From contig NZ_MRCD01000028.1 in the NCBI RefSeq assembly GCF_001904745.1, positions 8,209-69,853 on the forward strand: a DNA stretch of 61,645 nucleotides, written 5' to 3'. This DNA comes from Calothrix sp. HK-06. GTDB taxonomy: Bacteria > Cyanobacteriota > Cyanobacteriia > Cyanobacteriales > Nostocaceae. The notes under the pieces were generated by a model. It made no database searches, was not told where the DNA came from, and saw only the letters and a program-made list of their open reading frames with translations. Position numbers and translations under genes: made by a program. Within the stretch, counting starts at the first letter, position 1; each line of letters opens with the position of its first letter. This document shows, piece by piece, positions 1-61,645 of the stretch.

Positions 1-3000
1 CGCCCATTAATTCGAGTAATACTTCTGTGGACATTTTACCGCTAATGTCGGCGCCTTCGAGTAAACTATCTGCTAGGTCACGTTTGTGATGGTGTAATTC
101 AACGATTTTGTCTTCGATGGTGTCTTTTGCCACTAATCTATATATAGTAACTGGTCGTTGTTGTCCTATGCGGTGCGCGCGGTCAGATGCTTGGTCTTCG
201 ACTGCTGGGTTCCACCACGGGTCCATATGAATTACATAGTCAGCAGCAGTAAGATTTAAGCCTGTTCCTCCTGCTTTCAAACTAATTAAAAATACGTCTC
301 CTTCTCCTGCTTGGAATGCATCAACTGCTTTTTTCCGGTTTGTTACAGGTGTGCTACCGTCTAAATATTGATAGCTGATGTTTTGTGTGTTTAGATAATC
401 GCGGATAATATGTAAGTGGTCTACAAATTGACTAAATACCAGTACTTTATGACGGTTTTCTAGTAAGTCTCCTAGCACTTCGCCAAAAAGTTGTAATTTC
501 GCACTTGGTAATTTAGTGTCCTTTGCCACCAACCGAGCGTTACAACAAGAACGACGTAGTTTCATTATTTCTGCTAATACTTGTAGATGTTTTTGACCTG
601 AGAAAGGCGCCTCTTCGTCCGTAAGTTTTGCTACTGCTTCACGACGTAATGCTTCGTAAAACGCCATTTCTTCTCGACTTAGTTCTACATGTAATAAAAT
701 TTCGGTACGAGATGGTAATGATTCTAATACTTGGTTCTTTGTACGGCGCAGTATAAATGGTTGAATGAGTTTTTTCAGCTTGGTACGGGCGCCTTTATCT
801 TGGAATTTTTCGATGGGGTTAGCAAAGCGCTCGTTAAAGCTTTCAAATGAACCAAGTAAACCAGGATTGATAAACCTGAATAAATTCCACAGTTCACCTA
901 GATGATTTTCTATTGGTGTTCCGGTTGTAATTAGCTTAAAACCTGCTTTTAAATTCATTGCTGCTTGCGAGCGTTTGGTTGACATGTTTTTTATCGCTTG
1001 CGCTTCGTCTAATACTATGGTTTGCCATTCAACTTGCGATAGCATTTGCGAAACTTCTTCTTGCTGTAATAACCCGTAGCTACAAATAAACATGTCAAAC
1101 GGTTTTAAATTATCCACGACTTTTTGCCGTTTATTATTACCAAATTGAATAATATTTAAAGTCGGTGCGAATTTTTGAGCTTCGCTAATCCAATTCATGC
1201 ATACAGATGTTGGTGCAATAATTAAAGTTGCCCCAGCACTAGCACGGTTTAAAATTACTGCTAATGCTTGTATTGTTTTTCCTAATCCCATTTGGTCTGC
1301 TAAACAGGCGCCTACTCCCCAGTGTGCTAAACGTGACATCCAATTAAAACCTTCAACTTGATAGTCGCGTAACTCTGCTTGAAAGGTACTTGGTAATTTA
1401 GGCTGTAAGTTTTGACTTTCTTTTAAACGCTGTACATGCGCTTTCCAATGTTTATCTGCTTTGAGTGTACCTACTTCATCAACAAAGTCTTCTAAACCCA
1501 ATGTTGCTAACGGATGAAACCTTATACCTTTATTAGATATTTCTGAAAATGTCTTTAATTCATCTAGGTGCCTACGAAACGCTTGTGTCAACGCTAAAAA
1601 TTGACCATCACCAAGGGGAATAAATCTACCAGGTGTATTATCGAGCAGTTCTAACAACCGCTGCATATCTAACACCAAATTATCATCTAATTTTAACTCA
1701 CCTGTGGCGCCGAACCAATCAGAAGAACGTTGAATCGACATTTGCAAATCTTTCAGGTCAGCACGATGACTTACCCGCAACTTTTCTCCTTCGGGCCACT
1801 CAATTACAACACTATCTCCTAACGCTTGCAGTTCTAATAACAGTTCTAAACAATCTTCTGGGTTATTTATTTGCCATTCCCCATCTTCTGTTTCGATACC
1901 TGCTAAAGTCGCACAAGCTGCAATGGCATTATCTGTCAGCAACTTCTCTTCTTTTAGATTACGTCGTGTTTGTTGGCGCCTATTTTTAATTTCAGCAATA
2001 ACCGTTTCGCCACCTGTACCCGGACGATAATAAGGACCACCACTGCCAAACGGACAAGATAATAAACTTACTTTCAACCCTTCTTTATCTGGTAATAATA
2101 TAATATATGGTATTGTTTGTGCGGGTACCTCCTCGGCGCCTCCAACCCCACCACCAATATCTGAATGTACTGTTACAATTTCTGAAACTCCATTAATTGC
2201 CTCTAATACTTGCTTTTCGGCAGTAATAGGTACAACTAATCGATTATCATTCCCAATTATTTCAGCAATACGTCGATGTTCGCTCTTTATTTCTATTACT
2301 TTAATACGTGTAGGAGTTTCTTTGATAGCTAAAACATTTTGGCTATGGGATAGTTTTGGCGAAAACTCAATTGTTAATTTACTTTTCCGACCTTTCTTAA
2401 CTATTAACTCTGGTTCTCCCTTTACAACCTCTACCCGTGTGGAAGCTGCATCGTCCCAAAATACTAAAGGATGACCAACCAAAGCTGTTATCGCTCTATC
2501 GGGAAACGAATATTCGGTTTTCCCATAATAATTACCATCATAATAAGCTTCAATACAAGCACAAGCTTTTATATCCTGCGTTGTTAAATAATCAAATTCA
2601 TCCAAATCATTTTTTAAACGCTTCAAAGCTATCGGGCGCCCTTTACCCCATTCTCCCTTATTATTCACCTTTTGTTCGCGTGGTTGTAGCGTACATTTGT
2701 ATGCATAATGAGTAATAAACCAAGCTAAACGTGTGCTACCCTCTTTAATAATAGGCGCCTGTTTCTTTAAATTAGCAAGAGCATTCAAACAGCGTTGCCA
2801 CGAAGATTGCGGTGCAATAGTATTAATAATACTAGTTATCCCTAATTCTTCGTTGAGATTTTCTGCCTGAGTTTCCAAACTATCATCTGACCTGAGTCGC
2901 GATAATAATTCTACACTTTCCATCGCCAGCCAAGTATAATCGTTTGTCATAGCTTGCGAATAACACCGCTCTACCAAACCAGGTAAATGTCTTTTCGCAC

Positions 3001-4186
3001 TATTAGCATCTGTCCAATAATGACAAAGCATAAAAAATAATGCTTCGATAATATTGTGTTCTCCAGGAAAGATGATGCGGTTAGTGAGAATAAGATGTTT
3101 CTGTGAAATATCACCTAACTGAACTTCAAGTAAAATTTTTAACTGAGAGTAAACCATTCGCAGCCAATGATTACCGTGGCACATCAAGCTACAATAATCT
3201 AAAGCTTTCTCTAAATTCTTTTTTGAACCTTCTTTAATCAAAGCGAGTATAAAAAACAACCCAGCCAAATTATTAAAATAGCTTTGACGTTTACCTCGAC
3301 CTGGATTTATAGCTTTAAGGGCATTATTATAATATACAATCGCTTCATCAACATCATCGCGTAAAAAATTCAACCATCCCCAATAAACAAGACTAATATC
3401 TTGATATGATTCAGATATAGACTCTAAACACTGCTGTGCTTCTTGTTGACGACCTCGCAATAACAACTGTTCAGTTAAAATTATCCGTAAATAACCAGAA
3501 GAATGCTCACCTTGAGAAAAACATTCTTCTTTAAGCAAATTAAATGCTTCGTCAGCAGCCGATAACTTGAGAGCAGAATCTAATAAAATGATTTGTAAGC
3601 AATTTTCGTATAATTCTTGAGGTAAAGCTTGAATCCACTTAGCATCAAAAGGATTGTTACATATTTTATAAATAACTTCCTGCCGTGATATTTTATTTTT
3701 AATTTGTCTACATTGTTCGTAGTCAATAAACTGTTTATCTACAAAATTTAAATTACCACGGTAAATACCGATACGAACCTCGCGTATTAACTGCGTATCA
3801 TTCGAGAAATATCGAGACCCATTTATTTCATAATTCCTTATTGGTATACCAACTTGAACCGAGTCAGCAAAAACTTCAAATTTTCCACTCGATACCGCAT
3901 CTCGTGTAACAATTTCTACCAATAAATCATGACATTGAATCAACTCATTCTTTTTGACAAGTAGTTCTGCTTTCACTAACCCATCTATATATACATCTAA
4001 AGTGTTACTATCTACGGCGCCTACTTTACTAAAACAGCTAGAAAACTGCTTTTTGCTCACAGGCTCATAAATTATTGAGAACAATTGAACTATCTGTTTT
4101 TCAACAGGTGGTAACTCTTCGTATACAACTCTGAGTTGCACTCGTTTTCTTTTAATATCGGTAACTTTATGATTTACTGTAAACAT
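1..4186 (-). CDS. SNF2-family DEAD/DEAH helicase, 3' end cut by window edge
   Basis: Reading frame open on the minus strand from ATG at 4186 to the left edge (about 1395 codons). The C-terminal half is a complete SNF2 ATPase. Motif I (ADQMGLGKT) lies near residue 965, motif II (DEAQ) near 1058, followed by TGTPIENH, LRRTK, GGTGLNLT and the motif VI stretch DRAHRIGQ. The end ...LLEGADISGKMSTE is where such proteins normally finish, so only a few residues are probably missing. The first 800 or so residues are unassigned; they contain no motif I recognise. SNF2 proteins translocate on double-stranded DNA and remodel protein-DNA complexes; bacterial members of this layout are poorly characterised. 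It lies downstream of the xisH remnant with a 49-72 bp gap. Family call is firm, biological role unknown. Confidence 0.93.
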   Translation of the reverse strand, partial: MFTVNHKVTDIKRKRVQLRVVYEELPPVEKQIVQLFSIIYEPVSKKQFSSCFSKVGAVDSNTLDVYIDGLVKAELLVKKNELIQCHDLLVEIVTRDAVSSGKFEVFADSVQVGIPIRNYEINGSRYFSNDTQLIREVRIGIYRGNLNFVDKQFIDYEQCRQIKNKISRQEVIYKICNNPFDAKWIQALPQELYENCLQIILLDSALKLSAADEAFNLLKEECFSQGEHSSGYLRIILTEQLLLRGRQQEAQQCLESISESYQDISLVYWGWLNFLRDDVDEAIVYYNNALKAINPGRGKRQSYFNNLAGLFFILALIKEGSKKNLEKALDYCSLMCHGNHWLRMVYSQLKILLEVQLGDISQKHLILTNRIIFPGEHNIIEALFFMLCHYWTDANSAKRHLPGLVERCYSQAMTNDYTWLAMESVELLSRLRSDDSLETQAENLNEELGITSIINTIAPQSSWQRCLNALANLKKQAPIIKEGSTRLAWFITHYAYKCTLQPREQKVNNKGEWGKGRPIALKRLKNDLDEFDYLTTQDIKACACIEAYYDGNYYGKTEYSFPDRAITALVGHPLVFWDDAASTRVEVVKGEPELIVKKGRKSKLTIEFSPKLSHSQNVLAIKETPTRIKVIEIKSEHRRIAEIIGNDNRLVVPITAEKQVLEAINGVSEIVTVHSDIGGGVGGAEEVPAQTIPYIILLPDKEGLKVSLLSCPFGSGGPYYRPGTGGETVIAEIKNRRQQTRRNLKEEKLLTDNAIAACATLAGIETEDGEWQINNPEDCLELLLELQALGDSVVIEWPEGEKLRVSHRADLKDLQMSIQRSSDWFGATGELKLDDNLVLDMQRLLELLDNTPGRFIPLGDGQFLALTQAFRRHLDELKTFSEISNKGIRFHPLATLGLEDFVDEVGTLKADKHWKAHVQRLKESQNLQPKLPSTFQAELRDYQVEGFNWMSRLAHWGVGACLADQMGLGKTIQALAVILNRASAGATLIIAPTSVCMNWISEAQKFAPTLNIIQFGNNKRQKVVDNLKPFDMFICSYGLLQQEEVSQMLSQVEWQTIVLDEAQAIKNMSTKRSQAAMNLKAGFKLITTGTPIENHLGELWNLFRFINPGLLGSFESFNERFANPIEKFQDKGARTKLKKLIQPFILRRTKNQVLESLPSRTEILLHVELSREEMAFYEALRREAVAKLTDEEAPFSGQKHLQVLAEIMKLRRSCCNARLVAKDTKLPSAKLQLFGEVLGDLLENRHKVLVFSQFVDHLHIIRDYLNTQNISYQYLDGSTPVTNRKKAVDAFQAGEGDVFLISLKAGGTGLNLTAADYVIHMDPWWNPAVEDQASDRAHRIGQQRPVTIYRLVAKDTIEDKIVELHHHKRDLADSLLEGADISGKMSTEVLLELMG

Positions 4187-4234
4187 ATATTAAGTAGGCA
4201 CCTGTGAATGAAAAACAGATTTGTATATATTTTG

Positions 4235-4623
4235 CTAATATTCCACTAGGTCAAATATTAGTAATTTGATTTGATAGGTTTGGACACTGAGTTTAGGTAA
4301 ATCACGAAAAAAGTTCGGTATATTTCTGTTATTACAGCTAAATATAGTTGGCGCTGTGGTTGCTTTATTTGTAGTACTGCTTTATAGTTGAGAAATTGTC
4401 CCAACGCTAAATGAAAATCTGTAATTGCGGATGTTCCAATAAAGCTTTTTACTTCTACTGCAATTTTATCATGCGCGCGTTCCGCTGCTATTAAACGTTC
4501 AGTAGTCAAATGTATTCGTAACTGGTCATCTCCCCACCTGAGATACAATGGCTCTGTACCTGTCCAGCCATCATTCTGTAAAGCTGCTTTCGCAGCATTG
4601 TAAAATATATCTTTAGCCGACAC
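4235..4623 (-). pseudogene. XisH-like protein, frameshifted, no XisI partner
   Basis: The ATG at 4623 opens MSAKDIFYNAAKAALQ, and the motifs EVKSFIGTSAITDFH and ALGQFLNY are typical of the XisH family (named for a factor needed for fdxN-element excision in Nostoc; endonuclease-like fold). The frame as written ends at 4258 after 121 residues with an atypical tail. Adding one T to the run of six T (plus strand A-run 4307-4312) restores a family-like ending, ...YQIKLLIFDLVEY, with a stop at 4235. XisH is normally followed by an overlapping xisI; here only 49 bp separate the remnant from the SNF2 gene and no xisI is present. Probably inactive. A sequencing indel is the alternative, but it would not explain the missing partner. 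Confidence 0.72.
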
Positions 4624-4686
4624 GAGAAATAATAGTAAATTTTATAGTCTTTAAGTTTGCTTACCAACAGAAATTATAACATTGCT

Positions 4687-4706
4687 CATCCGTTTTATCC
4701 GTTGCC
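4687..4706 (-). repeat. R1 repeat overlapping a stop codon
   Basis: The minus strand reads GGCAACGGATAAAACGGATG. The TAA inside it is the stop codon of the metallophosphoesterase, whose last residues (GNG) are encoded by the repeat. Short copy without an inverted half. Confidence 0.8.
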
Positions 4707-5567
4707 AATTTTTTCAGCATAAAGTGTAATAACGGTAATTTCAGGGCGACAATTAAATCTGACATGAAGTCCTGTCATACCTATACCTCTGTTTGTGTAT
4801 AATTTCATTCCACCTAGTTGATATAGTCCTGCGTAATATTTTTTGCCTAAACTGGGCAATACAGGTGGTTTTAAAAACGGTAAGCGTATTTGTCCAGCAT
4901 GAGAATGTCCAGATAATTGTAAATCAAACCTGTTGGTTGCAGCGCTGGTGTCGCCAAAGTCTGGTTCGTGTGCTAGTAATATTGCGGCGCCATCTAATGG
5001 TAGGTTTTGTAGCACTAAGTCTAAACGCGCTTTTTGGAACCAAACATCATCAACTCCAGCGATATACAATTTTGCTGTTCCACGTTGTAATATAGAATAG
5101 GTATTATTAAGATTGATGACACCAGTTTCTGACATTGTTTTTGCAATAGCTTTAGGATTGGCGCCATAGTCATGATTCCCTAACACGCCAAATTTACCGT
5201 CTTTTGCGGTAAGTATACCCAGTGTCTGTCGTAATTTAGGAATAAAGCGCTGTTGTTCATGTGTAACCAAGTCACCTGTAATTACTATTGAATCAGGGTT
5301 TTGCTGATTGACTAATCGAAAAATACGCTTTAAACGTGCTGAAGTCATCCATCGATTGACATGGATATCACTAATTTGTACAATTCTATATTCATTAAAT
5401 TCTTGTGGAAGGTGTGGAAGAGTCAATTGTAGCGATTTAATCTCAATCCAGTTTGGTTCTATAAAGTAAGCGTATAGTAAGGTACATATTCCTAGTATAA
5501 ATAAGCCTGACTTGATAAATCGAAATACCCTTCGGCGTGTATGACGGCATTGCTTATAGTATATCAA
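4695..5567 (-). CDS. Calcineurin-like metallophosphoesterase, membrane anchored
   Basis: 290-residue metal-dependent phosphohydrolase of the YkuE/YaeI type, some members of which act on membrane-associated phosphoesters; the substrate here is unknown. Visible metal-binding motifs in order: QISDIHVN (about residue 65), VITGDLV, GVLGNHDYG, LLAHEPDF and LSGHSHAGQ. One N-terminal hydrophobic segment (about residues 17-35) follows a basic stretch, so the catalytic domain is probably held at a membrane. The frame opens with TTG at 5567; the codon two triplets upstream is a stop and no in-frame ATG lies nearby, so TTG is the most likely start. The stop and the last three residues are formed by an R1 repeat. 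Head-to-head with der (122 bp gap). Confidence 0.88.
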   Translation of the reverse strand: MIYYKQCRHTRRRVFRFIKSGLFILGICTLLYAYFIEPNWIEIKSLQLTLPHLPQEFNEYRIVQISDIHVNRWMTSARLKRIFRLVNQQNPDSIVITGDLVTHEQQRFIPKLRQTLGILTAKDGKFGVLGNHDYGANPKAIAKTMSETGVINLNNTYSILQRGTAKLYIAGVDDVWFQKARLDLVLQNLPLDGAAILLAHEPDFGDTSAATNRFDLQLSGHSHAGQIRLPFLKPPVLPSLGKKYYAGLYQLGGMKLYTNRGIGMTGLHVRFNCRPEITVITLYAEKIGNG

Positions 5568-5689
5568 GGTTCAATCTCCAGTCTTTTAGACTTATTTTTA
5601 TATTCCCTGTACTGTTTTAAGTTTGAATCATTTAACTGTCAAATCTCGTTGCTAAAATCAATATTCCGGACGGAGTTAACAAAACTATT

Positions 5690-7057
5690 ATGAGTTTACC
5701 TGTTGTTGCTATTATCGGGCGCCCCAATGTGGGCAAGTCAACTTTTGTAAATCGTCTCGCTGGTGAACAAACTGCCATAGTTCACGATGAACCAGGTGTG
5801 ACACGTGACCGTACTTACTTGAAAGCGTTTTGGCGTGATAGAGAGTTTACAGTCGTTGATACAGGTGGTTTGATATTCAACGATGATACCGAATTTTTAC
5901 CCTTTATTCGCCAGCAAGCGATGACAGCACTTTCCGAAGCAAGTGCTGCTATTTTTCTAGTAGATGGGCAAGCAGGCCCAAATTCTTCTGATGAAGAAAT
6001 TGCCTCTTGGTTGCGAGTTCAAAAAGTTCCTGTCTTGCTTGCAGTTAATAAATGCGAATCTCCCGAACAAGGTTTAATGCAAGCTGCTGAGTTTTGGTCA
6101 CTGGGACTCGGTGAACCATATCCTATTTCTGCTATCCACGGTAGTGGTACAGGTGATTTACTCGACGAGTTAATCAACCATTTACCGATGGTGCAAGATA
6201 TACCAGAAAACGAAGAAATCAAAATTGCTATTGTCGGGCGCCCAAATGTCGGTAAATCAAGTCTATTGAACGCATTTGTTGGTGAAGAACGCGCTATCGT
6301 TAGCCCGATTTCGGGTACAACTCGCGATGCAATTGATACATTCATTGAACGTAACGGACACAAATATCGTCTTATCGATACCGCAGGAATTCGCAGAAAG
6401 AAAAGTATTGAATACGGTACAGAATTCTTTAGTATTAACCGTGCATTCAAAGCTATTCGACGTTCGGATGTAGTGTTATTAGTAATAGACGCACTGGATG
6501 GAGTCACCGACCAAGACCAAAAACTAGCGGGACGAATCGTTGACGAAGGACGCGCGTGTATTATTGTTGTAAATAAATGGGACGCAATTGAAAAAGACTC
6601 CCATACAATTTACGACTATCAGAAAGCGCTTGAAGAACGATTACATTTTACCGAGTGGGCAGACACAATTTTTGTCAGCGCTCAAACCGGACAGCGTGTT
6701 GAAAAAATCTTAGAACTAGTAGTCAGCAGCGTTGAGTCACATCGGCGCCGTGTTAGTACATCTGTAATTAACGAAGTTCTCGAAGACGCAGTACACTGGC
6801 ATTCACCCCCAGTTAGTCGTAGTGGTAAGCAAGGTAAAATCTACTATGGCACCCAAGTTACAACGGCGCCGCCAACAATTGCCTTATTCGTCAACGAGTC
6901 CAAACGTTTCAACGATAACTATCGTCGTTACATTGAACGTCAATTCCGTCAACAACTAGGTTTCAAAGGTACACCTATCCGCATATTATGGCGTAGCAAG
7001 AAAGTCCGCGACGCAGAAGGTAGCGTTATCAACACAAACCGCGCAACGCGAGTTTAA
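5690..7057 (+). CDS. der: Ribosome assembly GTPase Der (EngA)
   Basis: 455-residue essential double-GTPase for 50S subunit maturation. Two complete G domains: the first P-loop GRPNVGKS at residues 10-17 with DTGG and NKCE; the second P-loop GRPNVGKS near 182-189 with DTAG and NKWD (about 294). These are followed by the KH-like C-terminal domain (about 350-440, [18 protein letters not shown]). Length and domain order are normal for the family. The start ATG at 5690 is followed directly by the conserved [11 protein letters not shown]. The downstream gene, ecfT-like, is separated by 189 bp of layered repeats. In cyanobacteria der is often followed by a CbiQ/EcfT-like gene, as here. Confidence 0.97.
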
Positions 7058-7063
7058 TTATAG

Positions 7064-7246
7064 TTATGAGTTATGAGTTATAAATTGATGAGTAGTTAGC
7101 AACGGATTATAACGGATGTAACGGATAGTTTATTCGTAACAAACAAATCATTGTTGCTAACTCCTAACTCGTACAGACGCGATTATTAAGAGCGGGACAC
7201 TACGTGAACGCGTCTCTACTCATAACTCACAACTCCTAACTCATAA
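7064..7246 (+). repeat. Composite repeat block: STRR arms, R1 and R3 nested
   Basis: The interval between der and the EcfT-like gene is almost entirely repeat. Outer arms are heptamer-type STRRs (GAGTTAT runs at 7064-7085; CTAACTC/CATAACTC runs at 7158-7170 and 7219-7245). Inside lies an R1 copy (7099-7128) with a degenerate inverted half (7131-7157), and then an R3 copy whose two arms (7171-7182 and 7209-7218) are split by about 26 bp. The whole can fold as a hairpin. The next start codon follows the last STRR unit with no Shine-Dalgarno sequence in between. Confidence 0.75.
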
Positions 7247-8206
7247 ATGGATTTACTTCGTTCTTTACCGCTTGGTCTTTATCTCGAACAACCACAAACC
7301 TGGTTACATAAGATTGACCCCCGTGTCAAGATTTTTTGGTTGATGAGTTTTTTGACTACCTATACTTTCGCCAATAATGAATGGCGCCTATTATTGGTAG
7401 TACTTTTAGTATTAACAACTTTACTATCTGGTATTCCTCGACGCATTTGGCAACAACCTCAACAAATGGCAGGGTTGTTGTTTTTAACGTTTTTGGTGTT
7501 TGTTATTGGATGTTTTACTCCCGATGGACTCGGTTTACATTATCAACCCCGTTTACCTGAATATCAGGTTGTTACACAATCTCAACCTACACCTCAACCT
7601 ACACCTACACAAACTCCTTCTATATCTACTCCTACTACATCTAATCAAATTGGTAGTAAAAAATATACATATGTTTTATTTGAACGCGGTGCTTTTAAAG
7701 TTACTCGTCGTTCACTTGATTTAGCTCTCAGAATTAGCACTATTCTATTTACTGTTTTATATAGTAGTAATCTATACTTAATTACAACGGCGCCGGAAGA
7801 AATCACTGCTGCTCTGGAAGATTTAATGCAGCCGTTAAAGATGTTGAAATTACCAATTACAGAAGTGACGTTAACGTTAACCTTGTCGTTGCGATTTATA
7901 CCTTTAGTGCTAGAAGAAATACAGAATTTAATCCGAGCGATAATGACACGCGCTATCAATTGGAAGAAAATAGGATTCAAAGGTGCTGCTAAAATTTGGC
8001 TGACAGTTACAGAACGATTATTTGATAATTTGTTTTTGCGTGCAGAACAAATGGCAAGTGCTATTACAGTGCGTGGTTTCACAAGTCCCGACCAGCACCG
8101 TGTTCAATGGCACGATTTTAAACTCAAACCACGCGACTGGTTGGCAATTTTGTTACTTATACTATTTTGGGGCGCCAGAATTGTTTACGGTAATGATGTT
8201 AGCTAA
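7247..8206 (+). CDS. CbiQ/EcfT-family transmembrane protein
   Basis: 319-residue integral membrane protein resembling the T (transmembrane) component of energy-coupling factor importers, which couple ATPase subunits to a substrate-binding S component. Visible: an N-terminal segment with DPRVKIFWLMSFLTTYTF typical of EcfT; several hydrophobic helices (about residues 28-45, 50-64, 78-95, 170-190, 295-312); and a cytoplasmic helix region ending with AITVRGF, close to the EcfT coupling motif. A Pro/Thr/Gln-rich linker (about 108-135) is an unusual low-complexity insertion. No ECF ATPase or S component is nearby, so the partner and substrate are unknown. Convergent with the kinase; the two stops are 1 bp apart. 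Confidence 0.75.
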   Translation: MDLLRSLPLGLYLEQPQTWLHKIDPRVKIFWLMSFLTTYTFANNEWRLLLVVLLVLTTLLSGIPRRIWQQPQQMAGLLFLTFLVFVIGCFTPDGLGLHYQPRLPEYQVVTQSQPTPQPTPTQTPSISTPTTSNQIGSKKYTYVLFERGAFKVTRRSLDLALRISTILFTVLYSSNLYLITTAPEEITAALEDLMQPLKMLKLPITEVTLTLTLSLRFIPLVLEEIQNLIRAIMTRAINWKKIGFKGAAKIWLTVTERLFDNLFLRAEQMASAITVRGFTSPDQHRVQWHDFKLKPRDWLAILLLILFWGARIVYGNDVS

Positions 8207-8207
8207 G

Positions 8208-9359
8208 TTACGGCGAATCTAATTCCATATCTCTTAAGTCTTCTTCGCGCAAATCGGCAGTTCTGTATCTACAATCAAAACATTGATACGCTTTTTTGAA
8301 GTGTTTTGGTAAGTGTGGTTTTTTACCTGGTTTAATTAGTTGCTTGGTCGGAACTTGTAATGGTAGGGGTTGCGGTTGAACTGTATGTAATGAAAATGCA
8401 CTCAGTAACCCTATACTAAATGCACTCACACTAAGTGCAACTGCTAATGGATATCTATGATTTACTTTCTTAGTACAAATAGAACTACTTGTATTAATTG
8501 CCAATAATGCTTTCAAAGCGGTTGCAGCATCGATAAATCTTTGTTCTTGGTTAGGGGCAACCATTTTTTCTAACCAGTCAACCCAGTACAAGTTCAGTTC
8601 TGGCAATATTTGATGAATTTTGAATCGAAACGAGTCGTCTATTAAATTTCCGATTTGGTTTGATGGTGTTTGTGTCAACAAGCATATTAATGTTGCACCC
8701 AAACTATATAGGTCTGAAGCTGTTGTTAATGACCTACCTAATATTTGCTCTGGTGGCATAAACCCTAGTGTACCTTTCACCGTTGTACTGGCGCCCATTT
8801 CTTCCCCACTCATCCGTGCCAATCCAAAATCAACTAGATATACACTCGATTCATCTATTAATATATTCTCAGGTTTAATATCGCGATGAATTACTGACGG
8901 CGCCTGCTCTTGTAAGTATATTAATATCTCTAACACACCTGAAGCTACTCTAAAAGCATTATCTAGAATTGAGAATGACTGTTGGGGAGATAACATCCAT
9001 ACAGCCAAACTAGAAGCATGAATATACTCTTGGACTAAGCAAAAACCTTTTTCTGTCTCAAAGCAGTCGAGATATTTGGGTATTTGCTGATGGTCTAGGT
9101 GTTGCAGTAAATTAATTTCTTGTTCAAATGCAGCAAAACCTGACCAACTGGCGCCAACTGTGGCAAATTGAAATTGTTTAATAACTACATACTGCGAATC
9201 TGTTTTGGCTTTGTAGGTAACTCTGCCACCACTCAGGTTTTGTCCTAATACACATTCAACAGCATAACCGAACTCACTAAAGTCAGGTAATTTGTTAGAA
9301 AATTTAGAAGTGTGATTAAAAATACTGTTAGCGTTGTTGTTAGGACGACTCATACCCAT
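8208..9359 (-). CDS. Hanks-type Ser/Thr protein kinase with one membrane segment
   Basis: 383 residues. The kinase domain has a catalytic loop HRDIKPEN (about residues 157-164), DFGLAR (about 176-181) and an activation segment with TVKGTLGFMPPEQ. The N-lobe lysine sits in VVIKQF. The glycine loop is weak (VLGQNLSGGRVTYKAK), but the other catalytic residues are present, so activity is likely. A single transmembrane helix near residues 305-325 is followed by a short outer or periplasmic tail containing a CFDC pair and ADLREEDLRDMEL, which looks like the start of a pentapeptide repeat. The substrate is unknown and no phosphatase lies next to it. Confidence 0.85.
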   Translation of the reverse strand: MGMSRPNNNANSIFNHTSKFSNKLPDFSEFGYAVECVLGQNLSGGRVTYKAKTDSQYVVIKQFQFATVGASWSGFAAFEQEINLLQHLDHQQIPKYLDCFETEKGFCLVQEYIHASSLAVWMLSPQQSFSILDNAFRVASGVLEILIYLQEQAPSVIHRDIKPENILIDESSVYLVDFGLARMSGEEMGASTTVKGTLGFMPPEQILGRSLTTASDLYSLGATLICLLTQTPSNQIGNLIDDSFRFKIHQILPELNLYWVDWLEKMVAPNQEQRFIDAATALKALLAINTSSSICTKKVNHRYPLAVALSVSAFSIGLLSAFSLHTVQPQPLPLQVPTKQLIKPGKKPHLPKHFKKAYQCFDCRYRTADLREEDLRDMELDSP

Positions 9360-9487
9360 TCACCAATTGGAGAGAATTACACAAAGCAGACGAGGAACTC
9401 TAATTGTTGTACTATCTATATTCCATCTTTCGGTGATTGGTTACTAAAAATGCAACAAACCTTTCTCCTTTCCCCCTTAACACAAGC

Positions 9488-10861
9488 ATGACAACTCGGT
9501 ACTGGCACTCACAACCACTCAAAAATCGCACTGGTTCAAATATTTTTGCCGCTTTGTTCTCTAATGATACTTTTGCGACCCTACTTGAAAGCCCTTATCT
9601 TAATGATAATAATAATGATAATCAAAAATTGACGCGGTATTCTATTTGTGCAGGCGCCCCACGAGTTGTAAACGGACAGTTACAAATGTGGACACCGCAG
9701 TTAGGGGAAATTTTACCTTTTTTGCGACAATTACAACAACAAGTAGATTTTATACCAACGTCCGCTCCATCCCTTCCTTTTACAGGTGGTTGGTTAGGTT
9801 GGTTAGGTTATGACGTAGCATGGGAAATTGAAAAGTTACCTCATAATAAAGATGACTCTTTGCCGTTTCCGGTTGCGTATTGGTATGAACCTAAAAGCTT
9901 TGCCGTATTAGACCATATTGAGCAAGTACTCTGGCTGTTCTCAACTAAGCTTAGTCATATACATCATATGGAAGCACAACTAGAACAGGAAATACATCAA
10001 GTAAATAATAAAAATTCTGTAACAACAAAGCTTTATACTTTATCTTCCCAAGAAGAATATGAAGCTGCGGTACGACAAGCTAAAAAGTATATTCAAGCAG
10101 GTGATATTTTCCAAGCGAATTTGTCACTGCGTTTTACTACAGAAATTAGTGCTTCTGGGTGGGATGTTTACCAAACGCTACAAAAAATTAATCCTTCCCC
10201 TTTTGCTTGCTACTATAAAACACCTTGGGGAGAAGTTGTTAGCTGCTCTCCTGAAAGACTCGTTGAATCTACAACATATAGTCATGTATCCACACGTCCT
10301 ATTGCTGGAACACGTAGACGTGGTACTACTCCAGAACATGACGAACTACTTGCCCATGAATTACTAAATAATACAAAAGAGCTTGCAGAGCATATCATGC
10401 TAGTTGACTTGGAGCGTAATGACTTGGGGAGAGTTTGCAAGTGGGGAAGCGTAAAAGTTGATGAAATATTAACTATTGAGCGGTATAGTCATGTTATGCA
10501 CTTGGTGAGTAACGTGGTGGGAATTTTAAAACCAGAATTAAATGCTGTCGATTTAATCGGCGCCATGTTTCCAGGTGGTACGATTACGGGGTGTCCTAAA
10601 ATTCGCTGCATGGAAATTATCGAAGAACTCGAACCAGTACGTCGCAGTTTATTTTATGGTTCCTGTGGTTACATTGACTGGCGAGGTTATTTAGATTTGA
10701 ATATTTTAATCCGAACTTTACTCGTGGCACCCAACGGTAAGAATAATACTGTCTGGGGACAAGTTGGCGCCGGAATTGTCGCAGATAGTGACCCCGAACG
10801 CGAATGGTATGAATCACTACAAAAAGCCGAAGCTCAACTAGCTGCCCTACGTATATTGTAA
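9488..10861 (+). CDS. Chorismate-utilising enzyme, TrpE/PabB family (component I)
   Basis: 457-residue enzyme converting chorismate with ammonia or glutamine to anthranilate or aminodeoxychorismate. A longer frame opens with TTG at 9437, but the ATG at 9488 (MTTRYWHSQPL) fits homologues better. The chorismate-binding core is intact: SCSPERLV, RPIAGTRRRG (about 267), HIMLVDLERNDLGRV, SHVMHLVS, GGTITGCPKIR and a WGQVGAGIV ending. The PIAGT alanine is TrpE-like, since classical PabB has lysine there, whereas GGTITG and the overall length resemble PabB. No trpG/pabA amidotransferase is adjacent. The exact product therefore cannot be decided from sequence alone. A strong inverted repeat begins directly after the stop codon. 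Confidence 0.85.
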   Translation: MTTRYWHSQPLKNRTGSNIFAALFSNDTFATLLESPYLNDNNNDNQKLTRYSICAGAPRVVNGQLQMWTPQLGEILPFLRQLQQQVDFIPTSAPSLPFTGGWLGWLGYDVAWEIEKLPHNKDDSLPFPVAYWYEPKSFAVLDHIEQVLWLFSTKLSHIHHMEAQLEQEIHQVNNKNSVTTKLYTLSSQEEYEAAVRQAKKYIQAGDIFQANLSLRFTTEISASGWDVYQTLQKINPSPFACYYKTPWGEVVSCSPERLVESTTYSHVSTRPIAGTRRRGTTPEHDELLAHELLNNTKELAEHIMLVDLERNDLGRVCKWGSVKVDEILTIERYSHVMHLVSNVVGILKPELNAVDLIGAMFPGGTITGCPKIRCMEIIEELEPVRRSLFYGSCGYIDWRGYLDLNILIRTLLVAPNGKNNTVWGQVGAGIVADSDPEREWYESLQKAEAQLAALRIL

Positions 10862-10913
10862 GGGCGGGTTTACTATATGCTTCACACAGCACTACCATAT
10901 TGTAAACCCGCCC
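10862..10913 (+). terminator. Long inverted repeat after the chorismate enzyme
   Basis: GGGCGGGTTTAC (10862-10873) pairs perfectly with GTAAACCCGCCC (10902-10913) around a 28-base loop. It starts on the base after the stop codon and ends 13 bp before acpS. It lacks a T-tract, so it may be an attenuating or mRNA-stabilising hairpin, or a repeat element, rather than a classical terminator. Confidence 0.55.
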
Positions 10914-10926
10914 CAACTACATCCAA

Positions 10927-11328
10927 ATGAACATCCGAGTAGGAACAGATATAGTTTACATACCCAGAATACAAGCACTAATAACACGCTTCGGGGATCG
11001 CTTCTTGCAACGTGTATACACACCCAACGAACAGCAACACTGTGGAGTAAGTAACGAACTTACTCGCATGGCAATAAATAAACTTGCTGGACGCTGGGCA
11101 GCGAAAGAAGCGGTTGTTAAAGCTTTGGGCACAGGATGGCGAGGAATTGGATATACTGATGTAGAAATTTGCCGCCATTCTTCTGGTGTCCCATTTGTTG
11201 TATTCCACAACAAAGCAGAAGCTATTGTCACTGCTTCAGGAAACCTAGATAACAATTGCCAACTCAGTTTAAGCCATGATGGAGATTATGCTACCGCTAC
11301 CGCCATTTTTGTGGCGCCAGGAACATAA
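10927..11328 (+). CDS. acpS: Holo-[acyl-carrier-protein] synthase AcpS
   Basis: 133-residue 4'-phosphopantetheinyl transferase of the short AcpS type; it transfers the CoA arm to apo-ACP to activate fatty-acid synthesis. Signature residues are visible: VGTDIVYI with the Mg-binding Asp8, and RWAAKEAVVKAL with Glu61, plus LSLSHDGDYATA near the end, where the family has its Ser-His-Asp/Glu block. Length and start (MNIRVGTDIV) are normal. Between the chorismate enzyme and pipX, same strand. Confidence 0.93.
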   Translation: MNIRVGTDIVYIPRIQALITRFGDRFLQRVYTPNEQQHCGVSNELTRMAINKLAGRWAAKEAVVKALGTGWRGIGYTDVEICRHSSGVPFVVFHNKAEAIVTASGNLDNNCQLSLSHDGDYATATAIFVAPGT

Positions 11329-11469
11329 ACAATTCTCTATTTGCAGTTAGCAGTTCGCAATTATATGATTTTAAGCAAATCTTCCAGCGAAATATGGTAA
11401 TAATTAGGCTGAATTTTCGTTGAAGATAGAGAAAAGGTTATATGTACAAAAAAGAAGTAACGGCACTAG

Positions 11470-11748
11470 ATGAACTCAGATAGCCCAGAAACTTATATAA
11501 ATCATCCAACTTGGGGTTTACTCTACCGAATAAGCTTGGTGGATGATAACCAAGAGCTTTTCACAACGCTTTACGCACAGCGTCTATTCTTTATAGTCAC
11601 CGTCGAAGCCAAAAATATGAAGTTCCAGTCTATAGGACGCACGGAAGCGCGGATGATGCTCGAAAATCGCCTGCGTTCTCTACGCCGTTCTGGCTCCTCA
11701 GAAGAATACAATCAGCTTCAAAGTGTTTTCCAGCGCACTTTTAATTAA
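11470..11748 (+). CDS. pipX: PipX, PII-interacting coactivator of NtcA
   Basis: 92-residue cyanobacterial regulator that binds PII (GlnB) under nitrogen sufficiency and the transcription factor NtcA under nitrogen limitation. The Tudor-like N-terminal domain (NHPTWGLLYRISLVDD... LFTTLYAQRLFFIV) and the C-terminal helical part (IGRTEARMMLENRLRSLRR) match the family. The neighbouring pipY gene 47 bp downstream confirms the assignment, since pipX-pipY is a conserved pair. Confidence 0.93.
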   Translation: MNSDSPETYINHPTWGLLYRISLVDDNQELFTTLYAQRLFFIVTVEAKNMKFQSIGRTEARMMLENRLRSLRRSGSSEEYNQLQSVFQRTFN

Positions 11749-11795
11749 CACCTACTAATTAAAATAAACGCGCTTCCCACCCAAACCGCGCGCAT

Positions 11796-12461
11796 ATGAG
11801 CAACCCATACCACGACCGCATCAACCAAATTCGTTCTCAATTACCCGCTCAGGTTCGATTAATCGCTGTTACAAAGACAGTTCCTGCGGAGGTAGTTCGC
11901 ATCGCTTACACCGCAGGAATTCGCGATTTTGGCGAAAGCCGTATCCAAGAAGCTGCGGCAAAACAAGCTTTACTCCACGATTTACCAGATATCACCTGGC
12001 ACTTCATTGGTCGCTTGCAAAGCAATAAAGCCAAAAAAGCTCTGGAGCTATTTCAGTGGATTCATTCTGTTGATAACCTGACGACTGCTCAACGTCTCAA
12101 TCAACTCGCCTCTACAATGAATCTCAATCCCCACATTTGTTTCCAAGTCAAAATTCTTCCTGACCCCAACAAATCTGGGTGGCACATCCCCCAGTTGCTC
12201 GAAGATTTGCCTTCATTAAACGAATGCAAAAGTTTACAATGTCAAGGTTTAATGACAATCCCACCTTTAGGTTTGGACGAAATACAAACTTTAAAGGTGT
12301 TTAACCAAACTCGTGAATTAGCGGAAAAAATCAATGCCCAAAATTGGTCAAACATATGTATAGAGCAGCTTTCAATGGGAATGTCGGGTGATTATGAGCT
12401 TGGGATCAAAGCTGGTGCCACAATGGTCAGATTGGGAACTATTCTTTTCGGCACCCGTTGA
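11796..12461 (+). CDS. pipY: PLP-binding protein PipY (YggS/COG0325 family)
   Basis: 221-residue non-enzymatic pyridoxal-phosphate carrier implicated in B6 and amino-acid homeostasis. PLP lysine in LIAVTKTVP (Lys27), then FGESRIQEA, WHFIGRLQSNK, IHSVDN, GLMTIPP, LSMGMSGDYELGIKAGATMVRLGTILFG; the last block holds the phosphate-binding loop. Complete and of normal length. Forms a pair with pipX; a 444-bp gap separates it from sepF. Confidence 0.95.
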   Translation: MSNPYHDRINQIRSQLPAQVRLIAVTKTVPAEVVRIAYTAGIRDFGESRIQEAAAKQALLHDLPDITWHFIGRLQSNKAKKALELFQWIHSVDNLTTAQRLNQLASTMNLNPHICFQVKILPDPNKSGWHIPQLLEDLPSLNECKSLQCQGLMTIPPLGLDEIQTLKVFNQTRELAEKINAQNWSNICIEQLSMGMSGDYELGIKAGATMVRLGTILFGTR

Positions 12462-12905
12462 AGAAAGCAATATATACACACGCTGAGAGTCAGTCAAGAC
12501 AAATGCTATAGGCATTAAAACAATATTAAATAAGGCATAGCATGGTATTAAGTATCGAAGATTCACTTCGGTACTGACAATATTTGATACTAAAAAAAAC
12601 TATTGCATCCTGATTCACGAAGGTATAGGAAATATAGTATTTACAAATGTGTACCTATTTAAAATATGGGTCAAAAGAAACTTTCCTCAGCGGACTACTT
12701 AGGATATGATCTTGACTCATTGTTACGTATAAAAATATGTTCTAACGTTAAGGCGTAAGATTCATAGATTTTATTTGTGCGTGATAAATGCTACAAATGG
12801 CGGTAGAATTCTTAAATTGTCCGTGCGAAAAAATATGGTGAAGACAGCGAGAAGCTATTTTTACCTAAATTAAGTCAAGGTATTGAGTACCAGGAGCGTG
12901 TCAAA
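12462..12905 (+). promoter_or_regulatory. Gene-free interval upstream of sepF
   Basis: 444 bp, AT-rich, no coding signal recognised on either strand. A purine-rich stretch (CAGGAGCG, 12891-12898) just before the ATG serves as the ribosome-binding site of sepF. The length suggests an independent sepF promoter region, but no specific motif can be assigned. Confidence 0.35.
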
Positions 12906-13511
12906 ATGAACAACATATTTACCAAATTAAAAGACTTTGTTGGTTTAAATGAACCAGTAGAAGAGTATGAGTACTACGAAGAAGTCGATAACGATAATTA
13001 TCAGAACATCTACCAAGAGCAAAACCCACCACAACAACCAGCACCTCAACCAGCAGAAGCACCAGCGAACAATGGACGTTGGCGTGAACCCATGACTACA
13101 ATGAATACTGGTGTAGCAGGTGCAAAAACAATGAATAATGTAATAGGTATGCCCGGAGCTTTAAATGGAATTTCGGAAGTGTTAGTGCTTGAACCACGCA
13201 CGTTTGAAGAAATGCCTCAAGCGATTCAGGCACTACGTGAGCGCAAATCGGTGGTATTGAATTTAACAATTATGGATCCAGATCAAGCGCAGCGAGCGGT
13301 TGATTTTGTCGCAGGTGGAACATACGCACTTGATGGACATCAAGAACGTATTGGTGAAAGTATCTTCTTGTTTACGCCAAGTTGTGTACAAGTAAGCACT
13401 CAAGGTGGCGTTTTACACGAAGTGCCACAGCATCCAGCACGTCCAAATCGTCCTCCTGCCACAAATCAAACTCAAACATGGGGTTCTGACCCAGTTCGTA
13501 TGGCGCAGTAA
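12906..13511 (+). CDS. sepF: Cell division protein SepF (Cdv2)
   Basis: 201-residue FtsZ-binding protein that helps anchor and align the Z-ring. Layout is typical: an N-terminal amphipathic membrane-targeting segment ([14 protein letters not shown]), an acidic linker rich in Tyr/Gln/Pro (about residues 18-60), and the C-terminal beta domain with [26 protein letters not shown]...[15 protein letters not shown]...[15 protein letters not shown] further Pro/Asn-rich tail follows. Its place between pipY and proC is the standard cyanobacterial order. Confidence 0.95.
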
Positions 13512-13678
13512 TTAGTAGCTTTATTCGCAGCAATTTAAGTGATATCAGGACAAATTTGGGCATAGGGATTTAATAGGGGAAAAATAGATTAAAAATCCTT
13601 GCGATATGAATCTTTCTTAGGCTGGAAAGCGTATCATTTATCCAAATTTAGTGTTTAGTATATTAGGGTGAATTCGAC

Positions 13679-14491
13679 TTGTCAGTAAAATTTGGCTTAA
13701 TCGGTGGCGGGGTAATGGGTGAAGCGCTGTTATCCCGTCTCATCAATCAAAATATTTATAGATCTTCGGAAATTATTGTTAGTGAACCTTCTTCTGTACG
13801 GAGGGAATTTTTAGCTAAAAAATATGCAGTGAATGTGGTCAGGGAAAACACTGAAGTGTTTAATACGGGTGGAGAGGTAGTGTTTTTAGCCATCAAGCCC
13901 CAGGTATTCACTAGTGTAACTCAGGAAATTTCTAGTGTCATTAGTCAAAGTCATTTTCCTTTGATTGTATCAATTTTGGCAGGGGTGACTTTAGGACAGT
14001 TGGAAGCAGCTTTTGTGGGTTTACCTGTGGTACGCGCGATGCCTAATACTCCTGCAACTGTTGGTGTCGGTATTACAGCAATTTGTGCAGGTAAGAATAC
14101 ACAACCTCATCATATAGAGAAAGCGCGTCAATTATTTTCAGCAGTAGGGGAAGTAGTAGAAGTTTCTGAAAGTTTGATGGATGCTGTGACGGGGTTATCA
14201 GGAAGTGGACCTGCGTATGTAGCATTAATGGTGGAAGCACTTGCTGATGGTGGTGTTGCATCTGGTTTACCGCGCCCTATTGCCCAGCAATTAGCATTAC
14301 AAACAGTATTAGGTACAGCTACATTATTACAAGAAACCAAAATTCATCCGGCTGAATTAAAAGACCGGGTGACAAGTCCAGGTGGTACTACTATCGCTGG
14401 AATAGCTGAATTAGAGAAAGCAGCATTTCGTTCAGCTTTAATTCAAGCTGTCAAAGCAGCTACTAACCGTTCGCAAGAGTTAGGTAAGTAA
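13679..14491 (+). CDS. proC: Pyrroline-5-carboxylate reductase
   Basis: 270-residue NAD(P)H-dependent enzyme for the last step of proline synthesis. N-terminal Rossmann loop GLIGGGVMGEAL, followed by AIKPQVF, VRAMPNTPATVGVG and the C-terminal signature SGSGPAYVALMVEALADGGVASGLPR...VTSPGGTTIAGI. The frame opens with TTG at 13679, three codons ahead of KFGLIGGG; no in-frame ATG fits, so TTG is the probable start. Convergent with mazG; the coding regions overlap by 12 bp. Confidence 0.95.
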   Translation: MSVKFGLIGGGVMGEALLSRLINQNIYRSSEIIVSEPSSVRREFLAKKYAVNVVRENTEVFNTGGEVVFLAIKPQVFTSVTQEISSVISQSHFPLIVSILAGVTLGQLEAAFVGLPVVRAMPNTPATVGVGITAICAGKNTQPHHIEKARQLFSAVGEVVEVSESLMDAVTGLSGSGPAYVALMVEALADGGVASGLPRPIAQQLALQTVLGTATLLQETKIHPAELKDRVTSPGGTTIAGIAELEKAAFRSALIQAVKAATNRSQELGK

Positions 14492-15280
14492 TTCTTTTTT
14501 TGCACGTTGCCAAAGTTCTTCTAATTGAGCCAAGGTATACTCGCTAAGTGGACGGTCGGCAAACGCTTCCATTTTTTTGAGTCTTTGAATAAATCTTTGA
14601 TTTGTTCCTTGTAGTGCTTCTGCTGGATCGATATTATTCCAACGTGCGAGCTGTACAAGTGAAAATAGCACATCTCCAAATTCAGAAGATTGCTGTTGAG
14701 GTGTTTCGTGCGCTAAAGCTTGTTTAAATTCTTCTAGTTCTTCCGCAAACTTATCCCATACTCCATCAATATTTTCCCATTCAAACCCGGCGCCTGCCGC
14801 TTTTTTAGAAATTTTCATTGCTGCTGTTAAAGGTGGCAGTTTTTTGTTGTATTGACTAAGTTTGTTACTGAGTAATGCTTGTTCTTGGGCAGATTGTCCT
14901 TTTTCTTGTGCTTTAATTTGTTCCCAATTTTGCCGCACTTCGTCAACGCTTTGTACTGATGTATCGCCAAATACATGAGGATGGCGCCTAATTAGTTTTT
15001 GTGAAATGCCTTCCGCAACTTCTTTTAAAGAAAAATCTCCATGTTCACTAGCTATTTGTGCTTGTAGTACTACTTGTAAAAGTAAATCCCCGAGTTCTTC
15101 GGCAATAGCGTTTTTATCACCGTTTTTAATTGCGTCTACAGTTTCGTATGCTTCTTCTATAATATAGGGTGTTAAAGTTTGCGGTGTTTGCTCCAAGTCC
15201 CACGGACAACCCCCATCGGGGTTACGTAGTTTTGCTACTACGTCGATGAGTTCTTGTAATGCTTGAAGATTTTCGTTCAT
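14480..15280 (-). CDS. mazG: Nucleoside triphosphate pyrophosphohydrolase MazG
   Basis: 266-residue house-cleaning NTPase hydrolysing (d)NTPs to NMP and pyrophosphate. Two MazG modules: the first has LRNPDGGCPWDLEQTPQTL, EEAYETVDAI and EELGDLLLQVVLQAQ, which hold the EExxE...D metal ligands; the second has FEWENIDGVWDKFAEELEEF and EFGDVLFSLVQLARW. Length fits the two-domain E. coli type. Downstream of the DUF2227 gene with a 2-bp gap, so probably co-transcribed. Confidence 0.95.
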   Translation of the reverse strand: MNENLQALQELIDVVAKLRNPDGGCPWDLEQTPQTLTPYIIEEAYETVDAIKNGDKNAIAEELGDLLLQVVLQAQIASEHGDFSLKEVAEGISQKLIRRHPHVFGDTSVQSVDEVRQNWEQIKAQEKGQSAQEQALLSNKLSQYNKKLPPLTAAMKISKKAAGAGFEWENIDGVWDKFAEELEEFKQALAHETPQQQSSEFGDVLFSLVQLARWNNIDPAEALQGTNQRFIQRLKKMEAFADRPLSEYTLAQLEELWQRAKKELLT

Positions 15281-15282
15281 AA

Positions 15283-15879
15283 TTATTTGCTTTTGACTTT
15301 GCGCTTTCTGACAACTCGTTTGCGTTTCTTAATTTTGCCATTATTTGCTAATCCCTTTAAATATTGACGGATTCCTTGTTTTTTAATGCGTTTGTAAGTG
15401 GAACCCGTCCAATCGCTGAGATAATGACTCATGGCGCCGAATTCTAAACCGACAAATAAAGCGATAAATTCAGCCTTATGAATAACTACTATATTGGCGA
15501 TGCTATTACCCAAACTATGCCAATTCAGCGTTAAATTACCGCTTTTTTCAGCTATCAACAAAACACTAACTGTAACTACACTAATAAAACTTGTAAAATA
15601 AAGTACTCGTAAAGCAGTGCCAATAACGGGGCCATGCGATAAAAACGAACGATGACGTAAACTCTTTTGATACGGCAACCAAATCCACTTGAACCATCCC
15701 CAACGCTGATACTGCACCGAGTATATATCCAAGTCAGGCCCAAACATTAACCCACCCAACATAAAGCCCGTAGCAATAAGCAACGTAATATTCCCATTGC
15801 GCGTTTGCCAAAAAGTGGCACCAACGAGAACAGGCAAAACCCAAATAGTAATACGGTCATGAGTCCGACCAGAAGGCAT
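15283..15879 (-). CDS. DUF2227 putative membrane-bound metal-dependent hydrolase
   Basis: 198 residues. Begins with MPSGRTHD, where the family has conserved His/Asp residues, then GPDLDIYSVQYQRWGW, a stretch with HRSFLSHGP and a late SHYLSDW; these His/Asp residues are the presumed metal ligands. Several hydrophobic helices (about residues 11-45, 85-110, 135-150). The C-terminal 25 residues are strongly basic (KKRKRVVRKRKVK). Function is unproven. It sits 2 bp ahead of mazG. STRR units begin just upstream of the start codon. Confidence 0.85.
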   Translation of the reverse strand: MPSGRTHDRITIWVLPVLVGATFWQTRNGNITLLIATGFMLGGLMFGPDLDIYSVQYQRWGWFKWIWLPYQKSLRHRSFLSHGPVIGTALRVLYFTSFISVVTVSVLLIAEKSGNLTLNWHSLGNSIANIVVIHKAEFIALFVGLEFGAMSHYLSDWTGSTYKRIKKQGIRQYLKGLANNGKIKKRKRVVRKRKVKSK

Positions 15880-16185
15880 AAATGAAAGTTAGGAGTTAGG
15901 AGTTAGGTGTTAAGAGTAGGTTGGGTGCAGGCTTTGCGTTTACGTAGTATGCCGTAGGCGCAACCCAACATACTTTTTGAACGCTCAAGTAAGTAGCACT
16001 CAAGTAAGTAACATTCAGGAGTAGCATCGGCGCCTGTTGAGGTTATATTTCGATAAGTATATTACCCAAACTGGCTGCAAAAAAACATAATTAACCACTA
16101 TTGGCCACATTGTCAAAAAAACTTTTAAAAAACACTTGCTTTCTTAAAACAGCTTTGCTATATTTAATTCTGGCGAGAAAAACAC
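15880..16185 (+). repeat. Repeat-rich interval between the DUF2227 gene and tRNA-Val
   Basis: Contains STRR units (AGTTAGG runs, 15890-15907), an inverted pair (GTTGGGT near 15919 and ACCCAAC near 15963) around a region with CGTAGTATGCCGTAGGCG, and a direct repeat CTCAAGTAAGTA (near 15985 and 16000). No gene seen. The 70 bp before the tRNA are AT-rich and probably carry its promoter. Confidence 0.5.
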
Positions 16186-16258
<73 letters not shown>

Positions 16259-16264
16259 TATTTT

Positions 16265-16289
16265 AAAATCCTCTTAAGTAGAGGGTTTT
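16265..16289 (+). terminator. Rho-independent-like hairpin after tRNA-Val
   Basis: AAAATCCTCT (16265-16274) pairs with AGAGGGTTTT (16280-16289) around a 5-base loop, 7 bp after the tRNA; the 3' arm ends in T residues followed by CCTATTTTT. Confidence 0.7.
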
Positions 16290-16565
16290 CCTATTTTTAG
16301 AGACATTTCTTCTTTTAGCAAGCAGCAAACTTTAGACAATATTGATAATTGCTGATTATTACTGAGTTAATTTAGCTCAAATATAGCTCACGCTATGCCA
16401 TCAAAGTCCACCAAGGAACAGTAAATCGGCGCCTTCAAACAGCAAAAATTGGTGTAAAAATTGAACAGCGTAGCAATTGCAACATATTCTCGCTACTTCC
16501 GACGCTTTGATCCAAACCAAGTACCTTGCAGTAAAACTGGCGCCTCTAATTACTTTACTTTTAAT
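16290..16565 (+). other. Gene-free interval
   Basis: No coding region is supported. The stretch includes two GGCGCC sites (16428 and 16539). Short open stretches around 16390-16500 resemble no family I recognise. No duplicated tRNA 3' end (att site) was seen despite the tRNA neighbour. Confidence 0.3.
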
Positions 16566-16772
16566 TTATTTTTGATGCGCTTTTTCTAGAGCTTGTAGAG
16601 TTTGCTGGATTTGACCTTCTCTAATCAAACCACGTGACCTTCTACCAGCTTCAACAGCTTGGCGCATTAAAGAGTGACCCTCAGCATATTTCCCTTGTCG
16701 AATCAATTCAATTCCCTTGGTGCTGAAGTTTTTAACTTCTGCGGCAATGCTTAGTAACCGTTCTCTATCCAT
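16566..16772 (-). CDS. Small helical protein, unknown (68 aa)
   Basis: MDRERLLSIAAEVKNFSTKG... is charged and predicted helical with a repeating GKYAEGHSLMRQAVEAGRR pattern like a single TPR-style helix pair. The ATG at 16772 overlaps the end of the upstream small gene by 8 bp, so the two are translationally coupled. No family recognised. Confidence 0.6.
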   Translation of the reverse strand: MDRERLLSIAAEVKNFSTKGIELIRQGKYAEGHSLMRQAVEAGRRSRGLIREGQIQQTLQALEKAHQK

Positions 16773-16965
16773 TTGTTTGCTCTCGAATAACTACGATGAT
16801 TGCTTCTGCTTCTTCAAAAAGCCTTTCGGCTCTTGCCTCTAAAAGGCTAGCATCCGCATACTTTTCATTTTGCATTGCTTTTTCATATTCGGCATACAAA
16901 TCAAAGACTATTTCTTGTAGCCTGTTGTAAGCGTCAAGTAATGCTGTAACTGTTGTCTGTTCCAT
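16765..16965 (-). CDS. Small acidic helical protein, unknown (66 aa)
   Basis: MEQTTVTALLDAYNRLQEIV... is highly acidic and alpha-helical throughout (LYAEYEKAMQNEKYADASLL, EARAERLFEEAEAIIVV), with a possible coiled coil. Overlaps the following small gene by 8 bp. An acidic/basic pair of tiny helical proteins could form a complex. No toxin or antitoxin family is recognised, so none is claimed. Confidence 0.6.
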   Translation of the reverse strand: MEQTTVTALLDAYNRLQEIVFDLYAEYEKAMQNEKYADASLLEARAERLFEEAEAIIVVIREQTNG

Positions 16966-17031
16966 GCTAGTAGATTTATTCCCAACTTATTTTATTTTTA
17001 TGGTTTGGGTTAATTTGTGATTCTAGAGGCT

Positions 17032-17832
17032 TTAACGTAACTGGGTTCTTGAATAGGAATAATCTTGCAAAAAAGATAGAGAGGCACGGATGTTGGTAGC
17101 ATGAATGCGATATTTTAAGCGTTTAATTGATACTCCTTCGGCTAACATTCCAACTCCAATAATCCAAGACCTTGCACCTTGTCCTGTTTCCCCAGAAAAT
17201 TGCTCAATAAGCTCGCTGGGGTCTTTCCCTGATTGAAAAATACTGTTCGAGTTAGGCTCTTCATCTCTGGAAACCACAACTAATGCATCTTCGCCAGTAA
17301 GACGACGAATACGTTCTTTCATCTGACGTGCCGCAATGATTGTGGGAACTCTCACATAAGTCGCGCATTCAGGCAACCCTTTAGCTGGGTCTCGCTGCAT
17401 TCTTTTATGCGCCCATAAAATAGATTCTTCAACCCAATCACCTTCTACAAAAATTGCTGTGTTAAGAGCATCGGTTAATTCTTGCTCGTTTGTTGCGTTA
17501 GTAAAAGTTCTGCCATTGTATACAGCACGACCTCTTTGATAAGTAAATTTTCCTTCCATCGTTACAAACGAGAAAGGAGGAATGATTCTGTCGTTGAGAG
17601 CGTCTGCTAATGTATACCGAAAATCAGGGACGCATCGATAAGAATTGTCTTCCACAGGAACATAGGTAAGCCAATTTCCCAATATTCGATTGTTATCGGA
17701 ACGAAATGGCGTACCAGAAGTCATCAGTCGATGAGAAATAATTCTATCTGGGAAAGCGGTTTCACAAGCTTGACCAAAAGCTAGTTTTGAACTGACATGA
17801 TGAACTTCATCAAGAACTAACCACACAGTCAA
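17032..17832 (-). pseudogene. Truncated superfamily 2 helicase fragment
   Basis: The frame (TTG at 17832) begins almost at motif II (LVLDEVHHV) and has motif III (TSGTPFRSD) and the motif V region (GMLAEGVSIKRLKYRIHATNIRASLSFLQ). Motif I (Walker A) is absent and so is motif VI, which should follow SFLQ; the frame ends with DYSYSRTQLR instead. Both ends are therefore lost and ATPase activity is impossible. An R1 repeat lies 34 bp upstream of the first codon. Remnant of a larger helicase, possibly from a defence or mobile locus. Confidence 0.7.
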
Positions 17833-17865
17833 GGATTACTATGCTACAAGATGTAAAAAATAATC

Positions 17866-17896
17866 TATCCGTTACATCCATTCATCATCCGTTGCC
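17866..17896 (-). repeat. R1 repeat between divergent genes
   Basis: Minus strand reads GGCAACGGATGATG then AATGGATGTAACGGATA. This copy is an exception to the 3'-end rule: it sits between the start of the truncated helicase and the UbiD-family gene. Confidence 0.7.
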
Positions 17897-17954
17897 GAAA
17901 GACCGATAATATAAATAGCGCTTAATGATTCTTAATTATCGGAATATTAGTAGA

Positions 17955-19460
17955 ATGGCACGCGATTTACGTGGATTTATTAAAATATTGGAAGAACGGG
18001 GACAATTACGGCGAATTACGGCGCCCGTTGACCCCAATTTAGAAATTGCTGAGATTTCCAACCGAATGCTCGCAAAAGGTGGTCCAGGTTTAATATTTGA
18101 GAACGTCAAAGGCGCCGCGTTCCCTGTTGCGGTAAATTTAATGGGGACGGTAGAGCGTATATGTTGGGCAATGAATATGGAGCATCCCCTAGAGTTAGAA
18201 GACTTGGGGAAAAAGCTTGCGATGTTGCAACAACCAAAACCACCAAAGAAAATTTCTCAAGCAATCGATTTTGGTAAAGTATTATTCGATGTCGTTAAAG
18301 CAAAACCTGGACGTGATTTTTTCCCTGCATGTCAGCAAGTAGTTATTCAAGGTGATGATTTAGATTTAAATCAGATACCAATGATACGTCCATATCCAGG
18401 TGATGCAGGTAAGATAATTACCCTTGGGCTAGTAATTACAAGGGATTGTGAAACTGGTGTACCCAATGTAGGTGTGTATCGTTTACAGCTACAATCTAAG
18501 AATACGATGACTGTACATTGGTTGTCGGTAAGAGGAGGCGCCCGTCATTTACGCAAAGCAGCCGAACGTGGTAAAAAGTTAGAGGTTGCAATTGCACTTG
18601 GTGTAGACCCGTTAATTATTATGGCAGCAGCAACACCGATACCTGTAGATTTATCAGAGTGGTTATTTGCTGGTTTGTACGGTGGTAGTGGTGTAAGTTT
18701 AGCCAAATGTAAAACGGTAGATTTAGAAGTTCCTGCGGATTCTGAGATAGTACTTGAAGGTACAATTACACCAGGTGAAGTATTACCCGATGGGCCATTT
18801 GGCGACCATATGGGATATTACGGTGTAGTTGAAGATTCGCCATTAGTACGCTTTCAATGCATGACGCACCGCAAAGATCCTATTTATTTAACTACATTTA
18901 GCGGGCGCCCACCAAAAGAAGAAGCGATGATGGCTATTGCGCTCAACCGTATATATACCCCAATTCTGCGCCAGCAAGTTTCAGAAATTGTAGATTTCTT
19001 CCTACCAATGGAAGCATTAAGTTACAAAGCGGCAGTTATATCTATAGATAAAGCATATCCAGGACAAGCGCGTCGTGCTGCGTTAGCTTTTTGGAGCGCG
19101 TTACCACAATTTACATATACTAAATTTGTAATTGTGGTAGACAAAGACATAAATATACGTGACCCACGTCAAGTTGTATGGGCAATAAGTTCCAAAGTAG
19201 ACCCCACACGCGATGTCTTTATTTTACCTAACACTCCATTTGACACCTTAGACTTCGCTAGCGAAAAATTAGGTTTAGGTGGACGCATGGGTATTGATGC
19301 TACTACGAAAATACCACCAGAAACAGAACACGAATGGGGGGCGCCTTTAGAGTCCGACCCAGATACTGCCACAATGGTAGAAAGACGTTGGGTTGAATAT
19401 GGTTTAGCTGACTTACAATTAGGAGAAGTTAACCCCAATTTATTTGGTTACGACATGTAA
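17955..19460 (+). CDS. UbiD-family prenylated-FMN (de)carboxylase
   Basis: 501 residues from the ATG at 17955 (MARDLRGFIKIL); an in-frame ATG at 17925 is possible but less typical. UbiD-family enzymes use prenylated FMN to (de)carboxylate aromatic or unsaturated acids. Visible landmarks: GQLRRITAPVDPNLEIAEI, RDCETGVPNVGVYRLQ, LSVRGGARHLRKAAERGKKL, GGSGVSLAKCKTVDLEVPADSEIVLEG, PDGPFGDHMGYYGV and FSGRPPKEEAMM. These correspond to the prFMN/metal-binding regions including the conserved Glu-Gly and PFGDH blocks. No ubiX (prFMN synthase) is nearby. Physiological substrate unknown. An R2 repeat begins 2 bp after the stop. Confidence 0.9.
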   Translation: MARDLRGFIKILEERGQLRRITAPVDPNLEIAEISNRMLAKGGPGLIFENVKGAAFPVAVNLMGTVERICWAMNMEHPLELEDLGKKLAMLQQPKPPKKISQAIDFGKVLFDVVKAKPGRDFFPACQQVVIQGDDLDLNQIPMIRPYPGDAGKIITLGLVITRDCETGVPNVGVYRLQLQSKNTMTVHWLSVRGGARHLRKAAERGKKLEVAIALGVDPLIIMAAATPIPVDLSEWLFAGLYGGSGVSLAKCKTVDLEVPADSEIVLEGTITPGEVLPDGPFGDHMGYYGVVEDSPLVRFQCMTHRKDPIYLTTFSGRPPKEEAMMAIALNRIYTPILRQQVSEIVDFFLPMEALSYKAAVISIDKAYPGQARRAALAFWSALPQFTYTKFVIVVDKDINIRDPRQVVWAISSKVDPTRDVFILPNTPFDTLDFASEKLGLGGRMGIDATTKIPPETEHEWGAPLESDPDTATMVERRWVEYGLADLQLGEVNPNLFGYDM

Positions 19461-19462
19461 CC

Positions 19463-19530
19463 TAGAAACCGGGTTTCTTATGATAAACTGCATTAAAAAC
19501 GCTAATCTCCAACAGAAACCCGGTTTCTTA
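19463..19530 (+). repeat. R2 inverted repeat after the UbiD-family gene
   Basis: TAGAAACCGGGTTTCTTA (19463-19480) and CAGAAACCCGGTTTCTTA (19513-19530), each itself near-palindromic, separated by 32 bp. Begins 2 bp after one stop codon and ends 6 bp before the next start. Confidence 0.8.
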
Positions 19531-19536
19531 ATTATC

Positions 19537-19887
19537 ATGGCAAAAAAAGCAAATTCATCGGACGGTTTAGCTTGGCGTGAATTTGGTGATGGTGTAAAAT
19601 CACAATCAGCAGCATTCGAGCGACCTGTTGAGGAATTACCACCTGAAAAGCAAAATTTGCGCGTACAAGCAACACGCGCAGGACGCAAAGGAAAAACCGT
19701 CACCGTCATAACTGGTTTTCAAGCCAAACCAGAAACTCTACAAGCCTTATTAAAACAGTTAAAAACACAGTGTGGTACAGGTGGTGCCTTAAAAGACTCG
19801 GAAATAGAAATACAAGGCGAACACAAACAGAAACTTTTAGAAATTCTCACCAAAATGGGTTACAAAGCCAAAATTAGCGGTGGTTAA
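19537..19887 (+). CDS. SUI1/YciH-family translation initiation factor
   Basis: 116 residues from the ATG at 19537 (MAKKANSSDGLAWREFG). The longer frame from 19444 would translate the R2 repeat and is rejected. C-terminal SUI1 fold with RVQATRAGRKGKTVTVITGFQ, KQLKTQCGTGGALKDSEIEIQG and ILTKMGYKAKISGG, the features of bacterial eIF1-like YciH, a factor affecting initiation fidelity. Highly basic. Same strand as the UbiD-family gene. Confidence 0.92.
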   Translation: MAKKANSSDGLAWREFGDGVKSQSAAFERPVEELPPEKQNLRVQATRAGRKGKTVTVITGFQAKPETLQALLKQLKTQCGTGGALKDSEIEIQGEHKQKLLEILTKMGYKAKISGG

Positions 19888-20025
19888 ACGATTGTACGAA
19901 ACTTTGGTACGGTTTCCCGAATCTTATACGGAATCATCTTATCTCGTGTTGTTATTAAACTTGTAGATATAAAAAAGTTAGATGGTTTGCTATTTCTTGC
20001 ACCATCATTCTTAAGGAGGATGTAA

Positions 20026-20184
20026 ATGGATTTAGTTCGGATTATCTGTGCTATTTTCTTGCCACCATTGGGTGTATTTTTACAAGTTGGTTTAGGTATC
20101 GATTTTTGGATTAATATACTGCTAACTATGTTTGGATATATACCCGGTATAATTCACGCAGTTTGGATTATAGCTAAGAAATAA
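20026..20184 (+). CDS. YqaE/Pmp3-family small membrane protein
   Basis: 52 residues, MDLVRIICAIFLPPLGVFLQ then VGLGIDFWINILLTMFGYIP and GIIHAVWIIAKK. The FLPPLGVFLQVG block, the second hydrophobic helix and the PGIIHA motif identify the UPF0057/Pmp3 family, two-helix proteins linked to salt and membrane-potential stress. A strong ribosome-binding site AAGGAGG lies 7-8 bp upstream. An R1 repeat follows 2 bp after the stop. Confidence 0.93.
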   Translation: MDLVRIICAIFLPPLGVFLQVGLGIDFWINILLTMFGYIPGIIHAVWIIAKK

Positions 20185-20186
20185 CT

Positions 20187-20236
20187 GGCAACGGATGCAA
20201 CGGATGTAACGGATGTGTTATTAATTACATCCGTTT
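20187..20236 (+). repeat. R1 repeat with inverted half
   Basis: GGCAACGGATGCAACGGATG, then TAACGGATG, followed by the inverted partner ATTACATCCGTTTTT (20224-20238). Starts 2 bp after the Pmp3 stop, in the sense orientation, and the inverted half ends where the ATP-grasp remnant (minus strand) ends. The T-rich end could act as a bidirectional terminator. Confidence 0.8.
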
Positions 20237-20237
20237 T

Positions 20238-20974
20238 TTAGTTATTTATAGCTTCATATTCTTCTACCGCAGAACAGGCGCCTGCCTCTATAATTAAATC
20301 TAAGTCACATGCATATTCACCTGCACAACTATAAGAACCTAGTTCAAGTACGTACAGTTCTCCTTGAGATTCACAAATGTCTACGGTGTATAATGCTTCT
20401 GGGTACCAATTTATAGAAGCTAAAACTTGGTGTACATAATTTTCAAGATATCCACCTTTGATGGTTTCATTAATGCGTTCTTCTCCAACTAAGTATAGTG
20501 AACCTGTAATAACTTGGTTTTTGTAGACAAAAATCTCCATTCTTTGGTAATGGGTTGTTTTTTACTGACTAACACTAAAATTGTGTCATTGGTATTTAAT
20601 TCAGATTTTAATGCGTTAATTGTATTAAGTCTATTTAAATTGAAGGCGCCAGCGTTGAATGGTTTCATATTACTATCCGGTCGGATAAATACTTCACCGT
20701 CTGAGTTCAAATATTGAATAATTTCATCTTTCCTTCTAATTAGTTCGCCTAGAGACAGAAAAAAGTATTTATTGTTGAGTAAAAATTTACCAAAATAATT
20801 ATAATATGTAGAGCAACGTAAATTTTTTTCATCCAAATAGGCACCGGGTATCCAAGAAGTCTTTAAAACGTTGCGACCTAAATTGAGAGTACCTTTAAAT
20901 ATTACACAATCGTCATCTGAATAAAATGCATTTGCAACAAGATGAAAAATAATTTGTTCAAATACATATAGCAC
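20238..20974 (-). pseudogene. ATP-grasp-like gene split by a frameshift
   Basis: Two overlapping minus frames together make one protein. The upstream frame (GTG at 20974, 161 codons) contains VIFKGTLNLGRNVLKTSWIPG, GELIRRKDEII, EVFIRPDSNMKPFNAGAF and ends SKKQPITKEWRF. The downstream frame (20540 to 20238) continues with FVYKNQVITGSLYL, SINWYPEALYTVDICESQGELYVLELGSYSCAGEY. Adding one T to the five-T run near 20534 fuses them as KEWRFFVYKNQ, matching ATP-grasp proteins in which K-E-W-R-F precedes the catalytic beta strands. The N-terminus is also short for the family. Probable pseudogene; substrate unknown. Confidence 0.65.
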
Positions 20975-21326
20975 GAAAGCTTAATAATAAAGACTACAAG
21001 AAATACCTTGTCTGAATATAAAATTCAAACAAGGTCAAGTACATGTATGGCGTTGAGAATCATTTAGTTAATTGTGACTGCATAGGAAACTATAGTTGCT
21101 TATAGTTAACATTCATTATTTGCTTTTTACAGTTACTTGTCATTAGTAATTATATTGAAGTTAAGCATTTGTCATAAATATCACATCAGTGTAATTACGT
21201 ATGTGACTGAATGTGAATTTATATGTAGAAACGTGATGTAGTTAGTCTTTACAGGCGCCAATATGAATAGGAATATCCAAAAGATAGAGATACAAAAATT
21301 AGTATCAGACGTTATACAAAAGATTT
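20975..21326 (+). other. Gene-free interval
   Basis: 352 bp, AT-rich, no gene recognised on either strand. It contains a short dyad CTATAGTTGCTTATAG (21092-21107) and one GGCGCC site (21254). Probably carries the promoter for the following micro-ORFs. Confidence 0.35.
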
Positions 21327-21340
21327 AAGGAGGTGCTATA

Positions 21341-21415
21341 TTGAAAATTGTATCGTTGCTGAATAAAGTATTGATATTAATAAGCGCGGGGCTGGCTGAA
21401 AAAGTACGCTTTTAA
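21341..21415 (+). CDS. Putative small peptide (24 aa), unannotated
   Basis: TTG start at 21341 preceded by a perfect AAGGAGG at 21327-21333, spacing 7 bp. Translation MKIVSLLNKVLILISAGLAE then KVRF: basic N-terminus and a short hydrophobic helix. The strong ribosome-binding site is the main support; no family recognised. It could also be a leader peptide for the next micro-ORF. Confidence 0.4.
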   Translation: MKIVSLLNKVLILISAGLAEKVRF

Positions 21416-21499
21416 GTAGATGTTACAAGCTTGTTATTGTCAATAAGATATAGACGTATAGTTCACAAATTCCTCTTTCCGTTAATAGGAGGCCTACCG

Positions 21500-21571
21500 A
21501 TGGTTGCCATTTTTGCCTTTTTGGGTGGATATGTATTATTCTCGGCTTTGTTTGTTTCAAAAATGGAATAA
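21500..21571 (+). CDS. Putative single-helix membrane peptide (23 aa), unannotated
   Basis: ATG at 21500 with AGGAGG at 21487-21492, spacing 7 bp. Translation MVAIFAFLGGYVLFSALFVS then KME: one membrane-spanning helix with a short charged end, similar in size and layout to small photosynthetic subunits such as PetL or to stress membrane peptides, but identity to none can be claimed. An R3 palindrome begins 10 bp after the stop. Confidence 0.45.
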   Translation: MVAIFAFLGGYVLFSALFVSKME

Positions 21572-21581
21572 TAATAACGAT

Positions 21582-21609
21582 GTAGAGACGCGATTAATCG
21601 CGTCTCTAC
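21582..21609 (+). repeat. R3 perfect palindrome
   Basis: GTAGAGACGCGATT pairs perfectly with AATCGCGTCTCTAC, 28 bp in all. Its end supplies the TAG stop (21606-21608) of the minus-strand MmcB-like gene. Confidence 0.85.
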
Positions 21610-22739
21610 ATTGTGTCGGTTTCGGTTTCTGACCATCCGAGTGCTTGTTCGTATAAGGTTTCGTATACAGAACTGATGTTGTTACCAGTCAGGCGCCGTG
21701 AATAGCGAATAACTTGTATAGGATATGCTATAGAGTCACTTAGCTTTGCCGAAAAATCGATACCTAAAATGCCAATGAAGTCAAATTGTGATGCTGTGTC
21801 TCGAAGTGTATCTAATAACTCGGTGTTATCAAGTGGACTGGCAAAACAAAGATAATTACAGTATTCTGAATAATTTTCCCAATTTGCGAAGTATTCTAAA
21901 TCATCGGTGCAACTGATAATTTTGACGGCAAATAAGTCTTTTGGCTGTTTAAAATTCCACCGAACTACACCAACTAAATCTAAACGCAGTGCTTGAGATT
22001 TTATAATAGGTACTTCTTGGTGCGTTGCCCAATGTTTTGGAGCGTGTCTAATATTTGTATAGTTTTGCATCCAAGTACAATCTTCTTTAAGTGCGCGTTT
22101 GATTGTGGATGCAATTTGACGACTTGTAAAGCGACTACTTGCTGCTGGTATTGCTTTAATTTCAAGTTCTCCTTGTGTTTGCTCAATAAATGTATTAAAT
22201 GCCGTTCCTCTCCAATGCCCTAAATGTTCTATTTTCCCTTCTTGTCCTTTGTGCGGGCGCCCACGATTTGTACGTGCTTCTGTAATCGGTGGTCTATAAT
22301 CTTTTTCTAGGCGCCGACACTCTGCAACCGTTGCATCTCCAGAAAAAACTCGCTTTTTTAAAGTCTCAAATACCGGAGTTGGCGCCTGACGTTGGAGTTT
22401 TTCAAGTTTTTCTAAAGCTTCGGGTGGTATACGCGCAGCTTTGTGAACTTCCTCTAAATCGTCGTTTCCTGTTAATTTAAGGAAATACTTCGCAGCTTTG
22501 ATAAATCGCCAAAGCAATGACGGTTCACGGTCGTTGGTAACAGCTAACTGTCGCACCCAAGCCGAAAACGAAGAAAAACCACCTTGTCTATAAAGCTTTT
22601 CTTGCTGTACATTCAAAGTCAGTTTCGCCATCTCCGTCCAATCTGCCCGACTTTTAGTCAGTAATTGCGATAGACGATTTTCAATATCTGTTAATTTTGC
22701 TTCTTCTGGTTCTGTCGTTAACTTTTTGCTTGTTGCCAT
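21606..22739 (-). CDS. Unknown protein with MmcB-like nuclease fold at the C-terminus
   Basis: 377 residues. The N-terminal half is helical and charged (DIENRLSQLLTKSRADWTEM ... LEKLQRQAPTPVFETLKKR), like bacteriophage or plasmid DNA-binding helices, but no family is assigned. The C-terminal half (about 190-345) reads like the MmcB DNA-repair family: RLDLVGVVRW, LFAVKIISCTDDLEYFANWE, NYSEYCNYLCFASP, FIGILGID. In MmcB the catalytic E-x-K precedes a D-F/D-L element; here the glutamate position appears as Ala in FAVK, so catalysis is doubtful. The stop codon comes from an R3 repeat. Three-gene accessory cluster with the following divergent pair. Confidence 0.6.
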   Translation of the reverse strand: MATSKKLTTEPEEAKLTDIENRLSQLLTKSRADWTEMAKLTLNVQQEKLYRQGGFSSFSAWVRQLAVTNDREPSLLWRFIKAAKYFLKLTGNDDLEEVHKAARIPPEALEKLEKLQRQAPTPVFETLKKRVFSGDATVAECRRLEKDYRPPITEARTNRGRPHKGQEGKIEHLGHWRGTAFNTFIEQTQGELEIKAIPAASSRFTSRQIASTIKRALKEDCTWMQNYTNIRHAPKHWATHQEVPIIKSQALRLDLVGVVRWNFKQPKDLFAVKIISCTDDLEYFANWENYSEYCNYLCFASPLDNTELLDTLRDTASQFDFIGILGIDFSAKLSDSIAYPIQVIRYSRRLTGNNISSVYETLYEQALGWSETETDTM

Positions 22740-22870
22740 TTAAATCTTAGCCGCAATAATAACCAGAATTGTTATAATTCTTACATTCTTGGTATAGCAT
22801 ATTTAGCAAATATATTCAACAATTGTTAGAAAAAATTTACGTAAATTTAACACCGACATTATCAATTTTA

Positions 22871-23551
22871 TTATTTAGGCATATCATTAATTATTTTGAT
22901 GCCATCTGGGAGTGTCACTAGCTTATACTTTTTGTCCGCAGTCGGGCGCCATTGAGTTGTTTCAATTTCACTTGCAGGAATGTATATTAAGATACCATCT
23001 TGGTTCGATGCGACAATTTCAGCGTATTTATTGACGTTTGTATTCGATTGTTCAACTACGGTTGTTTCTACTTCAGGAATAAGAGCATAATTAGAAATAT
23101 AAATTTTATCATTTTCTCTATATCCTTGACAAAGGTATATTAGATTACTGGTCATTTTAAATTTATTATTTGTTTGCACAGGAATTGTTACATTCTTACT
23201 ACCTGCAACATTCATTAAAAGCTCTACAGCACCAGTGCGGATTGTTTGCTTGACCCTTGCTTGAATAATAAACACTTCTGATTTAGCTTTTTTATTTAGC
23301 TCAATGATATGATAAAAAATAATTTTTCCACCACTATCACAAATTGGAATTATAGAAAAGTATCCTAATTTATCTATAATATCAGTGTCTTGCGAGCGAT
23401 AATTACCTTTGGTTTTAATCGGGAAAACTAATCCATCCGATTCGCACTTAAAATATTTGTGATTATCAACTAAAATAATTTTACCTATTTGTGTAAAATT
23501 GAGGTAAAATTTATTATTCCGGTTGCTTAAGTCATTGTTATTATCGTGCAT
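22871..23551 (-). CDS. Unknown protein, head-to-head with a helicase
   Basis: 226 residues from the ATG at 23551 (MHDNNNDLSNRNN); a TTG nine codons earlier is less likely. No recognised domain. Beta-rich, with segments such as YHIIELNKKAKSEVFIIQAR and KNVTIPVQTNNKFKMTSNLI suggesting a small binding fold. Its ATG and that of the helicase abut exactly as CATATG, so each promoter must lie inside the other gene or in its start region. Low-GC coding like its neighbours. Confidence 0.65.
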   Translation of the reverse strand: MHDNNNDLSNRNNKFYLNFTQIGKIILVDNHKYFKCESDGLVFPIKTKGNYRSQDTDIIDKLGYFSIIPICDSGGKIIFYHIIELNKKAKSEVFIIQARVKQTIRTGAVELLMNVAGSKNVTIPVQTNNKFKMTSNLIYLCQGYRENDKIYISNYALIPEVETTVVEQSNTNVNKYAEIVASNQDGILIYIPASEIETTQWRPTADKKYKLVTLPDGIKIINDMPK

Positions 23552-26017
23552 ATGCCATTTACTGCAAGCGCCATCCAATTATCTAGCATACAACAAGAAT
23601 TGTTAGAAAAAATTGAAAATCACTACCGCTCAGGTAAAAAATCATGCTTATTGTTTTTGCCTACTGGTGGTGGAAAGACTGTGGTAGCAGCAGATTTAAT
23701 CGCGCGATGGGTACAAAACGGTAAACGTATTTTGTTTTGCTGTCACCGTACCAAGCTAGTTGGGCAAACAGTAGATAAGCTACAACGATTTTATGGCATT
23801 ACCTCAAGTGTTATCCACGGTGCCAACCCTGTTAACTATAAGGCGCCTGTGCAAGTAGCAATGCTACAGACCCTTAGTAACCGTGAGTTACCACCCGATA
23901 TAAACTTAGTAATTTTCGATGAGGCACACACCACAAGTTACTGGGGCACTACATATAATATTATGCTGCACTACAGCGGTGGTGTATTTGCTCTGTCGAA
24001 ATGTAAATTTTTGGGATTAACTGGTTCACCTTGGCGCACAAAACAACAGCAAGGTTTTTGTCAATTTTATGATTCTTTAGTAGTTGGCCCATACCTCGAC
24101 GAACTAGCAGCGTTGGGTGAAGTTACACCAGTACGCCATTTTGGCTGGGGTGGTTTAATTGACTACTCAAAGTTAACGATGGGCATTGATGATTATACTG
24201 CCGAATCATTAGAATTAGTATGTGATGCCACATTTAACGAAAAAGTCGTGCTTGAATACAAACGTCATTACGGGCACTTAAATTCAGTAGTATTTTGTGG
24301 CACTGTTAAACAAGCAACAGATGTGTACACACAACTTAATAATGCTGGTTTACGTGCGGGTTTAATTCTAGGAACGACATCAAGTAAAGAGCGTGATGAC
24401 CTGTACGAACAATATAATGCGGGTATTATTAAAGCATTAGTGGGTGTTTCAGTATTTACCGAAGGGTTCGATGCGCCTATATGTAACGCCGCTGTACTGG
24501 CTTACCCTACAGCCAGCTTATCTAAACTGTACCAGATGAGCGGGCGCCCAACACGAAAGTATGCAGGTAAAACCTACGCTTATTTGCTTGACTTTTGTGA
24601 TAATTTTTCAAGACTAGGATTTGTAACTGAGCATCATCCAATCTCATTATGTCCAATTGAAAAAGAACCACAAACATTTGAGCCAAAACTAAAATCGTGC
24701 CCACAGTGTAATGCTTTAATTAATCGTTACGCGCGCGTTTGTGAATGCGGCTATATATATAGTAAGTGTAGTAACCTTGCCGCTGAACTTAAATCGAGAA
24801 GTCGTAAACCTGATTTTAGCCAATACGGTGAGCTTTTAACTCTCTCTGAAAGGCACCAAGTCGCTTACTTACGCAGGAAGTTACATAATATCATTAATAA
24901 AGGTAGTGACCCTAGCTTAGTAGTACGAATATTCTTTGAACATTACCGAAAAGTGGCGCCTGTTGAATGGTTCTTAGGTGTGGTGTTCGATGGTGATAAA
25001 TCACGGACGAAAATGCAAGTTTGGTATGATTATTTAAAAAGGGTACGACCGTTCGGTGATGAATGGTGGTATCAATATTGGATGGAAGCGGAGTTTGGAA
25101 ACAAAGCTGTAAATTTTAATAATAATAGTAATTGGTGTGAATACTTTGGGTGTGGTGCCGATGCGACGTGGGAAGAAGTATTTGAATCATATCGTATGCG
25201 AGTAGTGAGCGCGAGTGAAAATGACGTAGTAAATGCGAACGTCATGTTGACATACGCAGCTGTTGCATTAAAACAATGGGATTATGTAAATACCTTTACA
25301 GCCAACCGTGCGCGCGTATCTGGGATACAAATGAAGATGCTACAACTAGCATCAGATGTAATTGCGGCAATAAAAGAGTGTAACGTAGTAAAATTAAAAA
25401 CACTAATTAATCAAGACCTGCATCTGTGGCAAAGCGCAATTAAATATTTAACACACGAAGAGCGCATTCAACTAACGAACTTGCTTAAATCTTATAATAA
25501 TGAAGCAGAAGAAATTTTTAGCCTAAACTCGAATAGCGTACAACCAACAGATTATATTGGTAGTTGGTGTTTATTGAATGATAACAGAACATGCTTAATA
25601 ATTAAATTTGATAATAGTAGCGGTCACTTTGTTGGCATGTTAGGAGAAAAATATATCAACTTTGGATTTAATAGCATTGAGTTGATAGTAACTCTTGGTT
25701 TAAACATGAACGACGAAAAATTACCAAAAGAAACACCTCCATTATGGTCGGAAATAATAGCAAAACAGGCGCCGCCATTTTATAAATTATTAGATAAACT
25801 GTATATTTTTGCAAACCATAATCAAACTCGTTCCGAATTGGAATTATTCGCATCTAGCATAATTTACAAACGACTTGTAGATGACTTATTTAATGGACTA
25901 CTGGCGCCGATAGCATCTATATTAAAACCAGAAGAATTTGCGAACCCTCCTAGATTGCTAGTACGACAATTCCCACACAAATCCCTGGCAACGGATGAGA
26001 GCGGATGTAACGGATGA
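23552..26017 (+). CDS. DEAD/DEAH helicase with zinc finger and J-like domain
   Basis: 821 residues from ATG at 23552 (a GTG lies two codons upstream). Complete SF2 core: PTGGGKTVVAADLIARW (motif I), VIFDEAHT (II), GLTGSPWRT (III), VGVSVFTEGFDAP (V) and YQMSGRPTRKY (VI). Then a four-cysteine finger CPQCNALINRYARVCECGY (about 385-405). Around residues 527-580, WCEYFGCGADATWEEVFESY resembles the start of a DnaJ domain, but the HPD tripeptide is missing. The last 200 residues match nothing I know. The final residues LATDESGCNG and the stop are encoded by an R1 repeat. Likely DNA or RNA remodelling; a repair or defence role is possible. Confidence 0.85.
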   Translation: MPFTASAIQLSSIQQELLEKIENHYRSGKKSCLLFLPTGGGKTVVAADLIARWVQNGKRILFCCHRTKLVGQTVDKLQRFYGITSSVIHGANPVNYKAPVQVAMLQTLSNRELPPDINLVIFDEAHTTSYWGTTYNIMLHYSGGVFALSKCKFLGLTGSPWRTKQQQGFCQFYDSLVVGPYLDELAALGEVTPVRHFGWGGLIDYSKLTMGIDDYTAESLELVCDATFNEKVVLEYKRHYGHLNSVVFCGTVKQATDVYTQLNNAGLRAGLILGTTSSKERDDLYEQYNAGIIKALVGVSVFTEGFDAPICNAAVLAYPTASLSKLYQMSGRPTRKYAGKTYAYLLDFCDNFSRLGFVTEHHPISLCPIEKEPQTFEPKLKSCPQCNALINRYARVCECGYIYSKCSNLAAELKSRSRKPDFSQYGELLTLSERHQVAYLRRKLHNIINKGSDPSLVVRIFFEHYRKVAPVEWFLGVVFDGDKSRTKMQVWYDYLKRVRPFGDEWWYQYWMEAEFGNKAVNFNNNSNWCEYFGCGADATWEEVFESYRMRVVSASENDVVNANVMLTYAAVALKQWDYVNTFTANRARVSGIQMKMLQLASDVIAAIKECNVVKLKTLINQDLHLWQSAIKYLTHEERIQLTNLLKSYNNEAEEIFSLNSNSVQPTDYIGSWCLLNDNRTCLIIKFDNSSGHFVGMLGEKYINFGFNSIELIVTLGLNMNDEKLPKETPPLWSEIIAKQAPPFYKLLDKLYIFANHNQTRSELELFASSIIYKRLVDDLFNGLLAPIASILKPEEFANPPRLLVRQFPHKSLATDESGCNG
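25987..26016 (+). repeat. R1 repeat forming the helicase C-terminus
   Basis: GGCAACGGATGAGAGCGGAT then GTAACGGATG; it encodes the last nine residues and overlaps the TGA stop at 26015-26017. Sense orientation relative to the gene. Confidence 0.82.
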
Positions 26018-26187
26018 GCGAAAGTGACATTTTGCGCCGTAATCTTAATATTAAGCGAGCATGTAATGTATAAAATAACTTTATAAAGTATATAATTATA
26101 AATATTTAAAAAAATAGTAATAAAAGTTTAAATATATTAGACAATCGGAATGTGCCATTAATTAATAGCTAGCACACCATAGTAGTT

Positions 26188-26874
26188 ATGACTCAAGCAT
26201 CCCAACCGCTTTGGATACAAGATAGAGATACAGTTATTGCAGAAAGCCAAAATGATGAGTGGCGTTATGGTGACGCTCCTGATTATACGCGCACCAATGC
26301 TTTTCTTGATAAAGAGAGGAAGCACAATCATACAAATGGTTCTTTGGAAGCTATCGTTCAGAATTTAGTCCGTGCGTTTGAGATGGAAGCAAGCTTTAAA
26401 ACGAATCCGACTCAATGGGTTTCGGTGGTAGCAGATAAATTTCGTATGACCACCAACGGTGGACAAGCTTATACCGCTTCAGATATTGTTGACCAAGGAA
26501 CTTATAATCTTTTTATTACAGAGACAGAACACTACAATCCCAAGGTTGAAGATTTTGAGTCTAGCGCGCATTTATTCCATAACGCTTTTCCTGCGGGGTT
26601 CGTTTGGGAAGTGGTTGAAGTATTTTCTGGACCACCCAATGTAAGCTTTAAATGGCGCCATTGGGGAACTTTTACAGGACATTATAAAGATTTTGAACCA
26701 ACTGGAGAAACTATTGAAGTTGTTGGCATGAGTGTTGCGCGCGTTTCGGATGATTTAAAAATAGAATCTGTGGAGCATTATTTTGATACAAATGCATTTT
26801 TAGAAAAATTAACATCTGGGCAAAAAGGTAGTTCTGGTGACAAGTTGGAATCTGGTTGTCCTTTTCACTCGTAG
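26188..26874 (+). CDS. SnoaL-like (NTF2-fold) protein
   Basis: 228 residues. A cone-shaped NTF2-like fold is suggested by ESSAHLFHNAFPAGFVWEVV, FKWRHWGTFTGHYKDFEPTG and GMSVARVSDDLKIESVEHYFD. The last two are typical of SnoaL-like polyketide cyclase or ester-cyclase proteins (H-W-x-x-x-G-x-F ... E-V-x-G-x-x-x-x-x-x-D-x-K-I). Catalytic function is not established; such proteins are common in cyanobacteria outside polyketide loci. Monocistronic, with 170 bp of AT-rich sequence upstream. Confidence 0.72.
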   Translation: MTQASQPLWIQDRDTVIAESQNDEWRYGDAPDYTRTNAFLDKERKHNHTNGSLEAIVQNLVRAFEMEASFKTNPTQWVSVVADKFRMTTNGGQAYTASDIVDQGTYNLFITETEHYNPKVEDFESSAHLFHNAFPAGFVWEVVEVFSGPPNVSFKWRHWGTFTGHYKDFEPTGETIEVVGMSVARVSDDLKIESVEHYFDTNAFLEKLTSGQKGSSGDKLESGCPFHS

Positions 26875-26916
26875 TTGATAGTTTGATTAAGAGTAGGTGT
26901 ATGATGTGTCATACAC

Positions 26917-27543
26917 CTACTCAATAATTCCGATTAAAATTTGCATCAATATATTTAAGTCGTCAGGTACACGGTACAATGCTATATCTTGGGTAATGTG
27001 CTTTTGCTGTGCTTCTAATTTACCAAAACTCCATGCATCACCAACCGTAACCGCACCGTATAGAATATCCAAATCTTCCGCTATTGATAATGCAATTAAT
27101 TCTGCTGATAATTGTGTAAATCCTCTTGATAAGTCATCATTTTTTGCTTCTACTACAAGAAAGTTTTTCTTTGCTTCTTCAATAGTATTTATTTTACGCA
27201 CTAGATAATCTAAATTTCCGCGCAGTTGAGAACTGACTTGTAGTGGATATTCTAAACGCAGTTGGCACTTACAGAAACGCGCTAACTCAAATAATACAGG
27301 CGCCACTAAAGTTTCGCGTCGTGCCGTTTCGCTGGATAATGTTACCAAAGGTAATAACTCTTCTATTTGCTCAAGTAAAGAAGGTAATCGTTCTGGGATA
27401 CGTTGGGAGAAAGGTAACGTTAGACGTATACGCGAAAAGCTATAACCTAACTCAGCGAGTATATCTTCGGTTTCATAAGGTAACTCGAAGTAGGAGCGGA
27501 ATGTATAAGTTTGCCCTTCTTGAAGTATTTTAGGTTTAGACAT
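26917..27543 (-). CDS. Putative PD-(D/E)XK nuclease-like protein
   Basis: 208 residues from the ATG at 27543 (MSKPKILQEGQTYTFRSYFE); a longer frame starts six codons earlier. The block RGNLDYLVRKI ... KNFLVVEAKNDDLSRGFTQL has the D-x(n)-E-A-K arrangement of the PD-(D/E)XK fold, with a following Q in FTQLSAELIAL as in many restriction-type nucleases. The N-terminal half is unassigned. Similar stand-alone proteins are widespread and uncharacterised in cyanobacteria. No methylase is adjacent, so a restriction system is not claimed. Confidence 0.6.
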   Translation of the reverse strand: MSKPKILQEGQTYTFRSYFELPYETEDILAELGYSFSRIRLTLPFSQRIPERLPSLLEQIEELLPLVTLSSETARRETLVAPVLFELARFCKCQLRLEYPLQVSSQLRGNLDYLVRKINTIEEAKKNFLVVEAKNDDLSRGFTQLSAELIALSIAEDLDILYGAVTVGDAWSFGKLEAQQKHITQDIALYRVPDDLNILMQILIGIIE

Positions 27544-27642
27544 ATAAATTCCGTCTGGCAAGCGAACATTTTGATTATATCAGCTTGGCGTTCAGGGCAA
27601 GACACATCATTGCCAACCCCAGTTAAGAAGTAATTGTTTATT

Positions 27643-28575
27643 TCATTCATTCTTCCATAGTGACTTATCAACAGTTTTAGGGACTAACACCCATAAACTT
27701 TCGGGTACTACTTGAAAGTTCATTGGTGTTTTTCCTAAATAATCTCCGTCTACTTGTACAGGTAATAATTTCTTGCCTTTAATTTCAATTTGCTGTGCGC
27801 GGTAATATACTACTTTTGGGTCACGATTATAACAACGTGTAAATACCGATAATAGACGCAACGGCGCCACTAACATACTATGTCCTTTAATTACACAAAC
27901 ATCTAAAAAACCATCATTGACAATTGCATGGGCAGTTAATTTGACAATACCACCATAAAGTTGACTGTTGCCTATTATGATTAATAGTATACGTCCACGT
28001 ACTCGTTTCCCATCAATGCGGATGAATGAACGCACTCCTTGATAATTCCATGCAAGCTGTAATGTTTGTTTGACATAAGCGAATATACCCAATCGCTTCT
28101 TTTCTCCAGGGTTAATTTGTGCTGTAACTGCACCGTCAAACCCAATACCTGCCATTAACAGAAAAAATCTTTCTCCTGCTTTACCGACATCTATCTGTTC
28201 TAATTGTGCTGTTAAAAAAGCATTAGCAACACGGTGCAAGTCCATTGGTAAACCTAATTCACGGGCCCAAATATTAACTGTGCCAATTGGTAGTACCGCT
28301 AAAGCCGTTCGTGTCCCTACCAATCCGTTTACAACTTCGTTGACTGTACCATCACCACCAGCGGCTACTACTATATCATACCCTTGTTCTGCGGCTAGAC
28401 GTGCTTGTAATATTGCATCACCAGGTGCCTTAGTTGGACGTACTTCAACATCCCATCCTTTGCTTCGCCATATATTCGCAGCGTTTTCCAAGGTTTGTTT
28501 AAGATTATACGCTTGACCTGCAAAAGGATTAAACAGTATGAGGACACGAGGTTCAGGAGGAAGCAGTACAGCCAT
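27643..28575 (-). CDS. YegS/DAGK-family lipid kinase
   Basis: 310 residues. The diacylglycerol-kinase catalytic signature VAAGGDGTVNEVVNGL lies near residues 70-86, with an N-terminal LILFNPFAGQAYN and GIGFDGAVTAQINPGEKKRLG further on. Members phosphorylate diacylglycerol, phosphatidylglycerol or sphingoid lipids. The C-terminal part (KVVYYRAQQIEIKGKKLLPV then QVDGDYLG) completes the two-domain fold. An R1 hairpin lies 107 bp upstream of the start. Confidence 0.92.
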   Translation of the reverse strand: MAVLLPPEPRVLILFNPFAGQAYNLKQTLENAANIWRSKGWDVEVRPTKAPGDAILQARLAAEQGYDIVVAAGGDGTVNEVVNGLVGTRTALAVLPIGTVNIWARELGLPMDLHRVANAFLTAQLEQIDVGKAGERFFLLMAGIGFDGAVTAQINPGEKKRLGIFAYVKQTLQLAWNYQGVRSFIRIDGKRVRGRILLIIIGNSQLYGGIVKLTAHAIVNDGFLDVCVIKGHSMLVAPLRLLSVFTRCYNRDPKVVYYRAQQIEIKGKKLLPVQVDGDYLGKTPMNFQVVPESLWVLVPKTVDKSLWKNE

Positions 28576-28681
28576 GATTTAAACGATTCCTGGAGGTATG
28601 CATCCAATTTAATCGATATTTACAGTAAGGTATATAATTTAGAAAGTAAAAAGCTTTATAGCCTAGATTTACAACCCGAAG

Positions 28682-28750
28682 GTAACGGATGATGAACAGA
28701 TGTAACGGATAGATAATTTACCATCCGTTACATCCGTTGTATCCGTTGCC
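28682..28750 (-). repeat. R1 repeat, palindromic form
   Basis: Two opposing copies: on the plus strand GTAACGGATGATGAACAGAT then GTAACGGAT (28682-28710), and facing it CCATCCGTTACATCCGTTG then TATCCGTTGCC (28721-28750). The minus-strand copy starts 5 bp after the stop of the Uma2-like remnant, in sense orientation. Confidence 0.82.
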
Positions 28751-28755
28751 AAATT

Positions 28756-28880
28756 TTACTTGTTTGGTTCAGGCAATTCGCCAAATTGTTCTCGATAACG
28801 AGATAGCAACGCTTCTAACTGTTCAGCATACTGATATTCTCGTTTCGCTTCGCAGTGCGAAAATAAATGGTAGGTCTATT
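28756..28880 (-). pseudogene. C-terminal remnant, possibly of an Uma2-family nuclease
   Basis: An open stretch on the minus strand ends REYQYAEQLEALLSRYREQF then GELPEPNK before a TAA at 28758-28756. This kind of charged coiled tail closes many cyanobacterial Uma2-family (DUF820) endonucleases, but the nuclease domain is missing. No start codon in context. Tentative. Confidence 0.3.
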
Positions 28881-28907
28881 GTATTTTCAAAATAGACACG
28901 GATAATG

Positions 28908-30566
28908 TTAGGTTCTAGCTAACAAAGGCGCCGCAGATAAAAGGGTTTGGGTATAAGGGTGTTGGGGGTTGGCGAAGATTTCTTTGGTGGCGCCAAGTTC
29001 AACAATTTTACCTCCATGCATTACTGCAATACGGTCACATAAAAAGCGCGCTAACCATAAGTCGTGGGTAATAAATAGGTATGTTAGCTCGAATTCTTCT
29101 TTTAGTTCGAGCATTAAGTCTAATACTTGTGACTGTACGCTTGCGTCTAACATGCTAACAGGTTCATCACAAATTAGTAGTTTAGGACGAGTAATTAATG
29201 CGCGCGCAATAGCTACACGTTGTTGTTGTCCTCCTGATAAGTCTGATGCGTGACGTTCATAATATGTAGGGGCAGGTTTTAGACCAACCCGTTCAAGCAT
29301 AGCTATAACTTGCTGTTTTGCTTCTTCTTGTGTGGCAATACCATGAATTAATAGTGGGTCGGCAATACTTTGTCCTACTGTCATTGCTGGGTTTAAGCAA
29401 GCATGGGGATCTTGAAACACCATTTGCATTTGCCGCCTTTCTTTTCGCATATCTTGACGCGATAATGTTGTAAGCTCTGTACCGAGGAATTCAACTTTAC
29501 CAGCTGTAGGGCGAATTAATTGTAGTATTGTGCGTGATAATGTGCTTTTTCCACATCCTGATTCACCTACCAATCCAAGAATTTCCCCAGGATATAGTTC
29601 TAAATTTATACCATCTACGGCTTTAATTGTTTGACCTTGACCTTTAAATATACGCTCGATAAAGTTAGGTTCGATTGTATAATGCTGTTGGAGTTCGGTG
29701 ACTTTGAGTAAAGGCGCCTGAGATTTTATTAGTTGTGTCTCTCTAGATGGTATTTGCTCACTTGTGACTTCATCTATAGATTGAATATGTAAAGCTGCTT
29801 TCAATAGCGACTGTGTATATTGATGCTGAGGGTTGCGGAAAACATCGTTAGTTTTTCCTGTTTCGACCATTTTGCCAAAGTACATTACACCGATGCGAGT
29901 ACAGTACTCTGCCACCATTGCCAAATCGTGAGAAATAAGCAGCAGTGCCATATTCTCTTCGCTACATAACCGGGTAAGTTCTTGTAAAATTTGTGCGGAA
30001 ACGGTGACATCTAAACTAGTTGTTGGTTCATCGGCAACGATTAATTTAGGATTTAATAGTAATGCTAACGCTATTGCTACCCGTTGTCGCATTCCACCAC
30101 TAAATTCATGCGGGTATTGGTTCCAACGTGTTGCGGGAATTTTAACTTTTTCTAGAGTTGCAATTGCTCTGTCTTTAGCTTCCTTGTTTGACAACTCAGG
30201 TGCGTGTGCTTTGAGAGTTTCCAAACAGTGATTACCAATAGTCATTAACGGGTCAAGACGTGTCATTGGGTCTTGAAACACTAACGCGACTACTTCACCC
30301 CGAAACTGCCGCATTTGGGGAGGTGTTAAATCTAATACAGATTGTCCTTTATATATAATTTTCCCTTCAGTGCGCGAACCATTGGGGAGCAACCGCATTA
30401 CCGCACGTCCAAGCGTTGACTTCCCACATCCAGATTCACCAACTAACCCCATACGCTCACCAGGTTGTAGCGTAAATGACACATCGTCTACTGCCCAATG
30501 TACATCTTCATCCGCACGCTGTGGGTATGCTACACGTAGATTTTCGACACTAAATAAGTCGCTCAT
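28908..30566 (-). CDS. Fused dual ABC ATPase of oligopeptide/nickel-type importer
   Basis: 552 residues with two complete ABC domains, equivalent to OppD/DppD fused to OppF/DppF. First: Walker A GESGCGKST (about 44-52), signature SGGMRQR, Walker B LIVADEPTTSLD. Second: Walker A GESGCGKST (about 334-342), signature LSGGQQQR, LLICDEPVSMLD. Each is followed by the family's YTQSLL / YTQTLL oligopeptide-ABC C-terminal motif. The ATPase energises uptake (or export) of peptides or related solutes; no permease or binding protein is adjacent, as is common for the cyanobacterial version. Monocistronic by context. Confidence 0.92.
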   Translation of the reverse strand: MSDLFSVENLRVAYPQRADEDVHWAVDDVSFTLQPGERMGLVGESGCGKSTLGRAVMRLLPNGSRTEGKIIYKGQSVLDLTPPQMRQFRGEVVALVFQDPMTRLDPLMTIGNHCLETLKAHAPELSNKEAKDRAIATLEKVKIPATRWNQYPHEFSGGMRQRVAIALALLLNPKLIVADEPTTSLDVTVSAQILQELTRLCSEENMALLLISHDLAMVAEYCTRIGVMYFGKMVETGKTNDVFRNPQHQYTQSLLKAALHIQSIDEVTSEQIPSRETQLIKSQAPLLKVTELQQHYTIEPNFIERIFKGQGQTIKAVDGINLELYPGEILGLVGESGCGKSTLSRTILQLIRPTAGKVEFLGTELTTLSRQDMRKERRQMQMVFQDPHACLNPAMTVGQSIADPLLIHGIATQEEAKQQVIAMLERVGLKPAPTYYERHASDLSGGQQQRVAIARALITRPKLLICDEPVSMLDASVQSQVLDLMLELKEEFELTYLFITHDLWLARFLCDRIAVMHGGKIVELGATKEIFANPQHPYTQTLLSAAPLLART

Positions 30567-30709
30567 AGCTTAATTTATAGATATTTATTGTATTAGTTTG
30601 CAGGCGCCTGATTAGTTTTCACATACTGTATCAGATTCCTGATATAACACAAAGATAAATGTTCCCGTTCGGTAAAAGTTGACGGTCAATTAAAAGCATT
30701 AAAAGCAAC

Positions 30710-30740
30710 CATCCGTTACATCCGTTTATCATCCGTTGCC
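30710..30740 (-). repeat. R1 repeat forming the C-terminus of the PatD-like gene
   Basis: Minus strand reads GGCAACGGATGATAAACGGA then TGTAACGGATG. The last codons ATDDKRM and the TAA stop at 30718-30716 lie inside it. Confidence 0.82.
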
Positions 30741-31066
30741 AGCACAGCTTCACAATAACTTATAAGAGTTCCAAGACGTTCTGATATAGTACTGAGTCGA
30801 GTTTGGGTCGTTGCTTCAGTACGTGCGCTGCCTAAAAAACTGATATCAATCTCCAAAAGCCGTAATTGCTTACTAGTTTCAGTACGGTACTTGACTTCTT
30901 GAGCATTATCACTATCTAAAGGCACAATTTCTTGGGTGAAATATTGCTGTAATGAGGTAAGCTCGGTGCGAAGTTCCGCTACACTCAACCGATTGGCGCC
31001 TACCATTGAACGTAATTCCATCAGTTCCGTAAAGAGTGTATTATATTTATCCTTAGTTAGAGACAT
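30716..31066 (-). CDS. PatD-like heterocyst-frequency protein
   Basis: 116 residues, alpha-helical and coiled (MSLTKDKYNTLFTELMELRS, SVAELRTELTSLQQYFTQEI, ETSKQLRLLEIDISFLGSAR, TRLSTISERLGTLISYCEAV). Size, the opening MSL-K-KY and the KQLRLLEID core agree with the heterocyst-frequency control protein PatD, which in Nostoc interacts with FtsZ and limits heterocyst number. Assignment is from memory of the family, hence moderate confidence. The last seven residues and stop come from an R1 repeat, so the natural C-terminus has been replaced or extended. Confidence 0.5.
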   Translation of the reverse strand: MSLTKDKYNTLFTELMELRSMVGANRLSVAELRTELTSLQQYFTQEIVPLDSDNAQEVKYRTETSKQLRLLEIDISFLGSARTEATTQTRLSTISERLGTLISYCEAVLATDDKRM

Positions 31067-31380
31067 CTAATGCTAATTGAGATACTATTAATGTCAAGTA
31101 ATTTTTCCACACACTAATTCTCTCTTGAATTGGATGCCACAAATATTAATTATTTTGGGGCTTATTTCGCTTTTGTCCCCATTATTTTCCTATCATTGCT
31201 TAATATACGCGCTCAAACTACATGAGCGCGTAGCTCCCAACAATTCTATGTAGTCATTTATTGACTGCTTGCATTCAACAGACTTGATGCGGCGCCAACC
31301 GTATCAAGAGATTCCCCTTTACAAGATCGGGAGTCAAAAAGCAAAGGACGCTTACACACCCATTATCTAAACCCAATTGT
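31067..31380 (+). promoter_or_regulatory. Interval between the PatD-like gene and spoT/relA
   Basis: 314 bp without a gene, separating two divergent genes, so it must hold both promoters. A perfect 10-bp inverted repeat, TACGCGCTCA / TGAGCGCGTA (31206-31215 and 31223-31232, 7-base loop), is the most striking element; it has no T-tract. One GGCGCC site at 31291. Confidence 0.45.
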
Positions 31381-33627
31381 ATGAGTGGCTTACTACTAAA
31401 TACCCCAGTCGATATCACCCTTCCGGATTGGCTTAAAGATTGTTTAAAAAAAGGAACTGCTGACAAGGCAGAAGAGGAACGAAGGTCAGACGATAATGAC
31501 TTGATTTGTCGGGCATTCCGATTTGCTTACGATTTGCATGATGGGCAACTTCGTAAGTCGGGAGAGCCTTATATATGCCACCCGGTTGCAGTCGCTGGGT
31601 TATTGCGTGACCTGGGAGGCAGTCCTGCTATGATAGCAGCTGGATTTCTTCATGATGTAGTTGAGGATACAGATGTCACAATTGAAGAAATCGAGGAGCG
31701 ATTTGGCGCCGAAGTACGTCGTTTAGTTGAAGGTGTAACCAAACTCTCGAAGATAAATTTTAAAACTAAAACCGAAGGTCAGGCAGAAAACTTTCGACGT
31801 ATGTTTATGTCGATGGCGCAAGATATTCGTGTTATCGTTGTAAAATTAGCTGACCGCCTCCATAACATGCGAACAATGGAAGTTATGTCAGAAGAAAGTC
31901 GGCGCCGTAATGCCCAGGAAACGCGCGATATCTTTGCTCCCCTAGCGAACCGTTTAGGGATTTGGCGTTTTAAATGGGAATTAGAAGATTTAGCATTTAA
32001 ATATCTAGAACCAGAGTCTTTTCGACAAATTCAAAACCTTGTTGCCGAAAAACGCGACGCACGCGAAGACCGTCTTAAGAAAGTTTCCGATACGTTGCGA
32101 ACTCGAATGGTAGAAGCTGGTATTCAATGTACCGATGTTAGTGGTAGACCAAAGCATCTTTATAGTATTTATCAAAAGATGCAGCGACAGAATAAGGAAT
32201 TTAATGAGATTTACGATTTAGCTGCACTCAGAATTATTGTAAATAGTAACGAAGAATGCTACCGTGCGCTCGCAGTTGTGCATGATGCCTTTCGTCCAAT
32301 TCCTGGACGCTTCAAAGATTACATTGGCTTGCCCAAACCTAACCGCTATCAATCATTACATACTGGAGTAATTGGTCCTTGGGGGCGCCCTTTAGAAGTG
32401 CAAATTCGCACATTAGAAATGCACCGTATTGCCGAATACGGAATTGCAGCCCACTGGAAGTATAAAGAGACCGGTGGTTCTAATTTCACTCACATGAGTA
32501 CGAACGATGATAAGTTCACTTGGTTACGTCAGTTAATAGAGTGGCAGAACGACCTTAAAGATGCTCAAGAATATTTAGAAAGCATTAAAGACAATCTTTT
32601 TGAAGATGATGTCTATGTGTTTACACCCAAAGGTGATGTAGTCCCTTTAAACCCGGGTTCAACGACCGTTGATTTTGCTTATCGTATTCACTCTGAAGTT
32701 GGCAATCATTGCTCAGGCGCCCGCGTCAACGGAAAAATGGTACCACTTTCCACAAGACTACAGAATGGCGATATCGTTGAAATTTTAACACAGAAGAACA
32801 GTCACCCTTCTTTACACTGGTTAAACTTCGTTGCTACATCTGCCGCCAAAAACCGCATTAAGCAATGGTACAAGCGCTCACGTCGAGAAGAAAATATAGC
32901 ACGTGGACGAGAGTTGTTGGAAAAAGAGATAGGTAAGAACGGATTTGAAAACGTTTTAAAGTCGGAACCAATGCAAGCAGTTGCCGAACGATGTAATTAT
33001 CAAAACGTAGAAGATTTGATCGCTGCATTAGGTTATGGGGAGGTAACGCTCAACTTAGTCTTAAATCGTTGGAGAGAGTTAGTAAGGTCTCAAGAAACAA
33101 ACGTAGTACCATTACTACTACCGTCATCATCGCCCAAACGTGAGGTGCCTTTATCTTCGCGCATTAGTGACTCACCAATACTTGGGGTTGAGGGGTTAAT
33201 GTATCACCTTGCAGGTTGTTGTACACCAATACCAGGGGAAAAAATTATTGGAGTAGTAACACGGGGTAGAGGGATAACAATACATCGTCACGGATGTAGT
33301 AACCACGAACATATCGAAGGTGAGCGTTTGATTCCTGTAACATGGAACTTTAATACGGAGCATAACGCACGCTCCTTAACATACCCAGTGAATGTACAAA
33401 TTGAAGCATTAGATAGAGTTGGTGTACTGAAAGATATTCTTTCAAAACTAACTGACCAATGCATTAACGTGCGTCACGCTTCGGTAAAAACAGCTACCAA
33501 CCAACCAGCGTTAATTGATTTGGGAATGGAAGTACGTGATACTGCACAATTGGAGCAGGTGTTTACTCAGATTAAGAAACTAAGTGATATCCTCAATATT
33601 CGTCGTGTGGGTAATAACGAGGAATAG
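31381..33627 (+). CDS. Bifunctional (p)ppGpp synthetase/hydrolase (RelA/SpoT)
   Basis: 748 residues. HD hydrolase domain with CHPVAVAGLL and FLHDVVEDTD (about 89-98); synthetase domain with SGRPKHLYSIYQKM, RFKDYIGLPKPNRYQSLH (RFKD, about 309, the bifunctional type) and EVQIRT; TGS domain (about 408-470, DVYVFTPKGDVVPLNPGSTT); zinc-finger-like CCTPIPGE / HRHGCSN region; and a C-terminal ACT domain. It makes and degrades the alarmone (p)ppGpp controlling the stringent response and, in cyanobacteria, the dark response. Normal length. An R1 copy starts immediately after the stop codon. Confidence 0.96.
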   Translation: MSGLLLNTPVDITLPDWLKDCLKKGTADKAEEERRSDDNDLICRAFRFAYDLHDGQLRKSGEPYICHPVAVAGLLRDLGGSPAMIAAGFLHDVVEDTDVTIEEIEERFGAEVRRLVEGVTKLSKINFKTKTEGQAENFRRMFMSMAQDIRVIVVKLADRLHNMRTMEVMSEESRRRNAQETRDIFAPLANRLGIWRFKWELEDLAFKYLEPESFRQIQNLVAEKRDAREDRLKKVSDTLRTRMVEAGIQCTDVSGRPKHLYSIYQKMQRQNKEFNEIYDLAALRIIVNSNEECYRALAVVHDAFRPIPGRFKDYIGLPKPNRYQSLHTGVIGPWGRPLEVQIRTLEMHRIAEYGIAAHWKYKETGGSNFTHMSTNDDKFTWLRQLIEWQNDLKDAQEYLESIKDNLFEDDVYVFTPKGDVVPLNPGSTTVDFAYRIHSEVGNHCSGARVNGKMVPLSTRLQNGDIVEILTQKNSHPSLHWLNFVATSAAKNRIKQWYKRSRREENIARGRELLEKEIGKNGFENVLKSEPMQAVAERCNYQNVEDLIAALGYGEVTLNLVLNRWRELVRSQETNVVPLLLPSSSPKREVPLSSRISDSPILGVEGLMYHLAGCCTPIPGEKIIGVVTRGRGITIHRHGCSNHEHIEGERLIPVTWNFNTEHNARSLTYPVNVQIEALDRVGVLKDILSKLTDQCINVRHASVKTATNQPALIDLGMEVRDTAQLEQVFTQIKKLSDILNIRRVGNNEE

Positions 33628-33676
33628 TGGCAACGTGGCAACTGATAAAACGGATGTAACGGATAATTTATTCGTT
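33628..33676 (+). repeat. R1 repeat abutting the spoT/relA stop
   Basis: TGGCAACG repeats twice, then TGATAAAACGGATGTAACGG ATAATTTATTCGTTA, beginning on the base after the stop codon in sense orientation. The ATTCGTTA end is a degenerate inverted half. Confidence 0.75.
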
Positions 33677-33713
33677 ATGTCTGTCTTTATATAGGTTTTG
33701 TATTATGAAATTT

Positions 33714-33743
33714 GTAGAGACGCGATGTTCCTAGCGTCTCTAC
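33714..33743 (+). repeat. R3 palindromic repeat
   Basis: GTAGAGACGCGATG ... TAGCGTCTCTAC, imperfect 30-bp palindrome 87 bp after spoT/relA and just upstream of the AAA ATPase remnant. Confidence 0.8.
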
Positions 33744-33766
33744 GTATGTATATTTTTACAATTATT

Positions 33767-34289
33767 ATGTTAAGCGACCTAACTATCCACATTATCGCTC
33801 CTTGCAAGAATTGGCGTTGCTGATTTTTGGGATGATTTTTCATTCTGAGCGGAACGTAGTGTAGCGTAATGCGTAGCATTTGCCGCAGGCTAGAATCCTT
33901 ATAGATGCTACCCTACGGGAAAAGCTACGCTTTACGTTTCGCTTCGCTCCACTCAGCATGACATATCTAAATTCATCCCGCATTTATGCAACGCCCAAGA
34001 ATTTTATATTGATGGGTTAGCACAGGTTCATCTTATCGTCGGCAGTAATAATAGCGGCAAAACAAGTTTATTAGAAGCGATTTATTTACTAGTTAACCAA
34101 AATAACCCTCAGTCGATGATTGATTTATTAGATAATCGAGGAGAATTTAACCTATCTAAATATTCTACGGCATAGCGTGGGTATCAGATTAAACATTCCT
34201 TCAACAATCAGAAAATCAGCTTAAGTGAAAATATTAAAATTCAATCATCACAATTACTTGTTGAAAGGAAAAACGACAGACATAGATAA
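33767..34289 (+). pseudogene. AAA/OLD-like ATPase remnant, interrupted by a MITE
   Basis: ATG at 33767 opens MLSDLTIH. After a one-base loss near 33791 the frame continues YRSLQE, where a 183-bp element is inserted (33813-33995). Coding resumes as FYIDGLAQVHLIVGSNNSGK TSLLEAIYLLVNQNNPQSM, with an intact Walker A (GSNNSGKTS), then reaches an in-frame TAG at 34173. Beyond it the same frame still reads YQIKHSFNNQKISLSENI until TAA at 34287. Homologues of the RecF/OLD-like AAA type are over 350 residues, so most of the gene is gone. Three independent lesions make this a clear pseudogene. Confidence 0.8.
33813..33995. mobile_element. MITE-like insertion with 8-bp target duplication
   Basis: 183 bp bounded by inverted ends: GGCGTTGC...GGGATGA (33813-) and TCATCCC...GCAACGCC (-33995), followed inward by TCATTCTGAG / CTCAGCATGA. 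Exactly duplicated flanks CAAGAATT (33805-33812 and 33996-34003) are the target-site duplication. No coding capacity, so it needed a transposase from elsewhere. Confidence 0.85.
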
Positions 34290-34317
34290 TGGCGCCTCAT
34301 ATCATTCTCCTGTAGTT

Positions 34318-35004
34318 ATGCTAAATCGGGAAACATTAAAGACTTTAATTACCGTCTTAATTTTATCCATCTATAACATATGTTACATGTTACCAGTTGA
34401 TAAAGTAATTTTTTTGCTGTTTTTTCCGGCTTGTGTTGGTTTGTTGACCCAAGTTATTTTGGGTATAGAATTTACTAATCAATTGGTAGCATTGGGAACG
34501 TTTATATTTTGCATTGAACAAGCTCGAATGGCTGTTAAGGATTTACGGCAGATAGAAGATGCGAAAGCTTATGTTCAAGATGTGCCCTTAAATACTTTTT
34601 ATCAAGTAACTGTTATTACTATTGCTGTTGAGCTTTTAGGTTTTTATACTTCAATAATTTCTTTGGGGTGGGGGTCTATTTTAATTTTACTCAGCCAAAT
34701 TTGGTTTAATTTGCTTGCTAATGTGAAAATAGAGTATATAAATCAAACTGATAATTATAATTTTTATAGTACACCTGCCCTGACTTTATCGGCACCTGTA
34801 TCATTTTTAGATGCAGTACCAAGCTTAAGAGTGCGAGCTTGGAAAGTTTCTGAACGTTTGCCAGTATTAATTGCGGATATTTTAGGACTCATTTTAATTA
34901 GCTTTTGGATGTTGCAAATTGGCTCTCTATTTATATCTTGGATATTATTTGCAATGGTAATAGCTTATGGAATAGCTAAGTTAGTTTTACTTTTTTCTCG
35001 TTGA
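34318..35004 (+). CDS. Integral membrane protein, unknown
   Basis: 228 residues from the ATG at 34318 (MLNRETLKTLITVLIL); the longer frame from 34225 would translate the ATPase remnant and is rejected. About five hydrophobic segments (near residues 10-25, 34-52, 58-72, 100-125, 183-220). A conserved-looking loop EQARMAVKDLRQIEDAKAYV lies between helices. No family recognised. It begins 28 bp after the pseudogene, so its promoter probably lies in the remnant. Confidence 0.65.
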   Translation: MLNRETLKTLITVLILSIYNICYMLPVDKVIFLLFFPACVGLLTQVILGIEFTNQLVALGTFIFCIEQARMAVKDLRQIEDAKAYVQDVPLNTFYQVTVITIAVELLGFYTSIISLGWGSILILLSQIWFNLLANVKIEYINQTDNYNFYSTPALTLSAPVSFLDAVPSLRVRAWKVSERLPVLIADILGLILISFWMLQIGSLFISWILFAMVIAYGIAKLVLLFSR

Positions 35005-35107
35005 GAATTTTTTGTTGGGTCTCCTTTTGGGAAAACTATGTTTACATTCCTTGACCCAACCTACGGAATATGATCACAGAGACACGGAGAGCGCAGAGAG
35101 CGAGGTT

Positions 35108-35487
<380 letters not shown>

Positions 35488-35611
35488 TTATAAGGTGCGT
35501 GACGCTAGTAGGTTACTAGTTTTGTTTTCAAAATTGTTGGTAGCGTCACACACCCTATTTCTAACTCTTCACTCAGAACTTAGCACTCATAACTATTAAC
35601 TCTTCACTTTG

Positions 35612-35935
35612 TTACAAATACTGTGATAAAGTTTTAGTCAAGGTTGTTTTTGGCACTGCGCCTACGACCGTATCTACTTGCCGACCCCCCTTGAAGACCA
35701 TTAGTGTTGGAATACTGCGAATCCCGTAGTGGCTGGCGACCGTGGGATTTTGGTCAGTATTTAACTTCACTACTTTTACCTGTCCAGAGTACTCGGCAGC
35801 AACTTCATCTACCACGGGAGTCACCATCCGACACGGGCCGCACCAGGGTGCCCAAAAATCAACTAGCACTGGCATTGAGCTTTCTAAGACTTCTTGCTTA
35901 AATGTGGCTTCTGTCACATTTGTTACGGATGACAT
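35612..35935 (-). CDS. trxA: Thioredoxin (TrxA2 type)
   Basis: 107 residues with the redox motif WCGPC (31-35) and cis-Pro loop [11 protein letters not shown]. Complete thioredoxin fold of normal length. It is divergent from an ArsR-family gene with 81 bp between the two ATG codons, the arrangement of trxA2/rexT in Nostoc sp. PCC 7120, where RexT represses trxA2. Confidence 0.95.
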
Positions 35936-35963
35936 ACTCGCCTCCCAAATATTATTTCTTTAG

Positions 35964-35978
35964 TTCGGTTTTATCGAA
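35964..35978. promoter_or_regulatory. Candidate RexT operator in the trxA-rexT interval
   Basis: TTCG-N7-CGAA dyad (35964-35967 and 35975-35978) within AT-rich sequence between the two divergent genes. ArsR-family repressors usually bind such imperfect inverted repeats overlapping promoters. Inference only. Confidence 0.35.
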
Positions 35979-36016
35979 TAAATAAAATATAGTCCTTTTT
36001 GTCAAATAATGCAAGT

Positions 36017-36382
36017 ATGAGATTTCTATATCACCCAGACCAAAAAGATATGACGTTAGCAGGAGTCCTATATGCTTTAGGCGACCCTGTACGGTTAGAG
36101 ATTGTTAGGCAGTTAGCAGTAGCTGGAGAGCAGTGCTGTGCTGGCTTCGATTTTGCAATTGCAAAGTCTACTATGTCAAATCATTTTAAGATTCTTCGTG
36201 AATCTGGTGTGGTGTTGACACGGAAAGAGGGAACGCAGCACATTAACACTTTACGACGTAATGATTTAGAGGTGTTATTTCCTGGTTTGTTGGATGCTGT
36301 ATTACGTTCTGCACTTCCCTTGGAAATTACTACAGCCGAAAGAGAAGCATCCAGGGAACCTGCTATTGCATCAAGCAACTAA
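36017..36382 (+). CDS. rexT: ArsR-family redox-sensing repressor, RexT-like
   Basis: 121 residues from the ATG at 36017 (MRFLYHPDQKDMTLAG); a TTG six codons upstream is the alternative. Winged helix-turn-helix: ALGDPVRLEIVRQLA, KSTMSNHFKILRESGVV, TRKEGTQHIN. With the ATG start, the adjacent cysteines in GEQCCAGF are Cys40 and Cys41, the positions reported to form the peroxide-sensing vicinal disulfide in Nostoc RexT. Divergent from thioredoxin, which RexT controls in Nostoc. R2 repeats follow the stop. Confidence 0.82.
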   Translation: MRFLYHPDQKDMTLAGVLYALGDPVRLEIVRQLAVAGEQCCAGFDFAIAKSTMSNHFKILRESGVVLTRKEGTQHINTLRRNDLEVLFPGLLDAVLRSALPLEITTAEREASREPAIASSN

Positions 36383-36395
36383 CCGCACATTTAGA

Positions 36396-36463
36396 AATAA
36401 ACCGGGTTTTTACACAGAATTGTTGTTTCTATTGCAAGGTATCAACAAAAAAACCCGGTTTCT
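36396..36463 (+). repeat. R2 inverted repeat between rexT and the AraC regulator
   Basis: AATAAACCGGGTTTTT (36397-36412) faces AAAAAAACCCGGTTTCTA (36446-36463). The TAG stop of the minus-strand AraC gene (36464-36462) is part of the second arm. Probably acts as a bidirectional terminator by position. Confidence 0.75.
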
Positions 36464-37310
36464 AGGCGCCTTCGCGAAAATGTTTGGGAGTGGTGCCAAC
36501 AATTTTGCGAAACTGGGAACTAAAATGGCTGGGATTAGAAAATCCAACTTGGTACGCAATTTCTGCTGCTGAATACTGCGTCACTTTTAATAGTACTTTT
36601 GCTCTGTCAATTCTTCGCTGTAAGATATAGCGATGAGGAGATTCTCCAGTCAAAGATTTGAAAGCGCGAGCAAAATGGAACTGACTCATTGGTACAAAAG
36701 AAGCAATAGTTTCGATAGATAATTCGGATGCCAGATTATCTTCGATATAATCTTTTATTTGCTTTAATTTAAAGGCGCCAATAACACCAGCTTCTTGTTT
36801 GGGGGTTTTAATTATACCTGTGTAGTTTCTAAGCAAATGTAGTGAGAGCAAGTTACGTAGAGACTCTACATACAAGTTTCCTGCCAAACCGCCGTTTATT
36901 GCCTCTGATTTTAATAACTGTGCGACGTGTAAAATTGTTTCATCTGGAAAAATAACTTTATGCTCTAACTCAATATTAGTCGAAAGTCCGCTTTCGCTGG
37001 CTAGGCGCCGGAGTAACGTCGGTTCTAAAAGTAAATTTATATACTCGCTTTCTTTGTGCCGCTGATGCCAGACAAACTCACGTTCTGAGTATAAAAATAC
37101 GCTTCCTGCTGGTAAAGTAGTTGTTTGTGGTTTACCCCCATCGACTGACCATGTTACCTTTTCATGAGGGGTAAACGCGACACTTATGGCGTTCTTGGGC
37201 ATTGCAAAATCAAATAACCCCACTTTTTCTAGACGACCATACTCAATTACCAAATCATTCCACTCTGCTTTGTAGATACATGCCTTTGGTTCAGTGTTAG
37301 ATGGTTGCAT
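36462..37310 (-). CDS. AraC-family transcriptional regulator
   Basis: 282 residues. The N-terminal cupin-like effector domain (about 1-160) is followed by two helix-turn-helix motifs (about 180-280): LSIETIASFVPMSQFHFARA FKSLTGESPHRYILQRRIDRAK, then YSAAEIAYQVGFSNPSHFSS QFRKIVGTTPKHFR, the classical AraC signature. Target genes are unknown. The stop codon is provided by an R2 repeat. Confidence 0.92.
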   Translation of the reverse strand: MQPSNTEPKACIYKAEWNDLVIEYGRLEKVGLFDFAMPKNAISVAFTPHEKVTWSVDGGKPQTTTLPAGSVFLYSEREFVWHQRHKESEYINLLLEPTLLRRLASESGLSTNIELEHKVIFPDETILHVAQLLKSEAINGGLAGNLYVESLRNLLSLHLLRNYTGIIKTPKQEAGVIGAFKLKQIKDYIEDNLASELSIETIASFVPMSQFHFARAFKSLTGESPHRYILQRRIDRAKVLLKVTQYSAAEIAYQVGFSNPSHFSSQFRKIVGTTPKHFREGA

Positions 37311-37385
37311 ATAAAACCTTTATTTAACAAATTTTTAATAATTTTTATTATATGTCACCGCCGTAACTTCAACAACACGATTATG

Positions 37386-37400
37386 AACGGATGTAACAAG
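37386..37400 (+). repeat. Partial R1 repeat
   Basis: GAACGGATGTAACAA, an incomplete copy in the gap between the AraC gene and the next plus-strand gene; not at a 3' end. Confidence 0.5.
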
Positions 37401-37535
37401 TAAGTGATATGACCCTTGAAACAAATTCAATATTTCTGTAATGCTAATTATTTGTGCCCATAACGTCGTTGAATACTTTGGCGCCGTTTTATGGTATGTA
37501 CAGGATAATATATAAAACAAAGCTTTATTAAAAAG

Positions 37536-38351
37536 ATGCTAGAAAATCAAGAAAAACAGGCGCTACCAATCAAAAAGCCGAAACCGACTATAGAATCTAT
37601 AGAAAAGGATTCTAATACCTCAAGTTCTGAACTATTTTTTAAGGCAGTAGGTATCATACCTGCTATTGTTGACTTCGACGAAGAGAAAAAATTTGCTACT
37701 ATCACAGTTAGTGGTAATAAATATCCATTATTCTACATTCCCACCAACAAAGGATTAAAAGCTTTTGACGCACTTAAAAAGTGTGTAACAAATCAAGGTA
37801 ATCGCCAACGATTAATAGTCTACCCAAAAATAACTCACTTTCCAGGACGAGATAAACCGCATCAAATCGGATTTCAGCTTGTAGCATTTGATGCAGGAAA
37901 TAATGAAGGAATGTGTAGAGAGTTGAAAGACTTTGAATTTAAGTTAAGTGGAATATGGCAATTTATCCCTGTGTGTCAGGTACCGTGTATTTCTGTCTTT
38001 AAAAACTTTACAGAAGATAGATTAGAATATGTAAAAAAATCAGATATTACTAAACGTGTTAGATACATGAAAGCGAGTCACATACCTTTATTTTGGAGAG
38101 ATTCGCTCGTACCACCATTTAGATTTAATCCCAAAATACCAAAAGAACAACAGAAAAGACCATACTTTGTTTCTGTAATAGCAAAGTTTCTTCCTCAAAA
38201 GAATGCGTTTCGTTTTGAGTCACTTGCTCAAATGCCATTAGAAGAACCACCCAAGTTCTTTAAAGCGAGTAAAAAAATGAAAGCTGATGCACTAAAATTA
38301 CGTAAAGAAGAAGCTGCACCTCAAAAAGAATCAACTCCACAAAATGTTTAA
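37536..38351 (+). CDS. Unknown protein (271 aa)
   Basis: MLENQEKQALPIKKPKPTIE and the C-terminal KKMKADALKLRKEEAAPQKE are charged, low-complexity tails around a compact central region (about 30-240). The core is beta-rich (IPAIVDFDEEKKFATITVSG, YPLFYIP, RQRLIVYPKITHFPG, IWQFIPVCQVPCISVFK, FVSVIAKFLPQKNAF) and looks like two or three small OB- or RRM-like barrels, which would suit nucleic-acid binding, but this is inference. No family recognised. Monocistronic; 125 bp separate it from bchH. Confidence 0.65.
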   Translation: MLENQEKQALPIKKPKPTIESIEKDSNTSSSELFFKAVGIIPAIVDFDEEKKFATITVSGNKYPLFYIPTNKGLKAFDALKKCVTNQGNRQRLIVYPKITHFPGRDKPHQIGFQLVAFDAGNNEGMCRELKDFEFKLSGIWQFIPVCQVPCISVFKNFTEDRLEYVKKSDITKRVRYMKASHIPLFWRDSLVPPFRFNPKIPKEQQKRPYFVSVIAKFLPQKNAFRFESLAQMPLEEPPKFFKASKKMKADALKLRKEEAAPQKESTPQNV

Positions 38352-38476
38352 CTAAGCTAATTAGCGTGGGATTTTTGTTCTCACGCTTCTTTGTTTGTGT
38401 ACAACAGCGGCGCCTTTTCTGAAAGACAGGTTTAGAATGAAAGTGAATAAATATTTATTTATCTTTACTTTTGGGC

Positions 38477-41400
38477 ATGAAACGCATCGTTTTGATTGCT
38501 GGGTTTGAATCGTTCAACGCTGACTTATATCGTAAAGCGGCTAAAATGGCTATTTTACGTTGTCCTGAGTTAGATGTGTGTGTATATAGCGACAGGGATA
38601 TAAGTAGTAAGCGAGTTGAGGTTGAAGCAGCACTCAAGAACGCTGATGTGTTTTTTGGCAGTTTATTATTTGACTATGACCAAGTTATTTGGTTACGTGA
38701 TAGAATCGCTCAAATTCCGATTAGGCTTGTCTTTGAGTCAGCTTTGGAATTAATGGCGTTAACTAAAATAGGCGCCTTTTCTATAGGTGATAAGCCCAAG
38801 GGAATGCCCAAACCTGTAAAATTTATACTTGATAAATTCAGTAATGGACGCGAGGAGGATAAACTCGCAGGTTATATCAGCTTTTTAAAGATTGGTCCCA
38901 AACTGCTTAAATATGTTCCTGTTCAAAAAGTCCAAGACCTCCGCAATTGGCTCATTATATATGGATATTGGAACGCAGGTGGCGCCGAGAATGTGGCATC
39001 ATTATTTTGGACACTTGGCGAAAAATATCTAAATCTTAAAGTCGGAGAAATACCTCCACCCGTTGAAACTCCTAATATGGGGTTATTACATCCCAACTAC
39101 CAAGGATATTTTGAATCACCACGCGAATATTTAGAATGGTATCAAAAAATACATTCTGCTTCATCACCCATCATTGGAATTTTGCTATATCGTAAACACG
39201 TTATTACCAAACAACCTTACATTCCCCAACTAATTAAAAAATTTGAAAATGCTGGGTTGATACCACTACCTATATTTATAAACGGTGTTGAAGGACATGT
39301 CGCTGTTCGTGACTGGATGACAAGCGAGCATGAAACTATTCAGCGTTATGGAGGTAATATTGAAACACCTTCTTTATCCAAAGAATCTGTCAAAGTTGAT
39401 GCAATCGTTTCTACAATTGGTTTTCCTCTTGTAGGTGGGCCTGCTGGTTCGATGGAAGCAGGCAGACAAATTGAGGTAGCAAAAAGAATTCTTACCAGTA
39501 AAAATATTCCGTATTTTGTGGCAGCACCCTTGTTAATTCAAGATATTCATTCTTGGACTCGTCAGGGTATTGGTGGTTTACAAAGTGTGGTTTTATACGC
39601 ATTGCCGGAATTGGACGGCGCTATTGATACTGTTCCTTTGGGTGGTTTAGTAGGGGAAGATATATATTTAGTACCGGAACGTGTTAATCGATTAATTGGT
39701 CGGGTTAAAAGTTGGGTTAGTTTAAGACAAAAACCTGAAAAGGAACGTAAAATAGCTGTGATATTATATGGCTTTCCTCCTGGTTATGGTGCCACTGGGA
39801 CGGCAGCTTTGTTAAATGTGCCTCGGAGTTTGATTAAGTTTTTGGAAGCTTTGAAGGCACAAGGTTATGATGTGGGAGAATTTCCGGAAGATGGGGAAGA
39901 GTTAATTAAACGAGTTAAAGATGCTGATGAATCTAATGTAGGACAGGTTCATGTAAGAACTTTGGAGAAGTGGCTTGGTTATTTGCATTCCTCACGTATT
40001 GAGAAGCAGTGGAAGTCTTTGACGGATAGTGGAATTAAAACTTATGGCGATGAGTTTCATATTGGTGGTGTAAATTTAGGCAATGTTTGGATTGGTGTGC
40101 AACCTCCTTTGGGTATTCAAGGTGACCCGATGCGGTTGATGTTTGAACGTGATTTGACCCCTCATCCACAGTATGCTGCTTATTATAAGTGGTTACAAAA
40201 TGAGTTTCAGGCTGATGCTATAGTTCATTTTGGTATGCATGGCACTGTCGAATGGTTGCCTGGTTCTCCTTTGGGTAATACTGGTTATTCTTGGTCGGAT
40301 ATTTTATTGGGTGATTTACCTAATCTATATATATATGCTGCTAATAATCCTTCGGAGTCGATATTGGCGAAGCGTCGTGGTTATGGGACGTTGATATCGC
40401 ATAATGTTCCTCCTTATGGACGCGCGGGGTTGTATAAGGAATTGATTAATTTGCGAGATTTAATTGCAGAGTACCGTGAGGAACCAACGAAGAATTATGT
40501 TTTGAAGGAAGCTATTTGTAAGAAGATTGTTGATAGTGGGTTAGATAGTGATTGTCCATTTGAGGAAGCGCGTAAGTTGGGAATTAGTTTTAGTCCTGAG
40601 AATGTGAAGTTGTTTAGTGCGCGTGTTTTTGATGATTATTTGGTGGTGTTGTATGAGTATTTGCAGGTTTTAGAAAATAGGTTGTTTTCTTCGGGTTTAC
40701 ATGTTTTGGGTGAGGCGCCGGATGATGAGAGGATAGAGTGTTATTTGGAAGCTTATTTTGATAATTTACCTGTAGAGACGCGATTTATCGCGTCTGAACA
40801 CAGAGAGGAGGAAGGGAAAATTAGAGGGTTGTTGATGCAAACAACTGATGAGTTGACGAATCTTTTACGAGGTTTAAATGGTGAGTATATTCCGCCGGCG
40901 CCTGGTGGTGATTTGTTACGGGATGGTGCTGGGGTGTTGCCTACGGGGAGGAATATTCATGCTTTAGACCCTTATCGTATGCCTTCTCCTGCTGCTTATG
41001 AGAGGGGTCGGGAGATTGCTAAAAAGATTTTGGCGCAGCATTTACAGGATAATGGGGAGTATCCGGAGACTGTTGCTGTGATGTTATGGGGGTTGGATGC
41101 AATTAAAACTAAGGGTGAGTCGCTGGGTATATTGTTGGAGTTAGTTGGCGCCGAACCTGTGAAAGAGGGTACGGGAAGGATTGTTCGTTATGAGTTGAAG
41201 TCTTTGGAGGAAATTGGGCGCCCTCGTATTGATGTTTTAGCGAATTTATCGGGTATTTTTCGCGATAGCTTTGTCAATATTATTGAGTTGTTGGATGATT
41301 TGTTTCAACGTGCGGCAGAAGCATTGGAGCCAGAAGAAAAGAATTATATTAGAAAACACGCTTTGGCTTTGAAAGCTCAAGGTGTGGAAAATGCTTCCGC

Positions 41401-42118
41401 AAGATTATTTTCTAACCCAGCAGGCGATTTTGGTTCACTCGTTAACGACCAAGTTGTTGATGGCAATTGGGAATCTGGAGACGAGCTTGCAAATACTTGG
41501 CAAAGTCGAAATGCTTTTAGTTACGGTAGAAACGATAAAGGACAAGCGCGTAAAGATGTACTAAATACTTTACTCAAAACAACGAGTCAAATAGTGCAAG
41601 AAATAGATTCTGTAGAATACGGTTTAACTGACATTCAAGAATATTATGCAAATACAGGTGGGTTGAAAAAAGCTGCCGAAAAACAACGCGGCAAGAAAGT
41701 CACAGCTAGTTTTGTAGAAAGCTTCTCTAAAGATACTACACCTCGACAATTAGATGACTTACTTAGAATGGAATACCGCACCAAGTTACTAAACCCCAAA
41801 TGGGCATTGGCGATGGTAAACCAAGGAAGTGGTGGCGCCTATGAAATATCGCAACGCATGACGGCATTAATAGGTTGGGGTGGTACTGTTGATTTTACCG
41901 ATAATTGGGTTTATGACCAAGCCGCTGATACTTATGCACTAGACCCTGAAATGTCAGAAAAACTACGCAAAGCAAACCCCGAAGCATTCCGTAATATCAT
42001 CAGCAGAATGTTAGAAGCAAATGGACGCGGTTTTTGGGATGCAAGCGAAGATAAATTACAAAAGCTCAGAGAACTATATGAATTAACAGATGAACAATTA
42101 GAAGGCATCACTACCTAA
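38477..42118 (+). CDS. Magnesium chelatase subunit H, BchH/ChlH family paralogue
   Basis: 1213 residues from ATG at 38477 (a TTG two codons earlier is possible). Large porphyrin-binding subunit that presents protoporphyrin IX for Mg insertion in chlorophyll synthesis. Landmarks: KFSNGREEDKLAGYISFLKI, YWNAGGAENVASLFW, GFPLVGGPAGSMEAGRQIEVA, ILYGFPPGYGATGTAALLNVP, HFGMHGTVEWLPG, GLNGEYIPPAPGGDLLRDG, MVNQGSGGAYEISQRMTALI GWGGT. It is shorter than the main cyanobacterial ChlH (about 1330 residues) and starts like the BchH branch, so it may be a second copy. ChlI and ChlD genes are not nearby. An R3 repeat lies in frame at 40772-40795, and codon style changes in the middle third. CobN is the main alternative but fits less well. 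Confidence 0.85.
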   Translation: MKRIVLIAGFESFNADLYRKAAKMAILRCPELDVCVYSDRDISSKRVEVEAALKNADVFFGSLLFDYDQVIWLRDRIAQIPIRLVFESALELMALTKIGAFSIGDKPKGMPKPVKFILDKFSNGREEDKLAGYISFLKIGPKLLKYVPVQKVQDLRNWLIIYGYWNAGGAENVASLFWTLGEKYLNLKVGEIPPPVETPNMGLLHPNYQGYFESPREYLEWYQKIHSASSPIIGILLYRKHVITKQPYIPQLIKKFENAGLIPLPIFINGVEGHVAVRDWMTSEHETIQRYGGNIETPSLSKESVKVDAIVSTIGFPLVGGPAGSMEAGRQIEVAKRILTSKNIPYFVAAPLLIQDIHSWTRQGIGGLQSVVLYALPELDGAIDTVPLGGLVGEDIYLVPERVNRLIGRVKSWVSLRQKPEKERKIAVILYGFPPGYGATGTAALLNVPRSLIKFLEALKAQGYDVGEFPEDGEELIKRVKDADESNVGQVHVRTLEKWLGYLHSSRIEKQWKSLTDSGIKTYGDEFHIGGVNLGNVWIGVQPPLGIQGDPMRLMFERDLTPHPQYAAYYKWLQNEFQADAIVHFGMHGTVEWLPGSPLGNTGYSWSDILLGDLPNLYIYAANNPSESILAKRRGYGTLISHNVPPYGRAGLYKELINLRDLIAEYREEPTKNYVLKEAICKKIVDSGLDSDCPFEEARKLGISFSPENVKLFSARVFDDYLVVLYEYLQVLENRLFSSGLHVLGEAPDDERIECYLEAYFDNLPVETRFIASEHREEEGKIRGLLMQTTDELTNLLRGLNGEYIPPAPGGDLLRDGAGVLPTGRNIHALDPYRMPSPAAYERGREIAKKILAQHLQDNGEYPETVAVMLWGLDAIKTKGESLGILLELVGAEPVKEGTGRIVRYELKSLEEIGRPRIDVLANLSGIFRDSFVNIIELLDDLFQRAAEALEPEEKNYIRKHALALKAQGVENASARLFSNPAGDFGSLVNDQVVDGNWESGDELANTWQSRNAFSYGRNDKGQARKDVLNTLLKTTSQIVQEIDSVEYGLTDIQEYYANTGGLKKAAEKQRGKKVTASFVESFSKDTTPRQLDDLLRMEYRTKLLNPKWALAMVNQGSGGAYEISQRMTALIGWGGTVDFTDNWVYDQAADTYALDPEMSEKLRKANPEAFRNIISRMLEANGRGFWDASEDKLQKLRELYELTDEQLEGITT
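40772..40795 (+). repeat. R3 repeat in frame inside bchH
   Basis: GTAGAGACGCGATT / TATCGCGTCT within the coding frame; it encodes VETRFIAS between FDNLP and EHREEEG. The same palindrome is otherwise intergenic in this window. The insertion keeps the frame and lies in a linker before the conserved GLNGEYIPPAPGG block. Confidence 0.75.
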
Positions 42119-42146
42119 CTAGTATATAAAAGCACACTCTTGTGGA

Positions 42147-42164
42147 GCGGGCATCCTTGCCCGC
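42147..42164 (+). repeat. Short hairpin repeat after bchH
   Basis: GCGGGCA-TCCT-TGCCCGC, perfect 7-bp stem, 28 bp after the bchH stop. No T-tract. Confidence 0.6.
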
Positions 42165-42197
42165 CTGTCAACCAGATGATCGAAGTTTTTAAGCCCA

Positions 42198-42335
42198 ACG
42201 CAGTTAGACCAACAACGTCAACAAGCTGAAGCCGAAGCGCAACTTAAACAACAAAAATGTTTACAAGCTGAAGAACGCGCTGAACGTTTGGCTGCGAAAT
42301 TACGTGAACTGGGAGAAGACCCTAATTCAATATAA
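42198..42335 (+). pseudogene. C-terminal remnant of an Uma2-family endonuclease
   Basis: Open stretch QLDQQRQQAEAEAQLKQQKC LQAEERAERLAAKLRELGED PNSI followed by TAA. The coiled EAE...R-AERLA-KLRELGxDP ending is the characteristic tail of Uma2 (DUF820) proteins; the PD-(D/E)XK nuclease domain is gone. Confidence 0.6.
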
Positions 42336-42372
42336 ATAATAATAGGCGCCTCTTAATGAATCAAAAAGCGTC

Positions 42373-43077
42373 CTAATTTTCAGGTTTAATAACGCGGTAA
42401 TGTAAAAATACTTCTTGCTCTATTGTTCGCACTTCTAGTAGTTCTAATCGCGGTGCCATTTTTTCTGTAAACCCAGTACCTGCTACTGGTGATGGTGTAT
42501 TAGTACCACCTAGAACTAACGGGCAAACGGTCAACCAAAGTTCATCTATTAAATTTTGTTCTAGCATTGAGGCCACTAGTTGACCACCACCTAGCACAGC
42601 CAGCTTTTCGATACCAGTTGTTGCGAAATATTCGAGGGCAGCAACGAGATTAATTTTTGTTTGGGAAAACTTTAAATTATCTTTAAATACTAAAATTTGC
42701 TCAAATTCGCTCCGATGGTGCCAGTTAGTTGCTCCTGCTTCGGTTGTGAGCAACCATCGACGTATTGGCTGTTTAAAAAAACGAATTTCCGGATTTATGT
42801 TTGCCTTGGATGTAATAACTATATGAAGAGGCTGTGAATCTTTACCCGAATTTTCTCTATGCTTGAGTAAATCGGAGTCGGTGACAGTCAATGTTGTGCC
42901 ATATGCTCGTAAGGTACTGGCGCCAAATAACACTGCGTCGGCAATGGCAATTTGTTTTTCTAAATGTGCCTTGTCATTTTTTGACCCGAAGCGCGCAGGT
43001 GAATGTTGGAAATCTGTTATTTTGCCATCAGCGCTCATTGCAAGAACAACTGTAACATCAGGACGAGGTGTGAGCAT
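42373..43077 (-). CDS. RibD C-terminal/dihydrofolate-reductase-like protein
   Basis: 234 residues from the ATG at 43077 (MLTPRPDVTVVLAMSADGKI); a longer frame starts at 43131. RibD_C fold: VLAMSADGKITD, DAVLFGASTLRAYGTTL, LHIVITSKANINPEIRFF, KLAVLGGGQLVASMLEQNLI DELWLTVCPLVLGGTNTPSP. Such NADPH-dependent reductases act in riboflavin synthesis or as stand-alone reductases. No deaminase domain is present, so it is not a complete RibD. Divergent from the histidine kinase. Confidence 0.85.
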   Translation of the reverse strand: MLTPRPDVTVVLAMSADGKITDFQHSPARFGSKNDKAHLEKQIAIADAVLFGASTLRAYGTTLTVTDSDLLKHRENSGKDSQPLHIVITSKANINPEIRFFKQPIRRWLLTTEAGATNWHHRSEFEQILVFKDNLKFSQTKINLVAALEYFATTGIEKLAVLGGGQLVASMLEQNLIDELWLTVCPLVLGGTNTPSPVAGTGFTEKMAPRLELLEVRTIEQEVFLHYRVIKPEN

Positions 43078-43311
43078 TTTGTCAAGCTTTAAACATCTAC
43101 TTGTTGCAATTTTTAGGGAAATCTGTAACACACGTAGGTGCTAGATGGGTGTATAATTTTTTAGTCAGGGTAGTAACCCTACATAATTTGCTGTTCATTT
43201 TGTCACCAATAATCGATTTATGCTTACTTCATAATCATTCTTTAATAACTTTTTTCATGGAGTTAAGATATTGTAGCTGTTGTGGTTTGCATATGCTAAG
43301 TGAGATTGCCG

Positions 43312-45360
43312 ATGCCTAAACCGCGTCCTTCATCGTTTCGTCGTTTACTGTTTTCTAGGATTCTGCTATTGTCAGTTCCGGTTTTGTTGACCGGAGAATT
43401 AATGGTCTTCAGGAAAGCACGTCAAACTCAACTTGAAACTGCACGACAAAATTTGACCGAAAGTGCTGACATCAAGGCTGAAAAAATTACCGATAATGTT
43501 GAAAGTCTCAAAAGTAATTTACTTACAGCAACTCAAATTGACTTTATTCGGTCTGGTGACAGTGCGGCTGTGCAACAATTTATTAATAAACTTGAAAAAA
43601 ATTTATCTAATATTGAATGTGTTCAGTTTAGCGATTTAGAAAATCATAAAGTTATCGCTAGTACTTGCGAAGACGAACTGCTCGATGATATCAAAGCAAT
43701 GAAAGCATCTAGTAGTGTCAGAGCTACAATTGTTATCCCACCTAAGGTTTACATTAAATCTATCAAAAACTTTGAGCGGGGAACTCAAAATAAATTACAG
43801 CTTCTACTATCGGCGCCTGTGCAAGATTACACGGGTACAATTAGATATGCGCTCACCATTCAAGCCGAGTTGCAACAAAAAGTCAGAAAAAAACCAGGAC
43901 TACTAACAGGGTCAACCGTAGTTATTTCGGATGATGGGAAAATTTTGTCACATCCTATTGAAGAACGTGTAGGTACAAATATTGCTCAACATGCTGATGC
44001 TGCAAGGTTACAGCAAATTGTTAAAAATGCCATATCAGGTAAAAAAGATAGCTTACAGTTTTTCTTTGAAAAGCAAGGTGAAGAATTACTTGCAGGTTAC
44101 ACAGCAATTAAAAATCCTATTTCAAATGTCCCTGGTCAAAAATGGATTATTTTGGACGTTACCACTTTAGATAACGCTTTATATGGCTTACTAGAACTTA
44201 AGGTTATTTTATTTATTTTAACATTGGGTTTAGTCGGCGCCTGTTTAGTAGCATCATTATGTTTAGCACGCTATTTAGCACGTCCGGTAGAAAAACTTTG
44301 TGATTATGCGTTAAATATCAATTCGAGTTCGCAATCATTGCGTGTTCCGCGTTTTCAAATTCGCGAGTTCAACCAGCTATCGAGAGCAATTGACCACATG
44401 GTCGAACGATTGAGAAGTTGGGGAGAAGAACTTGAAATAGCTTGGCAAGACTCAAAAACAGCCAACCAAGTCAAAAGTCAGTTCATAGCAACAGCTTCAC
44501 ACGAATTGAGAAATCCTCTCAATACAATTATGACCTGCGTTAAATTGGTACGCGATAATTCGTGCGATAGTAGAGAAGAAGAACTTGAATATCTCAAAAT
44601 TGCTGACGATACAGCAATACATCTACTGGAAATAATCAACGATTTGCTTGATATTTCCAAAATAGAAGCAGGAAAACTATCGGTATTTCTGGAGAAAATC
44701 GATTTATGTGACATATTAAAAGAAGTTATAAACCTACAGTCAGTCAACATTCAGCAAAAAGGGTTAAAGTTAAACATTCCAGAGTTAGAAAATTCTATAC
44801 CTGTGAATGCAGACCCAATCAAGTTAAAGCAGGTGTTAATAAATATAATTAGTAATGCTACAAAATTTACAGAAGAAGGAAGTATTACAATTCTTGCTGA
44901 AATTATATCTCAAGATCAATTGACAAATAAGAAATCACATGTAGTAATAAGTGTAATAGATACGGGCATTGGTATAGAACCAGAGCAACAGCATAAATTA
45001 TTTCGTCCCTTTGTAATGGTAGAAGGCTCCAAAAATCGTAAACTTGGTGGTACGGGGTTAGGACTAGCAATATCTCGCAACTTAATCGAAATGATGGCAG
45101 GTACAATTTCTCTAGAAAGTGCAGGTATCAATAAAGGTACTACTATCAAAATTGTCTTACCCTTAGTCAATGCCACTGATACTACAATAGAAAATATACC
45201 GCCAATAGCAATAACTGAAGTGTCAAGTATTAAACATCTAGTAGCTCAACCTTCAACACGTGAAGAAACAAGCATAGCTAATACAATTGAAAAATCAAGC
45301 TTTAACTTGTTAAACCGAAAATTAAGAACTAATCATAATAACAAAACAAAAAGTAAATAG
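43312..45360 (+). CDS. Membrane sensor histidine kinase, orphan
   Basis: 682 residues from ATG at 43312 (GTG at 43300 also possible). N-terminal membrane helix (about 15-30), an extracytoplasmic Cache-like sensor (about 35-295, ending PGQKWIILDVTT), second membrane helix (about 297-322), HAMP linker (CLARYLARPVEKLCDY), HisKA with the phospho-acceptor in ATASHELRNPLNTIM (about 392), and HATPase with NIISNATKFTEEG, DTGIGI and GGTGLGLAISRN. Signal and partner are unknown: no response regulator gene is adjacent. The tail after 620 is Ser/Thr-rich and non-conserved. Confidence 0.92.
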   Translation: MPKPRPSSFRRLLFSRILLLSVPVLLTGELMVFRKARQTQLETARQNLTESADIKAEKITDNVESLKSNLLTATQIDFIRSGDSAAVQQFINKLEKNLSNIECVQFSDLENHKVIASTCEDELLDDIKAMKASSSVRATIVIPPKVYIKSIKNFERGTQNKLQLLLSAPVQDYTGTIRYALTIQAELQQKVRKKPGLLTGSTVVISDDGKILSHPIEERVGTNIAQHADAARLQQIVKNAISGKKDSLQFFFEKQGEELLAGYTAIKNPISNVPGQKWIILDVTTLDNALYGLLELKVILFILTLGLVGACLVASLCLARYLARPVEKLCDYALNINSSSQSLRVPRFQIREFNQLSRAIDHMVERLRSWGEELEIAWQDSKTANQVKSQFIATASHELRNPLNTIMTCVKLVRDNSCDSREEELEYLKIADDTAIHLLEIINDLLDISKIEAGKLSVFLEKIDLCDILKEVINLQSVNIQQKGLKLNIPELENSIPVNADPIKLKQVLINIISNATKFTEEGSITILAEIISQDQLTNKKSHVVISVIDTGIGIEPEQQHKLFRPFVMVEGSKNRKLGGTGLGLAISRNLIEMMAGTISLESAGINKGTTIKIVLPLVNATDTTIENIPPIAITEVSSIKHLVAQPSTREETSIANTIEKSSFNLLNRKLRTNHNNKTKSK

Positions 45361-45369
45361 ACAGAATCT

Positions 45370-45419
45370 GTAGAGATGCGTTCACGGAGTGTCCCGGAGG
45401 GAATAAATCGCGTCTCTAC
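45370..45419 (+). repeat. R3 repeat with enlarged loop
   Basis: GTAGAGATGCG (45370-45380) pairs with CGCGTCTCTAC (45409-45419) around a G-rich loop; 9 bp after the histidine kinase stop. Confidence 0.75.
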
Positions 45420-45430
45420 GTAGATAAAAT

Positions 45431-46447
45431 TTAATAAGCTAAATTAATTGGTATTCCTCCAGAATGGAGTGATTTTGTGAGGGCAGTTAAAATTTGTACT
45501 AGTTCGGCGCCTATTTTGGCATCGGAGATAGTTGGGTAAGTGTTGCTTTGTATGCATTGTAGGAAATGGCTGCAAACTTTTTTTAATGGTTCTGCTTTTT
45601 CGAGTTCTAATATTTGTTGACTTTGGTTGACTGGAATATATAGATTTCCCTGTATTTCAAATTCTCCGTTTATTAAAGTTAACGGCGCCTGTGACATTTC
45701 GTCAAATATTAAGCTACCTTTACTACCGACAATACCGAGGCGCCTTTGTTTATCATTATTTAACCAGCATAGGTGAATATGCGCGGTAAAGCCACTTTTG
45801 TAAGTTAATGTTGCCCAAACTAAATCAGCTAAATTAGATTTTTGTTGTAGCCATACTGTACCAGTTGCTTGTACTCTAACTGGGACTTCTCCTAACCAAG
45901 TATTAAAAATAGCAATATCGTGAATTGCTAAATCCCAAAGCGCATCAACGTCTTGCCGCACTGGTCCTAAGTGAGTACGAGTAGCGTAACCGTAGCGCAA
46001 ATCACCAATACTTCCCGACTCAATAACACTTTTACCACGTTCTACAGCAGGATGGAATAAATAAGTATGGTCAACCATCAATATTCGTTGCTGCGCTAAT
46101 GCTAAGTCACATAGCTCACGACATTCTGAAGTTAAGAGCGTCAAAGGTTTCTCTGCTAGTACATGCAGGCGCCATTTTAAAGCATCTGCAATTAAAGAAT
46201 AATGAGTTGTTGCTGGAGTGGCAATTATTACTGCTTCGAGTTCATTGATATGTTGCAATGTTTGAGCATCAGTAGTTAGCACAACATCATCACCTAAATT
46301 ATGCTGATGTTTAACTGCTTCTAAGCGTTCTGGGTTGGGGTCTACGACTGCTTTTAAATTAGCTTGCGGATGCTCTAATAAAATTCTCAACCAGTGAACA
46401 CCCCAGCGTCCAACACCAATAACCGCAGTATTAATTTTATTTAACAT
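45431..46447 (-). CDS. Gfo/Idh/MocA-family oxidoreductase
   Basis: 338 residues. N-terminal Rossmann fold (AVIGVGRWGVHWLRILLEHP) with NAD(P)-binding, VIIATPATTHYSLIADALK and HVLAEKPLTLLTSECREL (the conserved E-K-P). The C-terminal domain has WDLAIHDIAIFNTWLGEVPV including the catalytic-type H-D-I. Family members oxidise or reduce sugars and related compounds; the substrate is undetermined. Confidence 0.9.
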   Translation of the reverse strand: MLNKINTAVIGVGRWGVHWLRILLEHPQANLKAVVDPNPERLEAVKHQHNLGDDVVLTTDAQTLQHINELEAVIIATPATTHYSLIADALKWRLHVLAEKPLTLLTSECRELCDLALAQQRILMVDHTYLFHPAVERGKSVIESGSIGDLRYGYATRTHLGPVRQDVDALWDLAIHDIAIFNTWLGEVPVRVQATGTVWLQQKSNLADLVWATLTYKSGFTAHIHLCWLNNDKQRRLGIVGSKGSLIFDEMSQAPLTLINGEFEIQGNLYIPVNQSQQILELEKAEPLKKVCSHFLQCIQSNTYPTISDAKIGAELVQILTALTKSLHSGGIPINLAY

Positions 46448-46546
46448 AGCTTGATATTCTAGTTTTCATCAATAAAAAGATAGTGTTTTATTATACATTG
46501 ACATCTCATTATAAGAGTGTAGGGTAGGCCGAAGCCCACCTTACTA

Positions 46547-46561
46547 TTACATCCGTTGCAA
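46547..46561 (-). repeat. R1 repeat directly after rnc
   Basis: Minus strand reads TGCAACGGATGTAA starting 2 bp after the rnc stop codon. A second inverted repeat GGGTAGGC / GCCCACC (46521-46541) follows. Confidence 0.7.
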
Positions 46562-46562
46562 A

Positions 46563-47285
46563 TTAGGCATTTTTTTGTTCTGAATCTAAAGCAAAAAAAG
46601 CTACTTTAGCGGCAGCTTGTTCGGCTGCTTTTATCGAGCGTCCTTTACCTTGACCGAGTTTTTTATCGTGCAACCAAACTTCGGCGCTAAAACGGTCTTC
46701 GTTGTGCTGCACGTTGGTAATTTCTACGACTCGATACTCAGGCAAAACCTTAAATTGTGCTTGCGTCCATTCCTGAAGTGCTGCTTTATAGTTTAGACGC
46801 GCTGGGTCTTGACGTATTTGATTGGTAAGTTCTTTAAAATGCGAGTCTAACCAAGGCCGAATTAATTCTAAATTGTTTGTACTCAAGTATAAGGCGCCGA
46901 GAACAGCTTCAAAAGAATCTGCTAAACGTGACTCTTGACCAATTTTATCGGTTGTAGCACTGCCAGCAACAAGTAAATATAACTCTAAACCATAAAAACG
47001 TGCGAGTTGAGCAAGAATACGGTCACTGACTAATACCGAACGAATCGCCGCAAAATCACCAACACGACACTCAGGATAACTCTCCCACAGTACTACGGCT
47101 GCTGCTAAACGCACTACCGCATCACCGACAAATTCTAATTGCTCATAATTAGCTGACTCTGAAGCTGTTGGATGAGTCAATGCCATATCGAGCAAATTCC
47201 ATTTTATGGGTGCATCTATGGCTAAACCTAATTTTTTAACTAAGTTTTCAAGTTGTCGTTGACGGCGTGGGTAAGCTATGGACAT
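46563..47285 (-). CDS. rnc: Ribonuclease III
   Basis: 240-residue double-strand-specific endoribonuclease that processes rRNA and regulates mRNAs. The RNase III signature YEQLEFVGDAV (47-57) and the second acidic block RLADSFEAVLGALY (120-133) supply the Mg-binding Asp/Glu residues. The C-terminal dsRNA-binding domain (about 158-235) contains DRFSAEVWLHDKKLGQGKGR SIKAAEQAAAKVAF. Complete. Upstream of rnpB, same strand, so two RNA-processing genes lie together. Confidence 0.96.
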   Translation of the reverse strand: MSIAYPRRQRQLENLVKKLGLAIDAPIKWNLLDMALTHPTASESANYEQLEFVGDAVVRLAAAVVLWESYPECRVGDFAAIRSVLVSDRILAQLARFYGLELYLLVAGSATTDKIGQESRLADSFEAVLGALYLSTNNLELIRPWLDSHFKELTNQIRQDPARLNYKAALQEWTQAQFKVLPEYRVVEITNVQHNEDRFSAEVWLHDKKLGQGKGRSIKAAEQAAAKVAFFALDSEQKNA

Positions 47286-47342
47286 CCAAAAATCCGTTTA
47301 TATGCAAAGCAAAATCTGAATCTGATATTTTAACTTTAAGAG

Positions 47343-47798
47343 AGAGTCGGACATAAGCCGGGTTCTGTTATCTAATAAGAAACACTACGTATAGCATCTC
47401 TATATTAAACGGCAGTTATCTATCTGGGACATTTGTTACCAAACGCCTCAAGCGGCTCATTTAACGGAACTGGTAAAAGACCAACCGTAGCTCCATTACC
47501 TTGCTTCCAACCGGGGTTTACCGAGCCAGCACCTCTCGATGCTGCTGGTGCGCTCTTACCGCACCTTTGCACCCTTACCAAAATAGCTATGAGTTATGAG
47601 TTATGAGTTATGAGTTATTAATTCCTAACTCCTCACTCCTAACTCCTCCCTCCTAACTTTCTTGGCGGTATCTTTCTGTGGCACTATCCTCACGCTCGCG
47701 CGCACTGGGAGTTATCCAGCAAGTCTGGTCTTTCGGAAGCCCGGACTTTCCTCAGACTCTTTATAAAAAGAATCTGCAACCGCCTCGCCTACTCTCTC
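47343..47798 (-). ncRNA. rnpB: RNase P RNA (rnpB) with STRR insert
   Basis: Minus-strand RNA of about 456 nt. The 5' end starts AGAGAGTAGGCGAGGCGGTT; the conserved GAGGAAAGTCCGGGC (P4/CR I region), the GCGCGAGCGTGAGGATAGTG segment, GCGAGAGG-like CATCGAGAGGTGCTGG, GGTAAACCCCGGTTGGAAGC and the 3' ACAGAACCCGGCTTATGTCC (CR V partner) are all visible. The variable P12 region (47585-47657) is a block of heptamer STRRs, a documented trait of heterocystous cyanobacteria. A TAATAT-like box just upstream could be its -10 element. Ends are approximate. Confidence 0.93.
47585..47657. repeat. STRR heptamer array inside rnpB
   Basis: Four GAGTTAT-type units (plus strand) facing several CTAACTC / CTCACTC units with a CTCCCTC variant; together they form the arms of a long hairpin in the P12 position of the RNA. 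Confidence 0.85.
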
Positions 47799-47846
47799 AA
47801 TATATTAGTGTAGTCTTGTTTTCTGTATTTACCATTAATATTTGTT

Positions 47847-48548
47847 TTATCTTTTCTTGTTCCAAGGCAGCGCGTAAGTCCAGGGCAGTTTTCGGATGGT
47901 GAAGGGACAGGTTACTATACACATTGGCGGTTTATTTGACCCTGGTTGCAAACCTACACGTACTTCTGATATGCGGAGTACCAATTGTAACGAAAATTCT
48001 AAGGTTGTTTCCTCGTTTATGAATTTTTTGAACAATATTCGGTTCGCTTTTACTGGGCTTTTTTCTAAACTCGCTATATCAACGATAGGTTTGGTCGCTG
48101 CGTAAACGCCTGTGTCTTTATCGCGCGTAAAAGCGTTTTCTGACGTAATGGACATTGTTAGTGTTTTTTCTGGCGCCACTAAGCTCGGTGTTTGGGGCAC
48201 TCCTAAGTCGCGCGTGATATCTGGAGATTTACGAATCACTCGCATTGATTGTTTACTATGCTTGATTACTATCGTACAATTATCCCAGTCCACATATACA
48301 GCAAGATTTTTTGATTTGTTCTCAACAAACATTAATAATTCTTTTAATTCACTCAGTTCATAGGTTGCTGCAAGTTTGAACGAAATTCCGACGTCATCCG
48401 CTATTTCTTGCTCTTTTAGTTGCTGATCAACGACTGCTTTTTGAAGCGTAAAGTTTATTTTGTCGGCGATAGATTCAATCATACGATTGATTGTATATGC
48501 TATCCCAATTATATAGAACGTAAGTACCAGTAAATTATTATCTTGCAT
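47847..48548 (-). CDS. Membrane-anchored protein, unknown
   Basis: 233 residues. One N-terminal hydrophobic segment (LLVLTFYIIGIAYTINRMI, about 5-24) followed by a soluble helical and beta region (MFVENKSKNLAVYVDWDNCT, SSFMI-like SVKANRILFKKFINEETTLE). No family recognised. It lies just upstream of rnpB on the same strand; transcription from it could run into rnpB. Confidence 0.6.
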   Translation of the reverse strand: MQDNNLLVLTFYIIGIAYTINRMIESIADKINFTLQKAVVDQQLKEQEIADDVGISFKLAATYELSELKELLMFVENKSKNLAVYVDWDNCTIVIKHSKQSMRVIRKSPDITRDLGVPQTPSLVAPEKTLTMSITSENAFTRDKDTGVYAATKPIVDIASLEKSPVKANRILFKKFINEETTLEFSLQLVLRISEVRVGLQPGSNKPPMCIVTCPFTIRKLPWTYALPWNKKR

Positions 48549-48625
48549 AAGGTTTTAACTTTAACTCCCACCGCGTCACAAAAAGATAACTAAAAGAATA
48601 ATAAGCGTATATTTTTGGCGCCTTG

Positions 48626-49795
48626 TCAAGGGTTATCATCCTTTAGGGAAGAGGCGTTATCAAGCCATCCCCACCGTTTGAATATCAATAGTAACCCTGT
48701 AGCGATGGCGCCCATTGAGCCAAGACAAAGAGGATACCCCCAGTACCAATTTAATTCGGGCATATTCAGTGGTGATTTTTCGGTGTTAAAGTTCATCCCA
48801 TAAATACCCGCAATAAAAGTTAAAGGAATAAAAATAGAGGACATCACGGTCAAAAATTTCATGATTTCGTTCATTTTATTACTTACTGCCGACAAGTATA
48901 CATCCATCAACCCAGATGAGAGTTCCCGGTAAGTTTCGACCATATCTATTACTTGTATAGAGTGGTCGTAACAATCGCGTAAATATAGCCGAACTTCATC
49001 GCTGATTAAATTACCGCTGTCTCGAATTAAACTATTAATGACATCGCGTTGGGGCCATATGGCACGTCGCAACTTTAAAAGCTGGCGCCGAATCTTATAG
49101 ATTTTTCGCAAAGTCTGAGGAGTTGGTTTGATAATTACTTCTTGCTCTAAATCTTCGATTTTTTCTCCATATCGCTCTAAAACTGGGAAAAAACCGTCAA
49201 CAATCGAGTCTAAGAGCGCATAAGCTAAATAATCGGCGCCGTGTTTGCGAATTATACCTCGATTGTGCTTTATTCGGTGTCGAACTGCTTCAAAACAGTC
49301 GCGTGTGGGTTCTTCTTGAATAGTCAATAAATAATATTTACCCAAAACGAAGCTGACTTGCTCGCTATAAAATCCCGAACCCTTGGGTTTTGGCATTACC
49401 ATCCGCGCAATAATCACAAGCTGGTCATCATAATCTTCGGTTTTAGGACGCTCTGCCATATTGATAACATCTTCTAAAACCAGACTATTTAACTCAAACA
49501 CACGACCTAAATCTTCGATAATTTCAGGACTACCTAATCCTTGTACGTCAACCCAAGATACAGATTTAGTATCTAGAAACTCTCCGCATTGCTGGGGAGT
49601 TATATCCTTTTTGTTTACCAAAAATGTTTCGTTGTAATCAACTAGACGGATTTGAGTTTTCACGGCGTCCTCTTGTATGTTGATTTGTCCTGGAATTTCT
49701 CCTGGCTGATGATAAAAATCTTGTATATCGTCTTCTTCTTCTTGATGTTGCATTCTCGTAAGCTTTTGTAATGATTTACGTAAATTTAGCTTCAT
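48626..49795 (-). CDS. corA: CorA-family Mg2+/Co2+ channel
   Basis: 389 residues. Long cytoplasmic N-terminal domain, the stalk helix, and two C-terminal membrane helices. The selectivity motif GIYGMNF (about 331-337) ends TM1, followed by the acidic loop MPELNWYWGYP. Homopentameric magnesium channel by family. The N-terminal 40 residues are acidic and not conserved. Confidence 0.95.
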   Translation of the reverse strand: MKLNLRKSLQKLTRMQHQEEEDDIQDFYHQPGEIPGQINIQEDAVKTQIRLVDYNETFLVNKKDITPQQCGEFLDTKSVSWVDVQGLGSPEIIEDLGRVFELNSLVLEDVINMAERPKTEDYDDQLVIIARMVMPKPKGSGFYSEQVSFVLGKYYLLTIQEEPTRDCFEAVRHRIKHNRGIIRKHGADYLAYALLDSIVDGFFPVLERYGEKIEDLEQEVIIKPTPQTLRKIYKIRRQLLKLRRAIWPQRDVINSLIRDSGNLISDEVRLYLRDCYDHSIQVIDMVETYRELSSGLMDVYLSAVSNKMNEIMKFLTVMSSIFIPLTFIAGIYGMNFNTEKSPLNMPELNWYWGYPLCLGSMGAIATGLLLIFKRWGWLDNASSLKDDNP

Positions 49796-49903
49796 ATTTT
49801 TTTACATTCTAGGTTAGCTTTTGATAAACCTGGTTTCTTCAATAAATCAGGTTTTTTAGTCAATATAAATTTACATTACATTACAATTGAGGTTAAAAAG
49901 CCA

Positions 49904-49941
49904 TAAAAAAGCAGCTTGTCTTGGATTAAAACAAACTGCTT
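49904..49941 (-). terminator. Rho-independent terminator downstream of groEL
   Basis: Read on the minus strand: AAGCAGTTTGT pairs with ACAAGCTGCTT (one G-U) and is followed by a run of T (plus-strand A tract 49904-49910). It lies 74 bp after the groEL stop, the expected position. Confidence 0.75.
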
Positions 49942-50014
49942 TGAAGATTCTAATATTGGTTAGACTGAATTAAGTCAGCCATTGGTAAAACTTATGTGTT
50001 CTTACGGCATGAAA

Positions 50015-51688
<1,674 letters not shown>

Positions 51689-51720
51689 ATTATACTTGTT
51701 AAATCCTTACGTTTAACAAT

Positions 51721-51747
51721 TTAGCACTCAATTCCAGCGAGTGCTAA
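51721..51747. promoter_or_regulatory. CIRCE operator (HrcA binding site)
   Basis: Perfect inverted repeat TTAGCACTC-N9-GAGTGCTAA upstream of groEL, the consensus HrcA repressor site for class I heat-shock genes. Confidence 0.95.
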
Positions 51748-51855
51748 GGAGTGAAAACCGTATTTATCCAAGGATTAGATACAGATATATTTGAAAAAAA
51801 TGATTAATATACAGTTGTTCATAGAGTTCACTAACAGTATTTGTTGAGTCGGGAG

Positions 51856-52953
51856 ATGGATATAAACGGGTTTCTTCAGTCTCTCGGAATAGCCGACCCT
51901 GGCGGTTCCGGCTGGTTGGCAGTGGTGTTTACCTTTATGCTGGCTTGGATTGTTACATGGCGATTTATTCCCACTGTTCGGAAATTTGCACTACGTGTGG
52001 GATGGGCCGACCAACCCAATGCGCGGCGCCTCAACCGAGAACCATTACCAAATGCAGGAGGTTTGGCGATATACACAGGTGTAATTGCAGCGCTGGTATT
52101 AGCAAGCCTACTGAGACCAATTGAGGTTCAAAATGTATTAATACAGGTTCTAACAATTTTGTTAGGAGGTTCAATCCTAGTCTTAATTGGTTTTATTGAT
52201 GACCAGTTTGGCTTACCATCGTCCGTGCGAATGTTAGTGCAAGTACTAACGGCACTATTACTTGTAGCTAATGGTATTAGTATTGAAATAACTATTGGCA
52301 CTCCTTTTGACTCAACCCTGTCAATTTTTGTTACCGTACTGTGGGTAGTAGGAATTACCAATGCCATTAATCTAATGGATGGTATGGATGGATTAGTTGG
52401 AGGAATTGGATTTATTACAGCGATGAGTTTACTTGCAGTGAGTGCCCAAATTCCTAACCGTGCTGCGGCAACATTAGTTTTAGCAGCTTTGGGAGGAGCA
52501 GCGCTAGGCTTTTTGCGGCATAACTTTCATCCATCGCGAATAATTATGGGGGATGCAGGCGCCTATTTTTTTGGTTATGTTTTAGCGGCAACAGCGATAT
52601 TAGGAAAACTTCAAGCTTCTACTATTTTTGCACTGGTACCTCCAGTATTATTTTTGCTATTACCTGTACTTGACACAACTCAAGTAGTAATTAGGCGCCT
52701 TCTTGCAGGTAAAAACCCTATGAACACCCCAGGTAAAGACCACCTGCACCATCGACTACTAGCATGGGGTTTATCGCAGCGTCATGCAGCTTTTACATTA
52801 TGGTCTATTGCCTTATTCTCAAACTTATTAGCAATGCACTTTCAGCGCTTAAATTTAATGCAAATAGCTGCAACTGTAAGTAGTATAATAGTATTGTTAG
52901 CCTTTACCGTATGGCAACGCATCCGAGCCGCAAAAATGCCAATCAAAAATTAA
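51856..52953 (+). CDS. WecA/MraY-family polyprenyl-phosphate glycosyl-1-phosphate transferase
   Basis: 365 residues from the ATG at 51856; a TTG five codons upstream is the alternative. Multi-pass membrane enzyme that transfers GlcNAc-1-P to undecaprenyl phosphate, starting cell-wall or O-antigen-like polymers. Motifs: NAGGLAIYTG, FIDDQFGLPSSVRM (DDQ), NAINLMDGMDGLVGG, GDAGAYFFGYVL and KDHLHHRLL (the H-L-H-H loop). Ten or eleven hydrophobic helices. Divergent from groEL; 108 bp lie between CIRCE and its start. Confidence 0.9.
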   Translation: MDINGFLQSLGIADPGGSGWLAVVFTFMLAWIVTWRFIPTVRKFALRVGWADQPNARRLNREPLPNAGGLAIYTGVIAALVLASLLRPIEVQNVLIQVLTILLGGSILVLIGFIDDQFGLPSSVRMLVQVLTALLLVANGISIEITIGTPFDSTLSIFVTVLWVVGITNAINLMDGMDGLVGGIGFITAMSLLAVSAQIPNRAAATLVLAALGGAALGFLRHNFHPSRIIMGDAGAYFFGYVLAATAILGKLQASTIFALVPPVLFLLLPVLDTTQVVIRRLLAGKNPMNTPGKDHLHHRLLAWGLSQRHAAFTLWSIALFSNLLAMHFQRLNLMQIAATVSSIIVLLAFTVWQRIRAAKMPIKN

Positions 52954-53002
52954 AAGTTAGGAGTTAGGAGTTAAAAATTCATAACTCATAACTCATAACT
53001 CT
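52954..53002. repeat. STRR inverted pair
   Basis: AGTTAGGAGTTAGGAGTTA (52957-52975) facing CATAACTCATAACTCATAAC (52980-52999). Fills the whole gap between two convergent genes, and its end encodes nothing. Likely hairpin. Confidence 0.8.
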
Positions 53003-53767
53003 TTAAGCCATCACCATTCCACCATCGACGTTAAATACTTGTCCGGTAATGTAGGCACCTGCGGGATCAGATGCTAAAAAGCGCACCATACCCGCTATTT
53101 CTTCAGGTTTACCAAAGCGTGCGAGTGGGATAAATTTGAGTATTTCTTCTGTATTGCTGAGTTTGTCGGTCATATCAGTAGCAATAAAACCAGGTGCCAC
53201 AGCATTAACTGTAATGCCACGTGGCGCCAATTCCTTTGCTACCGTTTTTGTAAAGCCAATTACACCAGCTTTGGCAGCACTATAATTTGCCTGTCCAGGA
53301 TTACCCATTTGTCCTGCTACAGAGGTAATATTCACAATCCTGCCTGAACGCTGCTTTAGCATGATTTTACTGGCTGCGCGTGTACAGTAAAACACACCTG
53401 TTAAATTAAGGTCTATCACAGCTTGCCAATCTTCAGGCTTCATTCGCAATAACAATGTGTCGCGCGTAATGCCTGCATTATTAACTAAAATATCAACGCG
53501 CCCAAATTTTTCCATAACGGCATTAAATAGCGCATCCACTTCTGATACTGAAGAAACATCAGCTTTTATCGCAATCGCAGTTCCACCAACACTAGTAATT
53601 GTATCAACTACTGCATCAGCAGCACTGTTGGACGCGGCATAGTTCACTACTACGCTTGCTCCAAACTTAGCCAATTCAATCGCACTTGCACGCCCAATAC
53701 CTCTGGAAGCACCTGTAATAATTGCAACTTGTCCACGTATAATTTGCAGGTTTTCTGGCAATTCCAT
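53003..53767 (-). CDS. fabG: 3-oxoacyl-[acyl-carrier-protein] reductase FabG
   Basis: 254-residue SDR of the classical FabG type: AIITGASRGIGRASAIELAK (NADP loop), ILVNNAGITRDTLLLRMKPE DW, and the active-site NITSVAGQMGNPGQANYSAA KAGVIGFTKT (Ser, Tyr, Lys in S...YSAAK). It ends GQVFNVDGGMVMA. Length fits. Reduces 3-oxoacyl-ACP in fatty-acid synthesis; the closing VDGGM fits FabG rather than a generic SDR. Confidence 0.93.
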   Translation of the reverse strand: MELPENLQIIRGQVAIITGASRGIGRASAIELAKFGASVVVNYAASNSAADAVVDTITSVGGTAIAIKADVSSVSEVDALFNAVMEKFGRVDILVNNAGITRDTLLLRMKPEDWQAVIDLNLTGVFYCTRAASKIMLKQRSGRIVNITSVAGQMGNPGQANYSAAKAGVIGFTKTVAKELAPRGITVNAVAPGFIATDMTDKLSNTEEILKFIPLARFGKPEEIAGMVRFLASDPAGAYITGQVFNVDGGMVMA

Positions 53768-54102
53768 TCTTTATTCCTCCCGATTTTATTCTCATAGCGC
53801 GCTTGCATCAATCTTACAGGCTAAGGGGAATAAACAAGGAACCATAATTAAATCTCTATGGAGGAAAATTATATATCGGCTAAAAATCTATTTTATAAAC
53901 TAACCTTATGGATTTTTTAAATCTATAGAAAGTATTTAAAACACGATAAAAAAATAAATTGTATTTTGTTGATTTATTGGTATATTTATTACCAGCACTA
54001 CTTCTGTATAAACGTCAACTTAACAGTTTTTAACAATGTATTTTGTATAATACAATACATTTAACTTTATGTTAAAAAATGTTAAGGACGAATTATTAAG
54101 AA
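53768..54102 (+). promoter_or_regulatory. AT-rich interval upstream of the CRP-family gene
   Basis: 335 bp between divergent fabG and the CRP-family gene. Very AT-rich, with poly-T/A tracts near 53930-53965 and 54045-54075. No repeat family and no GGCGCC. It should hold both promoters; no specific operator can be named. Confidence 0.4.
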
Positions 54103-54144
54103 TTGGTATTAGTTGTTCCTAATTCAAGACCCGGCTATAAGCTT

Positions 54145-54732
54145 ATGACTCCTTTGTATCAAGTTAGTGATTCTCCTGCGCTTGCCAGTAAAAAGTATTT
54201 TTCGCGCCGTGAGTTAATGCCTTCGCAAAATAGTAGCGTCTGGCAAATTCAAAGTGGTTCTGTACGAACTATGACTTATTTAGATGATGGTACAATTGTC
54301 ACCTTGGGAATTTGGGGTGTAGGAGATATTGTTGGCAGTGCCTTATCGACTATAGAGCCACACATTATAGAATGTTTGAGTGCGGTAGAAGCTGTAGCGC
54401 TACCTTTAGACCGTCAAAATAAGATGGTGGAATCATTAGCAGCACACGTTGAGCAAGCAGAAGAATTGATGGTAATTCGTAGCTACCGAACAGTAGATTC
54501 GATGTTACTAAAATTATTAGGATGGCTGGCTAAAAGATTTGGACGCACTGTTGATAATGGGCAGTTGATTGATTTACGCCTTACAAATCAAGATGTAGCG
54601 GAAATACTTTGCTCTACTCGCGTTACAGTGTCACGTGTTCTGACGCAGTTTGAAGACCAAGGTCTGATACAGCGACTTCCTTTACATCGTATTGTTTTGT
54701 GTAACCAAGAAACTTTGCGTCGTGCTGGTTAA
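54145..54732 (+). CDS. CRP/FNR-family transcription regulator
   Basis: 195 residues from the ATG at 54145 (MTPLYQVSDSPALASKKYFS); a TTG 14 codons upstream is the alternative. Shortened cyclic-nucleotide-type beta barrel (MPSQNSSVWQIQSGSVRTMT to GIWGVGDIVGSALS), dimer helix, and a C-terminal HTH (RLTNQDVAEILCSTRVTVSR VLTQFEDQGLI). The E-x-x-x-S-T-R-V-T-V-S-R recognition helix resembles CRP family members, but this is not NtcA. The effector pocket lacks an obvious cAMP-binding RxS pair, so it may be ligand-independent. Confidence 0.85.
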   Translation: MTPLYQVSDSPALASKKYFSRRELMPSQNSSVWQIQSGSVRTMTYLDDGTIVTLGIWGVGDIVGSALSTIEPHIIECLSAVEAVALPLDRQNKMVESLAAHVEQAEELMVIRSYRTVDSMLLKLLGWLAKRFGRTVDNGQLIDLRLTNQDVAEILCSTRVTVSRVLTQFEDQGLIQRLPLHRIVLCNQETLRRAG

Positions 54733-54823
54733 TCTCGTTAATTGCATGTGAAGTTCAGATGTAGGCGACGAAAGTGTTAACCAACTTAAATATCTACTTT
54801 AAAATGCGTCCTTTCAGGGGCAC

Positions 54824-54848
54824 GTAGGGTGGGCACTGCCCACCTTAC
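54824..54848. terminator. Hairpin at the end of the amidotransferase gene
   Basis: GTAGGGTGGGCA (54824-54835) pairs with TGCCCACCTTAC (54837-54848) with one mismatch. It lies against the stop codon of the minus-strand class II amidotransferase, between two convergent genes. Confidence 0.6.
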
Positions 54849-55624
54849 TATCTGGATATAATATAAGGATTTCCATCTCGGAACGCTAATAGTTGACCGG
54901 GTTGAATTTGTGTCCAAACTTCATTATCAGTAAGAGGTGTAGTGGCTATTACAGCTACTCGGTCATCTGGTGTAGTAAGTTCATTAAAATCTACTGTTAT
55001 ATCCTCGTCTATTAGATGAGCGCCAGCAAACGGCGCCTGACGTACTATATAACAAAGCTTAGTCGAACAATGAGCGAAAAAGTAATCACCGTCAGATAGT
55101 AAGTAATTAAAGATACCTTGTTTGGCTATATTTAATGTAATATTCTCAAGTACTGGATATAATTTTTCAATCGGTGGTCTGCCTTCTGGAAAAGCTTTGC
55201 GTAAAGTTTCGAGAATCAAACAAAACGCTTTTTCACTGTCAGTATTACCAACAGCAATGTAAAAACTAGAACTATTGCTCTCAAATCCTGGCAAATCACC
55301 ATTGTGAGCAAATACCCAATATCTTCCCCAAAGTTCACGTCGAAAGGGGTGACAATTTTCGAGGTTAATTTCACCTTGGGTAGCTTTACGGATATGAGCG
55401 ATGACATGGGTTGAGTGGATAGGGTAACTTCTCACTAGTTCCGCAATCGGTGATGCCACGGATGATTTGGCATCAAGAAAAATTCGACACCCTTTACCTT
55501 CAAAAAACGCAATACCCCAACCATCTTTATGGTCATCTGTTTTGCCGCCCCTTGCACAAAACCCCTCAAACGAGAAGCAAATATCTGTCGGGACATTACA
55601 ATTCATTCCCAGCAACTGGCACAT
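54848..55624 (-). CDS. Class II glutamine amidotransferase (YafJ-like)
   Basis: 258 residues if the start is the ATG at 55624, placing the nucleophile cysteine at position 2 (M-C-Q-L-L-G-M-N), which the N-terminal-nucleophile mechanism requires; an ATG two codons earlier (M-T-M-C) would not. Further motifs: EGFCARGGKTDDHKDGWGIA, HVIAHIRKATQGEINLENCH PF, WVFAHNGDLP. Proteins of this type hydrolyse or transfer glutamine amide nitrogen; the acceptor is unknown. Single-domain, normal length. Confidence 0.88.
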   Translation of the reverse strand: MCQLLGMNCNVPTDICFSFEGFCARGGKTDDHKDGWGIAFFEGKGCRIFLDAKSSVASPIAELVRSYPIHSTHVIAHIRKATQGEINLENCHPFRRELWGRYWVFAHNGDLPGFESNSSSFYIAVGNTDSEKAFCLILETLRKAFPEGRPPIEKLYPVLENITLNIAKQGIFNYLLSDGDYFFAHCSTKLCYIVRQAPFAGAHLIDEDITVDFNELTTPDDRVAVIATTPLTDNEVWTQIQPGQLLAFRDGNPYIISR

Positions 55625-55630
55625 GGTCAT

Positions 55631-56291
55631 TAGGCCTAATTTTCAGTCATCTTCATTTGCTATAGAATACTTTACTATTTCAACGTTGTTTAGTTCTTAC
55701 CTCACAGAAACCGGGTTTCTTTATCGATAACCTCTAATAGAAAGAAGATTTTACTTAGAAACCCGGTTTCTTGGGTTTCTTCTTGCAATTTTTGCATTTA
55801 TTTAATTCAGAGTAATTTTAATCGAGTTAAGTCTTTTTAATATAAAGTATTTAAACTCCCGGTAAAAGTCTGAGATTTATGAGGATAATATATCGAAATG
55901 TAACAATCACTCGTTTTTGATTAAGAATTGTTGCAGGTCGATGATCCCGTTGCTAGCGTATGCGAGTAAGGCAAATTTTAAATAAGTCTTTATATTTACC
56001 CTAGGAGGACGCTGAAATTCATGTAAGGTATTTCTGAAAAATGCAACTAGAAGCTAATTCTGGAGAATATAGGATTATGCGATTAATGCTGATGTTTTAG
56101 ATGTTTATGCGCGCGCAACTGTTTTCGGAATTTACGCTTCGTTTCTTATACTCGTTACTCGCGCGCGCGAGATGATGTAGTTCCACTCGTAATGATGGAA
56201 TATTTGGCTGAAATTTTCACTTTTTATGTCGCCACTACAGCAACAACATGACATAGAAGACACGAATATTAAATAATTGGAGTGAAGTGAA
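55631..56291 (+). repeat. Long gene-free interval with R2 repeat
   Basis: About 660 bp between the amidotransferase start and the SDR start. An R2 pair lies at 55703-55721 (ACAGAAACCGGGTTTCTT) and 55755-55773 (TTAGAAACCCGGTTTCTT). Around 56110-56170 the sequence is notable for GCGCGCGC runs (TATGCGCGCGCAACTG and CTCGCGCGCGCGAGATG). The latter forms a 5-6 bp CGCG palindrome. No coding region recognised on either strand. Confidence 0.55.
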
Positions 56292-57113
56292 ATGAATATT
56301 CAAGGAAAAACTGTCCTAGTGACAGGCGCCTCTCGTGGTATTGGGCGTGCTATTGCGATTGAATTTGCACAACAGCAAGCCAAAAGATTGATACTGGTGG
56401 CTAGAAATCATCAGCGGTTAAGTGAAGTTGCTTGCGAAGTAAAGAAGTATGGCGTTGATGTCATACTGCTACCTTTAGATTTAACTCAATTGGTCGAAGT
56501 GGATATTGCAATTGCTCGGACTTGGAAAGACTATGGTCCCATTCATATGCTCATTAATTGTGCTGGAGTGGCACACCAAACTCCTTTCTTAGAGTCCAAA
56601 CTTAAGAGCGTGCAATCTGAACTACAAACTAATTTAATCAGCATGTACGCAATTACCCGATTAATTGCTCGACGTATGGTGACACAGCGTCAAGGAGTTA
56701 TCGTCAACGTCTCTAGTTTGATGGGTAAAGTTGCTGCTCCCACAATGGCAACTTATTCTGCCACCAAATTCGCAATCGTTGGATTTACTCAAGCACTACG
56801 TTGTGAACTTGCTGTACACAACATCAAAGTCTTGGCACTGTTACCATCACTTACTGATACAGATATGGTGCGTGACTTTACATTATTTCGCTGGGTGGCG
56901 CCTGTTTCACCTCAGCAGGTAGCAAAAACGCTTGTAATTGGATTAAAGCAAGAATCTACAACCGAAATACTCGTAGGATGGCAAAGTCATTTGGCGGTCT
57001 TATGTAACCGTATTGCCCCCTTTGTAATGGAAAAGATTATTTCCCTCGCTGCTCCTTTATCTCCACAATCTAAATACTATTTGAAGTTAAAGGAGGCTAA
57101 GGCGGATATTTAA
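56292..57113 (+). CDS. Short-chain dehydrogenase/reductase
   Basis: 273 residues. VLVTGASRGIGRAIAIEFAQ (coenzyme loop), LINCAGVAHQTPF, GVIVNVSSLMGKVAAPTMAT YSATKFAIVGFTQALR (catalytic Ser, Tyr and Lys in YSATK). After the SDR core (about 1-225) comes a C-terminal extension with hydrophobic patches (about 225-258), as in membrane-associated SDRs of lipid metabolism. Specific substrate unknown. A good ribosome-binding site is not obvious. R2 begins 18 bp after the stop. Confidence 0.88.
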   Translation: MNIQGKTVLVTGASRGIGRAIAIEFAQQQAKRLILVARNHQRLSEVACEVKKYGVDVILLPLDLTQLVEVDIAIARTWKDYGPIHMLINCAGVAHQTPFLESKLKSVQSELQTNLISMYAITRLIARRMVTQRQGVIVNVSSLMGKVAAPTMATYSATKFAIVGFTQALRCELAVHNIKVLALLPSLTDTDMVRDFTLFRWVAPVSPQQVAKTLVIGLKQESTTEILVGWQSHLAVLCNRIAPFVMEKIISLAAPLSPQSKYYLKLKEAKADI

Positions 57114-57131
57114 AGAGTTTTTTTAAAGTAC

Positions 57132-57163
57132 TAGAAACTGGGTTTTCGCAGAAACCCGGTTTA
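57132..57163. repeat. R2 inverted repeat
   Basis: TAGAAACTGGGTTTT / CAGAAACCCGGTTTA, compact copy with a short spacer; 18 bp after the SDR stop. Confidence 0.75.
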
Positions 57164-57270
57164 TTTGTATAAAAACAAAATAAATATCATAGATATATAG
57201 TGGTAAATTCTGGCTTTATGATTCAAAATTGTACAGGAAACCAAAAAAGGTAATATTGTACGAAACAGAG

Positions 57271-57699
57271 ATGGCACAAAAGACAAAAAAAGTTTTACAA
57301 CAATCAGGAGTAATTCCATACCGCGTTCAGAATGGAGCTACTGAAGTCTTATTGATCACAACTCGAAATCAACAAAATTGGGTTGTTCCGAAAGGAGGTG
57401 TCGTCAATGGTATGAGCGCTCCTGACTCTGCGGCAAAAGAAGCGTGGGAAGAAGCTGGAGTCATTGGGCAAGTAAACCCAAATCAACTTGGCACTTACAA
57501 ATATCAAAAAAACGGCAAAACTTATAGCGTTCAAATGTACTCATTGCCCGTTGAAGTAGAAAGCGATAAATACCCAGAAGTTGGGCAACGTGTTAGACAA
57601 TGGGTCAATGTTAACGAAGCAGTGCGGCAAGTCAAAAAATCATCACTCAAGCGTATCCTGAAAAAATTTGTCTCACAGGCGCCTAGCAACGGATTATAA
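57271..57699 (+). CDS. Nudix hydrolase, DIPP type
   Basis: 142 residues from the ATG at 57271 (MAQKTKKVLQQSGVIPYRVQ); a longer frame from 57229 is less likely. Nudix box region PKGGVVNGMSAPDSAAKEAWEEAGV at about residues 38-62, given here in parts: PKGGVVNGMS, then AAKEAWEEAGV. The catalytic EExxEE end is intact, but the usual Glu after the first glycine block (G-E-S) is Met. The layout resembles diphosphoinositol polyphosphate phosphatase-like Nudix proteins. The last residues SNGL and the stop come from an R1 repeat. Confidence 0.85.
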   Translation: MAQKTKKVLQQSGVIPYRVQNGATEVLLITTRNQQNWVVPKGGVVNGMSAPDSAAKEAWEEAGVIGQVNPNQLGTYKYQKNGKTYSVQMYSLPVEVESDKYPEVGQRVRQWVNVNEAVRQVKKSSLKRILKKFVSQAPSNGL

Positions 57700-57750
57700 A
57701 CGGATGTAACGGATAGTTGATTTTACATAATACATCCGTTGCATTCGTTT
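57686..57750 (+). repeat. R1 repeat with inverted half, at the Nudix 3' end
   Basis: AGCAACGGATTATAAACGGA then TGTAACGGATAG, with the inverted copy TACATCCGTTGCATTCGTTT at 57731-57750. The TAA stop at 57697-57699 lies in it. Confidence 0.85.
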
Positions 57751-57842
57751 GAATAATAAACTAAAAACTCTTATCGGTGGAATGATGCAAAAAGGCGCCA
57801 ATCGTCATATGCTAGTACAAGGGAACCACATAAGAAGCAGGA

Positions 57843-59309
57843 ATGTCTGATTTAATTTTATTTTGGCATCGTCGCGATTTACGCATTGCTGACAACACCG
57901 GACTTGCAGCAGCAAGGGAACGAACACGCAAAGTAGTAGGGTTATTTTGCCTTGACCCAAACATACTAGAGCGTGATGATATTGCTGCGGTAAGAGTGAG
58001 TTATTTGATAGGCAGTTTAGCTGCGCTGCAAAAACGTTATGAGTCAGTGGGTAGTCAACTGTTGATATTACACGGCAACCCAACGCAAGCTATTCCAGCA
58101 CTTGCTGATACTTTAAAAGCGCATAGCGTTTTTTGGAATTGGGATGTTGAACCATATTCACATGAACGTGATACTAAGATTATCGGTGCTTTGAAAGAAA
58201 AAGGAATAGGGTTTCTCGAAAAAAACTGGGATCAAATTCTGCATATGCCAGAAGAAATAAGTACCGGTTCCAAGGCACCGTATACTGTTTATAGTCCATT
58301 TTGGAAAAATTGGAGCAGTAAACCTAAAGCTCAACCTGTGGCAACATTGAATGATGCAGAAGGTTTGACGGAAGCAGAACTTGAAACAGCGCGTATAGCA
58401 GGAGTAAAAGAGTTACCAAGCGCGAAAGAGTTAGGATTTGTTTGGGATGGTGGCATGTCAATAGAACCAGGCGAAGTTGCCGCACTCGAACGCTTAGAAG
58501 AATTTGCTTATAATGCTATTAATAGCTACAAAGAAGACCGTAATTTCCCTAGCATTGATGGAACTTCAAGGTTAAGCGCTGCCTTAAAATTTGGAGTTAT
58601 TGGAGTGCGAACGGTATGGAAAGCTACGCTTGACGCAATGGAGAATAGTCGTAGCGAAGAAACCGAAATAAGTATTCGTACTTGGCAGCAAGAAATTGCA
58701 TGGCGTGAATTTTACCAACATGCAATGTATCATTTTCCTGAACTTGCCGAAGGCGCCTTTCGTGAAACATTCAAAAATTTTCCTTGGCAAACCAACGAAA
58801 AATATTATCAAGCATGGTGCGAAGGTAAAACAGGTTATCCAATAGTCGATGCAGCAATGCGTCAAATGAACGAATTAGGATGGATGCATAACCGTTGTCG
58901 AATGATAGTAGCAAGTTTCTTTACAAAAGACTTACTACTCGACCCACGTTTGGGTGAAAAATACTTTATGCAACGACTCATAGACGGGGACTTATCGGCA
59001 AATAACGGTGGTTGGCAGTGGAGTGCTTCGAGTGGGATGGACCCTAAACCAGTGCGAATATTCAACCCCGCTTCTCAAGCACAAAAATTCGACGCAGAAG
59101 CAGAATATATACGTGAATGGGTACCCGAACTGCGTTCTGTAGACACCGAGTATTTAGTAACTGGGAAAATTACACCCCTAGAACGCGACGCTTTAGGTTA
59201 TCCTCAACCAATCGTAGACCATAACAAGCAACAGCGAATCTTCAAAGAAATATACCAGAAACAAAAAGGCGCCATTCCAGATTTAGGAGGAGGAGGCAAC
59301 GGATTATAA
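57843..59309 (+). CDS. phrA: Deoxyribodipyrimidine photolyase (CPD photolyase, class I)
   Basis: 488 residues. N-terminal alpha/beta antenna domain (FWHRRDLRIADNTGLAAARE) and C-terminal FAD domain with WQQEIAWREFYQHAMYHFPE (Trp/Arg contacts), IVDAAMRQMNELGWMHNRCR MIVASFFTKDLL and NNGGWQWSASSGMDPKPVRI FNP. It uses blue light to split cyclobutane pyrimidine dimers. Normal length. The last four residues GNGL and the stop are encoded by an R1 repeat. Confidence 0.95.
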   Translation: MSDLILFWHRRDLRIADNTGLAAARERTRKVVGLFCLDPNILERDDIAAVRVSYLIGSLAALQKRYESVGSQLLILHGNPTQAIPALADTLKAHSVFWNWDVEPYSHERDTKIIGALKEKGIGFLEKNWDQILHMPEEISTGSKAPYTVYSPFWKNWSSKPKAQPVATLNDAEGLTEAELETARIAGVKELPSAKELGFVWDGGMSIEPGEVAALERLEEFAYNAINSYKEDRNFPSIDGTSRLSAALKFGVIGVRTVWKATLDAMENSRSEETEISIRTWQQEIAWREFYQHAMYHFPELAEGAFRETFKNFPWQTNEKYYQAWCEGKTGYPIVDAAMRQMNELGWMHNRCRMIVASFFTKDLLLDPRLGEKYFMQRLIDGDLSANNGGWQWSASSGMDPKPVRIFNPASQAQKFDAEAEYIREWVPELRSVDTEYLVTGKITPLERDALGYPQPIVDHNKQQRIFKEIYQKQKGAIPDLGGGGNGL

Positions 59310-59360
59310 ACGGATGTAACGGATAAGTAACGAATAACTCGTGCGTTACATCCGTTGCTA
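59296..59360 (+). repeat. R1 repeat shared by two convergent stop codons
   Basis: GGCAACGGATTATAAACGGA then TGTAACGGATAAG forms the photolyase end (TAA at 59307-59309). The inverted half TGCGTTACATCCGTTGCTA (59342-59360) contains the TAG stop of the AI-2E family gene (59360-59358 on the minus strand). A full palindrome bounded by two stop codons. Confidence 0.88.
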
Positions 59361-60515
59361 ATCTTGATCACCAACTGAACTATCACGTTTGGGTATCAGC
59401 TTTTCCGCACAATCTTCAGAAACAATAATATATTCAGTTTCGCGTTCGGGTTTTTTGCCCCACTCATCCAATACATCTTTAATTAATACTTCTTGCGTCC
59501 ATATTTTTGTGACAACAGTTAAAGGTAATGCCAATAACAACCCCAAAAAGCCGAAGAAAGTTAAGAAAAACAACTGAGCAATTAAAGTTACCGCAGGTAG
59601 TAAAGAAACCTTCTGCGACATAATCATCGGTGTAATAAAATTACCTTCAGTTTGCTGTATCACAAAATATACAACAAATACAGCTACAGCTTTCCACGGT
59701 GCATCCAAAAGAGCAATAGCCATTGCTGGAATAACGCTAATTGTTGGGCCAAGGTTAGGAATTAAATTCATAAATCCTGATAGTACAGCTAAAGCTAAGG
59801 CTGATGGTACACGCAATAGCAACAAGCCAATCATGCTCATCGTACCAACATACAGCATTGCAATACCGGCGCCTGTAACCCATCCTCCTAATGACACCTC
59901 GCATTTATCTAAAATACCATCAACTCGGCGCCGATAAAATGAGGGAAATAAACGTATAAATAATTTTCGGTAAGCTTGCGGTTCAGAGAGAAACATTCCT
60001 GTTAAAACCAGTACCAGTAAAATTTTGAGCAGAACTTCTAGTGAACCAGAAAGAAACGCAAAAGAACTACCTAAAACACGATTAACAAAGGGCTGCGCTT
60101 GTTTGACTAAACTATCAACATCTGGTATATAAGGCGCCACCGATGCGGGGATACGAGTTTTAAAGACATCAAGCCAATTATTAAAAAGCTGTATTCCTTT
60201 TGGTACACGTAAAGTCAACTCTTGAAACTGGGTGATAAAAGGAGGTACTACAACAAAGAAGAAACCAATAATAACCGCGAAGAAGATACCCACAGACAGT
60301 AGAACAGCACCACCACGCTTTACCCCTTTACGCTGAAACCACATAGCCAAGCGGTTTAAAGTGGTCGAAATTACCACAGCTGCAAATATCAGTAGCAGCA
60401 CATCTCGAATTTGCCACAATATATATAAAGAGATAACAATGGCGATTAAACCAATCCACTGACCTAATTTCACACCCAACTCCCAGACTTGTACGAACAG
60501 AATAACTAACTGCAA
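59358..60515 (-). CDS. AI-2E family transporter (YdiK/PerM-like)
   Basis: 385 residues, eight or so membrane helices: LIAIVISLYILWQIRDVLLL, GVLLS-like AVLLSVGIFFAVIIGFFFVV VPPF, LLVLVLTGMFLSEP, SALALAVLSGFMNLIPNLGP (the family-typical P-N-L-G-P motif) and VTLIAQLFFLTFFGFLGLLL ALPLTVV. Members export small molecules or sodium; a role in quorum signalling is not implied by the name. Stop shared with an R1 repeat. Confidence 0.9.
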   Translation of the reverse strand: MQLVILFVQVWELGVKLGQWIGLIAIVISLYILWQIRDVLLLIFAAVVISTTLNRLAMWFQRKGVKRGGAVLLSVGIFFAVIIGFFFVVVPPFITQFQELTLRVPKGIQLFNNWLDVFKTRIPASVAPYIPDVDSLVKQAQPFVNRVLGSSFAFLSGSLEVLLKILLVLVLTGMFLSEPQAYRKLFIRLFPSFYRRRVDGILDKCEVSLGGWVTGAGIAMLYVGTMSMIGLLLLRVPSALALAVLSGFMNLIPNLGPTISVIPAMAIALLDAPWKAVAVFVVYFVIQQTEGNFITPMIMSQKVSLLPAVTLIAQLFFLTFFGFLGLLLALPLTVVTKIWTQEVLIKDVLDEWGKKPERETEYIIVSEDCAEKLIPKRDSSVGDQD

Positions 60516-60733
60516 AGCTTAAGGTTAGCTGATTTACACCCTATTCGCCTACTAATTGTTACGCTTCGTTAATTATTGGGTGGTTTAAATCAAAATGCAT
60601 AAACCCAAATTCTTACCTGTAATAAAAAATATGAGCGGTTGAGAGACTGAAACTCAAGCAGCAAGCACTCTCCACTCCTTCAAATCAGAAAAATTCAATC
60701 TATTACCAACACTTTTTTAAGAGGTACCAAATC

Positions 60734-61645
60734 ATGGACACCAAATTTATGCTGGAAATGGCTCAATTCGCAAACTTAGAACAAGGTAAAAAAATTACAA
60801 TCTTAGGAGCAGGAATCGCTGGACTAGTTGCAGCTTATGAACTAGAGCGCATGGGACACGAAGTAGATATCATCGAAGCAAGCCCACGCATCGGTGGTAG
60901 AGTTTGGACACATCGCTTTAGTAACGAACCAGAGGCGCCTTATGCAGAGTTAGGAGCAATGCGTATCCCCAGTTCTCACCAACATACATTACATTATGTT
61001 AAAGAAATGGGTTTAAGCAATAAACTTTGTAAATTCATGACAGTATTTGAAGAAGAAAACGCTTTTATGAATATGGAAGGAAATCTCTTCCGTATGAAAG
61101 ATGCTGCTAAGTTCTTTAGTACTCGCTACCCAGAAATCTTTACATCAAACTACAGCGAACAAACAAAACTTTTTGCCGCATGGCTAAAAACCATCGTCAA
61201 CACCATCTCCCCTGGAAGCTTACGTGAGAGTTTAGACTCTGACTTGCGCTCTCACTTAATGGACGAATTGGAACGCCTAGATTTAACACCATATTTTAAC
61301 GTCAACGGTGAAACCATCGACTTACAAAAATTCGTACAAGAAAATCCCGGTTTCCGCGCTCGTTGTAGTAAAGCATTAGATATGTTTCTTGGCGATATCG
61401 TAACAGAAACTAGCCACGACTTGCTACAAATTAAAGGTGGAACACAACTTTTAATTGACCGCTTAGTACAATCAATCAAGGCGCCCATCAAATGTAACCA
61501 ACCAGTAGTAGCAATTCGTGTTCGCTCTAACTATACAGAAATTGACTACCTAGAAAATGGACATAAACAAACCCGTCGTTGCGACTATGTACTTTGCACA
61601 ATTCCCTTCTCTGTAATGAGAAAAATGGAATTAGCAGGATTCGAC
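60734..61645 (+). CDS. Flavin-dependent amine oxidase, 3' end cut by window edge
   Basis: 304 residues visible from the ATG at 60734; the frame is open at the right edge. The FAD-binding dinucleotide fold ILGAGIAGLVAAYELERMGH EVDIIEAS is followed by GGRVWTHR and AELGAMRIPSSH, the signature of L-amino-acid and monoamine oxidases. About a third of the protein is missing. A GAGGTACC purine-rich stretch 6-13 bp before the ATG could be the ribosome-binding site. Confidence 0.9.
   Translation, partial: MDTKFMLEMAQFANLEQGKKITILGAGIAGLVAAYELERMGHEVDIIEASPRIGGRVWTHRFSNEPEAPYAELGAMRIPSSHQHTLHYVKEMGLSNKLCKFMTVFEEENAFMNMEGNLFRMKDAAKFFSTRYPEIFTSNYSEQTKLFAAWLKTIVNTISPGSLRESLDSDLRSHLMDELERLDLTPYFNVNGETIDLQKFVQENPGFRARCSKALDMFLGDIVTETSHDLLQIKGGTQLLIDRLVQSIKAPIKCNQPVVAIRVRSNYTEIDYLENGHKQTRRCDYVLCTIPFSVMRKMELAGFD

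Follow-up and report, generated by a model that had tools for sequence, protein, structure and literature searches.

REPINs are inverted REP doublets around a spacer, with the potential to form a hairpin. The GTAG/CGTC REPs are high-copy small hairpin repeats that occur as singles and as inverted dimers, lie mainly between convergent or same-direction genes and, in the set of Di Nocera et al. 2013, include the cyanobacterial GTAG-12, -15 and -16 (PMC3733652). In the part of that article used here, most convergent REPs of the two species shown are located 20 bp or less from both 3' ends, REP termini often provide the stop codon, and dimers are nested in other palindromes; Nezha, a cyanobacterial MITE, is mentioned as well (PMC3733652). 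For E. coli, an earlier study placed 260 of 496 REPs in a class lying 15 nt or less from a stop (cited in PMC12306157); the wider set of the citing paper itself gave 446 of 4,072 (11%) at that distance, and an effect on translation is reported as well (PMC12306157).

We have analyzed a repeat, R1, in a window of 61,645 nucleotides (the whole stretch of DNA under study) from Calothrix sp. HK-06, and in a sample of 1.24 of the 9.99 Mb of this Calothrix/Dulcicalothrix-type cyanobacterium. The R1 arm is made of three direct AACGGAT heptamers and often stands opposite a second arm in the inverse orientation. Pairs most often measure about 101 nt, the length of the intact unit, in which the inverted arms flank an asymmetric centre of about 40 nt; a second class measures 60-72 nt. 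The outer end reads GGCAAC... and the element ends are TTGGCAAC/GTTGCCAA. With at most one mismatch, GGCAACGGAT was found at 16 sites in the window, against a mean of 2.3 and a maximum of 7 in shuffled sequences. The sample contained 95 arms in 63 elements, 29 of which were simple +- pairs, and extrapolation gives about 500 elements for the genome; the 16-mer (one mismatch at most) has 509 sites genome-wide, overlapping tandem sites being counted apart. Only one of 56 elements was inside a gene. Intact pairs form long hairpins, and three such elements had fold energies of -40 to -48 kcal/mol (z < -9). The only Rfam matches of the window at the gathering score were a tRNA and RNase P RNA, none being to R1.

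R1 has traits of each of these classes: it is a short high-copy hairpin repeat outside genes like a REP, it has two inverted repeats around a short spacer like a REPIN, and it has terminal inverted repeats without coding capacity like a MITE. As in the GTAG/CGTC REPs, to the extent that they are described in the article cited, the hairpin repeat comes after coding regions and is near stops or supplies them. However, the tag is absent from the foot of the hairpin: 13 of 100 far ends and 11 of 115 docked ends had a GTAG anywhere within the preceding 24 nt, and CGTC is no part of the R1 end consensus. Besides, the R1 arm is itself no palindrome and no link to a RAYT was seen. The inverted arms and hairpin potential are those of a REPIN, but the arm spacers differ (2 nt at end A, 4 nt at end B) and no flanking RAYT was found. 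R1 also resembles MITEs such as Nezha, going by the description available, in being short, non-coding, bounded by terminal inverted repeats and often gene-adjacent; unlike them it had neither target duplication as a general feature nor, in the 2.95 Mb scanned, a parent insertion sequence. With no GTAG/CGTC tag, identified transposase or general target duplication, membership in the REPs or MITEs is not established. The share of R1 found at stops is of the same order as the 260 of 496 excerpted for E. coli, although the sequence differs. The first-pass annotation had implied that such docking was peculiar to R1. Actually, other hairpin repeats in this genome also dock at stops, as do the published REP families, so docking is not special to R1. 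It looks like a behaviour shared with several known repeat families rather than a new system, to which R1 would be a tag-less, heptamer-armed addition.

Gene calls in the window were our own, independent of published annotation, and missed short genes such as the 52-aa ORF 20026-20184; gene identities come from a Pfam search of the called genes, which left that ORF outside. In several cases R1 supplies or shares the stop. The arm at 4687..4706 (- strand, GGCAACGGATAAAACGGATG...) provides the TAA of a calcineurin-like phosphoesterase gene (4695..5348, - strand, PF00149), whose ortholog without R1 in the relative G006 ends in CTTCACACT-TAG. The arm at 25987..26015 (+) forms the last codons of a DEAD/ResIII helicase gene (23552-26017) and runs into its TGA. 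The TAA of a NUDIX gene (57271-57699) comes from the arm at 57685..57714 (+), which pairs with a degenerate partner downstream. The R1 pair at 59295..59359 lies between the convergent genes of a photolyase (57843-59309, +) and an AI-2E transporter (59358-60515, -), supplying one of the two stops and sharing the other, and R1 is present at both in 5/5 aligned genomes. A PatD-like gene had also been named; no gene matching that label was found, and the gene at 59360 is the transporter.

At other genes R1 follows the stop by 1-2 nt. The arm at 20187..20214 (+) starts 2 nt past the TAA of the 52-aa ORF and the copy at 33629..33664 (+) starts 1 nt past the TAG of relA/spoT (RelA/SpoT, 31381-33627), where five relatives (G002-G006) likewise carry R1. 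The copy reported at 46561 does adjoin the stop of the RNase III gene (46563-47285, -), but it is a remnant arm, TTTGCAACGGATGTAATAG (46544..46562, -), directly past the stop and followed by a GTAAGGTGGGC palindrome. The inverted pair at 28681..28750 folds as a hairpin with an energy of -36.3 kcal/mol, and a putative open tail, in which no gene was called, stops 5 nt before the 28750 arm. The arm at 30711..30740 (-) gives the stop of a putative 116-aa ORF (30716-31066, -), for which the Pfam search gave no match. Thus, of ten copies that had been called docked, eight are at the ends of recognized genes and these last two abut putative ORFs. A copy had also been placed shortly after der; the arm (7098..7126, +) starts 40 nt past the der (EngA) stop, and further downstream there is GTTGCTAAC, a remnant of the other R1 end. 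The two copies singled out as exceptions, the arm at 17867..17896 (-) and the degenerate copy at 37379..37413 (+), are indeed both between divergent genes. Several copies described as single hold a degenerate partner and still fold.

The same bias was apparent over the 1.24 Mb, in both distance and orientation, so in this part of the genome the observation passes the genome-wide check that the first-pass annotation had proposed. In these counts an element end was docked when located within -35..+10 nt of a stop, and elements less than 600 nt from a piece end were left out (7/63 in this genome, and likewise in the loci of the named relatives). Stop-side ends of paired elements were docked in 23/35 cases against 1/23 start-side ends, and single arms in 11/19 cases at a sense stop and 1/10 at an antisense stop; no single arm was docked on the start side (0/17). 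The loci of the named relatives gave 31/46 for pairs and 18/26 for singles, with 2/20 and 0/18 on the start side. Fisher tests of stops versus starts gave p values from 2e-8 to 3e-11, and random placement predicts 3.6% docked (binomial p < 1e-11). The claim that the bias is too strong for random insertion therefore holds, as 54-69% were docked against that 3.6%. Distances to the stop peak at about -16..+8 nt, and R1 is enriched in convergent gaps and depleted in divergent ones. The docked share was 78/121 for arms with 0-1 mismatches, 20/31 for 2-3 and 17/20 for 4-6, indicating that the bias is already there in near-consensus copies. The distance check in distant lineages used the same gene caller, untuned, and few genes were called in G036.

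R1 is found in hundreds of copies within a group of filamentous cyanobacteria. It appeared in 6/6 other genomes of the genus searched and in 5/53 outside it, and a longer R1 pattern in 5/290 others of the order. Where an R1-less ortholog reveals the native stop, R1 starts at -9..+16 nt from it at 12/13 ends and at +40 at the remaining one, a count that omits sites 3 and 13 of the ortholog set (site 13 for a frame error in ortholog transfer). G005 and G000, listed as 'R1-less' at sites 3 and 6, show a degenerate or remnant copy there, and in G002 R1 lies further downstream at site 2. This comparison with relatives, proposed in the first-pass annotation, thus placed R1 close to native stops, but no clean empty site was seen between strains.

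We favour, with a probability of roughly 0.6, that R1 is a REP-like, non-autonomous hairpin element that inserts at the ends of genes or is retained there and may work as a 3' hairpin of the mRNA. Its copies, potential structure, docking, orientation and differences between strains are direct observations. R1 would be an interspersed repeat of the REP/REPIN or MITE type that is non-coding and can form a hairpin, probably spread by transposition or copying through some enzyme or copying process; a small number of genomes from other genera carry it too. Its outer end would be placed or maintained at stops, and transcripts of the gene before it would then end in the R1 hairpin or continue directly into it, and one element could serve both genes of a convergent pair. 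The hairpin might conceivably be of some benefit, by protection from 3'-5' decay or by an effect on translation termination.

It is also possible, although we consider it less probable, that R1 is a mobile element whose insertion machinery favours gene ends and that persists without benefit since it does little harm. The docking of near-consensus arms and the closeness to native stops fit, and the arms appear under no constraint: they evolve no more slowly than flanking intergenic DNA (ratio 0.93, 95% CI 0.54-1.50), and compensatory changes gave 7 double changes against 12.4 expected, with no covariation detected. An apparent conservation of the arms (6.8% divergence versus 12.8% in intergenic DNA) was rejected for ascertainment bias, as the arms had been chosen by consensus match. 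A mobile unit targeted to gene ends had been one of the two original proposals, and the patchy distribution and between-strain differences agree with it as well. However, its mover was not found. No R1-linked transposase was detected; PF01797 (RAYT) had two matches in this genome, with weak E-values, and R1 arms were present in 2/30 PF01797 loci from 17 genomes and absent from the one locus among them that belongs to this genome, so that the RAYT as mover is unproven. In 2.95 Mb, 17 pairs of inverted arms were separated by 130-3000 nt; a few of their inserts share 35-193 nt, with no common long insert that could be a parent insertion sequence. Target duplication, analyzed in 71 pairs at 49 offsets, was not general (best offset 4 matching trimers against 1.75 expected, with one match each for words of lengths 5, 6 and 8), although a direct repeat of 12 nt occurs at the ends of element L108. 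Upstream of R1 outer ends, near and far from stops, there is a purine-rich AAAATT-like stretch. Its frequency at stops exceeds that elsewhere by a factor of only about 1.3, and across 1578 gene ends free of R1 the scan was almost flat, so this flank cannot account for the docking.

The other original proposal was an RNA 3'-end element. To our knowledge cyanobacteria have no Rho, and R1 bears on how transcripts end in such a phylum. How transcription ends in a Rho-less cyanobacterium is for the most part unexplained (PMC13289151). It is conceivable but improbable that R1 is a true terminator, maintained by selection because Rho is lacking. Its hairpins are at gene ends, with convergent gaps enriched and divergent ones depleted, and in the 20187 copy the inner part of the arm pairs with ACATCCGTT, the stem continuing into six T (four of them outside it). 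Over equal stretches, a stem of at least 10 bp was found in 22/31 docked R1 ends and 264/700 other gene ends, but a U-tract (4 or more T in 8) followed in 4/22 of the docked R1 hairpins against 91/256 of the others, few cases as these are. Excluding the last 35 coding nt gave 20/31 versus 222/700 for stems and 5/20 versus 75/214 for U-tracts; earlier values (71% of 31 versus 32% of 700, and 18% of 22 versus 35% of 214) were discarded because R1 ends had been given a longer stretch. With so few U-tracts, most copies are unlikely to be canonical intrinsic terminators, and the arms neither covary nor evolve slowly; a 3'-end RNA stability hairpin is possible. In the 80 nt past the stop alone, R1 ends resemble never-R1 ends in stems of at least 10 bp (30% of 20 versus 32% of 112) and in mean fold energy (-18.7 versus -16.9), which together with the absence of constraint and covariation leaves a need for R1 anywhere unsupported.

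In ten independent gaps with an R1-less ortholog, another repeat or hairpin was seen by eye in at least one such ortholog in 10/10 (sites 3 and 13 omitted). This replacement is not specific to R1: a stem of at least 10 bp appeared in 33% of 15 versus 32% of 112 never-R1 ends, and 31% of 32 alleles had a large number of similar places, versus 34% of 427. Such equal rates make it a general trait of gene ends here. It is unlikely, if conceivable, that gene 3' ends in these cyanobacteria are exchange sites, where machinery sensing gene ends (transcription or translation termination) would swap the entire spacer from the last codons to the next gene; as a result R1, STRR-like repeats, the GTAGGGTGGGC palindrome and other elements would take each other's place at one stop codon in closely related strains. 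We disfavour as improbable random insertion followed by loss of copies in genes or promoters, the remainder appearing docked: the near absence of copies inside genes and the depletion in divergent gaps agree, but a copy lying tens of nt beyond a stop would be expected to do no harm, whereas distances peak close to it, and the docking expected at random is far too low. Least credible of all is a DNA-level signal, such as a site bound by a protein or by gyrase that would be permitted at gene ends; it does not predict the stop-directed orientation.

The presence of R1 at the same genes differs between strains, and several carrier strains, up to 97% alike over aligned stretches, have been sequenced. 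These differences provide natural pairs for tests of gene-end hairpins, which could address their effect on transcript ends, stability and protein C-termini.

The arm of R1, a hairpin-forming repeat, has the form GGCAACGGAT-N(mostly 2 or 4)-AACGGATGTAACGGAT. A scan allowing up to 6 mismatches found 72 arms in 0.85 Mb and none in a reversed control sequence. The draft genome containing the window has 9.99 Mb, and in a sample of 1.24 Mb of it there were 95 arms forming 63 elements, of which 29 were simple inverted pairs and 9 belonged to the window; beside some of the copies scored as single a degenerate partner has been retained. The pairs in the Calothrix DNA fetched (72) fell into two length clusters, 60-72 nt and 97-103 nt, the latter with an asymmetric centre. 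The fold energy of three intact copies was -40 to -48 kcal/mol. A 12-nt direct repeat, AATTGGCTTTTT, borders one full-length element (locus L108, ~2931-3040) on both sides; it is the sole case noticed and a possible target duplication. A second repeat, AGTGGTTCRTGTCATAAGTTTTGG...GTAG/GTTG, precedes a subset of R1 ends (loci L123, L119, L102, L096, L091 and other named loci), so that there R1 sits inside a larger palindromic element or forms part of one; 17 such ends were set aside from the analysis of upstream flanks.

The first-pass annotation had reported that R1 copies begin at stop codons in the sense of the gene, and this pattern turned out to be real and strong. We measured the distance from the outer ends of each element to the nearest gene, using our own gene caller and considering as near any end located from -35 to +10 nt. 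In the 1.24 Mb, 23/35 stop-side ends of pairs were near versus 1/23 start-side ends, when random intergenic placement would give a near-stop share of 3.6%. Single arms were near at 11/19 sense stops, 1/10 antisense stops, 0/17 sense starts and 1/8 antisense starts. The same was found at 67 loci of named relatives, picked for a match to the exact arm pattern, irrespective of position: 31/46 stop-side versus 2/20 start-side ends for pairs and, for single arms, 18/26 sense stops, 0/21 antisense stops, 0/18 sense starts and 1/13 antisense starts. Pooling both data sets, Fisher p values were between 2e-8 and 3e-11. According to the distance lists for this genome, 22/34 near ends (about two thirds) overlap the gene, and therefore the arm supplies the whole or part of the stop. 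Docking was found in 78/121 cases with 0-1 arm mismatches, 20/31 with 2-3 and 17/20 with 4-6. Divergent gaps held 8/56 elements in this genome (28% of intergenic bases) and 6/72 at the named loci (29% of bases), while convergent gaps held 16/56 (18%) and 27/72 (16%), respectively.

Stop docking in this genome is not confined to R1. Other repeats were scored by the same distance measure in the same 1.24 Mb, and the stop-side ends near were 13/26 for the palindrome AGAAACC-GGTTTCT, 6/25 for GTAGAGACG, 4/16 for GTAGGGTGGGC (12/16 within +30), 4/10 for GTGCGT, 3/9 for STRR and 0/3 for ACTGCAAACGGG; the common hexamer GGCGCC gave 17/275 and R1 34/63. Palindromes of the type GTAGAGACGCG...CGCGTCTCTAC are likewise close to stop codons (6/25 stop-side ends in the sample), and in the window these and the AGAAACC-GGTTTCT palindromes are located at 21581-21610, 40771-40800, 33734 and 45410.

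We mapped by synteny the window against five relatives and 260 kb of contig C1 against three of them. For 85 elements there were 192 comparisons with both flanks, counting each genome pair from both sides; R1 was present in 145 and absent by our criteria in 47. Among the latter a single one passed as a clean empty junction, and was itself a shortened R1. Of the 132 gene ends that could be located in three or more genomes, 20 had R1 in some genome and 5 in all of them. Compared with the native stop, i.e., that of the ortholog devoid of R1, the repeat started between -9 and +16 nt at 12/13 ends and at +40 in the other one; this count leaves out site 3 (-25, measured against a reference allele with a degenerate R1) and site 13 (a frame error). 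One convergent gap has R1 in this genome (G000) and in relatives G004 and G005, and a GTAGGGTGGGC palindrome in relative G002. Another has short tandem repeats where R1 otherwise stands, with conserved coding ends. The gap at 28623-28908 is highly variable, ~290 nt here versus ~2.8-3.0 kb in G002 and G004, with R1 at the ORF tails.

A role of R1 at the 3' ends of mRNA is possible, and the function tests carried out (stems, U-tracts, covariation and evolution rate) had limited power. We scored the stretch from -35 to +130 of 731 gene ends, 31 of them with docked R1. Stems of at least 10 bp appeared at 22/31 docked ends versus 264/700 of the others. Among the stems followed by 8 nt, these contained at least four T in 4/22 versus 91/256, an apparent difference that rests on few cases; the U-tract is missing from most docked copies. 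When only the 80 nt following the stop were considered, the ends with R1 were not distinct either in stems (30% of 20 versus 32% of 112 ends never carrying R1) or in fold energy (-18.7 versus -16.9 kcal/mol). Upstream of starts such stems were found in 11% of 150 regions, and inside genes in 2% of 150 places. No compensatory changes between arms were detected in 71 pairs, a test of limited power, and slower evolution of the arms was not seen, their ratio to neighbouring intergenic DNA being 0.93 (CI 0.54-1.50; 25 loci, 47 comparisons, ascertainment bias removed).

R1 is carried by named strains of Calothrix and Dulcicalothrix and by Scytonematopsis contorta. Its 16-mer was found in 6/6 other genomes of the same genus searched (49 to 470 sites) and in 5/53 outside the genus (1 to 151 sites), and a longer pattern in 5/290 further genomes sampled across the order. 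Among 17 loci (of 33 sites) from two more genera of the family, 8/12 arms with a called upstream sense gene started from -35 to +10 nt of the stop, taking as arm start 14 nt before the core; 5 further arms had no such gene called.

R1 follows the same location rules as REPs, near 3' ends and supplying stops. The majority of convergent REPs of two species are located no more than 20 bp from both 3' ends, and GTAG termini often supply TAG stops (PMC3733652). Another study gives, for stop-proximal REPs of E. coli, 260/496 in an earlier study and 446/4,072 in its own set (PMC12306157). However, R1 is devoid of the REP tag, and no RAYT, the Y1 transposase linked to REPs, was found linked to R1. Neither its 16-mer in either orientation nor the 18-mer GTAACGGATGTAACGGAT was found in the open-licence papers searched, where the repeat may be described without letters, and an earlier description is possible. 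The best place for R1 is among the stop-proximal hairpin repeats, as a new variant that has no tag.

In G036, a genome of another family that carries the repeat, it is expanded into a tandem array of GTAACGGAT units, preceded by a constant GTTCGGCAACGGATT lead (loci L251, L259 and L272). In the same genome, at 1297-2448 of locus L193, a gene that we label as a RAYT-like Y1 transposase (188 aa) adjoins an ORF. This ORF encodes repeats of ETGFLPKS...RRNPVSW, corresponding to repeated GAAACCGGGTTTC units, and the two may represent a RAYT and the repeat cognate to it, which is not R1. Among the neighbours in the window is the class A RNase P RNA (47339-47795, minus strand), which directly precedes the RNase III gene (46563-47285) on the same strand. 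Two GAGTTAG/GAGTTAT heptameric tandem repeats, inverted to each other and 5.3 kb apart, are found at 47583-47644 and 52946-53004, and at one gene end of G002 similar repeats are found instead of R1.
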